From Astropecten irregularis (taxonomy: Eukaryota > Echinodermata > Asteroidea > Paxillosida > Astropectinidae), in the NCBI GenBank assembly GCA_963971285.1, contig OZ020245.1, forward strand, positions 24,318,983 through 24,382,982: a stretch of 64,000 nt of DNA, written 5' to 3'. Of this stretch, positions 1 through 64,000 are shown piece after piece. A program made the translations under genes and the position numbers. Numbering within the stretch: the first letter of the stretch is position 1; every line of letters begins with the position of its first letter. The notes below the pieces were generated by a model. The model saw nothing but the letters and a program-made list of their open reading frames with translations. It was not told the origin of the DNA and made no database searches.

Positions 1-3000
1 GTGCCTTGCAGACTAGCCTGTACAGCTCAGTGGATAGGCTGGGTGCATCACCAGATATAGTGTTGTTCATGACACTAGGATGCTCATTAGCCCAGAGTGT
101 GCAGACTGTGTGGGCTACAGTGTAGATATTCTTGGATACAGCAGGAGACACAGTGTACTCAGAGAGCTCCCTGAGAAAGAATGGGAGTAAAAAAAAGAAA
201 TTAAAAAGTTTGTGATATCTATGCAGTACTGACAGCAATAGTATGCATAAATGTGGCATTATTTGGAGCTAAAGCAAAACTTTAAATTAAGGAACCGTTC
301 AGAAAACTATAAATTAGCAAATGGGAGCAGAAAAAGTGTTGGTCATTGAGGAAGCATTCCACTTGCTGCTGCTGCCAGCTGCAGTAGTTGCTCAAACAAG
401 GAGTCGCCCTTCTCCAATCAAGTGTATGTGTTGCCGCTGAATGCTCATCGGTGCTTGTGAGTGCCCCACAGAAAGTCTGCACCAGTATTAAGGAGGTTAT
501 GGGTTCAAATCCCTCTAAGGCCGGACACTCATTTCAAAAGCACTAACTATCACAGTGTTATATCAACGTCATGTCAACCCATCATTCAAAGATCTACTTA
601 AGAGCCTCGTCAGAAGACCACAGTGACGACTGTTAGAAACATACCTGCACATTTTCAATGCAATCTTGACCTGTCCAATTTCAGCTGCTCTCAGGGCCAG
701 CTGGCCTTTCAACTCCTCCTGGGACATGCCAAGGAGCTGACCAAGACTATACACACAAAAAAACAACGACAAAACAGTCAGTGTTATTGCCAGGGCTTTT
801 CAAATTACTCGTTTTGATGTGTTTTTAGCTTTAGAACATTTCTTTATACCAAAAGGGTTTACCTAATTTTTCTTTCTTCCCACAATATACTAAGCCTACC
901 TTAATAGCACAAAACATTAAAAAAACAAAATCAAAACAAGTAATAAACAGCTGCAAGCTGCTCATCAACCAAAATAATGACCCAAAATATTATATAAAAT
1001 TTTGATCACATTTTTATCCTAGCAGGATCTTTCTCAAAAGAATGAATGACAATCTTTCTTATGCTTAAATAGATGCATTTATAGGATCTTTAGATAATTT
1101 TTTTTTTTTTTAATTTGTCTTTTCAGAGGAAATTTACTTGTATAATCTGGAGAAGTTCCTCCCTGTTGCTTTCCTTTGCTTCTTTTCTCCATTGTATTTG
1201 TTGTCATTCTGTAAACATACAAACAAATAATTTCAGTATTTCAATGTATGAAAGGAATACAGCGGAACGCCGATATAACAAACACCTCTATACATTCTGC
1301 TATGTCTAACATTATCCTTGAGTCCCAATTTTTGTTTACTGAAACTATGCCAAACATTTCTGTGTCAAAAGATAAACATAAGATTTTTATACAGAAACGT
1401 GAAAATACACAGGAAATATGTTTGTTTTCTTTTGACAGTTCAATGCATGAGGCAATTTCTCAGGTCATCTAGCTATTTTTCAGTCATTGCAACATTCCAG
1501 TTACTTCAAGATGTATTCCAATCAAGCATCACCAGTTTGAAATTCACTGACTTATTGACTAAGTAGTTTTCGGATCAGTTGACCTACCTCGTCATTGGCG
1601 GATCCGCTTTTCTTTCCATAGAATGCCGCCAAGTGTTTGGTCAAGAGTGCCTTCCTCACACCAGGCTTTTTAAACTGCTCCAGAGACAAGAACTCGTTGT
1701 ACTCAACCTTAAGGACGGAGAAAACAGGAAACGAACAACAAACAAAAAATGATTAGTGAGAGAAAGCTTACTGTGAACAAAAAAGCAGATGAGGAGACAA
1801 AACTTCATGAGAGATCAATCAATCAATCAGTGGGAGCATGCGCTGCAGCAGCGCGTTGCAGCAACTACCTTCAAAAGGTTCTCCTTCGGTCTTATGATGG
1901 CCATCCCCCAGGCACCCACACAATGAAGCCTCTTATGTAAGGATTCAAAGGCAACAATGTGGTTAGACCAAAAGCAATCAGCAGAAAATGTTTGTGATTC
2001 TACCTCAATTCCAGAGTGTCAATACCTGTAATGCTACCATGCTCTTGAAGTCTCTCTGGAGGTCTTGAAGATCTCTCAGATCGGAGGGATCTGATGTTTT
2101 ACCCAGGAGGAACTTCAGGATGCTGATGGCTCCTTTGGTGACTAAGATAATCTCCTTCTTGTCCTGTTAGGGGATATTAGAGGTATCCTTAAGTAAAATG
2201 TCTGAGGTCAGGAATGATGTAAGATAGATTGACCTAAACTTTTCACGTTCAGTAAATTATCTTGGTGCTTATAAGCAGATGTATGAGATTTTTACGGAGC
2301 ATTTATGGATGTTGAACTTTATCGAAAACAAATTGAGCTTCTCATTGGCAAGAGTAAGGTCGACTTAAGATCTTAGGCTTATCTGAGTGAAATCACACAA
2401 ATGGACTTCATCATCCTTTAGACTTACTTCGGCGTCCAAGTTGAAATGTGGGGGTTCGTTAAGGATGACCTTTGACCAGGTCACGACCCTTCTGGAACAT
2501 TCCACTGCCTCCGAGGGTTTCATGGATGACAGTAGCTCCATGCAGTCTTGAATCTGTACGAAAAGGGTCAAAGAATAAAACAATGCCATATAATACCTTA
2601 GTGTTGCACATATTTTCTATGAGAAATTGATAAGCAGAACTGTTCATAACGAAATATTTCCAGGTCTGCATCAACACATTCCACCTTAGAATAGCTTTTA
2701 GATTTACTTGGTTGGCTTGTTTGAATGTGAACAAACACATGGTTCTGATCCTCTCATCCACGTATGTGTATCTTTACTGCATGTTCTTGTCCTCTTGTCA
2801 TTTAACCTTTGAGAAAGATCCTGCAAGGAATTCAAGATGTCAGGCCCTCCTATAAACTCCAAGCAAATTCATGGTGCTGAAATTCACAGAGCGAACGCCA
2901 CCATCAGTAACAAACAGTGACAATAAAAGCATTTGGAAGAAACTGACCCTGTCCCGTTGAATGAGTGACTTGAGCCTGAAGATGTAGACATCGCCGGGTG

Positions 3001-6000
3001 CTAGGTGGTTGTAGGCCTTGGTGACTTGCAAGGCATCCTCCAAGCAATGAGGCTGATCGCTGGATAGGATGTACTTGATCACCGTCTGTAAAATGCGTCA
3101 GAAAACATGAACATCTCAGGATCAAAACCTGGTCTTGCTCATTTTTTCCCATATACAATATTAATATTTACAGGTAGCATAAGGGATTGGTGAAGTTGTA
3201 TTTTGGGTAGAAGGTATTTATTTTTGTCATCTGATTTTCAAAATGCATATAATGATCAGAGATGCATTTGGCAAATGCCAACAAAATCTGAAAATGATTT
3301 ATTTGTGTTATAGCAGGATAGTCATTTATGCTCTGTGTGTAGACACACAGCACGGTACAGCAGTGCCGCAGAAAATAAGTGAATATCATCAAATGAGACT
3401 TGGAAATAAATTGTACAATTCAAAACATTTCAAGGAAAAAAAAATCTGACTTTGGGTGAAAAACAGAATACAAATCTGATTTCAGATTAAAATCTGAAAA
3501 GATGTATCTACCCGTGAAAATCTCAAAAATTGCTATTTTTTATTTTACAGTTTCTGTGAGGACTTCTTTATTACGTTTTAACTTGCAGCGTGATCATTAA
3601 TTCTACGTACCTGCGCATTATCCATGCGCACATCATCATGTCGGAGGTCGTAGTTGGCCAACATCTTCTTGAGTTGTACTAGCTTGTGTTTGCCACGCAA
3701 CTCTTCAACTCTGTGGGGTTGTACAAAGCAATAGCAACCATTAACCCAGTCGCTACCATGCCAAAAATATCTCTGAGATTTGCACCATAACTCCCAAACC
3801 TGGAAATACCAGTATAACTCTGATAGGATCAAAACATCAGGCCCTCGTAACTCTTCTAAGCATGTTATATTATTTCATATTATTATTTCGGTTGATGAGC
3901 AGTTTGCAGCAGTTTATTATTTGTGCTTAAGTAAATTAATTGGATCATCTTCTCTTGGGCTTAATTTCTGATGAGTGGTGAGAACTCTGTACTCACTTTG
4001 GATGTTTGAGGGACAAGCCTTGCTGTACAAGTTTCTCCATCTTGTCATTCCATGGCATGCAAGCATTCAACATCAGTGAATAGATACCAAGGCACTTACA
4101 CTGTATGTAGAACAACCAAACATGGAGTGGTAAAATCCCACACAAAATATGGAGAAGGGCAATATGAAAATGTAACATTTAATTTGGCACAATTTAGTCG
4201 GGACAGGATACAAAGATACAACAGTGCCCCAAAAAGACCCCCTCAAACAAGTCAACGAATAAACAGATGGATATAAAACCAACATACAAACAAATGAACA
4301 AATGAACTAACCAATGAACAGATGAAGAAATGAACCAAATGATACAAACAAATAAATAAACAAATGAAAAACAGCAAAGTAAAGAAGAACAAAGAAAAAA
4401 CACACAAAGTTGAAAACAAACAAACAGATAAACCAAATGGATACATCAACATACAAACAAACAAATGGATAAGCAAATGAACAGATGAAGAAATGAACAA
4501 ACTGAAACAAATAAACAAATAAAGAAGAAAACAGCAAGATAAAGAAGAACAAAGAAAACAGCCACACCAACAAATGGAACTAGTTACAGACCAACAAGCA
4601 AATGAACAAAGGAACAAATGATAATGAACACACAAACACTCAAATATGCAAACTGACCATCAGACCAACCCACAAACCTCAATGTCTTTGATGCAGTGGA
4701 TGACAGCTATGGCCTTAGCCTCCCAGAACGCCTCGTATACATAGGTAGCTCTACGTCCTTGAGCATAACACTTCAATAGATCCTGACAAACAGAGATACA
4801 TCAACCAAGACAAATATCATGTTTAATTACTGGTAGCATCTAATTACTGAAATGGTGGCACTCGTGTGATATGTAGGCCTTTGGATTGATCCTGCGTTAG
4901 GTCCAGATTATCGGGGGCAGTTTGGAGATGGCATTTCTTCTTAACGACCATGTATTCAAATGCCACCTCTTTCCAGGGATAATTCACGGCTGAAGTGGTT
5001 TTGGCTGTTCGTGAGGTCACCTAACACGGCGCTATAACGCATGCGCACTTATGATGAAAGCAGCTGTGCGATATGAATTATGAGGAGACACCTGATGATG
5101 ACTGGAGCAGGCTAGTTGAAACGTTGAGACCTTACCAGAAGTGCGACGAAATAAGAAGCACGAAAGTACAAATGAATATTACATGGTGTTTTTGCAAACT
5201 GATCCACATACCAATTGTCACCATGCAAAGCCTCAAATCTTTCTTGAATTTTATCTGCAAAATTGTCCCCAAACCCAACATGTTCGGCGCATCCCAACAA
5301 GCATCCACACTATGGGTTTGCCGGGGATAATCAGGACCTAGTCTGAATGCAGTGTTATAGCAACAAACACAGAGAGAGAGAGAATGAAGTCTGACCTGTA
5401 TGTACTGCAGCAGTAACTTGTCCTCATTTAGGTTGTGTTCCTGAATGTATGGTCGGACCAGTTTCTTTATGGTACCCTGGATCAGTTCAGGAGCTGCTAC
5501 ACGATCCAGCATGCGAAACACTAACGTGCTGGTAGTTTCCTGTCAACAGAAGACAAGTTAAAAAGGGTCAGGCCCTCCTAATACATTTATTACTTGCTCT
5601 TTATTGTCTTGTTTCACTTTTGAACTTACTAGTGTGTTGTGCAATTTTTTTGTTTTATACATACATGTTCATGGTTTATTCTGGTGTATATCACCCTTCC
5701 CAGAGATATCAAAAATGGCTGAGATTGCACCACAGAGCATCTAAGACCCCTTGGCCCTTAACTGGGCCATGGATCCCACTCCAAAATGGCTTCGCAGCTC
5801 GCAGATTATCTCCCAAATCCCAGCACGCCCTGACAAAAAAAAGGGTTCCCGCAGGCCTCCTCCCATGCCTCCCATCCAGTGGATCTGATAACAAGACCTA
5901 CCTGTGTGAACTCTGCTAGAGACAGCTTACACTGGTACTTGCTGTGTAGCCTCATCAGTTCCTTCAGATGTTTGATCAGTTCCTGGAGTCTACACACAGC

Positions 6001-9000
6001 TTCAGTGCAGTCGTACTCGGTATTCATCACCTAATTTACAAATTATGAGAAAAAAACATCATTTATCAAATTTCTGTACTAAATGACTAATTGCTTCTGT
6101 CCAAAGGTTAGGCTGGACTACATGAGTCCCAATGCCAAACAGACATTCATAAAAATTTCCCTGCTGTCTTTTTCCTTGTCTTTTTTCAAACTACTTCTTT
6201 CCCCCAAAAAAGATGCTTTACATGGTGCACCGTAAAATTTACTATTGTATTTGACAAAACAAAGAAAGAAAGTCATCTGAGATTGACAGTCATTTGTACA
6301 AATAATTTTGGAGAGGGTCATTGACTTACCTCCTTCTCAACTTGGACCGCCTCAGCAAGTTTCCTGGAGTTGCCAGCAGAAAGGTTGCAGACCTATTGAA
6401 ATAATCAATTACAAACAGAACGATATTGAGTGAGATTTGAAAATTGATGATATTGAGGACTTAAATTCCGTCATGAATGACCATGGCAAAGAGTAATTGA
6501 AAATTCATCAAAATCATCGAGAAAGATCTAAAGATAATAATATTATAAATACATAGTGGGTTGCTCTCCAATACCTCTGTGGAGAACTGGGCTGGAGTTG
6601 CAAGTTGCCGGCCACCAAACGATGAGGACTTGTGTTGGCTGGCAGTGAAGAAGAGCTCGGCAAACTCCAGGGAGTTGCCCGGCCAATCAATCTAGAAGAA
6701 TTTTTTAACAAAATAGAAGTCATAAGAGAAAGGTAGGAATCAGTGCTGACTGTTGGAGCAACGAGCTGAACTGGAGGCATATTGTCTGAGGGTAATACGC
6801 ATTATGTTGAGCCTGCTTTGTTTCGCCGCGGATCTTGGTCGGCATTATTTGATCTTACAAATCTACATCGCTGGCAGGCTACGCTTAAATGTGATCTAAA
6901 GCAGCTTTTGCACGCCGGATCACTGATCGCGTTGCTGAAACAAACAGGCCCATTGATAGTACTTGGATCAAGGACAAGTCTGGCTTGATCTGGCTTACTA
7001 TCAACATAGCAGTATCTGATATGCATTTCTATAGAGCTCAATGAAACATGGCACCCCATGGGTCCATAGGAATAGTGCACAAGGAAACAGATTGCGATGT
7101 CATCTTACAATCCTTTATGCTTGTGAAACAAGACAAGTGAAGAGCAGTACCTTCTCAGATATTTCCATACTTCTGGCTCTGTCTTCCATCCACTGAGCTA
7201 GAAATTTCTGGAGGAAACAAAGAAAGAAAGAAAGAAAGAAAGCCTTTTAGAAATATTGGCTTCGGCTTTGGCTTACAGCTCCGGCTCCATTTTGTGCATC
7301 CATAATCATAGAGGTTTTTTACATACTGCATCCAGGGGTGCATTCCATAAAAACAAAATGGAATGAGGCTTCTTTTGTCCACACAGAATGGCTATGATCA
7401 GTCTAAGAGATGGACCCGTGAGACCATGACAGCCTCTCTGAAGGCATGATCGGGTTCATCTACAAGCTTACAGCTTACCTTGCCCAGCGGGAACCTGTGA
7501 ATGACAAACGGGATCAAGTCTTCTCTGAGCCAGGGCAGAATCTCCGCCGATGGCGTACTCTCCGGGATGAACACAAGAACCGATTCCAGAATCTCCTTGC
7601 CTCCCGAGCTGAAGTTACTCTCAATATCAGCCTAATCAAATGACAGCCAGAAGCAAAAGATGAGTCAATTCTAAGCTGTGCCATGCTTTGCAATTAAGAA
7701 AAACTAGATAGCAATACTGGGGTCCAGCTTTTTTCATTAGGAATAGGAAACAGACATCCGGCTTCTTGTCTGACATCCTCATACTTTTATTTCAGGTTCG
7801 TTTCAGGTTCGTTTTTATTCCATACAAGTAATAAAATGCAGCAAACTGCTCATCAACCAAAATAATGACCTGAACTATATAAAATGCTTGAAAGTTAAAA
7901 ACCCTTGTAGCACAGGAGAGAAACAACGCACAACTCTACCAACATATGACCCAAGCTGGGATCGAACCAAGGCCACATTGATTAGAAGCGAGTGCCTATA
8001 AATGAACTAGCCACCTATGCCCTACCTATGTAACAACAAAACACGAGACAAGCCAATATTGTTGCGCCCATGAAGGCATGATAACTTGTCTCATGGAGGG
8101 CGCTATAACATAACTAGGGCCAGAGCCGTAAATTAAGAGAGTTTGGCCAACTCGGTTTCAGGCATCTCATTTATGATTGGTCAATAGCCCTCACGTGACT
8201 ACAAGGCGCCATGTTGGGGACCAACTTTGAGTCAATCAACTGCAATGTTTCACATCTGCCTTTGCCCTATATTCAGGAGAAATGCACATTCCATGGTTTC
8301 ATGATCACAACAAATGGCACACCATTGTAAAGAGGAATAAGGAAGCTTTCTAATGATTTCAGTTTCACCGTTCATAGATCCGTAACAAAAAAGATATAAT
8401 CTCTCAAACTTGAGTTGCAGAACTTTTTTGAGGTTTTTTTTAGACACACAACCGTTGCTAAAATAGTTTGTGCGCCCGCACGCGCGTGTGTACGCGCATC
8501 CCCTGTAGGTCCCTAACATGGCGTAGTTGGCCAAACTCTCTTTATTTACGGCTCTGACTAGCTCAGGGTAGCTATTTTGTGAACTGGCAGTCTCTCGCTA
8601 GGAAGTGACGGGTACCAACCTTGTGCCTGCGCCATATGATGACAGCTTTGGCAATCTGGGCCACCGACAGCCAGTGCAGTAACTCCTGCAGCAGGTCAGC
8701 ATGCAAGAAATGATCCCATCGATGGATACTGCAAGCAGAATTAAACATGTGCTGTATCATTCAAACAAGTATTCCACCAAAGAGACCGGGGGTCGATTTC
8801 ATGAAGCCCTACCATCGATCGTAACTCAAGTTACGCAGGATAACCCACCGTAGGGGGCTTATCCTATATAGGAGTGCAATGCATCATAAGTCCTGCGATT
8901 GATAGTTACGATGTTACGATGAGTTCGGTGAAATCGAGCCCTGATCCATCATCAGATACAGTGAAAGTCAATTTGGGACATGCACCGCCAACACAGGGGT

Positions 9001-12000
9001 GGATAGCTCAGTTGGTAGAGCACCGGTGCAGTATTCCGGAGGTTGTAAATTTGAATCCCGCTCCAGTCAAATTTTGTTCATTTTCCAATGTCTTAAAATG
9101 AATCATCAGTTTCCCTCAGTATGATGGTCATTTGATGATTATCCCATGAAACTAAGTTATCATGTCAACACTTCAAATTGACAGATGCCCTTCAAATCAG
9201 AACAAAATTTGTGTATGAAATACAACAATGGCAATCAGAAGCTGTGCTTAGGTTTTAATCAAGGGTTCAAATCTGCTGATGATGCAACGTGAACACCATA
9301 GCAAATGTATAGTCTAGCCCGTGTGAAATGTTTTTACCTGTATTGTTGACAGCCAAACACCATTTGGAAAGTTCCAAGTCGGTGTAGAACTTCTAGCACC
9401 TAAAGGGGAGACAAACAAACCAATGAGCAGTTCAGCAGACACCCAAAAAAATGTAAACACATTGCATTTTGAATCATTTTAATCAAAATCAATAACCACT
9501 ACATGAATGACGCAAGTAAGGGGCAGTCCATAAAGTAGCTTGGGGCCACGCAATGATAATCTACTCATGAACTGTGTTAGTGGCACCTTTGAGGATTGTA
9601 GTAAGTACCGTTGTTCATTCTTTGATAATTGACAGAATAAAATTAAAGAATAACTAAACTAATTCAATCATCAAATAACCACAAGGGAAATGTGAACAAA
9701 GAAAAATTGACTGGAGCAGGACTCGAACCGGCGACCTCCTGGATACTGTACAGGCGCTCTACCAACTGAGCCATCCAGTTGGGCTGTCAATTATCTTTGT
9801 TCGTTTGGCAGTCAGAAACGGTATTCAGGAGATTGCCGATTCGAATCCCGCTCCATTAAATTTTTCTTTGTTCACTTTTCAATGAATAAATAAACTAACT
9901 GAACTATATGCAGGTTTCCAAGGTATGCCCTGTTTAATGTGCACCGGGGTCAATTTCATGAAGCCCTACGATCAATTGTAACTTGAGTTATGAAGGATAA
10001 CCCATCGTATCCTACGCAGGGCTGCAATGCATCATAAATCCTAGTCGATGGATAGTAAGTTATGATGAGTTTGATGACATTGACCCCTGTGTCCTAATAG
10101 GGATTTCCACCCCCAAGAATACACTTCTTAGTCCTGGCCACCAACCTGGCCATTCAAGAAGACCTCAGACTGCTCAGTTAAACTTACAATATTGTGAAAA
10201 AATTAATGAATGAACAAGATACACATGTAAGGTGAACAGACTTACTCTTGTCATGAGGGATGAGGTGGGAAGGCTGCTGTCTTCAACTTGTTGCTCCAAT
10301 GCCTTCTGTCTAGAGAGCTTTGCAGAGGAAAAAAGCGAAAGATGGAAAGAGAACAAAAGAAATGTGACTCAATAAATGCTGCAATGTCATTCATGATTTT
10401 TCGTCGGGGAGACAGAATTATGCAAATCAGGCTTGTCCTTCACTGACGTAGATAAGCACTGACGTCAATACACCACTTGGGCATTGAGATTTGTTCTATT
10501 CGGTTTTTGTAAATGTACGGGATTATCCAAACATGAACTTGCTGAAACGCGGACCTGTCCTTCATTTTTCTGATATCATCCTCGTGTGTTAGACCTGATT
10601 AGACAAATTTCCATGAGGTGAGATTGCCCTGCAACGAGTGGGCTGGTCATGACACCACAGGGCAAAAATGCACCCAGTGTGGGAATGGAAGGAGGGTGGA
10701 CAATGGTCATAAGACATACCCTTGTGCGGGCGTAGCTGACCAGCTGGAACATGGCCTGGAAGGTCGGCAGAGTGGCCTGGATGCACTTCTCCGTCACAAA
10801 GGCCTCGTCCGGGATGTGATCCAGACACTCGATGAGATCACTGATCAGCGGGGACTCCTCGGTGTCTAAGCGCAGGGACTGGGTCCAAGGAGATGCCCTC
10901 TCAAGAAGGGTGCTCGCTTTGACTTTGAAGACCAGCTGAGCAAATGTATTCATTGTCAAAATCAAATTGTAAAACAGCCATCATTTAATCAGAATCCAAA
11001 CATAATTTCATTAACAATTGAGATCATGCTGCAAATGCATATGCATATCTTAACATGAATAATTCATGAATAATTCATGAATGATCAATTAATAATTCAC
11101 GATTGACACCTCCTCACCTCCTCGTCCAGCATGAAGAGCTTGGCAAACTGCAGGGCATCCTCAAACTTCTGCTTGTGGAGAAGACGGTGGAACCTGGTCT
11201 CAGGGAGGGCCTCTGTCAGACAGCGAACACGAAGAGAGGAGATCAACCCTGTTGTAGTTCCGTCATCATCGTCATCGTCACAAGCGCCCTCTATCAGAAA
11301 AATGGTTTCCTGTTGGATGAAATCATGCGAAATGAAATACAGTAATATCAATTTCTTTCACATTTATTTAGGTATTGAGACTCATATCTGTCACATATTT
11401 TTTTGTTACCTCAATTTGTAATATCTGTCCCGTCATGGAGTATGGAGACCATCAAACACCAGGGGCCAATTTCATGGCCCTGCTAAATTTCTGTCTTAAT
11501 AAAAACAGGATTAACAACACATTTCCATGTGTTGTGTATCGCTTGCGATTGTTCTTTGGCTGTTGTTCGCTCACTATGAACATCAAATGGTATGTTTAAT
11601 GGTGGTTTGTTTCATTAAGCAAAACATTCTGTGCTTAGCAATTTTGTTTGTGCTTAACAGCTCCATGAAATTGACCCCTGTTAACATACCTGGTTTGGGA
11701 GGACCTTAGCTAACGTTGCAAAGCCACCTACAGTCAGAGTGTACGTGCACTGTAAGCCAGGCAGGCTGAAGACTTTAAGGTAGCAGTCTGGTTCCGGCAT
11801 GGTCAGGACTACGAGCTGCAGCCTGGTCTGGTCTGCGGCCATCTGACTGTTGAGTAGAATTGGATTAGTTTATGGATTTATAAAGATTACATTTCCATGT
11901 AGAAGGGACGGTTCTGTAATAAGTACTATATAAGCACTAATGCTTTCAAAAATATCGGAGAAAAGATTTTTAAAATCCCATGGGCATTTTTCACCGTTTT

Positions 12001-15000
12001 CTCAAAAAGTAGGCACCGCACGGGATTGGGAACTTCACAGATGACTGTTATTGTATCTTCCTTGATATTTTTGCCCATGAATCTGCATTTCTTTGACAAA
12101 AACCAAAGTATGACGTTACATCTAAGTAAGGACAAGGAGGGTTTTCTAGAAAAGACCTACTGCAATATAGATCACATTAGTTGAGGTCGTTTGGGAAATA
12201 TAAAGCTACCTGATTTTATCACCGGTGTTGACAGAGTTGACATTCATCAAGAGGAAATCCTGGACCAATATGTCAGGCCAGAAAGCCACCATCAGTAATG
12301 ACTGTAAGTCCCAAGCACTCATAGTATGCTGCAAATGCACCAAGAATGTGTATTTATGAAAACTTGAACAACAAATACTGTCAAAAGAAACGATAACTTA
12401 GAATCCTCTATTTTCTTTCTAAGGATAATTGGTTGCAAATGAGCTGGGGCCCAATTTCATGAAATCCGTTACGGCCTATTTTTGTGCTTACAGGCACTGC
12501 TTCATGTGAAATCTATTTCATGGATTCCATAAGCAAGACTTTTGGCACTTCGGTTAGTGAAGAATTTCTAGGGTAACCTTGATTTTTTTTCTGCTAACGC
12601 GCTGTCATATGCAATCTGCAGAAAGCCCTTGCTTAATGTAGCAAGAAAGAAAACTATCCAGTGAAATATGCTATTACCATAACCAAACAAAGTCTGCTAT
12701 CGTAAGCGAAGACTTTTTGCTTAAGGAAATGGATTCCATAAAATTTGGCCCAGAACACAACGACATGCAGGGGATAATACTGGTACTACAAAAAAATGGA
12801 AAGGATTTGCAAGAAGGGGGAACTTACACTTTCGTCAAGAAGAAACAGGAACTGTCCATCTCCACTCACCCGACACTTCAAGACCCCACCACCTAAGAGG
12901 ATGTCAAACATTTACAACAAATAAATCAAGAAAACAAATAAAAAGAAAAGCCTTCAAACATTTGGTTTATAGTCGTGTCAACATGTTACAATCTTTGGCA
13001 TTGTCGGTTTGATACCTCCATCCAATTACACATAAATCTAAATCTTCTCAAAATATTATATCTACATTTGTGTTTGAGAAAAAGTAAAGATTTTGAATAA
13101 ATTAATAAATCGATGAATGATTTGGACACTCAGGATGAAGTAGATATGTGAATGAGAGAATGCCTACTCTCTATGAAAGTCAGAATGAAACCGTCTAGTT
13201 CCAAGACTCACCGTCAAAATAGTCACCAGTAATTTTACGGACAAGGTCCAGAGCACCACTGCCGGTCCTAGTCCACAGACCGATGACAGCATCTCCATAG
13301 CCCTACAAAAATGAGACATGCAAAGGCAATTTAATATCAATGAATGATTCCCAATTTTCAAATCTTCGTTATTTTAAGAGCCTTTACCAAAGCAGGCTTG
13401 AGACTAGGCTTGGGACTTATTTTTGCTTCCGCTATTTGAGGTCCACAAAGCAAAATGAAGGGATTGGGCCACATGACGAAGCCGAAGAAAGGCTCCAGCT
13501 TTGACATTTCATTTAGGACACAAAATGGAGGAAGCAAAATAAATCCCAAGCCTAGCCGCCTTCATGAGCCTTTTGGAGGTATTGTTCTGACACAAAAGGG
13601 CGCAGTTAAGGGAATACAGTGCCCAAAAATGTAAGCTTTTCTAATAAGCTGGTAGGGAGTTGAGAGGAGCTACTTGTTTTATTCTAGCAATGTTTCATTT
13701 GTTATGTGGGACGTGGGAAAAACTGTGGATCACTCAATTGGAGAACAACAAAATATAAGGCTACGTACAATGTATTGCAATAGATGGGCGAAACTTGAAA
13801 TTTCCATGGCCATTTCCATAAATACGTATACGTTTCTTATTTGCTTGAATCATTTTCAGAATGCTCTGGACCACGATAACATGAGCAAAACGTTGAGTTT
13901 TAATCTCATACTCAATACTCAAGAGCATGCCTCTCACTGAATATTTCTCAAACCTTGGCCACGGTTGTGCTCGGTTTTTCTGCTACATCAATGATCTCCA
14001 GAACAACATTCCTTGCTAGATCACACAATCTCCTTCAATGGTCCGTTTTTTAATCCTCCCTCAAAACCCACTTGATCCGAAAGATTTTTGCACAAAGTCA
14101 TGAGCAAAAATGAGCTAAAGTTTACACAACCGGACAGAGGATAAAGAAAATAGAAATTTTCTACTTGTTTTTACAGGGTAAACTCCACGAATCTGTCACA
14201 ATTTGTGATCTGCAAAGATGAAAACGAAGCTAAAGTTTGTTATTTCAAGCCGTCACAAGAGTGGAAAAGGAGATTACTTACACACGTAATGATCAAGGTC
14301 TTTTTCAGGTACGTGGCCGTGGTGAAGTAGCAGACTGAATCGGTGTGCGCAACGCTCGTGCCAAGACTCTCCATGTGGATACTGGCCTGCAACTGGACAA
14401 TGACATAGAGACCACCAAAATTCCACGGGACGTTATTGGATATAACAACCGGGCAAGGAGAAATTGACTGTTTAACAACCGTAAGACTTGAGAGGTAAAT
14501 ATTCTGGCAATAACATTCAAAATGTCTGCTCAAAGTGATCACATACCTCTTTAGCCAGTTTAAGATCCCTTGCTTCAATCGCTATTAATTTTGAAAGAAA
14601 AAAAAAGAGTACATTTTACTAAAAAATATGCTTGCCGCCCTTAAAACATACATGAAATAATCACTCTAAATTGAAAAGAAAAGAATGAAAGAACCTTTTC
14701 ATCTCTAAGAGACTAACAAATGATATGTTTGCTTGGAGTTAGCAGGGCCTCACATTTCAATCTTAGCAGGATCCTTTTTTTATGTATTTCATTTCATTAT
14801 TTTGATTGATGAGCAGTAATTTACTTGTATAAATTATATGTGTTTCTTTTACATTTTGTGAATCTTGGAAATATGACTGAAAAACTAAATAGCACCTTGG
14901 TTCAATTTTTCCAAGTTGATTTTGGAAAATCTGAAGAGACGTCCATCGGCCGAAAGTATCAGGAGGTCATACACAGCTGTTGGAATAAAATCATTAATAG

Positions 15001-17046
15001 ATAGTAAATAACTTGAGGTCTCTCTCGGGTAGACCCAACTAACTGGTCCCTTGGTCGGGCTGCTTAATTTTTGTTCTAATTCTTTCAGAGTCACATCAGA
15101 AAACTTTAAGGAACTCCCTCTAGCTTCTAGCCACTAAGTGACTCACTGGAACCCCCAAGCCTTCTCCTGTTTCTCTATTGGCTAAACTTGTCTCAATCCA
15201 AAAAAATGCCAAAATCAAAATAATTTTTTCTCTCCTTCAGGTTTTTCGAAATGCAACATCCACTGAGACCTTCAAGAAACTTTCAAAGACCCACTTGTTT
15301 TTATATCTCATCACAGGAACATTCCAAGCCGAAATGCCAAGGGTTGTTAGATTTGTGCTATACTATAGGGATGCTTTGCATTGTTGGACTTTGACAGATT
15401 CAGGAAGGTTCCGAGTGTTGGGGCGGGGAGGGGGTTTCCAAATGTGCCATATAGGGGTACTTCAATTGTTAGTTTTTTGATAATTCAGAAAATTTGACTA
15501 ACTATACCTGGATCTCTGCTCCTTGAGAACATCATTTGTAGGAAGCATTTCTCACTACTACTTGCATTTCCCGACATTAATGCCTGGTGGAAAATTGTAA
15601 TATAACAGTGAAATACATTGCTTCAAATGTTATGAGCTAAACGTTTCCATCGCAATGGAATCTTTCTCAAAGACTGAGTGACAAAGAGACTGCAAAATAC
15701 ATGTTCAAAACATACACACAAATCAGATGAGACACGAAGCACAATTACATGGAGGAGAGTAGGGACCTATACGACACCAGGCTTATTTCGCTACCACCAA
15801 TGGCTGCCCTAAAATGCAAGGCATTCATTGGGCCATTATGAAACCAGGCTTGAGGCTAGGCTTGGAACTTATTTCGCTACCGCCATTTGAGGCCCACAAA
15901 ACAAAATGAAGGGATTGGGTCACATGACAAAGCCGAAGAAAGGCTCCAGCTTTGTCATGTATCTCAAGCCCTTCATTTCATTTAGGACACAAAATGGCTA
16001 GTTTCAAATTATATTTCTGTGACGGAATTCAATGCAAAAGAAGACGACTCATATTGGAAGAATTTGTTTACCTGTGAGAACAGTATTTGCTTCAATTCCA
16101 CATCCACAAAATGAATGGAGCCACTTCGTTCCCCGACCACAAGAAAGAGGCTATCATCGCTCCAGGCAACCACATCAACATCAGATTCTGCAGAAAATGT
16201 GCCACGTTAACATACACATAAGTCATTGTTCAACAATTATTTTCTTTCAGCAAGCATATAATGGCTGTGTTTGTGCAGAGGGTTAGGGTTAATGGTTAAT
16301 GACCAAGTAACTCAGACATTTGGTGACTTGTGGCAATGTCTGCGTGGTTAGTTACACATTTGCTAAGAAGACATCTTACCGAAGCTCAGAGTGCTGATGA
16401 ACTTCTGGCAGGATTCATCAAACAGCGACACCTGGCACGCGGCCGCCACACAAAATCCCCCGGGGGCACAAGCTGCATTCACATGGGGGTTCTGATCCAC
16501 CTATAAGGGTCAAGGGAGGATCAATCACATAATCAATAAATTATGATGCTAAAATACAAATCATGACCAAGCTTAAAATGTAATTGTTTTCAAGCTTCAC
16601 TTTCCTACCTAATGATTTCTGCATGATTTCACAGACACAACAGGCATTTATCAAAACTCATACAATTTATTATTCATCATACAGGTATAATTGAAAATGA
16701 AGTACGTGTGCACATCTTGGACTACACAACATGCCACTGACTTCCATTGTGAGTTGATGCCCCTACTCTATATGCACAAACTCGTGTGTAGACAACTTAA
16801 ATTCAAACCACACGTAAAAGTCGAAGGTCAGGATAACTTGAATTTTACATTAATTCCCTTCCAGTTGATGAAGGTTTTACCGGACTTTACTTAATTGATC
16901 TAGAGGTCACTACTTGCCTCTCCTCTTGGTGATATGGTTGCCAGAGTGTCCACCTGGAAGAGGGATGTACCGGATTCCTGACGGGGGCCAAAGTTGGCCG
17001 TTTCATCCCCGCCGATGCCGGCCTCAACATCATCCCAAGACGCCAT
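1..17046 (-). CDS. KNTC1: KNTC1/Rod orthologue, N-terminal half, 31 coding exons, 3' end outside window
   Basis: Kinetochore-associated protein 1 (Rod) is the large scaffold of the Rod-Zwilch-ZW10 complex, which forms the fibrous corona on unattached kinetochores and recruits Spindly/dynein and Mad1-Mad2. I joined 31 exons on the minus strand; their phases fit at every junction, giving 3496 nt (about 1165 codons), roughly half of the ~2200 aa of vertebrate KNTC1. Recognised blocks, in order, include the N-terminal SGTSLFQVDTLATIS, the propeller motif VVGERSG (exon 16072-16187), RCLTEALPE (exon 11118-11309), FRMLDRV-APELI (exon 5396-5539) and the WEAKA-AVI segment (exon 4678-4782). All align collinearly with the human protein as I recall it. 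The start is the ATG at 17044-17046, with the residues after it matching the family N-terminus. The left edge cuts the gene inside an exon (1-170). No frameshift or internal stop was seen. Small exons could have been missed between 736 and 1588. Confidence 0.95.
4224..4660. repeat. AAAC/AAAT low-complexity tract in KNTC1 intron
   Basis: Degenerate tetranucleotide run (ACAAATGAACAAATGAA and variants) over more than 400 bp. It creates long Cys/Phe-rich open frames on the minus strand that are not genes. Confidence 0.85.
5060..5260 (+). repeat. Dispersed retroelement-like repeat with hammerhead-like motif, copy 1
   Basis: Holds CTGATGA (5092-5098), a six-base stem GACTGG/CTAGTT (5100-5105 and 5112-5117) and GAAAC (5118-5122). 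About 130 bp downstream (CCATGCAAAGCCTCAAATCT etc.) is shared with 37860-38035. Lies in a KNTC1 intron, on the strand opposite the gene. Confidence 0.6.
8788..8941. mobile_element. GGGGTCGATTTCA-type MITE, copy 1
   Basis: Starts GGGGTCGATTTCATG and ends TGAAATCGAGCCC, near-perfect inverted ends. The interior has GTAACTCAAGTTAC, GGATAACCCA and GCAATGCATCATAAGTCCT, all shared with copies at 9946, 24279 and 51636. In an intron of KNTC1. Confidence 0.75.
8998..9090 (+). repeat. tRNA-derived SINE head
   Basis: GGATAGCTCAGTTGGTAGAG resembles a tRNA D-arm/A box and GGTTGTAAATTTGAATCC a decayed B box. It is followed by CCAGTCAAATTTTGTTCA, the same tail as the two copies at 9690-9885. The decayed B box and tail argue for a SINE, not a working tRNA. 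Confidence 0.6.
9690..9790 (-). repeat. tRNA-derived SINE, minus copy of an inverted pair
   Basis: On the minus strand, GGATGGCTCAGTTGGTAGAG (A box) and GGTCGCCGGTTCGAGTCC (B box) are tRNA-like and lead into the tail CAATTTTTCTTTGTTCAC. A second copy lies head to head at about 9795-9885. Confidence 0.65.
9795..9885 (+). repeat. tRNA-derived SINE, plus copy of an inverted pair (5' truncated)
   Basis: GATTGCCGATTCGAATCCCG (B box) followed by TTTTTCTTTGTTCACTTTTC, mirroring the copy at 9690-9790. The A-box half is missing. Confidence 0.55.
9946..10087. mobile_element. GGGGTCGATTTCA-type MITE, copy 2
   Basis: Ends GGGGTCAATTTCATGAAG and TGACATTGACCCC. Same interior blocks as copy 1. In an intron of KNTC1. 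Confidence 0.75.
11462..11678. mobile_element. GGGGCCAATTTCATG-type MITE in KNTC1 intron
   Basis: Inverted ends GGGGCCAATTTCATG and CATGAAATTGACCCC. Its right end, GTGCTTAACAGCTCCATGAA, is the uninterrupted form of the site that carries an insertion in the related element at 45139-45741. Confidence 0.75.
11930..12125 (-). mobile_element. Partial TTAA-type MITE in KNTC1 intron
   Basis: The reverse complement contains the family blocks CATACTTTGG (as CCAAAGTATG), CAGATTCATGGGCAAAAATA and GTGCC(T/C)AC..GAGAAAAC, shared with 27665, 28651, 42257 and 45350. Only one half is present. Confidence 0.65.
12446..12752. mobile_element. GGGGCCCAATTTCATG-type MITE in KNTC1 intron
   Basis: Ends GGGGCCCAATTTCATGAA and CCATAAAATTTGGCCC are inverted. 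The interior repeats the end motif (TTCATGGATTCCATAAGC; GGATTCCATAAA). No ORF. Confidence 0.62.
13395..13556. mobile_element. Short palindromic MITE in KNTC1 intron (copy 1)
   Basis: Ends are inverted copies of each other (GGCTTGAGACTAGGCTTGGG at the left; CCCAAGCCTAGCCGCC at the right). The interior, including GAAGGGATTGGGCCACATGA, recurs at about 15840-16005. No coding capacity. Non-autonomous DNA transposon, superfamily unknown. Confidence 0.7.
15840..16005. mobile_element. Short MITE in KNTC1 intron (copy 2)
   Basis: Shares its left half almost exactly with the copy at 13395-13556 (GAGGCTAGGCTTGG, then the GGGATTGGGTCACATGAC block and AAGCCGAAGAAAGGCTCCAG), but lacks the matching right end. 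Confidence 0.6.
16912..16917 (-). promoter_or_regulatory. KNTC1: GC-type 5' splice site after first KNTC1 coding exon
   Basis: On the minus strand the exon ends ...GGAGAG followed by GCAAGT, a perfect GC-AG donor consensus. The next exon starts GTGGATCAG at 16500 in phase 0. The nearest GT downstream (CAAGTAG) would shift the frame and destroy the match to the family, so the GC site is the only one that fits. Confidence 0.85.
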
Positions 17047-17185
17047 CCTAGCTGGACAAAATGGACATTACATTACAAGCAAGGATGAATAAATTATACA
17101 ACTTGAAAGTAATAAACTGCTGCAATAACTGCACATCAGCCAAAATAATGACCTGAAATATATAGAATACTTGGAGTTAAGACTA

Positions 17186-17297
17186 GGGGCCTGTTTGATT
17201 AATGCAAAGGATCCCTGATTTTGGGATCCACCTCCTATGCAGGGTACGCTGAAACGGGATCTGGATCCGCAGGATTCGCCATAAACAAACAGGCCCT
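17186..17297. mobile_element. Short MITE nested in an older dispersed repeat
   Basis: Inverted ends GGGGCCTGTTTG and CAAACAGGCCC. It splits a dispersed repeat: 17100-17185 (AATAAACTGCTGCAATAACT, AAAATAATGACCTG) and 17300-17400 (GATCCTGCTTACTGCTGCTA, ACGTCAGGCCCTCC), whose parts also occur near 940-1050, 3830-3920, 7825-7900 and 14800. Confidence 0.65.
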
Positions 17298-19928
17298 AGG
17301 ACTAGGAGGTCCGTACGTTTAGATCCTAGTCAGGAAAGCCTTTTATAAACAAAGATCCTGCTTACTGCTGCTAGGATGGAAACGTCAGGCCCTCCCAACT
17401 CCAAGCATGGCTGGAGAATCTGTTTTCCTTCCTCCGACCATGGCAGCTCCATGCTCCAAGACCAAGGTACCAACTGACCAATCAAGGTAAGGCTAAGTAA
17501 ATAACTATTTCCTTCAAACCGTAGAACTTAGTGTTTCCGCAAACCGATCCACATATTTCCAACAGAGTGCGCTAACCGTTTATAATAAATAAAAATAATT
17601 AATAGGGCCTACTACTACTAACAGTTAGTAGGCCTACTAAGTTAGGCCTAACAAGGAATCAAGGATCAATTCAAATCCTCGGGGATTGTGATAAGAAGGG
17701 ATCCCCAAACACATTGATTATTTTAGCCCTTATGATAGCTTCTACTCCTCAAAAATGATACTTTTGACATTCAGCAAATGTTCCTGGATCCTTAAAAGCC
17801 TAGATTGAAGAAGTTTGTGCAACATTTCGGTGTAAAAATGCAATTTTGTTAAGTGCTTCTTGCAAACTTAAAAACAGCCTGTCTAATCGCGTGAGGCCAT
17901 TTTGTCTGGTCTGGTTAGTCTAGTGCCCAGACTCAACAGATCAAGAGTCTTCAAAATGTCAGAAGGCCATTTCCCACGTCACCTGACCAATCTCGGGGGT
18001 GGAAACCAGACTATTCTCGTCTGTGGCCGTCCGTGTGGCCGTGAAATGTTCCATCTTTGTTACCGTCTTTACCCCATAATTTCCCTCAAAAATCAAAGCC
18101 CTGCCCTCTTTCCACAAAATTAACCTTGCTAATAACAATGAATAATGAGGAAGAGGACATCACCAAGGTATATTTAGGCCTAACTTTATTAAATTTAGCC
18201 TTAGGAGTTAGGTAGGCCCCTAAGTAACTTCCAAAAAGTAGTGTTCCTTTCCTTTATAGTTTTGGGACCCGTCTTATCACAATCCCTAGTCTTGTCCAAG
18301 ACGTTGATTATGCGCTAGTCCGTCCAAACAATTACCCGACCCACGTGAACAAAGTGGACCATTCCACCGCCCTACGAAATATCAACGTCTTGTTTGTTTA
18401 CTCTGGTGTCACGTGACAAAGACTGAGCGTGACCTCTGTTGGCAAAAATTGCATATTCATTGAGGTCAACAACGGGGTGCAATGCGCTGTTTTGGTCAGC
18501 GTCCAATCCACGCACGTGGTATGGCGTGATACCGTGTGCATATCACGTAATGACGGTCGTTTGAAACTCAGCCGCAACCGTATTGCCATGGAGCAATAAC
18601 AACAGATAGCTCCATGGTCATTACCAAAGGCATGGCTTGATTATACTTCGATCAACTGTCATGCGGCACAAAAAGATTTCGAGAAATTGTAGGATATGAA
18701 TAAGCCGTATTTTACAGCTTTTTGGGTTATCCTCGGGCTTTTGTTATTCGTTATTTATTGTGTATTTCATGTGTACAGTACTTTTGTATGTTGCCAAAAT
18801 AAATGAATGAATGAAGGGATGAATGAAATAATTTCACTGAATTATGATACCATGGAGTCTGTTCCCGGGCTCCATGAAGACACGGAATGATTTCGAGGGG
18901 CACGGTTAGTAAATTTATTCCATTCCCATGTTGTCTAAGAGCCTTGTTGTTCTCCGGAAAACTCTCGAATCCCCGATATTTGTGTTGCAAAATCCAAGGC
19001 CTCCAAATTCAATACGATCCGTCAGCAGCCATGGTACGATATCAATGTAGGCCTACATGTACGGCACATGTAATTTACAAGTACTGTAAATACACGTGTG
19101 TATGCGTACAGTATATAATGCTTGCGACGTCGTTGAGGTACTAGACTTCATCCCCATGCAAATTTTCTAAATATATTAATGCAAATAAGGCTACGTCATG
19201 ATGCACCGACTTCGCGGGGGGTTATTGCCCGGAATTTTCCGGGCAGTTTGGAGTAAATGGACAAGACGGTATTACAGGCTTGTGTGTGTGGCGTAGACGT
19301 TATCTCGGGTCGTTTGTTGTGTTAACACGTACACGTATGTGCGATCTGTTGGCCAGGTACAACTACGTAATACCGTCTTGAACAAGACTACACAATCCTC
19401 AAATCCTCAGTCAGCATGGTCAGGGCTCAGGCACTCAGCCAGACTCAGGGCAATGAAGACAGAAAAAACATTCTAGGATTCATTATTAACTAGAGCCGGA
19501 ATAGTATTAGGCCAAGTTAAGTCCAAGTTATTGTCTTATTCACGATTTTGACATGACCAGGCAGTCCGCCTCCTACTGACTGTCCAAGTGCTACTGCTAC
19601 TGCATGTGCACTGTCCTGTTGTTGTAATAAGTTGTATGCAGTACATAGGCGCCTACTAACTAACGTTAGACCTTAGGGCGTTAATAGGCCTACTAATTTG
19701 GGGCTCCAGTCACTGGACCTACATATATTCAAGACACAACATTCTTGGAAAGAATTCCATTGACATCGCCTCCAATATTAATAACTTACTTCAACAGATA
19801 CTAGATGTATTTACCTGTTTTCTCGCACTCAAATCTTGCCAAAATCCACTTATTTCTGTGTTATGAAGTTCCCGCGATGTGTTGGTGCCAATAGAGGGCG
19901 TCATCAAGTAATAGCTTGCGTCGTATTT

Positions 19929-20057
19929 GGGTGCGTTCGTTTAGCATCCACGGGGCATCTCTGATATGGGAATGGTCTTGTTCACTGTACAAGTTAAGCG
20001 AGAGGGTGTCGCTAAGGTTGACTGGTGTCGACTCGTTGAAGGTAAACGAACGCACCC
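19929..20057. mobile_element. 129-bp MITE with 15-bp inverted ends upstream of EGLN
   Basis: Perfect terminal inverted repeats GGGTGCGTTCGTTTA / TAAACGAACGCACCC. The right end is 48 bp before the EGLN ATG, so the element probably lies in the promoter or 5'UTR. No clear target duplication was found. Confidence 0.72.
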
Positions 20058-20069
20058 GAGGATGCAATG

Positions 20070-20092
20070 ACGTGCATTTGTATACGTGCGTG
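20070..20092 (+). promoter_or_regulatory. Cluster of three hypoxia-response-type cores before EGLN
   Basis: ACGTG at 20070-20074 and 20084-20088 and GCGTG at 20088-20092 match the HIF core RCGTG. They are within 36 bp of the start codon, in a gene family known for HIF-driven negative feedback. Short motifs occur by chance; function is inferred. Confidence 0.4.
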
Positions 20093-20105
20093 TTCAAACA
20101 TAAAC

Positions 20106-26678
<6,573 letters not shown>

Positions 26679-26685
26679 TGACAGG

Positions 26686-26980
26686 CAGGCGCGGTTCTAA
26701 AGATTTTGGGGGGGCTAGAAGAGCCATTATTTTTTGGGGGGGCTAGAAGACCCAATATTTTGGGTTCTTCTTACACTCGCTTCTGCTACGTCTTATTAGG
26801 GGTCGAAAAACATGCACATTGTAGCCCACACAACGCGTTTTTTATGTAATTTGCGCTTAATAACTGCAAAAATCCAGTATTTTTAAGAATATTTTTTTTC
26901 ACTTGCATTTTTTTGGGGGGGCTAGACAAAAAAAATTGGGGGCTACAGCCCCCCCTAGCCCCCCCGTAGAACCGCGCCTG
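26686..26980. mobile_element. hAT-like non-autonomous element at the EGLN stop codon
   Basis: Terminal inverted repeats CAGGCGCGGTTCTA (26686-26699) and TAGAACCGCGCCTG (26967-26980) are perfect, with G/C-run subterminal repeats. The 8-bp sequence ATGACAGG lies on both sides (26678-26685 and 26981-26988). An 8-bp duplication and CAGG-type ends fit the hAT superfamily. The left duplication includes the last base of the EGLN TGA, so the whole element is in the 3'UTR. Confidence 0.9.
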
Positions 26981-27362
26981 ATGACAGGACAGAATCAGCC
27001 AACTCATGAATTGAGATGGCACCTTACTTCACCCTACCATAAGTATGATTATACTACAAAAGTCAAAGTCAATCAAAATCCCAATCTACCCCCTCCCCAA
27101 ATTGGAAAAAATCAACGACCTCATTTGTGCCTATAACATTTTTTTTCTCTAAAACTTGTAATCTGAGCCATTTGTAATTTGAAGATTTATTCACACATAC
27201 TGTAACTTTTTCCCCCGTTGATTTTTAGGGGTGTGTGTGAAACATTATTGCACGTTCGGCATTGAACCAGCCTTAGATTTTCACTGATATTTAATTTACA
27301 CTGATATTTAATTTACAATACCTCTCCTTTTAGAGCTATTCTTAAATACTTTTTCTCCACTA

Positions 27363-27368
27363 AATAAA
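27363..27368 (+). terminator. Candidate EGLN polyadenylation signal
   Basis: First AATAAA after the EGLN stop codon, 685 bp downstream, beyond the inserted hAT-like element. Other signals may be used. Confidence 0.35.
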
Positions 27369-27664
27369 AAGCCTGAAATATGCTAATTCCCATTGATTTG
27401 GGTATCATTGTAAATATTAAAGATAATCAAAATTATTGTATATATATGTACATGTAAGAGACCTACACATAGCTGGTTAAAGTATATACACAAATTGGTA
27501 AATGCGGGGATTCCTGCTTAGCAATGCTTTGAAAACCTTTTAGCAAATTAAGTTCAGTTAATGCCTTCTTCATTGATTTGACTATATTTTGCATGCACAT
27601 TCATCAATCTGAATTTCCCCGGACTGTAAAGGTTGCTTTTTTTATCATAGGGAGCCTAATCATT

Positions 27665-27870
27665 GTGAACTTCATACTTTGGTTTTTGTCAAAGAATTTG
27701 AAAGAAATGCAGATTCATGGGCAAAAATATCAAGACAGATATAGTAGCAGTCATCTGTGAAATTCACAGTCCCATACGGTGCCCACTTTTTGAGAAAACA
27801 GTGAAAAGCGCTCACGGTATTTTCAAATCTATTCACAGGAGCTTTACTAAAAAGATTTCCAATGATTACT
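27665..27870 (+). mobile_element. Partial TTAA-type MITE
   Basis: Contains CATACTTTGGTTTTTGTCAA, CAGATTCATGGGCAAAAATA and CCATACGGTGCCCACTTTTT, the left half of the family at 28651 and 42257. The right half is missing. Confidence 0.7.
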
Positions 27871-28650
27871 GAAATTATCACACTTGTAGTGCTGGACGGT
27901 TTGCATGGTGGATTGGCAATTAGTTGTAAAGCTTTCAGTGACACTATGTATATTTCTCTCTCTCACTCTCTCTCACTCTCTCTTTGTTTTTCTGTAGTAT
28001 ATAGATAATAATGATAATATAGGACATTTATGTCTCTGTAATGTTGCTTTTTTCACAATCTTCGACCTTTTCGCAAAGCTGTTAGCTCGTCTCACGTGAC
28101 GGTAGATCATGTACATGTAGGCCTTTGATTGTGTTCATTCAGCACATAATTATTGCTTCTGTAGTAGGACTTCCATGGGTGAGAATGCAGAATGCATTTT
28201 CCCAATAGAAATCCGACGCATTCTTTGACATTTCTTTAACTCGAGTTTACCTTCCTTAAATCGGCAAAAACGCGTATCGCTACAAATGCATCTTGTTTAG
28301 GCAGCGGGATTTGGGTGTAGCGATTAACTCACATAAATCATTCCTTTCCATTGATGTATGGGCATAATTCATGTAGTTGATATCGAGTTCCTATTTCTTT
28401 GTGAGGATTCAGCTTTTCAGGCGGATATTGTTCGAGACTTCTCATTGTCATGGCTAAATGACATGTTTCTCTCATTTCCCTATACCGGTAGTCCTCTCAG
28501 CTCGGGACCTGCTCACACAATAATAGCCATCTACTGGTAATTACCGCCTGTTTAGATCATTTTCCCCGCCGGCGGGAATACGATTGATGACTTGTTCTGA
28601 GTCGAAGTTATCTTGGTGGAGCCATGGAACAGGCATGCAGTCCTTATAAG

Positions 28651-29040
28651 TTAAATGTAATTTCATACTTTGATTTTTGTCAAGGAAACGCAGATTCATG
28701 GGCAAAAATATCAAGAAGGATACAGTAATTGCCACCTGTGAAATTTCTAGTCCCATACGGTGCCCACTGACAGTGAAAACGCCCACAGTATTTTTCAACG
28801 TTTTTAATAATTTTGGTCTTCCTGATAACAAAATTGTTTTTTGGTCAATTGGTTTTACTCTTTTCTAGACTTTATAAATACAGCAGTTCAGGAAGAAAAA
28901 AATTAACGGTATGTTCCTTCCATCACCATCTTTATACCCTGTGAGTTATAGGTAAATCTGTGAACATTTCTGTTTCGGTATATAGGCCTATAACAGTCAT
29001 GTGGGCCCTATATGCTAACAAAGTATGGTAGTACGTTTAA
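28651..29040 (+). mobile_element. TTAA-type MITE, about 390 bp, decayed ends
   Basis: Begins TTAAATGTAATTTCATACTT and ends ACAAAGTATGGTAGTACGTTTAA in inverted relation. Interior blocks CCATACGGTGCCCACT and CATCACCATCTTTATACCCT are shared with 42257-42629 and 45350-45709. Confidence 0.78.
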
Positions 29041-30074
29041 TGAGCAAAGTAGCCGCGAGACTGCAGTTGACCAAGATGGCATAGCCGCTGCTATATTATT
29101 ACATTCAGAATTTTTTTTTGCAAGTTTGGGTTGTGCAACATAAATTGGACTTTTCTCGAAAAGGGATGTACCTGTACATGTATTGAGACCTATTTCAACC
29201 AGCATTTGATGTTTATTTAAAAGAAAATTTTTATTTCTTGATGTATATAATTACCGGTACACATTACGTGCCTTTTCATTCAACCAGTATGGTACATGTA
29301 TTTTTGTTTTTTTTGCAATCCCACATAGAATGTCACGTCATGTATAAGGTCAACATTTACAGCATATTAATCTTTTTTCGTCGGAATGATGTTATGTTTA
29401 TCTGTTTAAGTAGGCCTACTCTTGTTTTTGTTTTGTTTTTGTTTGCTTTTTGGGCTACCTTAATATAATTAATCAATATTACACATATTCTAAAAAGACT
29501 AAGGGAAGACATTTCTGATTCTTTATTGCGTTCGTCATTCAGAACATAATATTCAGGAACCATTTAAATTAGCCCAACAGATGATAGCGTCTTCGTAATG
29601 CAAAGATATGTGCATCTATGATAACTTACAGTTTCAAGCCGTCTTGTTTAAGGCTTAAGCTTAGATTCGTGCTGACGAGAGTTCTATATAACTCAAATTA
29701 AATTGATTGGAAAAAATCATTTCATATAGACAATAGACAAACATAATGAATGGCCATGAATTATACGTTTCCACATGCACGTAATTCTGTATACGGCCTA
29801 TAGTCTTAAGAATAGTGCACCTTGCGGCAGGAAACGTTTGGACATTAGTTACTATGTTGCCTCGCAGCTGACAATATATACACCTTCCTGTTTGGGGAAG
29901 TGCTTGTGATGTAAATTCTATACGTAAATGAAGACATTTCCTGGTGTGTTTTTTTGCATTGTGTTATTGATGTCTGTTTAATTGTATGACGACTAGTGTA
30001 TAAGTCATCAGGCCCGGGTGTTCATTAATACATGGCATACTTTATGCAGCTATAGGCCTATACCGAATGTTGAA

Positions 30075-30250
30075 CCATTGAGCTTCTTGCCGGGTGGTCT
30101 ATATAATAGTGGTATGCATTTACACGGGTCGTCTGTTTGAATCCTACCTGAGCCAGCTTATGATTTTATTTTCATGTGCACTCAAAAAGCACTGAGCACG
30201 CAGTGCTGAAATATACGTCGGTGGATGGTAAGCCTAATTTGCATAAAAAA
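30075..30250 (+). repeat. tRNA-derived SINE, plus copy
   Basis: Same family as 23850-24030: TGCCGGGTGGTCTATATAAT, TCTGTTTGAATCCTACCTGA, then TTTCATGTGCACTCAAAAAG and a GTCGGTGGATGGTAAGCC body. Confidence 0.65.
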
Positions 30251-30645
30251 AAGTTACGGTCGTTTATAATGGAGATTACGATAACCCCATATCTTTCTTC
30301 TAACATGTTCATAATTATGTTACACACCCCGTTGTTCAACCATACTGTTCACGTTGGCTCGCAACGTTCGCTGCATGTTGATTATGTTACATCAGGTTAT
30401 TATTCCGATTAATAAGCAGTCTGCAGTATATTGTTACTTGTATTTTGTAATTTAAAAATGTTATTTAAGCAGCTTTTATGCATCGAATTAATGCTCTGGC
30501 TTTAGTATTATATATCTCATGATGCCAGAAGTTATTATTCTCAAATAATGTATTCTGAGAATTTCTGAATGGCGTTCTAAAATTAAAACTGAGCTGAGTT
30601 TCATGATTTGGAAATGAGCGCTGGGATTAAGACGAAGACACTTGG

Positions 30646-31128
30646 CATTGAAGCTGAAGCTCCGTTTTCTTGTTCAAACCAGAGAATCTACTTGAGAACC
30701 GCAGCCAAAAACCTTTTTGTTGATATCCGTTATATTGAGAATGGATTCACGAAATGGTACAGGAGCCGAGCTTAGAGTGCGCACGTGCCTAAGCCACCAA
30801 TCAGAAGCACGCTGTCTCCTGATTGGATGGGGTATCCTCCAATCAAGGATCAAGACCCAGTGCGGCCAAAACTACCAAGCACAGATATTGAGACCGCGCA
30901 AGTGTCTTCATCAGCATGACAAAGGCTATAGCTGTCCGCAGCCGAAACATTTCTGCCTTTCAGCCAACATTATAGGAGGGTTACGAAACGGAGGCTCAGA
31001 CTCAGGCTCCAGCTCCATTATTTTCGTGAATCCAAGTAACATTATGGGCATCAAAATAGAGGCTTTTGGCTGCGGTTCGGAATTGGATTCTCTGGTTTGA
31101 AAGGGGAAACAGAGCTTCAGCTTCAATG
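30646..31128. mobile_element. Foldback element with ~65-bp inverted ends
   Basis: The left end CATTGAAGCTGAAGCTCCGT and the inverted right end agree over about 65 bp, including CAAACCAGAGAATC and ACCGCAGCCAAAA. The centre contains CACCAATCAGAAGCA opposite CTGATTGG. It carries a 127-codon frame that looks accidental. Confidence 0.75.
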
Positions 31129-31163
31129 AAAAACCACAACATGTATTTTTCAGCACATGACAT

Positions 31164-31337
31164 CAGTATAGTGTAGACACGTCCTCAGACCTGGGGGGGG
31201 GGGGGGGGGGGGGGTTGATCGTGTAGCTGGGTCGTACTTCCATATACGTTTGTGCACAAAATCATTTTTATATAATTATAAAAAGTAAAAACCTGGGGGG
31301 TTGCAACCCCCCTAGCCCCCCGGGATCTACGCCCATG
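31164..31337. mobile_element. Second hAT-like non-autonomous element, 174 bp
   Basis: The 8-bp sequence CATGACAT lies on both sides (31156-31163 and 31338-31345). Ends CAGTATAGTGTAGAC and (inverted) CATGGGCGTAGATCC are degenerate inverted repeats. It has G-run/C-run subterminal blocks and a CTAGCCCCCC motif like the element at 26686, and a pure G tract at about 31194-31214. Confidence 0.7.
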
Positions 31338-31345
31338 CATGACAT

Positions 31346-34300
31346 GATAGAGATGGAACCTGAGCCTATACGCGCAGTTTCTTATAAACGCCCATACTGA
31401 ACTATACACGTTGTGTGTGCGATGTTGATATTCCCAGATCTGCGCGGAATGAAATTACTAAAATGGACAACAAAGAAGAATCCTGGACGTTATACATTCA
31501 AAATGTTTAAAATGATTCAACCCGTTCTTCCGCATACGCATAATCGAATTAGCGTGCTAATCTTATATCTAACATAACAACAACAACAACAGCAGCAGCA
31601 GCAGCAACAACAACAACACGGTGTTTCCTTCGCGGTTGAACTTGAGCCGCCGAACTTGAACCTTGTCTTGAAATCCAACGCGCCTTCGCGGGAGACGGAC
31701 CCACCGGGAATCGAGCTGAAATTCGGTCTCTCTGGATCACTTTTCATTATTTTAGATTCATTCTTCGTCATCAGTGTTTCTTTCTTCTTTTTGTGATTAA
31801 TGCAGAATGATTTTGTCTGGAATTTTAACTTGCACGCCAGTGAATTGTGTTTGGTAATGGGCATCGTCTCAGCCTACGCTCGTGTTAGTTTTTTCCTATT
31901 TTATTATGTGTTTTTTTTACAAACGCACAAACAGCGTTGAAAAAAGATCGTGTTGCCTGCGACGCACGCACGCCATTTGAATGTTGCAAGTGGCACGTTC
32001 TCCTTATTAGGCAGTGAGCTGAACATTCTAGGAGGCCTTGAGAAAAATGATGGTTTTCGTCTTAAATGTTTTATAGTACACACTTTAATATATTCTTTAA
32101 TGTTAATGAGCAAGTTTCTGTTGACCGGCAAAATTAATGATGCGCATTGCAAAGGAAATTATTTTGCATTAGAAATGAGGAAAACAATGCATGCGATTGT
32201 CTTCTTTGTTTTAGGAGCAAAGTGGAACTATATACCCAGCATTGATGTTGGCGAAGTCTCAAGTTGCCATTAAATTATGGATTTCAATGGATTATGATCT
32301 AGTCACTTTAATTGTTCCTTTGCATGCATGTGGTTTTTTGATAGAAACATTAGGCCCTCTTTCCTCTGAACATTATGTTCTGCATGGTCATTAAGGAGTG
32401 AATTTATGAGCAGTTTGAAGCAGTTTATGGCTCATGTTGTGTAGATAATTATGATTCAAATTAATTTGACTGTTAAATGGGAGCATGTTAATGTTGCATT
32501 GCTGGACCACTGCCAACAACTCAATAATGCGTCCATTCCACCTTTGGCTCATGTCCAAAGCCCGTTCAATTCCTAACAGTGGCGATTGCCAAGAGGAAAG
32601 GGTTTGTGAACAATCAACCACCACGGCGTCGAGTATTGCCAGGATTATTATACGATTCAATTCCCATTTTTATATAGACATTAAATTTTGATGGACAAAA
32701 CTCAGTGATACGACGCATTACTGTACTGCATGCCTATCTCGTCGCACTTTCGGGTATAAGAATATGCAACACTCTGGTCACACGCTCGACTTTGACTTAT
32801 TAAACATCAATCTTCTTATTAACTTTCACCTCCTGATTACAAAATATGCCGATTTTATACTTGAGGGCAAATGGTATTTCTGTTATACAAGCTTCTGAGA
32901 TAATCAGTTATAAACTAAATAGGCCTAAGGTGGTTAGTCTGCACAAACTGCTTTAAAAATAACTAAACGATATGCATATGCCTACTCATCTAAATTGCGT
33001 GTGGATGTAAATGGCACTGTCTCGTTATAGAAGGAGTGATGTGTTTGAAATCATCATTCTTTTGAATTAAAATGTCACATTAAATTCAAATGGTGCTAAA
33101 TATAGCATAATGGAGTTTGCATATAATAGAGTATAAACACGATGGGAATTATATCAACATTGATGCATTCAAGAAAGGCCGAAAACGCATTCATAAAATT
33201 TATACATGCAAAGGCAACTAAATTGAGCATTTTCGCCCGTTGTTGTTGTTTTTGTTTTGTGTTTTTTTTACATCTGCACAATGAATGGCAATTTTTTTTC
33301 TGCGAAACTAGACATTTCAAAAAAAACTATCGCGATTTTGAGACTCTTGTTTCGGTCATATTTTTGTCATCGGGATAATTTTCTTTCCCGAAATGTCGTC
33401 TTATAAACATTTAAAACGATTTAAAAAAAAATTCAAGTCTGGATTTCAATATAAAAATGAAAAAGTGCACATTCGAGACAGGACAGACGACGTTGCGAAA
33501 CAACAATCCCAATTATTATAGATTCCATATGTGAAGAATTTTTCATTTCTTTTTATGCACAGTTTATCACTCTGCTGGTTCCTATTTTCACTGCAGTTTG
33601 TTGCAACTTAGCTTTGCTGATCAATCTGAAACGACCTGCCCCAATAAAGTATAATAATCTGCAGTTATTTTCATATCTAAATTGTCTGTCTACGTTCCTA
33701 GTCTTCAATGCATTTTGCAATTATCTAACATCATTTATAATTATAGAGGTGTGTTAGTTTGAACTATACAAACCGCAGAAGGGAGTCCCATAGGCTTCAA
33801 AATCGAAAGTGCGAATTTGCCTCGCAGCAATGGTTTGGCAACTGGAATAATTATAATCTTACACTGAAATAAGTCACTTTTTATTTTTAGTGCATGCACT
33901 GCAGTAGTGGCTAGTACTTTTCCATGATAACGTTATATAATTATTGGATCCGGAATTTGTTTATTTGCTAAATTTAAAGGGTTTGGTATGATACAAAACC
34001 CTGTAAATGATTTCGATCGTTCAGTGTATGAAATTCCATTTAAATGTTATGTTTTCATTGACAGTGTTCTGAATCATCGACACGATTTTGTCTGAAAGAG
34101 TATTAGCATATTTTCCTCAAAACAACAACATAATTATCCATTTTCCTAAACGGTTAACTGTGGTTTCAGATGCAAATTATGGTCGAGTGTGCGTTATATA
34201 GAGACAAACGATATATCACATCAGTGGCAATCAACTTAATGCGTAAGTAATGTGCGTCACACTGACGTATGACCGTGTTTTCAAATTCAGTCATAAATAC

Positions 34301-37300
34301 TTTGTTTTTGGATCAGAACCCCTCGATAGACTGTCCAATTTATAAGACGTAATTTGAACGGATTGGAGGTCAAACGTCAGCCATCATTGGCGCGGTGCAG
34401 GGTGGAAGACGTGACATATTTTCTCAGTTTTACGCAGCGAGTGTAATTATTGGTTTCTTAGTTTCATGTGCCCTTTTGCAATGATTACTATATACAGCGG
34501 CAAGAGCTGTCTTATGTTTTCTTAGGAGGGATGCATAGTTTTAAGTTTGCTGCTGAATCAACGGTATAGTTTGCATGATGATAAAAAACCCCAGATATTT
34601 ATAAATACATGTATAATGCCTTGTTTGTGTGCAGATATTTCATCCCTTTCATATTTATTTTGTTAAATGTTATTTGTAAACATTTTGTTCTGCCCAAAGT
34701 TCAGTTTGTTGAAAGTTTGCCTACAGACTTTGAACAAATAACAATTTAATTTTTTAATCGAAATCATGACTGTTTGAGCTAATTCGATTCATGAAATTTA
34801 CGAATGTGTCAAGCCAAGTGGAAACATGGAAAACACACAAACAAACCGACAAACAGTGAGACCAATTGCCTGGTTGAAGAAACACACAGGCAGACAGACA
34901 GCAAGCAAACCAACCAACAAACAGATATATATTCATGGGTGTAGCATTTTTGTGTAATGTTGTATTCATTATTTATTTGCATCTACAACTGTTAATTTCA
35001 TTTCATGTTTATTTCATGTAATTTATGGCCCAATGACCAGGGAATGCGCCACGAGTGTCTTTGGACAGAATGATGTGTGCGCCGGAATAAATTCCGAATT
35101 CTTATTATATTATTATTCATGCATGTGCTGATGCTATTTATTATTTAACTGTTATGTCACAGGGACTTAGATGAGGAGGTTGTGAAGTTTTACAGGGCGC
35201 CCTCTTCGTCTTCATTTCCATCCGTTTCGATTACGTAAACACATTTCGTAAAATAGCACATAATTATTTTCGTTATAAAAAAAACGAAATGCTTAACATG
35301 AAATAGTGTTCGAAATTTCCCAAACGAGCTTACCCATTCAACTAAGTGCCTTCAAATCATAGACTAGGCCTATTGGTCTGGTAAAGAAATGTAACCGGAA
35401 CTTCAAAATTAAAATGATTGAGCAAATAAATCATTCCACTTAATCTAAATAAGTCGGGCTGGTATTGTTAAAAAATATGAATACATCAATAAATAACACC
35501 AACTCCATATCACAGAGATAAAATACAATGGTTAAAAACTCATGTTTGACACTTGTTTTCTGATAGTAGAGATGACAAAGTCCGGCTCTCCGATTACCAG
35601 ACCTAGCCCTTTGATCTAAAACAAGTCAGAACCGGGTTATTGAATAGTTTGACCGACTGTACCACCGCATGTATAGGTCTGCAGGATGTACACATACCTT
35701 ACATTGTGCGTCAAATTTCCAACAAAAGGGACCTGGTAATATTAACCCAGCCATTTCACCTTGTGACGTTATAAGTCAATGTTTAACCCGTATATGATAA
35801 TATAATAACATCAAAGGATTTGAGTGACTATGGGACACAGAACGAAATCTGTGTGATTTTGTGCCCGGGTATACCCAGTCATAAATTTTGCGTGCATTAA
35901 AATTGATATAAAGGTATCAAACTCGGGGTTATTAGGTGAAAGGTCATCTTTAAGCGTCCATTGACGATCTCGGCAACCGGATTTTGTTTTGTTCACCTGT
36001 ACAAACTTGATGTTTTCGTTCCTATAGTGCCGCTGGGATGGCCATTGCTAGGACAAAGTTTATGACAGTGTGACAAAGATAAATTGTACTGTTCAATGAG
36101 CAATCACCGCTATTATGTCGAGACAGTAAGTCAATATTTCAACATATTCGAGTTGTAGTTATATTTGCTCATCGGGCCGACAGTGTCATAAAAAAAATTG
36201 CACAAAATATCTTGATTATGACAATAAATTTACTATGAAGCTTATCGCATTTCCAGGGAATGGAGACATTAGGGGGTAATTAACGTGTAGCAGCATCAAG
36301 CCTTCAGCTTTCCACCATTAATGTCTATCCGCCCAAAACACCTGCCTCGCCTCTTCGTTTCGCTGAAAACAATTAATGACTTTTCAATCTGCGATTCAAA
36401 ATTCAAAGAGTGGACGTAATTCAGACCATATTTCTTTACTAATGAGGAACAAATGACACTGAAGTTAATACAGAAATGTGAAACCGATACTTTCATGAAT
36501 ATGAATGATTTTGTTCGGGAGATCATGAGGTAACATGCAAATTACGCTTGCCCTTCACCGACGTGGATCAGCACTGCATATATCCAGTGCTTGTTGAGTG
36601 CACATGTAAAATGTACGCGCTTGCACAGGTGGGATACTTTCATGATGATATTCTTCAAATTAAATATACATGTATTTTAAACCGATTTTCAGATTGTGGG
36701 CAAAATGGTAAATTGAAAAAAAAAATAGGGGAGGGTGTCTTGAGCCGATTTTTGAACCGGCGTTGACGAAAAAAATCACTGTTGCAATTAACAATTTTCA
36801 GTCTTCTGCCATGATTTTGAGAAGGTCAAGAAAACACGTATTCAAAGGACACATGATGCAAATGGTTTTATGGTCTTTCAGCCAATCGAAACCTACGGCC
36901 CTCCTAACATTTGAATTTACACCAAACTGCGTCACGATTTAAAAATTGATGATGGTACATAATTATGCATGTGCCTATGGATTCGAATGAAACCCACATG
37001 CATCATGTTGGTTTTATATTCCCCAGATTACTATCATTTACCCCGCCTGCCTATTGCGCATGAGCGATTGTATAATAACCAACGTATATACGGATTCAGG
37101 GGCATTCATAGCTATTTTGACGCTCGACATCAGTGGTACATGTATTCATCTTCGATTCAGATGGCTGCTTTCATTGGGTGACAAGACAAAGAATAGGCCG
37201 GAGAAAAGAGGGCCCCCCGAACGCCAACACTGTCCATTGTCCACTCTCCTTGCAGCATCGATCGCGTTTAACCTCCCTCTCAGACAACCGGTCAACAAGA

Positions 37301-37849
37301 TCCTCTTCATTTGACTATCAATATTTGATGTTGATGTACAGCACCACACGCAGGTGATGAACACACGGCCGGCGGAATTACACATGTTTCTACCCTTGGT
37401 ATCTCTCGTTGATTGGTGTTGTCCGTAACCATATACCAGTCGATATCTTGATCGTGATGTCCGTTGTGCGTCCGTGTTGCTGATAACGGAAAGGTGAAGG
37501 AGATATACGGACAGGTAACACGACTTGTTTGGTTTGGTCATCGATCAACCGGGATTCACTCGGTGTTCGTTCCATCATCTACGCCAACTGGCAACAAGGG
37601 GGAGTCGTCCAGCAACCTGCTGCTTGCTTCCGTTCCACATCGATGAAGTGAACTGGACCGTTAAATGTGATGCATGGTTTCCATTGGAGGAGCAACTTTA
37701 TACAACGAAAGGTGAGGGTGCACTTTTACTGGCAATTTTTCTTTTAAACTTACAACAATCCGTATTATTAGTTTGGGAACAGAATGTGACATTACATCAG
37801 CACTTTTCCGGTTGCCTATACACAGTGTATGGAGTATAGACAAGTAAAT
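31346..37849. other. Gene-free AT-rich stretch
   Basis: No coding exon with recognisable similarity was seen on either strand. It contains a CAA/CAG microsatellite (31577-31618), several short A or T runs, and a SINE fragment (36530-36605). The small open frames are unsupported. Confidence 0.6.
36530..36605 (-). repeat. SINE body fragment
   Basis: TTGCCCTTCACCGACGTGGA and CCAGTGCTTGTTGAGTGCAC match the body of the SINE at 23850-24030. The tRNA head is absent. Confidence 0.6.
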
Positions 37850-38035
37850 AGAGAATCTCCTGATGAGGACTAGAGCAGACTAGTCGAAACGTTGAGACCT
37901 ATTGCGAGAAGTGCGAACGATATAGAAGTGCGAACGATATAGAAGTGCGAAAGTACGAACGATAATTACATGGTGTTTCCGCAAACCGATCCACATACCA
38001 ATTGTCACCATGCAAAGCCTCAAATCTTTCTTAAA
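37850..38035 (+). repeat. Dispersed retroelement-like repeat with hammerhead-like motif, copy 2
   Basis: Holds CTGATGA (37860-37866), a perfect stem GACTAG/CTAGTC (37868-37873 and 37880-37885) around AGCAGA, then GAAAC (37886-37890). Then come short tandem copies of GATATAGAAGTGCGAAC, and the body shared with 5160-5260. A third body fragment is at about 17519-17570. Confidence 0.6.
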
Positions 38036-39112
38036 TAGAGAATAACATGTGAACAATTAATTCTGCTCTAGACATTTTATCAACTGCTCATCATCAATAT
38101 TGCAAATATTACTGATTTCTTAAATTCGGCAGGATAACCTCCACTTAAGTTATTTTAGATTTAAATTAATACGATGGTCAGCACCTGCCTGACATGTTGA
38201 ATATTATGAATCTGGGTATCCTGGGACGGATGTCTTTTGTAATGGCTTCTGCAAAACGACCGGCCCATGCATTGAAGGTCATTTCACGGATTTCTCTCAT
38301 ATTTTGTTCCGGTGAGTTAATACGTATATCTTATAATTGTTGTATTTCAATATTCTCTGCAGGACGAGCTGACCGGACGGGAGGACGGCTAATCTGCATC
38401 ATCCCTTCCACTTTTACAGTTCATGCGTGGATCTATTTGGATGATAGAGGGAGTTGTATCCTGTGGAAATCGCTGATGGACTGAAATGGACTGAATATTT
38501 ATACTGGAGAGCCCACAGGATAGGACTGGATGCGAATATATTACTTGGCCATTTGGAATAGAATAATGTGTTGGTAATCGTGTTGGAGTCCTGTGAAATG
38601 ATGTAATCTACCCACAGTCTGATGCGGAGTGACTTTGTTATGAAGTGTGGTTATAAGTTGAGATTCTACTTCATCAGCGTCATTGGATTTAATCAAGGGA
38701 CCAGTGTATGATAATAATAAAGACTCTTTTCACACGGACCCTCGAGGCAGCGCCGCCTACACAACACGATCAGCACAGTCAGTCACTGTCATTTTTTTTC
38801 TGTACACACACACACTGTACACATGGTGCAAAGAAGGAGCTGAGTTTGGTACCGGCAAAATGAAGAAAAAATACCCTTATTGAACGTGTTGGTTTTGTTT
38901 TACTGGTTCAGTATTCGCCTTTAAATTGAAATCACGTCTATGCGCAAACTGTATATGTATGAAATCGACTATTTAATGCAGGCTGTGGAATATTTATGAT
39001 ACACACGCACCCACGCGGGACCGATGACATTGCCAGATGTATCGCTTGAATCCTGACCGAGTAGTTCAGTGGATAGGAGACTGACTGAGGTTTTAGATCA
39101 AGGTCGTTATAG
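38036..39112. other. Region upstream of the 384-aa ORF
   Basis: No recognised gene. TATTCTCTGCAG at about 38350 and AAAGGTGAGG near 37709 could be splice sites of 5'UTR exons for the gene at 39113, but nothing confirms this. TTCAGTGGATAGGAGACTGA near 39065 is weakly tRNA-like. Confidence 0.35.
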
Positions 39113-40267
39113 ATGATGATGCTGAATAAGATCGGCGATAGTCCCGCTGCCGGGGACGCACATCAGAAAGATGGGATCCTTCCCCCGATCGGTGGCACCC
39201 ATCGGAAGAACCCTGTGCCGTCCAACGACGGTCCCGCCGGGTCGACGGACGACGATTCCGACGGGGGTAGTAACGCTCGGGCCTCGCAGCTTCTCAGCAC
39301 CCGGTGGCGCTCCAAACCCAAGAAGTCGCCCAACCGACTGGAGACGAACAAGTCCTCCATGTCAGACAGCTTCGTGCTGCCCAGGATTAACTGCTCGTCG
39401 CAGTCCAACAGCAGCAACCAGGATCGGAAATCCAGGGCCTCGCTGACCTTTCCCGTGAGGACTAGAGAGACGAGCATCCCCATGTCCAAGAGCTGTCCTG
39501 CCTTGGTGAGCAATCAGCGCAGGCGGCAGGCAGCCAGGGACGAATCCCCAGATCAGGAGTACGGCTACGACGGTGATTTTGAAGAGGCCGACAACAGTCC
39601 CCGAGATTTCAAGTCGCTCTCCACCGCGGAAGCCTTGAACGATAGGAAGAGGGACGGTAAATCGCACCAGTCCTCGCGACATCAAGACGACATCACGGAG
39701 GGAGTTGTTAATAAACTGGCCAAGCTCGAATCGCCCCAGGGAAAGGCCAACCATCACCACCGGGACCAGCATTGGCATCACTCTAAAACTAAGGAACCAG
39801 ACACGGTGTTGCCGGACATTTTTGTACCCAAGGGCCTGTCCATGAGGGTCTCAACTCAGGTGAGCAAGGAGCCACGACCCAATCACAGCCAGGCAAACAC
39901 TAAACCACAGATAAGAACTGAACAGGAAGCCAGGGTTCCGGAGTTGGAACCCACCGGGGAAGCGAACAACAACTCATATTCCTTCGACACCTCCCCGTGG
40001 AAGGCAGCAGAAATTGTGGGCAATGATGGGTCGGGAACACCACAAGCTGCTGGTGACCCTTTAGGCAGACAGTCGCATCTCTCACAGTCCACAAAAGGGC
40101 GAAAGAGACGGAAGCAGAAGAAGAGCAGGCCCACGGACCATGAGAGACCCACCCTCCTTAGAGACACAACCCAAGCTGACATCAAATGTAGGAACTGGCT
40201 TGCCGAAGGTCATAAGGATACAATAGGGATCCAATTGGCCTCTTCAGAACAACCTAATGTGACTTAA
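39113..40267 (+). CDS. Unrecognised, probably disordered 384-aa protein (single long exon or first exon)
   Basis: The open frame runs 385 codons with stop. It is clearly GC-richer than its surroundings (many third-position G/C), which supports real coding use. The protein is rich in Ser, Lys, Arg, Asp, Asn and Gln, with no membrane segment, signal peptide or zinc motif. It has an acidic patch EYGYDGDFEEADN (near residue 150), a His-rich stretch NHHHRDQHWHH (near 215), a hydrophobic island VLPDIFVPKGLSMRV, and a basic cluster KGRKRRKQKK near residue 330 that could be a nuclear signal. I do not recognise the family. The first of three ATGs in a row (39113) was taken as the start; an upstream stop is close. 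A GTAGGA donor just after the DIK codons (near 40188) could splice it to further exons, in which case the last ~25 residues are intronic. Confidence 0.6.
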   Translation: MMMLNKIGDSPAAGDAHQKDGILPPIGGTHRKNPVPSNDGPAGSTDDDSDGGSNARASQLLSTRWRSKPKKSPNRLETNKSSMSDSFVLPRINCSSQSNSSNQDRKSRASLTFPVRTRETSIPMSKSCPALVSNQRRRQAARDESPDQEYGYDGDFEEADNSPRDFKSLSTAEALNDRKRDGKSHQSSRHQDDITEGVVNKLAKLESPQGKANHHHRDQHWHHSKTKEPDTVLPDIFVPKGLSMRVSTQVSKEPRPNHSQANTKPQIRTEQEARVPELEPTGEANNNSYSFDTSPWKAAEIVGNDGSGTPQAAGDPLGRQSHLSQSTKGRKRRKQKKSRPTDHERPTLLRDTTQADIKCRNWLAEGHKDTIGIQLASSEQPNVT

Positions 40268-40326
40268 CCTCAACCCTCTCCAAGATGACAAGAGCTGCTT
40301 ACCACACATTACTGCAGTCTCCACAG

Positions 40327-40342
40327 GGGGGGGGGGGGGGGA
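40327..40342 (+). repeat. Poly-G tract after the 384-aa ORF
   Basis: A run of about 16 G, 60 bp past the stop. It may fold as a quadruplex and its length may be unreliable in assembly. Confidence 0.8.
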
Positions 40343-40581
40343 ACTGGATCATAATCCAAGCCTTACCACACAGTGTGGTGTATCGTGGAAATCAGGATAC
40401 CACACTTAGCACAGGAAAAACCAAGTGTGGTAAACTGTGGTATGGAGGTGGGTTAGGTTTAACACATGTATTTTGCACCTACAAAATAATTGTTAAAATG
40501 GTATTTATTATACACCGCTGGTTATGTTTTTTAAGGTACAGATAATTCGTTGCAAATATCTCTTCTGATTTCAAAAGGCAT

Positions 40582-40587
40582 AATAAA
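40582..40587 (+). terminator. Candidate polyadenylation signal for the 384-aa ORF
   Basis: AATAAA about 315 bp after the stop codon. This holds only if the ORF is a terminal exon. Confidence 0.3.
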
Positions 40588-41358
40588 AAGTGACTCTTCA
40601 TAAAAAAAAAAGTCGGTCTTGCACGTTTTGGAGCAGTGGTTTCCATGAATATATTCTATCTTTGCACGCAATCAAAATGGACAGTTGCAATTTGTTGGGA
40701 TTATCAATCGTAGTTTTCTCGAAAATAACAGCATTTCAGAGGGAAATAATTTACAGAAAGTTCGTTTCTAGTGAGCATTAGCTCTGAGACCTAATGTAAA
40801 CAATGATGTATTTGATCCTCACCAATACCAATAGTGTGCTGCTCTATACCTTTAAATTAATTATGCATTATGAATAAGATTGAAAAACAATGAAGAAAAC
40901 ACTCTTGTGCTTGTATAATGTTAAACGGTTGCACATTTTCACAATGCTCAGTATTTTTGAAATTCACAGTCAACTTACAAATTACATGTAGGGCCCTACA
41001 TGTATAATATGTTTACATGACTGTGAAAGTGGTATTTTTAGCTTGGTTGGTTTTGGTTGGTCATCATCTTGGCGTCCTTATACACATTGCATTAAGTGTC
41101 TGTGAAACACTCGCACGCACATAGAAAAAGGCCAAGGTAAAACGGTTAAAAAAAACAAAACAAACATACATGTAATCTAAAAGGTCGAATTTCGGTTAAA
41201 ATTCCCTGAATGTATTAAGTGTAATGGGATCAAAATGTGGCCGGCTCAGACGGATATTATTACCTCCCCGCACATGAGAAAACCACAACCCACAATAAAT
41301 CAGCGATTAGGCCTGCCATAAATAACTGCCATGGTGCAGACATACATAGGCAAAACCA

Positions 41359-41707
41359 TTAAATAAAGGTATAATACATGATTGGTAATGGTCACAGAAC
41401 AGCACCCACTTTTTGTTTAAGCATGTACATGTACATGGAATATTATACCTGTGAAGAATTGAGCTCAATCGGACATCTGAGTCACGAGAAAATAACGAAA
41501 CAATTCTTATAAAAACAAAGAATGTTTTGGATCTCGCCAAGACGTAAATTATTTGTTTAACACTTTTCTAAACAAAATATTCAGGCAGAAATATTTTGGC
41601 ATGGGATTTCCATTATGCCCATCTTTATACCGTTTAACTTATATTTATAAGAAAATCTGTGAACATCTCTGCGTTGGTTTGTTACCAATCCTGTACTGTA
41701 CCTTTAA
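41359..41707 (+). mobile_element. TTAA-type MITE, subfamily 2
   Basis: Bounded by TTAA at both ends (TTAAATAAAGGTATAATACA ... GTACCTTTAA). The left half (ATGATTGGTAATGGTCACAG, GAGCTCAATCGGA) matches the reverse complement of 47219-47554; the right half matches the main family. Confidence 0.72.
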
Positions 41708-42256
41708 ACCCGAACAACACATTTTGAATGAGTGCATATGCGGTTGCTATGGACACAAATCACCACGTATTTTCTAACGCCTGTTTCTCACTGTGTACGG
41801 CCATGAGTAGCTGACATTTTCAGTGAGAATCAATTATTTTCTATATTATTTTAGAGGCGTGTGATAGAATGAATGTACAGTATTTATTATTAATTTATTC
41901 AGACAAAACCTGCCTGTGTTTGTCATTCAGCTTATGTCGAGAAATTGTAAAAAAATTTAATAACGATTTTGTCATGTTTTTGATAATACACGGAGGCTTA
42001 ATTTTGAAGATGTAATTCATCCATACGTGTATACGTGCTGTTGTTGCGCTCTGTGTGCTTGACTAATTTTACATGTAAACTATAGCCCCCCTTAATGAAT
42101 GCTGCACCGAGTCTGCCATATCACACTGTAGGCTTTTTAATTCAAGATTATTGCGATGAAACTTTATCCTTTTCACAGTACTGTATTGCCTACAAGTCTT
42201 GTTAAAGTGGTCATGTTTTATGTAGAAAATTATCTGAAAGCCAAGTTTCATTCCAC

Positions 42257-42629
42257 TTAAAGGTAATATCATACTTTGGATTTTATCAAAGAAATGTGCA
42301 AAAATATCAAGGAATTATACAGTCACAGTCATCAGTGATATTTTCAGTCCCATGCGGTGCCCAAGTTTTGAGAAAACAGTGAAAACGCACACAGTATTTC
42401 TTAAATCTTGTCACCGTTTTTATTTTGATCTTTAAAAGATCCCCCCAAAATTGGTCACTGGATTGTCTCTTTTCTGGATTAATACACCATTTCAGACAGA
42501 CAAATTTTAACGGTATACAGTATATGTTTCTACCCGTCGCATATTTATACCCTGCACGTTATTGTTAAATCTGTGAAGATTTCTGTTTCGGCATGCTACC
42601 AAAGTATGATACTACATGTATACCTTTAA
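42257..42629 (+). mobile_element. TTAA-type MITE, 373 bp, intact ends
   Basis: TTAA-AGGTAATATCATACTTTGG at the left and CCAAAGTATGATACTACATG...TACCT-TTAA at the right form inverted ends of over 20 bp. No ORF. Best reference copy of the family. Confidence 0.85.
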
Positions 42630-44029
42630 GTCAGTTTTGCATGCATCCATTTTACATTACTGCTTCGTATTTGTAAAGAATAGGTGTAAGCACCACATAC
42701 GTAATTAACAGAATGCACGAAGCTCTGAAAAGAATGAAGTTAGGAGTCGCATTTTTGCACATGATGTTTATTAGGCCTACTTATTGTTCCTGTATGGCAT
42801 GTTTTAGTCCCAAGGAAATTAGCCTTCTATTTTGCCAAGCAGGGCAATTCATTTTCCGGCTCAGAAACTGTTTATGAAATTGCTCCCTGATTTCCATTCT
42901 CCAAGTTACATCGATCGTACAATATTATACATGTGGGAGTAGTGTCAGGTCAATGCTCAGTCAAGCTATAGGCCTACTGGGCACTAAAAGGCAAATTCTG
43001 CTTTCAAAATGGCGTTTACCATGCGAATAATAAGCCGTTGTAGAAGCAGTGAATTTGACGTGAACGGATGATTTGGTACACAACAAGATAAAAGGGATGG
43101 GATTGTATTGTGGATGTGAAATTGTATACAATTCCCTTAAGTGGTTTGAAACGATTGTCCTGATACACGTATAGGCCTTCCTCAAATTCCCTCCCACAAA
43201 ATTGAGATGAATTCATGAATTACTCAAAATGGTCTTTATGTTATGTTAATTAAGGCCATATTGCAAGTCCATATTGCACAGGCATGTATACTCCTGATCC
43301 TCTACAGTATTATCGAGACTTCCCATTAATACATGTCCATGTACATGTATAACCCTGTAATGAGGTCACCGATGATAATAGGAGGATCAAAACCATGGAA
43401 TTGAAACAAAATATACCTAGAAGTCTTTTGGGGGGTTAGGCTGTGTTTTTCCCATGAACAGGTAATTCTTGTTACATGAATGACAGTTAAATATCATTGG
43501 TATATAATTATTCGCAGCACTGTGAGAGCATTAATTAAATTTCATTGAAAATAAAAACAGAATTTATTTGTTGATATTATATAATCTCTATTGGTATGTT
43601 TTCTTATTTTATCTGGTGTCCCAATATTGTTGGTTATCAACCACGGGTCGAGTAATTTATTTTAGACTGGTTCCTAGACAGACGTATACTTTGTTGTTAC
43701 AATGTACATGTATCTAGATATAACGGAGGGGACAGGAACCAGTCTATGGGATTTGGGGCCCGGTCGCTAACTTTCAGGACTCTTCTATACGAGTAATGCC
43801 ACTTATATCGGAGCCGACTTAGGGGCCACTCAAATTGTTTAATGTTTTCAAATTTCGAAATACATGTAGGTGGGTCAAGGAAATGAAGTAAATTGAAAAT
43901 CGAAATTCACTTTTCATATTAAAATCCATAATTGTTTACTGGAAAATAAATTTTGTTTCGTTTTTATAAATCGAAATTAGGGGTGGGTTGGTGGGTCAAA
44001 CAAATTTGGAAAATATTGAGTGGCTCCTT

Positions 44030-44361
44030 ATACCTCGGGCGTCGGTTTTGAGGGGAAAAAAGGTAGCTGTACTGTTGAAGTTTTTGCAAATCTAATCCAA
44101 TGAAGAAAGAAAGAAAGATTCCAATTTCAAATTATTACATTCTATTTTTTTTTCATTGGCATCCGAGAAGTTGGCCGGAATTAGGGGCGCAATTTTAGTG
44201 CTTGTCCCGGGCGTCGTTTTAAAAGTAGCTGTACTGGTGTTGAAGTTAATGCAAATCTAATCCAATGAACAAAGAAAGAAAGATTCCTATGTCAAATTGT
44301 CAGATTTCTTTTTTTTCATTGACATTCGAAGTTGGCTGGAATTAGGGGCGCCGTTTTCCTA
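44030..44361 (+). repeat. Direct tandem duplication, two ~170-bp units
   Basis: GGGCGTCGGTTTTGAGG...GGAATTAGGGGCGCAATTTT is followed by GGGCGTCGTTTTAAAAG...GGAATTAGGGGCGCCGTTTT. Shared interior blocks are GCAAATCTAATCCAATGAA and AAGAAAGAAAGATTCC. The function is unknown. Confidence 0.8.
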
Positions 44362-45138
44362 GATACGCCACCGGACTTAGCCTTTCCCACAAGCCAGGAT
44401 CATCCCAGATAGGGGCAGTCTCTGCGGTTCTTATCTGTCGCCACCCCTTTGTAGAATCAGTCCCAACACTGGCCTCGCCGGACAGTAGCCAAGCTTTATT
44501 TACCTGTCCATCATTATAATTGTTCATTTCAAGTGCCCTTACGTCACGTGGCATTTCAAGTAGACCTAAGAAAAGCATGAATATTCGGTATGTACATGTA
44601 TACTCATCCCCACCCTCCCACTCAATCCACTGGTCAAAATACTCATCCCTTTGGCAAAGATTCTCAAGATAGCAAAGGGGTTCTTAACATTGTTGAACAT
44701 GTCGAATATTTGTATGTGTAATTCGAAAGTAAAGAATGGGATTTGGAAGTTACATGGAGTCCATGAGAGTAGAACAAACAATGAGTGTTTTGAAGATGCA
44801 AATACTGGTGGCAGATGAATATAAATAATGCATAATTGGACGGACCCGCCATTTTAGGGGGTTTTGTGCCTGTGAATTAAATTCAGAGGGGACACAATAG
44901 GCCTACCTGTACGCCTACATGTAATAGACAACATGTGAAGATCGACTCGTGGTCAGCTGGATCTCCGATCAGTGAAGTTATTTGTTTCATCACAATTATT
45001 TGAAACGGTATCAGAAAAGACACGTTCTGGCTATACGGTTTCGAAGTGATATTATGTGCTGAACGAGAAAATAATACGGTGTTCGAAATGGGTCCCCCCC
45101 ATTTTCGCATCTCGCGTTACGAATCTCTCGTCTTTACA

Positions 45139-45741
45139 GGGGCCAATTTCATAGAGATGCTTAAGCATGATATTTGCTTAAGCATGAAAAGTCCTCCTTG
45201 ATCAAACAGCATTGCCAACCAAATTTTCATGTGATGTTTCCTGCTTTTGAATCGGCCATTGTTTGCTGTGCATAACATTCACAAGGAGTTGTTGGCTGGC
45301 ATACTGATTTTATTTACCAAGGTTTTTGGTGCATAAGCAAATTGTGTGCTTAAAGGTAATATACTGTGGTTTTTGTCCAAGAAATACAGATTCATGAGCA
45401 AAATATCAAGATACAACAACAGTAATCTGTGAAAATGTCAGCCCATACGGTGCCCACTTTTTGAGAAAACGGTAGAAAACGGTCATAGTATTTTCTTAAG
45501 TCGTTTCTCTTTTTTTTTTTATCTTTAAAAGATCAAACATAATTTTGGTCCCTGGTTTGACTAATTTCTGGATAAATACAGAATTTCAGGCAGACAAATT
45601 GTAACGGTATGTTTCTACCATCACCATCTTTATACCCTGTACATTATAGTTAAATCTGTGAAGACTTCTGCTTCGGTATGCTACCAAAGTAGTATGATGC
45701 TACCTTTAAACAGCTCTATGAAATAATTGTTAATTGGCCCC
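45139..45741. mobile_element. GGGGCCAATTTCAT-type MITE interrupted by a TTAA MITE
   Basis: Outer ends GGGGCCAATTTCATAGA and TCTATGAAATAATTG...GGCCCC. The interior repeats GCTTAAGCATGA. It is split at 45350 by a 360-bp element; removing that element restores the GTGCTTAACAGCTC order seen in the relative at 11462-11678. Confidence 0.82.
45350..45709 (+). mobile_element. TTAA-type MITE, nested copy
   Basis: TTAA-AGGTAATATACTGTGG ... GATGCTACCT-TTAA. Interior blocks match 42257-42629. The host element has a single TTAA at this place in its uninterrupted relative, so TTAA was duplicated on insertion, as for piggyBac-type elements. Confidence 0.87.
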
Positions 45742-46078
45742 AGGCAACTTGGATGCGACCAGTAAAAAAATATTGAAAGAAATGTTTTATTTGATATTTT
45801 TTTTTGTCTTCATACTGAAGATTGCCAGGAAATGTTTGTCTACAAATTACCTCGTAAATCCTGAATCTGATTCAGTAGTCTACACCATACAACCATTGGC
45901 TGTTATTATTCAATTTGTATACATGTATACACCCCCACATAGACAATAAAAATGGGCAATACAATGAGCCCCTTGTATATGATGATTAAAACCCATATCC
46001 CGGAAGCCGCTGATGAACATTAAAAAGCAATTTGGACGTCTGATGTATAAATCACCGTTGGAAATTAATTTACCGTCG

Positions 46079-46097
46079 CCCCCCCCCCCCCCCCCCC
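46079..46097 (+). repeat. Poly-C tract
   Basis: About 18 C in a row followed by TCCCC. A length-unstable homopolymer. Confidence 0.8.
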
Positions 46098-47218
46098 TCC
46101 CCGTCGATTTGTTTTTTAGATGGTCTGCAGTCAGAAACGTGTCGGTGTGGCAAACCTTGAAAGGCAACGCTAGTATTATTTTATAGACTTGCGTCAATAC
46201 ATGTATTATAATACAACTACAATGTACAAGCCTACATGTACATATTATTTGCATGCTGGAAGAATGTACACAGGCGTGATCTAGGCTTTACGTCATTAAT
46301 GTTTGCATGTGTGTACACCTAGTCATAACACAATGTTCATTAATTATTTTGGAATACAGGAAAGTGAACATGTGATGTATCTTTAACAACCTGCCCAAAT
46401 AATTTCATCACAATGCACTGTGAGTTTTATTTTCGTCGTAAGGACCAGTAGTACAAAAGGGCCAATTTCTTTGTAGTATTTTGCAGTGATACATGCTATA
46501 ATACAACGCAGTGATGAATTATATAGACAGTAAACAGTCGTCTGCGATATAGATAATGACTTCATTGTTTCTTTCAGGCAGATAATACTGAGTCCATATT
46601 TGTTCGTTTACCTGCTTGTTTAGCGTCCTTGTATTCTTTGCCTGTTTTTGTTGAACCGTTGCACGACGATCCACTGTTTGCTTTTTAACCGGCCGACTCA
46701 ATTTGTTCATCCGTGAGCTTGTCTAAATTGTTTGTTTTATGATGCTTGAATAGATCCAATTCACAAATCACAAGCCTAGATAATGATAAACATGTAATAT
46801 GCACTAAGTATCTTGAGTACTCTATTTCAAAAAATTTAATGAAAATAAATATGTACATCAAATGTTGATAAACGAAATCAAACAGATATTCCAGGTCACT
46901 TCTTGTTCCTATGGAAACGGTTTGCGTTCAGATTTTGCTTCGGTAGCTTAAATAAATCGATATTTGAGGGAAAAACACACAGGGAAGTCAAAATGGGTAA
47001 AGCCAAATAGAAAATACGGCAGTTAGGCTTATGCGTACGTGCACCGTGTCTTTCTGCAAATAAACTTATATATTTTTTTTGGGGGGGGGGAATGAGCAAC
47101 AAGGGAGGCTTGAATAATTATGGAACCAATTTAATCATGAGATATTTTTCAAATGGTTTAGACAATGTATCAGTCTTCTGAGAATACTTGAATGGGTTTG
47201 AACAATACTCTTTCAAAC

Positions 47219-47554
47219 TTAAGGGTCAGTGCAGGATTGGTAACATATACAAACAATTTGCACAGATTGACGTAACTTTCAGGGTATGAAGACGGTGCTG
47301 GTAGAAACATACCCGAAAATATTTCCGGCTGAAATGCTGCACCATTATCCAGTAATGAGTCAAACAAGGACCGAAAACAGTTTTGATCTCGGGGTAAGAT
47401 CAAAACCATTTTTTATGTTTTATAAGAAAAATTTAGTCGGGTTGTCGTTAGTTTCTCGGGACTCATCCGATTGAGCTCAAATTTGCACAGGTTTATTATT
47501 CCATGTATATAGTGATGTTCTGTGACCTTTACCAATCATGTATTATACCTTTAA
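47219..47554 (-). mobile_element. TTAA-type MITE, subfamily 2, minus orientation
   Basis: Bounded by TTAA at 47219 and 47551. The right end TATTATACCT-TTAA is the inverted left end of 41359. It shares GACCGAAAACAGTTTTGATC with 49345. Confidence 0.72.
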
Positions 47555-49344
47555 ATAAAATACTATGATAATAAAAGATAGGAAATCAAAGCTACAAACT
47601 GTTAAGTTTAGAGAAATAAATTGGCAATGCTTGTAGCTAGGGGTATAATAATTAATAATAATTTATTCATTTGTAAAGCGCAAATTCCATAAAAACATGT
47701 TCAAATGTGCTGTACAATAAAATAGAAATTGAAATATTAAAATAGGCAAGCATTTTTATGAATAAATAAAAGAAGAGAAAAATAACTTTTGTCAAGGTAC
47801 ATATAAAAACAGTAATAAATATATAAATATACAAAACATATAAACCAGAAATGAATGACTAACACGTACTCACAATAAATAAGAATTATTAATAACTATA
47901 AAACTATAAAAAATAATATAGGACACCGACAAGCAAATTAAAACATTCAAGGGTATGGTATATTGTATGTGAAGTTGGCAAGTAATTAGTGGTTGTTTTC
48001 GTCCTAGGCAGTACTGCCTTGATTGTTGTTACGCATCGAGTTTCCTTCGGGGAGAAACTTCTTTAAGACAGTATAACGGTAGATGAATTACCCGATTGAA
48101 TTGAAACGCACCACCCCATGGCGTATTGACGTAAACGCACGGGGGGCCATGCAATGCGTCTTTCAATGGGAGCACAAAAGGAAGGGGCACATTTCATGGG
48201 TGGCAGCACACATTAATATGGGAGTCAACAATAATAAAGGACGGTGGGTTTTATGATTGGTAACTATTTTACACTATACTCGTTGTATCCATTTCGTGCA
48301 TAGGCCTACCTGGCACAACATTTTTTGCGAAGTGGCAATTTGCCAATGACGTGAGCTTATCCGTGATATTATTACGTTGATCCAGTTGCCTCAATTCATA
48401 GTATGTACTGCAATCACAAGTCTTTCCAATATTACATGGTGAACCACACTGTCCGGTAATGAGATGTTTTTTTTCTCGTTATGCTGTGTTTGCTCATTAA
48501 CGTGTTCACGCCGTGGCCGAGAAATGAAATCAAGAGGCCATTGATTGCTTCTATCTGTTATATCCTGGTACATAGTCTAACCACACATGTTATTGGCTGT
48601 TTGCTTTCCACTTGATCTCATACTTTGTTATAAAAATTGTACATACACAGCGAGGGAGTAGAAGAATAAAGTTGGTGAAGTTGGTTCATTGAGTGGCCAT
48701 GGGGTTGGATTTTCAAATTCATCAACCACTTCTAAAGTGATAATTAACGTTCTTTGAAAACTGTATTATAAGTAGATGAGATGATTTCAGATAACGATGT
48801 CCAATTTACTTCCAAAGAATGTAATGTATTCTTCATTGAGTGTTAGAGATATAAAGCATTATATTATCACCAAAGCAACCGGGTGCAATTGAAAGATTCA
48901 ACTGTGTTATACTGTGTTGTATAAGTCTTGCTACGCTGAACAAAAAACGAATTCAGGGGGCGTACGTGCCATGAGCAACGCTTGCAAGCATGTATGAGCT
49001 GATCCGTTACAATCCCAGATAATCCTTCAATCCAGGGTCGTAATACCCTCCTCCAAAGAGCTACAAATACAGGATCAAAATGGAGACTGTAAGTGGCTAG
49101 TTTGGCTATATTAAAAATGATGTGGATTTAAGCGTTTAGTAATCTTGGCACCTGGCCGGTGCAAAAATGAAGAGGAAAGATGAGTAATGGTCCCTACTGC
49201 CTCGATCACTGTTTGACTTTTTGTTATAATTATTCCTTTCCGAAAATTACTTCATGGTAATGTACATGTACTTTCATAATTGCTGTTATCGTAAAAATCA
49301 AGAGTCCTCAAACAGACGAGAAAGGTTGTGAAGAAAAGATGAGG

Positions 49345-49692
49345 TTAAAGGTATACTATCATTGTAGGAAACCAAAACAGAAATGTCCACAGATTTACGT
49401 TTTAACTTAAAATGTATAAAGATATAGGCCTGGTACAAACATCCTGTTGACATTGTTCCGTCTGAAATGCTGTATTTATCCAGACATTAGTAAAACAAAA
49501 GACCGAAAACAGTTTTGATCTCAGAGATCAAAACCTCACAATTTCGCGTAACAATTGCAACGGTTTATTACTGTTTCCAATGATCAGTTGAACTGACAAT
49601 TTCACAAGTTTGTTTTTATTTCATGACAAATCAAATTATGAACAGACCGCAGCAGCTGTTCTATCAACTAGTTACCAAAGTATGATAGTACC
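49345..49692 (+). mobile_element. TTAA-type MITE truncated at a foldback element
   Basis: Starts TTAA-AGGTATACTATCAT and contains GACCGAAAACAGTTTTGATC. Its right end stops at AAAGTATGATAGTACC, exactly where the foldback begins, and the final TTTAA is missing. Confidence 0.72.
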
Positions 49693-50449
49693 CCGCGGTA
49701 TGGAGGTTCAAAAGTGGACATCTGCTTTTCTGCTCTCCAAGTATAACAGAAAAGCAGATCGAACGCTTTTGTAAAATGCGCTTTTCTACTTTTCTGCTAG
49801 CAGAATTGCAGATTGAACGTTTTTGATAGATCCACTTTTCTGCTTTTCTGCTATCCTAGCAGCCTGTCCGTGGACTTGTGGATGTGAGCAAAGGCTCCAC
49901 TGACCACAAACCTCAAAAGAAACAAAACATTTCAAGCAAGGATTTTATACAGTTGCAGGTGATCTCCAGTGAAGTTATAAATAAACTTCAGAAACGGAAA
50001 GAGATGGGCACTTTTACACCGTTGGGACAACCATGTTCGGCCTGCTGCTAGGACAGCAGAAAAGTGGATCTATCCAAAACGTTCAAACTGCAATTCTGCT
50101 AGCAGAAAATCAGATGGCCACTTTTGAACCACTGTGTCACAAGCGTTCAATCTGCTTTCTTGGAAAGCAGAAAAGCAAAAAAGTGGATTCATCAAAAACG
50201 TTCAATCTGCTTTTCTGGTAGTAAGAAAAGTCTTCTTTTGTACCGCCAGTTACGCGTAAAAAGTAACATTTGCTTTTCTGGTAGCAGAAAAGCAGAAAAG
50301 CTGAAAAGTGCATTTTATCAAAACGTTCGATCTGCTTTTCTGCTAGCAGAAAAGTAGAAAAGCGCATTTTACAAAAGCGTTCGATCTGCTTTTCTGTTAC
50401 TTGGAGAGGCAGAAAAGCAGATGTCCACTTTTGAACCCCCCTACCGCGG
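49693..50449. mobile_element. Foldback element with ~110-bp inverted ends and nested hairpin
   Basis: CCGCGGTATGGAGGTTCAAA at the left is mirrored by TTTGAACCCCCCTACCGCGG at the right, and the match continues inward for about 110 bp (49693-49806 against 50339-50449). A second inverted pair lies inside (about 49795-49866 against 50041-50107). AGAAAAGCAGAT and AACGTT(C/T)(A/G)A units recur on both strands. No transposase frame. Confidence 0.85.
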
Positions 50450-52156
50450 CCACTCCCCAAGGCATCCCAAAGAAAAAAATTGTCATTTGCGATGCAGGTG
50501 TTGCGGAGGATTCACATTGCTCCAACTTGACCCAACATTTAATGCCCAGAACAAATTATGGCTGACACCCAGCCCTTAATAGGCAAATATTTAGACGAAA
50601 TATTCAAACTTTCCGTCTGCATCATCTTTAGTTCTCAAATTCCTCAATCCATGGATCTTATGGGACGACACAACAACCAGTGAACCAGAATGTAACTTCC
50701 TCTTGTCCTATTCTTTTGGGGACACCCACCCGATTCTCCGACGCCTTGTAGAACAAGAAGGGTATACAACATGTCCATTCTTATTTCTCCATATCATTCA
50801 GAAGTGCTTGAAAAGATGCATTAATCTGAATACGAGTTATTGTTCCCCATCACGATCACGTAACTGTGTTGGCAAACACGCCGAGCGAATGACAATACGG
50901 TCTGCGCAATATCGTGAATTATTTATCGCGGCTAGTTTCGAAGACAAACAGTCAACACGATCTGGTCTGGTCAAAGACCTTGGGCCAGTTTTGTCTCAAC
51001 CTCCGTGTCCCGCCGACAACACCATGAATAGTTCATAGTTTTGTACCGGTCATCTAGCTGCCATTAAGGTGTGAATCGATGCAGACGACTGGTCACCCCT
51101 GCTTTTTACGGAAAGGAGAACTTATTCCTCAAAACTTTTTTGTGGGCTGGCTTTATATTCAACCGAACACAATCGTATTTTATGTACACAATAGTAATTT
51201 GTAGGGCCTACATCATGGAAAGGATTGTCTTCGCTGATTTATTTAGCATGAACACCTCATTAATTTTGTCAAGTCCCGAGTACATGGAGTATAGTATTTC
51301 TTGATTCATCACAGTTTAAAAATAGTACCTTCTTTTACAAGGCTTGGCGCTCGTTTAAGTTTGAGCTTTTGGTTCGTGGTGGCTGAGCACTTATCCATAT
51401 TGGTCAACCGCGGGCCGCGAGTCCGCATTGGCTTTCGCCATTCGCTAAAAGTAGATCATGCATGAAATCGTTTCAAAATGTACTAAAAAGTCCCCTCCTG
51501 AGTTCCAGCGAACTAAATCAATGTGTAATAATAGGTATTAATGAAAACAAGAATGACCAGCAACCTTCAACAATGCAAATGAAGAATGAGGTATCATGAT
51601 GTTGACCATCATGCTATCATCCGCATGGTGGAACTGGGGTCGATTTCACGAAGCGATCGATCGTAACTCGAGTTACGAAGGATAACCCATCACAGGGGGC
51701 CTGTCGTAAGTAGGGCTGCAATGCATGCATCTTAAGTCCTATGATACGATTGATAGTAAGTTAAGATGAGTTTGGTAAAATCGACCCCAGGACGGTTAAA
51801 TAACGGTCAATAATCGAAAGGCTAGTCTAATATTCAGCCGTGTAAAGAATCGTGTTATCTTCACTCAGCAATGAAAGGGTTCTTGTTGATGCCCTCTGTA
51901 TTACAAGGTTCTTTCAATACCAAGACGGGCTTACGTGTACCATGATGTTTGGGCGGAAGAGCGCCACTTGTTGTCATGAAAGTGAAAGGTGTGATGAGAT
52001 GGGTGGTCCCTAGCTGTCTACAGGTCACACCCCAGGGAATTTGAACCCGTTTCCGTTGAGGTGCATTGTAAAAGGTGTTTAATTGTCCTTCCGTGTCTTC
52101 TCTCTTTGTATTTGTTTAGGAAGTGTAATTGAAAACCTGGTGACTGGGAACCGGAA
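50450..52156. other. Stretch between foldback and satellite
   Basis: Apart from the MITE at 51636-51788 nothing is recognised. A 111-codon frame at 50703-51038 has no family resemblance that I can see. The satellite begins with no spacer from ordinary sequence. Confidence 0.5.
51636..51788. mobile_element. GGGGTCGATTTCA-type MITE, copy 4
   Basis: Best-preserved inverted ends of the family (GGGGTCGATTTCACG and GGTAAAATCGACCCC) with GTAACTCGAGTTAC inside. About 370 bp left of the satellite array. Confidence 0.78.
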
Positions 52157-53024
52157 CCCAGCGGCTTTCTCGCATAGCGTGTGGTGCTATACTTGGATTT
52201 TCGGCCATGAAAATGACTTTAGAATATGGCACAGCCCTTATTTTCCTGTAGAGAACATCTGGGGCTACATGTCGTGCAAGTTTCAACTCGATTGCCTCAG
52301 TATTCAGGGAGAAATTTCCAACTCTACTGTCAAAAGTGTCTCATAGTCTTAGTGCTGTTTTAATGGGGCCTGCTCGGCGGCCTTCTCGCATAGCTTGTGG
52401 TGCTATACTTGGAGTTTCGGCCATGAAAATGACTTTGGAATTTGGCACAGCCCTTATTTTCCTGTAGAGTACATCTGGGGCTACATGTCGTGCAAGTTTC
52501 AACTCGATTGCCTCAGTATTCAGGGAGAAATTTCCAACTCTACCGTCAAAAGTGTCTCATAGTCTTAGTGCTGTTTTAATGGGGCCTGCTCGGCGGCTTT
52601 CTCGCATAGCGTGTGGTGCTATACTTGGATTTTCGGCCATGAAAATGACTTTAGAATATGGCACAGCCCTTATTTTCCTGTAGAGAACATCTGGGGCTAC
52701 ATGTCGTGCAAGTTTCAACTCGATTGCCTCAGTATTCAGGGAGAAATTTCCAACTCTACTGTCAAAAGTGTCTCATAGTCTTAGTGCTGTTTTAATGGGG
52801 CCTGCTCGGCGGCCTTCTCGCATAGCTTGTGGTGCTATACTTGGAGTTTCGGCCATGAAAATGACTTTGGAATTTGGCACAGCCCTTATTTTCCTGTAGA
52901 GTACATCTGGGGCTACATGTCGTGCAAGTTTCAACTCGATTGCCTCAGTATTCAGGGAGAAATTTCCAACTCTAGCGTCAAAAAGTGTCTCATAGTCTAA
53001 GTGCTGTTTTAATGGGGCCTGCTC
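52157..53024. repeat. Left edge of satellite: two copies of a 432-bp dimer
   Basis: Units 1 and 3 share TTTAGAATATGGCACAGCCC and GTAGAGAACATCTGG, which are seen nowhere else in the array. Units 2 and 4 share ATAGCTTGTGGTGC. This gives an A-B-A-B order at the boundary. Confidence 0.85.
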
Positions 53025-56000
53025 GGCGGCCTTCTCGCATAGCGTGTGGTGCTATACTTGGATTTTCGGCCATGAAAATGACTTTGGAATTTGGCACAGC
53101 CCTTATTTTCCTGTAGAGTACATCTGGGGCTACATGTCGTGCAAGTTTCAACTCGATTGCCTCAGTATTCAGGGAGAAATTTCCAACTCTACCGTCAAAA
53201 GTGTCTCATAGTCTTAGTGCTGTTTTAATGGGGCCTGCTCGGCGGCCTTCTCGCATAGCGTGTGGTGATATACTTGGATTTTCGGCCATGAAAATGACTT
53301 TGGAATTTAGTACAGCCCTTATTTTCCTGTAGAGTACATCTGGGGCTACATGTCGTGCAAGTTTCAACTCGATTGCCTCAGTATTCAGGGAGAAATTTCC
53401 AACTCTACCGTCAAAAGTGTCTCATAGTCTTAGTGCTGTTTTAATGGGGCCTGCTCGGCGGCCTTCTCGCATAGCGTGTGGTGATATACTTGGATTTTCG
53501 GCCATGAAAATGACTTTGGAATTTAGTACAGCCCTTTCTTTCCTGTAGAGTACATCTGGGGCTACATGTCGTGCAAGTTTCAACTCGATTGCCTCAGTAT
53601 TCAGGGAGAAATTTCCAACTCTACTGTCAAAAGTGTCTCATAGTCTTAGTGCTGTTTTAATGGGGCCTGCTCGGCGGCCTTCTCGCATAGCGTGTGGTGC
53701 TATACTTGGAATTTCGGCCATGAAAATGACTTTGGAATTTGGCACAGCCCTTATTTTCCTGTAGAGTACATCTGGGGCTACATGTCGTGCAAGTTTCAAC
53801 TCGATTGCCTCAGTATTCAGGGAGAAATTTCCAACTCTAGCGTCAAAAAGTGTCTCATAGTCTAAGTGCTGTTTTAATGGGGCCTGCTCGGCGGCCTTCT
53901 CGCATAGCGTGTGGTGCTATACTTGGATTTTCGGCCATGAAAATGACTTTGGAATTTGGCACCGCCCTTATTTTCCTGTAAAGTACATCTGGGGCTACAT
54001 GTCGTGCAAGTTTCAACTTGATTGCCTCAGTATTCAGGGAGAAATTTCCAACTCTACCGTCAAAAGTGTCTCATAGTCTTAGTGCTGTTTTAATGGGGCC
54101 TGCTCGGCGGCCTTCTCGCATAGCGTGTGGTGCTATACTTGGATTTTCGGCCATGAAAATGACTTTGGAATTTAGTAAAGCCCTTTCTTTCCTGTAGAGT
54201 ACATCTGGGGCTACATGTCGTGCAAGTTTCAACTCGATTGCCTCAGTATTCAGGGAGAAATTTCCAACTCTACTGTCAAAAGTGTCTCATAGTCTTAGTG
54301 CTGTTTTAATGGGGCCTGCTCGGCGGCCTTCTCGCATAGCGTGTGGTGCTATACTTGGAGTTTCGGCCATGAAAATGACTTTGGAATTTGGCACAGCCCT
54401 TATTTTCCTGTAGAGTACATCTGGGGCTACATGTCGTGCAACTTTCAACTCGATTGCCTCAGTATTCAGGGAGAAATTTCCAACTCTAGCGTCAAAAAGT
54501 GTCTCATAGTCTAAGTGCTGTTTTAATGGGGCCTGCTCGGCGGCCTTCTCGCATAGCGTGTGGTGCTATACTTGGATTTTCGGCCATGAAAATGACTTTG
54601 GAATTTGGCACAGCCCTTATTTTCCTGTAAAGTACATCTGGGGCTACATGTCGTGCAAGTTTCAACTTGATTGCCTCAGTATTCAGGGAGAAATTTCCAA
54701 CTCTACTGTCAAAAGTGTCTCATAGTCTTAGTGCTGTTTTAATGGGGCCTGCTCGGCGGCCTTCTCGCATAGCGTGTGGTGCTATACTTGGATTTTCGGC
54801 CATGAAAATGACTTTGGAATTTAGTACAGCCCTTTTTTTCCTGTAGAGTACATCTGGGGCTACATGTCGTGCAAGTTTCAACTCGATTGCCTCAGTATTC
54901 AGGGAGGAATTTCCAACTCTAAAGTCAAAAGTGTCTCATAGTCTTAGTGCTGTTTTAATGGGGCCTGCTCGGCGGCCTTCTCGCATAGCGTGTGGTGCTA
55001 TACTTGGATTTTCGGCCATGAAAATGACTTTGGAATTTGGCACAACCCTTATTTTCCTGTAGAGTACATCTGGGGCTACATGTCGTGCAAGTTTCAACTC
55101 GATTGCCTCAGTATTCAGGGAGAAATTTCCAACTCTACCGTCAAAAGTGTCTCATAGTCTTAGTGCTGTTTTAATGGGGCCTGCTCGTCGGCCTTCTCGC
55201 ATAGCGTGTGGTGATATACTTGGATTTTCGGCCATGAAAATGACTTTGGAATTTAGTACAGCCCTTTCTTTCCTGTAGAGTACATCTGGGGCTACATGTC
55301 GTGCAAGTTTCAACTCGATTGCCTCAGTATTCAGGGAGAAATTTCCAACTCTACTGTCAAAAGTGTCTCATAGTCTTAGTGCTGTTTTAATGGGGCCTGC
55401 TCGGCGGCCTTCTCGCATAGCGTGTGGTGCTATACTTGGAATTTCGGCCATGAAAATGACTTTGGAATTTGGCACAGCCCTTATTTTCCTGTAGAGTACA
55501 TCTGGGGCTACATGTCGTGCAAGTTTCAACTCGATTGCCTCAGTATTCAGGGAGAAATTTCCAACTCTACTGTCAAAAGTGTCTCATAGTCTTAGTGCTG
55601 TTTTAATGGGGCCTGCTCGGCGGCCTTCTCGCATAGCGTGTGGTGCTATACTTGGAGTTTCGGCCATGAAAATGACTTTGGAATTTGGCACAGCCCTTAT
55701 TTTCCTGTAGAGTACATCTGGGGCTACATGTCGTGCAACTTTCAACTCGATTGCCTCAGTATTCAGGGAGAAATTTCCAACTCTACCGTCAAAAGTGTCT
55801 CATAGTCTTAGTGCTGTTTTAATGGGGCCTGCTCGGCGGCCTTCTCGCATAGCGTGTGGTGATATACTTGGATTTTCGGCCATGAAAATGACTTTGGAAT
55901 TTAGTACAGCCCTTTCTTTCCTGTAGAGTACATCTGGGGCTACATGTCGTGCAAGTTTCAACTCGATTGCCTCAGTATTCAGGGAGAAATTTCCAACTCT

Positions 56001-58189
56001 ACTGTCAAAAGTGTCTCATAGTCTTAGTGCTGTTTTAATGGGGCCTGCTCGGCGGCCTTCTCGCATAGCGTGTGGTGCTATACTTGGAATTTCGGCCATG
56101 AAAATGACTTTGGAATTTGGCACAGCCCTTATTTTCCTGTAGAGTACATCTGGGGCTACATGTCGTGCAAGTTTCAACTCGATTGCCTCAGTATTCAGGG
56201 AGAAATTTCCAACTCTACTGTCAAAAGTGTCTCATAGTCTTAGTGCTGTTTTAATGGGGCCTGCTCGGCGGCCTTCTCGCATAGCGTGTGGTGCTATACT
56301 TGGAGTTTCGGCCATGAAAATGACTTTGGAATTTGGCACAGCCCTTATTTTCCTGTAGAGTACATCTGGGGCTACATGTCGTGCAACTTTCAACTCGATT
56401 GCCTCAGTATTCAGGGAGAAATTTTCAACTCTAGCGTCAAAAAGTGTCTCATAGTCTAAGTGCTGTTTTAATGGGGCCTGCTCGGCGGCCTTCTCGCATA
56501 GCGTGTGGTGCTATACTTGGATTTTCGGCCATGAAAATGACTTTGGAATTTGGCACAGCCCTTATTTTCCTGTAAAGTACATCTGGGGCTACATGTCGTG
56601 CAAGTTTCAACTTGATTGCCTCAGTATTCAGGGAGAAATTTCCAACTCTACTGTCAAAAGTGTCTCATAGTCTTAGTGCTGTTTTAATGGGGCCTGCTCG
56701 GCGGCCTTCTCGCATAGCGTGTGGTGCTATACTTGGATTTTCGGCCATGAAAATGACTTTGGAATTTAGTACAGCCCTTTTTTTCCTGTAGAGTACATCT
56801 GGGGCTACATGTCGTGCAAGTTTCAACTCGATTGCCTCAGTATTCAGGGAGGAATTTCCAACTCTAAAGTCAAAAGTGTCTCATAGTCTTAGTGCTGTTT
56901 TAATGGGGCCTGCTCGGCGGCCTTCTCGCATAGCGTGTGGTGCTATACTTGGATTTTCGGCCATGAAAATGACTTTGGAATTTGGCACAACCCTTATTTT
57001 CCTGTAGAGTACATCTGGGGCTACATGTCGTGCAAGTTTCAACTCGATTGCCTCAGTATTCAGGGAGAAATTTCCAACTCTACCGTCAAAAGTGTCTCAT
57101 AGTCTTAGTGCTGTTTTAATGGGGCCTGCTCGGCGGCCTTCTCGCATAGCGTGTGGTGATATACTTGGATTTTCGGCCATGAAAATGACTTTGGAATTTA
57201 GTACAGCCCTTTCTTTCCTGTAGAGTACATCTGGGGCTACATGTCGTGCAAGTTTCAACTCGATTGCCTCAGTATTCAGGGAGAAATTTCCAACTCTACT
57301 GTCAAAAGTGTCTCATAGTCTTAGTGCTGTTTTAATGGGGCCTCCTCGGCGGCCTTCTCGCATAGCGTGTGGTGCTATACTTGGAATTTCGGCCATGAAA
57401 ATGACTTTGGAATTTGGCACAGCCCTTATTTTCCTGTAGAGTACATCTGGGGCTACATGTCGTGCAAGTTTCAACTCGATTGCCTCAGTATTCAGGGAGA
57501 AATTTCCAACTCTACTGTCAAAAGTGTCTCATAGTCTTAGTGCTGTTTTAATGGGGCCTGCTCGGCGGCCTTCTCGCATAGCGTGTGGTGCTATACTTGG
57601 ATTTTCGGCCATGAAAATGACTTTGGAATTTAGTACAGCCCTTTTTTTTCCTGTAGAGTACATCTGGGGCTACATGTCGTGCAAGTTTCAACTCGATTGC
57701 CTCAGTATTCAGGGAGGAATTTCCAACTCTAAAGTCAAAAGTGTCTCATAGTCTAAGTGCTGTTTTAATGGGGCCTGCTCGGCGGCCTTCTCGCATAGCG
57801 TGTGGTGCTATACTTGGATTTTCGGCCATGAAAATGACTTTGGAATTTGGCACAACCCTTATTTTCCTGTAGAGTACATCTGGGGCTACATGTCGTGCAA
57901 GTTTCAACTTGATTGCCTCAGTATTCAGGGAGAAATTTCCAACTCTAGCGTCAAAAAGTGTCTCATAGTCTAAGTGCTGTTTTAATGGGGCCTGCTCGGC
58001 GGCCTTCTCGCATAGCGTGTGGTGCTATACTTGGATTTTCGGCCATGAAAATGACTTTGGAATTTGGCACAACCATTATTTTCCTGTAGAGTACATCTGG
58101 GGCTACATGTCGTGCAAGTTTCAACTCGATTGCCTCAGTATTCAGGGAGAAATTTCCAACTCTAAAGTCAAAAGTGTCTCATAGTCTTA

Positions 58190-60480
58190 GTGCTGTTTTA
58201 ATGGGGCCTGCTCGGCGGCCTTCTCGCATAGCGTGTGGTGCTATACTTGGATTTTCGGCCATGAAAATGACTTTGGAATTTGGCACAGCCCTTATTTTCC
58301 TGTAAAGTACATCTGGGGCTACATGTCGTGCAAGTTTCAACTTGATTGCCTCAGTATTCAGGGAGAAATTTCCAACTCTACCGTCAAAAGTGTCTCATAG
58401 TCTTAGTGCTGTTTTAATGGGGCCTGCTCGGCGGCCTTCTCGCATAGCGTGTGGTGCTATACTTGGATTTTCGGCCATGAAAATGACTTTGGAATTTAGT
58501 ACAGCCCTTTCGTTCCTGTAGAGTACATCTCGGGCTACATGTCGTGCAAGTTTCAACTCGATTGCCTCAGTATTCAGGGAGAAATTTCCTACTCTACTGT
58601 CAAAAGTGTCTCATAGTCTTAGTGCTGTTTTAATGGGGCCTGCTCGGCGGCCTTCTCGCATAGCGTGTGGTGCTATACTTGGAGTTTCGGCCATGAAAAT
58701 GACTTTGGAATTTGGCACAGCCCTTATTTTCCTGTAAAGTACATCTGGGGCTACATGTCGTGCAAGTTTCAACTCGATTGCCTCAGTATTCAGGGAGAAA
58801 TTTCCAACTCTAGCGTCAAAAAGTGTCTCATAGTCTAAGTGCTGTTTTAATGGGGCCTGCTCGGCGGCTTTCTCGCTGGCGTGTGGTGCTATACTTGGAT
58901 TTTCGGCCATGAAAATGACTTTGGAATTTGGTACAGCCCTTATTTTCCTGTAGAGTACATCTGGGGCTACATGTCGTGCAAGTTTCAACTCGATTGCCTC
59001 AGTATTCAGGGAGAAATTTCCAACTCTAAAGTCAAAAGTGTCTCATTGTCTTAGTGCTGTTTTAATGGGGCCTGCTCGGCGGCCTTCTCGCATAGCGTGT
59101 GGTGCTATACTTGGATTTTCGGCCATGAAAATGACTTTGGAATTTAGTACAGCCCTTTCGTTCCTGTAGAGTACATCTCTGGCTACATGTCGTGCAAGTT
59201 TCAACTCGATTGCCTCAGTATTCAGGGAGAAATTTCCAACTCTACTGTCAAAAGTGTCTCATATATAGTCTTAGTGCTGTTTTAATGGGGCCTGCTCGGC
59301 GGCCTTCTCGCATAGCGTGTGGTGCTATACTTGGATTTTCGGCCATGAAAATGACTTTGGAATTTGGCACAGCCCTTATTTTCCTGTAAAGTACATCTGG
59401 GGCTACATGTCGTGCAAGTTTCAACTCGATTGACTCAGTATTCAGGGTGAAATTTCCAACTCTAGCGTCAAAATGTGTCTCATTGTCTTAGTGCTGTTTT
59501 AATGGGGCCTGCTCGGCGGCCTTCTCGCATAGCGTGTGGTGCTATACTTGGATTTTCGGCCATGAAAATGACTTTGGAATTTAGTACAGCCCTTTCTTTC
59601 CTGTAGAGTACATCTGGGGCTACATGTCGTGCAAGTTTCAGCTCGATTGCCTCAGTATTCAGGGAGAAATTTCCAACTCTAAAGTCAAAAGTGTCTCATA
59701 GTCTTAGTGCTGTTTTAATGGGGCCTGCTCGGCGGCCTTCTCGCATAGCGTGTGGTGCTATACTTGGAGTTTCGGCCATGAACATGACTTTGGAATTTGG
59801 CACAGCCCTTATTTTCCTGTAGAGTACATCTGGGGCTACATGTCGTGCAAGTTTCAACTTGATTGCCTCAGTATTCAGGGAGAAATTTCCAACTCTAAAG
59901 TCAAAAGTGTCTCATAGTCTTAGTGCTGTTTTAATGGGGCCTTTTCGGCGGCCTTCTCGCATAGCGTGTGGTGATATTTTTGGAGTTTCGGCCATGAAAA
60001 TGACTTTGGAATTTGGCACAGCCCCTATTTTCCTGTAGAGTACATCTGGCGCTACATGTCGTGCAAGTTTCAACTCGATTGCCTCAGTATTCAGGGAGAA
60101 ATTTCCAACTCTAGCGTCAAAAAGTGTCTCATAGTTTAAGTGCTGTTTTAATGGGGCCTGCTCGGCGGCCTTCTCGCATAGCGTGTGGTGATATACTTGG
60201 ATTTTCGGCCATGAAAATGACTTTGGAATTTAGTACAGCCCTTTCTTTCCTGTAGAGTACATCTGGGGCTACATGTCGTGCAAGTTTCAACTCGATTGCC
60301 TCAGTATTCAGGGAGAAATTTCCTACTCTACTGTCAAAAGTGTCTCATAGTCTTAGTGCTGTTTTAATGGGGCCTGCTCGGCGGCCTTCTCGCATAGCGT
60401 GTGGTGATATACTTGGATTTTCGGCCATGAAAATGACTTTGGAATTTAGTACAGCCCTTTCTTTCCTGTAGAGTACATCT
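58190..60480. repeat. Higher-order satellite block, copy 1 (11-unit, 2383-bp offset)
   Basis: Rare marks at fixed spacing from copy 2: CTCGCTGGCGTGTGG (58873), CTCATATATAGTC (59258), GGGGCCTTTTCGGCGG (59936) and TGATATTTTTGGAG (59972). Confidence 0.85.
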
Positions 60481-60572
60481 GGGGCTACATGTCGTGCAAG
60501 TTTCAGCTCTATTGCCTCAGTATTCAGGGAGAAATTTCCAACTCTAGCGTCAAAATGTGTCTCATAGTCTAA

Positions 60573-62870
60573 GTGCTGTTTTAATGGGGCCTGCTCGGCG
60601 GCCTTCTCGCATAGCGTGTGGTGCTATACTTGGATTTTCGGCCATGAAAATGACTTTGGAATTTGGCACAGCCCTTATTTTCCTGTAAAGTACATCTGGG
60701 GCTACATGTCGTGCAAGTTTCAACTTGATTGCCTCAGTATTCAGGGAGAAATTTCCAACTCTACCGTCAAAAGTGTCTCATAGTCTTAGTGCTGTTTTAA
60801 TGGGGCCTGCTCGGCGGCCTTCTCGCATAGCGTGTGGTGCTATACTTGGATTTTCGGCCATGAAAATGACTTTGGAATTTAGTACAGCCCTTTCGTTCCT
60901 GTAGAGTACATCTCGGGCTACATGTCGTGCAAGTTTCAACTCGATTGCCTCAGTATTCAGGGAGAAATTTCCTACTCTACTGTCAAAAGTGTCTCATAGT
61001 CTTAGTGCTGTTTTAATGGGGCCTGCTCGGCGGCCTTCTCGCATAGCGTGTGGTGCTATACTTGGAGTTTCGGCCATGAAAATGACTTTGGAATTTGGCA
61101 CAGCCCTTATTTTCCTGTAAAGTACATCTGGGGCTACATGTCGTGCAAGTTTCAACTCGATTGCCTCAGTATTCAGGGAGAAATTTCCAACTCTAGCGTC
61201 AAAAAGTGTCTCATAGTCTAAGTGCTGTTTTAATGGGGCCTGCTCGGCGGCTTTCTCGCTGGCGTGTGGTGCTATACTTGGATTTTCGGCCATGAAAATG
61301 ACTTTGGAATTTGGTACAGCCCTTATTTTCCTGTAGAGTACATCTGGGGCTACATGTCGTGCAAGTTTCAACTCGATTGCCTCAGTATTCAGGGAGAAAT
61401 TTCCAACTCTAAAGTCAAAAGTGTCTCATTGTCTTAGTGCTGTTTTAATGGGGCCTGCTCGGCGGCCTTCTCGCATAGCGTGTGGTGCTATACTTGGATT
61501 TTCGGCCATGAAAATGACTTTGGAATTTAGTACAGCCCTTTCGTTCCTGTAGAGTACATCTCTGGCTACATGTCGTGCAAGTTTCAACTCGATTGCCTCA
61601 GTATTCAGGGAGAAATTTCCAACTCTACTGTCAAAAGTGTCTCATATATAGTCTTAGTGCTGTTTTAATGGGGCCTGCTCGGCGGCCTTCTCGCATAGCG
61701 TGTGGTGCTATACTTGGATTTTCGGCCATGAAAATGACTTTGGAATTTGGCACAGCCCTTATTTTCCTGTAAAGTACATCTGGGGCTACATGTCGTGCAA
61801 GTTTCAACTCGATTGACTCAGTATTCAGGGTGAAATTTCCAACTCTAGCGTCAAAATGTGTCTCATTGTCTTAGTGCTGTTTTAATGGGGCCTGCTCGGC
61901 GGCCTTCTCGCATAGCGTGTGGTGCTATACTTGGATTTTCGGCCATGAAAATGACTTTGGAATTTAGTACAGCCCTTTCTTTCCTGTAGAGTACATCTGG
62001 GGCTACATGTCGTGCAAGTTTCAGCTCGATTGCCTCAGTATTCAGGGAGAAATTTCCAACTCTAAAGTCAAAAGTGTCTCATAGTCTTAGTGCTGTTTTA
62101 ATGGGGCCTGCTCGGCGGCCTTCTCGCATAGCGTGTGGTGCTATACTTGGAGTTTCGGCCATGAACATGACTTTGGAATTTGGCACAGCCCTTATTTTCC
62201 TGTAGAGTACATCTGGGGCTACATGTCGTGCAAGTTTCAACTTGATTGCCTCAGTATTCAGGGAGAAATTTCCAACTCTAAAGTCAAAAGTGTCTCATAG
62301 TCTTAGTGCTGTTTTAATGGGGCCTTTTCGGCGGCCTTCTCGCATAGCGTGTGGTGATATTTTTGGAGTTTCGGCCATGAAAATGACTTTGGAATTTGGC
62401 ACAGCCCCTATTTTCCTGTAGAGTACATCTGGCGCTACATGTCGTGCAAGTTTCAACTCGATTGCCTCAGTATTCAGGGAGAAATTTCCAACTCTAGCGT
62501 CAAAAAGTGTCTCATAGTCTAAGTGCTGTTTTAATGGGGCCTGCTCGGCGGCCTTCTCGCATAGCGTGTGGTGATATACTTGGATTTTCGGCCATGAAAA
62601 TGACTTTGGAATTTAGTACAGCCCTTTCTTTCCTGTAGAGTACATCTGGGGCTACATGTCGTGCAAGTTTCAACTCGATTGCCTCAGTATTCAGGGAGAA
62701 ATTTCCTACTCTACTGTCAAAAGTGTCTCATAGTCTTAGTGCTGTTTTAATGGGGCCTGCTCGGCGGCCTTCTCGCATAGCGTGTGGTGATATACTTGGA
62801 TTTTCGGCCATGAAAATGACTTTGGAATTTAGTACAGCCCTTTCTTTCCTGTAGAGTACATCTGGGGCTA
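60573..62870. repeat. Higher-order satellite block, copy 2
   Basis: Carries each rare mark of the previous block 2383 bp further on (for example GGGGCCTTTTCGGCGG at 62319). One visible difference is ATAGTTTAAG (60131) against ATAGTCTAAG (62514), so the duplication is recent. Confidence 0.85.
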
Positions 62871-64000
62871 CATGTCGTGCAAGTTTCAACTCGATTGCCT
62901 CAGTATTCAGGGAGAAATTTCCAACTCTAAAGTCAAAAGTGTCTCATAGTCTTAGTGCTGTTTTAATGGGGCCTGCTCGGCGGCCTTCTCGCATAGCGTG
63001 TGGTGCTATACTTGGAGTTTCGGCCATGAACATGACTTTGGAATTTGGCACAGCCCTTATTTTCCTGTAGAGTACATCTGGGGCTACATGTCGTGCAAGT
63101 TTCAACTCGATTGCCTCAGTATTCAGGGAGAAATTTCCAACTCTAAAGTCAAAAAGTGTCTCATAGTCTAAGTGCTGTTTTAATGGGGCCTGCTCGGCGG
63201 CCTTCTCGCATAGCGTGTGGTGCTATACTTGGATTTTCGGCCATGAAAATGACTTTGGAATTTGGCACAGCCCTTATTTTCCTGTAGAGTACGTCTGGGG
63301 CTACATGTCGTGCAAGTTTCAACTCGATTGCCTCAGTATTCAGGGAGAAATTTCCAACTCTAGCGTCAAAAAGTGTCTCATAGTCTAAGTGCTGTTTTAA
63401 TGGGGCCTGCTCGGCGGCCTTCTCGCATAGCGTGTGGTGATATACTTGGATTTTCGGCCATGAAAATGACTTTGGAATTTAGTACAGCCCTTTCTTTCCT
63501 GTAGAGTACATCTGGGGCTACATGTCGTGCAAGTTTCAACTCGATTGACTCAGTATTCAGGGTGAAATTTCCAACTCTAGCGTCAAAAAGTGTCTCATAG
63601 TCTAAGTGCTGTTTTAATGGGGCCTGCTCGGCGGCCTTCTCGCATAGCGTGTGGTGCTATACTTGGATTTTCGGCCATGAAAATGACTTTGGAATTTGGC
63701 ACAGCCCCTATTTTCCTGTAGAGTACATCTGGGGCTACATGTCGTGCAAGTTTCAACTCGATTGCCTCAGTATTCAGGGAGAAATTTCCAACTCTAAAGT
63801 CAAAAGTGTCTCATAGTCTTACTGCTGTTTTAATGGGGCCTGCTCGGCGGCCTTCTCGCACAGCGTGTGGTGCTATACTTGGATTTTCGGCCATGAAAAT
63901 GACTTTGGAATTTAGTACAGCCCTTTCTTTCCTGTAGAGTACATCTTGGGCTACATGTCGTGCAAGTTTCAACTCGATTGCCTCAGTATTCAGGGAGAAA

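Follow-up and report, generated by a model that had tools for sequence, protein, structure and literature searches.

Minimal type I hammerhead ribozymes of Penelope-like elements (PLEs) were reportedly described by Cervera & de la Pena in 2014 and by Luense et al. in 2017. In excerpts of the citing papers through which we compare them, these motifs have a core, stems I and II and a reduced helix III, and occur as thousands of dispersed metazoan copies associated with PLE pseudo-LTRs (pLTRs), features that recur here, the pLTR association probably so, whereas an extra base before stem II and arrays of 54-bp single-ribozyme units would set the present family apart (PMC7761336, PMC6466107). The PAc hammerhead (Poseidon, Anolis) also lies in a PLE terminal region, and the portions of that study consulted report that internal reverse-transcription starts explain a tail, that uncleaved RNA is the main insertion substrate in vitro and that protein-assisted cleavage was measured (PMC11167929). 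Penelope families of the rotifer Adineta vaga, in the sections of the paper considered, resemble ours in that pLTRs can stand head to head in inverted orientation, may or may not carry a tail (31 bp there) and are flanked by target duplications (9-10 bp there). The rotifer pLTR differs in already containing the initial 12 codons, and that paper mentions neither "hammerhead" nor "ribozyme" (PMC3846280). Metazoan non-LTR retrozymes share short repeats and type I hammerheads with our family, but are described, in the parts of the source drawn on, as tandem repeats with circular RNAs of ~170-400 nt, whereas here helix III is loop-less and direct pairs are few (PMC7229834).

The window analyzed here is a 64,000-nucleotide stretch of contig OZ020245.1 of Astropecten irregularis. 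The pattern CTGATGA..GAAAC occurs in it at only two places (0.19 expected; at least two in 1/100 shuffles), both on the plus strand, namely 5092-5122 (copy 1, CTGATGA-T-GACTGG-AGCAGG-CTAGTT-GAAAC) and 37860-37890 (copy 2, CTGATGA-G-GACTAG-AGCAGA-CTAGTC-GAAAC). A first-pass annotation had located CTGATGA, a 6-bp stem and GAAAC correctly at both places but had put the stem directly after CTGATGA, where one extra base in fact intervenes, T in copy 1 and an unpaired G in copy 2 (37867). An extra base ahead of stem II is also present in aligned sister-family rows and absent from the L102 motif.

The core requirement CUGANGA ... GAAA is exact in both copies, and stem II has 6 bp in each, G.U counted. 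Copy 2 comprises a stem I 5' strand UCUC (37856-37859, pairing with 37894-37897), the core CUGAUGA (C3 to A9, 37860-37866), stem II GACUAG/CUAGUC with loop AGCAGA (37868-37885), GAAAC-GUU (37886-37893, holding the core GAA, the stem III strand ACGU and U as H17) and the stem I 3' strand GAGACC (37894-37899), all on the plus strand, with a predicted cut after 37893. In copy 1 the core, stem II (5100-5117) and GAAAC-GUU occupy 5092-5125 of the same strand, the predicted cut following 5125. Stem I is 4 bp long in copy 2, only 1 bp in copy 1 and 6 bp in the family consensus (GGTCTC/GAGACC). The cleavage triplet after stem III is GUU in both window copies and GUC in other copies, H17 not being G; the part after GAAAC, initially called non-canonical, is GTTGAGACC, the expected triplet plus stem I 3' strand of a helix-III-poor type. 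The stem III strand of both window copies is an ACGU palindrome in which a loop is absent, and it can therefore close only between two copies. Palindromic strands take four forms among those tested (ACGU, AGCU, ACGCGU and AAUGCAUU), with the exception of the L060 array, whose strand ACAU is non-palindromic. Judged by these parts, the assignment of both window motifs to the minimal type I hammerheads known from PLEs holds. The suggestion of a decayed or variant form fits copy 1, which is probably dead, its stem I lost, but not copy 2, which keeps core, triplet and stems I and II and could fold as a hammerhead with its 4-bp stem I.

Covariance models built from other families recovered both copies. 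Model R1 contained 15 sequences, none from the window copies' family, omitting duplicates and odd-length rows (L027, L087, one L084 copy) as well as the rows of F5 and L100, whose gaps had been placed wrongly in the alignment, and model R2 contained 8 sequences of families F3 and F4 only (F1-F6 are our own labels). On the window, R1 matched 37854-37899 (copy 2) with 49.0 bits (E 1.6e-11) and 5086-5131 (copy 1) with 34.6 bits (E 1.9e-7), the next-best match reaching only 12.3 bits (E 0.36), and R2 matched the two copies at E 1e-5 and 2.9e-4, with the next at 0.23. The model check proposed in the first-pass annotation thus found both copies above background with R1 and R2, whereas Rfam gave no score, an outcome that the annotation had named as speaking against the motif: its hammerhead models matched neither window copy at gathering threshold, and around both copies yielded no hammerhead at E up to 10. 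No hammerhead was reported at gathering in 12 loci either, mostly holders of other minimal hammerheads, a comparison of mostly minimal forms run with no canonical hammerhead as positive control. Rfam's models can miss minimal PLE-type hammerheads.

Genome-wide (475.7 Mb), CTGATGA..GAAACGTT has 2,329 matches versus 13 for the reversed pattern, the rows listed including tandem arrays and a small number of members of sister families, and together with the R1 matches this upholds the proposal that a dispersed repeat carries a motif of hammerhead type. Core, 6-bp stem II and 3-bp stem I are all kept in 796 matches (control 0), apparently intact forms. No relatives were matched in viral contigs, and a 72-base DNA search was uninformative, returning zero despite plentiful copies. 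The same genome holds sister hammerhead families with other stems, and between families 72.7% of 150 cells are paired versus 59.5% when shuffled, with a covariation score of 0.466 versus 0.256 (0/500) and at most 0.226 for slid versions. Among 71 distinct 34-nt rows from the matches listed (79 minus 8 F4-like rows), 382/426 cells are paired (shuffled mean 357.4, maximum 370), and 33 rows are fully paired, below the shuffled maximum of 34. A hairpin repeat resembling a hammerhead by chance, without ribozyme ancestry, would agree with the absence of an Rfam hit; however, other families show the core, the triplet and the two stems again, with stem sequences that have changed on both sides so as to keep pairing, and such motifs also stand beside PLE reverse transcriptase (RT) frames, so that we consider this explanation, already disfavored by the R1 and R2 matches, extremely improbable. 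A SINE or unrelated hairpin is likewise disfavored by the models and the covariation.

Within the window family the picture is different. The two stem II differences between the window copies had been taken as compensating and as a sign of selection, but each is single-sided, to G.U, and across 43 family copies 19 stem II pairs are altered, of which 9 still pair (all one-sided G.U), 10 are broken and none is a double, compensatory change. Because the changes are one-sided, with no double among 43 copies, the two-copy "compensation" is not evidence of selection, and within-family variation looks like neutral, one-sided drift. Copies with unpaired stem II, which had been expected to count against the motif, therefore exist beside paired ones, and the stem II covariation sought as support is found between families only. 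Such neutral-looking changes, together with core decay in an array on C19 (13/35 units intact), unfavorable predicted folds and the rarity of tandem pairs, could also describe a dead relic, once a PLE hammerhead, of which no present copy cleaves and whose conservation reflects recent common ancestry only. The 796 matches in which the core, stem II and three pairs of stem I survive and the core kept in 20/21 units of a C1 array speak against this, albeit weakly, since recent spread would explain both; we regard the relic as a possibility of some weight, short of an even chance.

The surrounding repeat has a 160-bp consensus and two alternative 3' ends, the longer of which, with a tail, holds CACC-ATG; the tail has 1,876 matches. 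Copy 2 is a whole 176-bp pseudo-LTR-like element (37857-38032, plus strand), with a 36-bp tail at 37997-38032 that carries CACC-ATG at 38010 (ATG CAA AGC CTC AAA TCT TTC TT). It is flanked by TAAATAGAGAAT on the left (37845-37856, an exact match to the right flank) and on the right (38032-38043), a target-site duplication of 11 or 12 bp, as the right partner's first T doubles as the element's last base. Copy 1 is the same element with a tail (5091-5245, tail 5210-5245, plus strand) and no clear target duplication, the best candidate being 8 bases with 1 mismatch, inside the control range. A 25-bp orphan piece without ribozyme, exact to element positions 117-141, lies at 17531-17555 on the plus strand. 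Among 59 element pieces (omitting arrays L009, L079 and L080 and duplicate loci L002, L010 and L011, and including one of family F2, L084), 24 have the tail, 12 stop at the shorter end and 23 are other. Head-to-head neighbors occur at 449 places versus 20 in the control; every place was matched on the two strands, and some listed rows represent other sequences. Target duplications score at least 8 in 4/33 copies (11-13 bp, two with one mismatch) and in 0/320 shuffled flank pairs, the 3' end being recognized in 33/43 copies and several left flanks being another element copy. The 5' end coincides with the ribozyme's own start in 43/59 pieces and with the predicted cut site in 0/59, giving no sign of cleaved templates, a tally biased because loci were mostly fetched for carrying the ribozyme.

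The 3' ends, head-to-head neighbors and target duplications, which resemble those described in PMC3846280 and PMC11167929, bear out the earlier lead to PLEs, and it is likely that these repeats are solo pLTRs of a Penelope-like retroelement, each headed by a minimal hammerhead ribozyme of type I. Insertions would then arise by reverse transcription of RNA still holding the ribozyme, and the tail's ATG may open a PLE frame. A point against is the place of this ATG: in PAc the ribozyme overlaps the ORF start (PMC11167929), whereas here the cut site lies 117 bases ahead of the tail's ATG. We consider it rather unlikely that the repeat is instead a non-autonomous retrozyme or SINE-like element borrowing PLE machinery. 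It is short, with no frame of its own seen, has a target duplication and many copies, and direct hammerhead repeats do exist (56 adjacent pairs, control 0), as would suit metazoan retrozymes, whose RNAs are given as ~170-400 nt with type I hammerheads in the text consulted (PMC7229834). Described retrozymes stand in tandem repeats, however, and adjacent direct pairs are few here (56 versus 2,329 matches); most invertebrate retrozymes form a stable helix III, at least in the part of the review cited (PMC7761336), and stem III is loop-less here, while the optional tail with CACC-ATG suggests a PLE frame start.

A full-length PLE with the window family's ribozyme or tail was not found, and the pLTR identity therefore rests on anatomy. 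PLE-type RT frames do exist in the genome, the fetched ones without the window family's motif. Both the young RT and GIY-YIG PLEs (L060, L061, L063-L065) and L099 and L101-L103 were rejected as parents, the motif being absent in the fetched stretches, and L021/L022 (5.2-kb tandem units with paired motifs) were rejected as the autonomous element, the L021 frame examined being DUF4371 and not RT. One locus, L100, has a 926-aa frame that matches RVT_1 above cut-off (34.4 bits) and GIY-YIG weakly (19.9 bits, below the cut-off of 22.6), and a minimal hammerhead, CCC-CUGAAGA..GAAAGCUU-GGG, both ahead of the frame and at its end. The L060-type PLE and its arrays carry a U3-A8 form (about 3,500 matches) that differs from the window form. 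It resembles the U3-A8 hammerheads for which natural covariation in place of C3-G8 has been reported and prior in vitro activity cited, and its novelty was dropped as a claim since it is already described there (PMC3088659).

In a single copy of the solo pLTR, the unclosed stem III would leave the ribozyme nearly inert unless a partner or PLE protein helps. The predicted minimum-energy fold, in which AACGUU is base-paired to a portion of the core, is favored over the hammerhead fold both in the consensus (-17.6 versus -15.4 kcal/mol) and in copy 2 (-11.4 versus -10.8 kcal/mol), and the best predicted dimer fold (-38.2) beats the double hammerhead (-31.3); relative to shuffles, folding z-scores are -1.77 for copy 2, -0.22 for copy 1 and -3.49 for the consensus. 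We infer that the ACGU strands of two copies could pair, within one transcript or between two, forming a double hammerhead that would cut at GUU|GAGACC and trim tandem PLE transcripts. Dimer action in eukaryotes also needs motifs in tandem, according to the portion of the paper cited (PMC6466107). Both window copies stand alone, and adjacent direct pairs are rare in the genome, many of the 56 lying in three arrays, which speaks against this reading; one 74-bp pair is at C8:10320666-10320779. Pairing between two transcripts would dispense with a tandem arrangement, and copy 2 may still take part in a dimer.

Arrays of 54-bp units with a single ribozyme occur on C1 (21 units), C19 (35 units) and also C22, and further arrays with 37-60-bp spacing are of U3-A8 or C3-A8 type. 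Stem I is paired in 220/228 cells in arrays and in 208/276 in dispersed copies (46 rows, 3 of them family F4). Some ribozymes might have left the retroelement to become satellites whose repeat unit consists of little more than a single hammerhead, a doubtful idea to which we give a slim chance. If it is true and the arrays are transcribed, neighboring units would dimerize via their palindromic stem III strands, and cleavage would release monomers of ~54 nt. Such monomers would be shorter than retrozymes (170-400 nt) and might circularize.

The window family appears to be a further example of an already described kind of ribozyme. What this genome offers is several hammerhead families together, with different stems and four palindromic stem III strands, and thereby a natural test case for the proposed dimer action of PLE hammerheads. 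Solo copies, 74-bp pairs and 54-bp arrays provide ready constructs for asking why PLEs keep a ribozyme.

Both hammerhead-like motifs of the first-pass annotation were confirmed on the plus strand, at 5092-5122 in copy 1 (element at 5091-5245) and 37860-37890 in copy 2 (37857-38032), the only two matches in the window to the open pattern CTGATGA..GAAAC (0.19 expected). Across the 475.7-Mb genome, CTGATGA..GAAACGTT has 2,329 matches compared with 13 for the reversed pattern, and CTGANGA..GAAACGTC (1,182 matches; control 76) exposes further families with other stems. The consensus of the aligned copies is GGTCTC-CTGATGA-(T/G)-GACTAG-AGCAGG-CTAGTC-GAAAC-GT(T/C)-GAGACC, in which GGTCTC pairs with GAGACC as stem I (4 bp in copy 2, 1 bp left in copy 1), the cleavage triplet is GUU or GUC and stem III is a self-complementary ACGU strand with no loop (A15.1-C15.2/G16.2-U16.1 in hammerhead numbering). 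Because triplet, stem I strand and loop-less stem III can be recognised there, the part after GAAAC, previously considered not canonical, instead fits the helix-III-poor type I hammerhead that reports on Penelope-like elements (PLEs) describe (PMC7761336, PMC7229834).

A covariance model from 15 sequences of other families in this genome, the window's family left out, finds copy 2 at 49.0 bits (rough E-value 1.6e-11) and copy 1 at 34.6 bits (1.9e-7), scores partly due to sequence likeness to family F2, and the next-best match in the window reaches 12.3 bits (0.36). A model from families F3 and F4 alone gives similarly rough E-values of 1e-5 and 2.9e-4 for the window copies and 0.23 for the next match. 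Stem pairs covary between families, with 72.7% of cells paired vs 59.5% shuffled and a covariation score of 0.466 vs 0.256, neither value being reached in 500 shuffles; between-family pairs with a double change (60/500 shuffles) and further pair types (260/500) were not beyond shuffles. The compensating stem changes once taken as a sign of selection fail as an argument, since altered stem II pairs in the window's family do not covary: among 19 such pairs in 43 copies, nine still pair via a one-sided G.U, ten are broken and none is doubly changed. The hammerhead conclusion stands without this argument, and the PLE lead is borne out by a PLE-like anatomy; judged from sequence, the repeats appear to carry a real hammerhead family of PLE type.

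In the aligned copies the element begins at or near stem I and ends either at GATCCACAT or 36 bp further on, after ACCAATTGTCACCATGCAAAGCCTCAAATCTTTCTT; the last 27 bases of this longer end have 1,876 genome matches at ≤1 mismatch (control 0). Copy 2 has a 12-bp duplication on both flanks, 11-13-bp flanking duplications occur in 4/33 copies (two with one mismatch) vs 0/320 shuffled pairs, and head-to-head neighbours occur at no more than 449 places vs 20 in the control, an upper bound because some listed places are other sequences. The rotifer PLE report describes pseudo-LTRs (pLTRs) whose optional 31-bp tail lies inside the start of the ORF, with duplications of 9-10 bp and inversions that are mostly head-to-head (PMC3846280), and that on a lizard PLE describes two adjacent internal starts of reverse transcription, from which an optional tail would follow (PMC11167929). 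Since two 3' ends, duplications and head-to-head pairs match these features, the window repeat is read, on its anatomy, as a putative solo pLTR of a PLE. As those reports describe them, the rotifer element has its first codons within the pLTR itself (PMC3846280) and the lizard ribozyme overlaps the ORF start (PMC11167929), whereas the window family has its ATG in the tail alone, 117 bases past the predicted cut site.

Copy 2 also contains a 17-bp tandem duplication (AGAAGTGCGAACGATAT) at 37907-37951. The left flanks of loci L006, L067, L072, L074 and L075 share CCTCAT..TCAAYC right before GTCTC, either a target repeat in common or an element that extends further, and a Histone 3' UTR stem-loop (Rfam RF00032) adjoins hammerhead copies at L095:410-454 (minus). 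Elsewhere in the window, a MYND finger was matched in an exon at 20046-21188 (presumably EGLN-like), two short 54-bp tandem pairs with related sequence around CAGAAAAGCAG lie at 49747-49853 and 50291-50396, and a 216-bp satellite (54.7 copies, 95% matches) occupies 52161-64000, extending to the window's end.

The genome has at least 123 matches to one PLE-type RT query, and there are 60 GIY-YIG matches, of which at least one is on the bacterial-looking contig C94; no PLE parent of the window's family was found among the PLE-type RT loci fetched. Locus L060 has RVT_1 at 28.8 bits (cut-off 29.6) and GIY-YIG at 26.8 bits (cut-off 22.6), in L100 (C19:4588500-4592800, minus strand) a frame of 926 aa matches RVT_1 (34.4) and, weakly, GIY-YIG (19.9), and L099, L101 and L102 have RVT_1 only. 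The TGA stop of the L100 frame sits inside the hammerhead core CTGAAGA, and this motif recurs upstream of the frame. At L102:2244-2276, after an RT element without a GIY-YIG match, CTGATGA-GTCC-GTGAAC-GGAC-GAA has a palindromic stem III AATGCATT and a 5-bp stem I, with no Rfam match at gathering threshold. An F2-like hammerhead with GGAAC replacing GAAAC (L063:422-467, plus; 49.2 bits with the 15-sequence model) lies ~5 kb from that locus's PLE. PLE copies at L060, L061, L063, L064, L065 and L022 (the last identified by eye) abut the repeat ..ATACTTTGGTTTTT.CAAAGAAATACAGATTCATGGGC.. or the opposite end of that repeat, as if it were favoured by PLEs or hosted nested ones. The small contig C94 (L029, L059) carries a transporter-like frame and a protein with a GIY-YIG match, which we take to be UvrC-like, and looks bacterial, a symbiont or contaminant.

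Single hammerheads plus 8 bp form arrays of 54-bp units at C1:3250300-3252700 (L009; 21 units, 20 with intact core), C19:4733700-4736500 (L079; 35 units, 13 intact) and on C22 (L080; seven units, four intact). PLE hammerheads with U3-A8 instead of C3-G8 also occur, a form of natural hammerhead reported previously (PMC3088659): a pattern with Y3 and R8 gave 3,736 matches, 154 with C3, 82 U3-G8 and the remaining 3,500 U3-A8. The 3-8 pair is not strictly kept, because all but one of the C3 rows among the matches listed are mismatched C3-A8. Arrays of these forms lie at L060 (~879-1594 counted from its end, minus), C1:2648632-2649739, C1:2942769-2943156 and C19:8163133-8163760, their units recurring every 37-42 or 60 bp for U3-A8 and every 50 bp for C3-A8.

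Four different stem III strands are all palindromes, namely ACGU (window family, F2, F3 and F5 as tested), AGCU (L100), ACGCGU (L060) and AAUGCAUU (L102), the exception being ACAU in one L060 array form. A palindromic stem III is a requirement of the double hammerhead, and the report on dimer-acting hammerheads adds that eukaryotic motifs must also be in tandem (PMC6466107); tandem arrangement is rare here (56 adjacent direct pairs, control 0). In modelled folding the active form is not favoured: the hammerhead fold of the consensus monomer has -15.4 kcal/mol vs -17.6 for its best fold, and the double hammerhead -31.3 kcal/mol vs -38.2 for the best dimer fold; z-scores are -3.49 (consensus), -1.77 (copy 2) and -0.22 (copy 1). 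The lizard PLE report describes in vitro insertion unchanged by ribozyme mutants, cleavage that required protein, and RNA ends at the cut site as not seen (PMC11167929). Uncleaved RNA seems to be the inserted form in this family, because 43/59 element pieces start at the ribozyme start and 0/59 at the predicted cut site, in loci mostly picked for having the ribozyme. From sequence and pairing we infer that two copies, on the same RNA or on separate RNAs, may join through their ACGU strands and would then be cut at the predicted site between GUU and GAGACC, a cleavage that would trim the PLE RNA.
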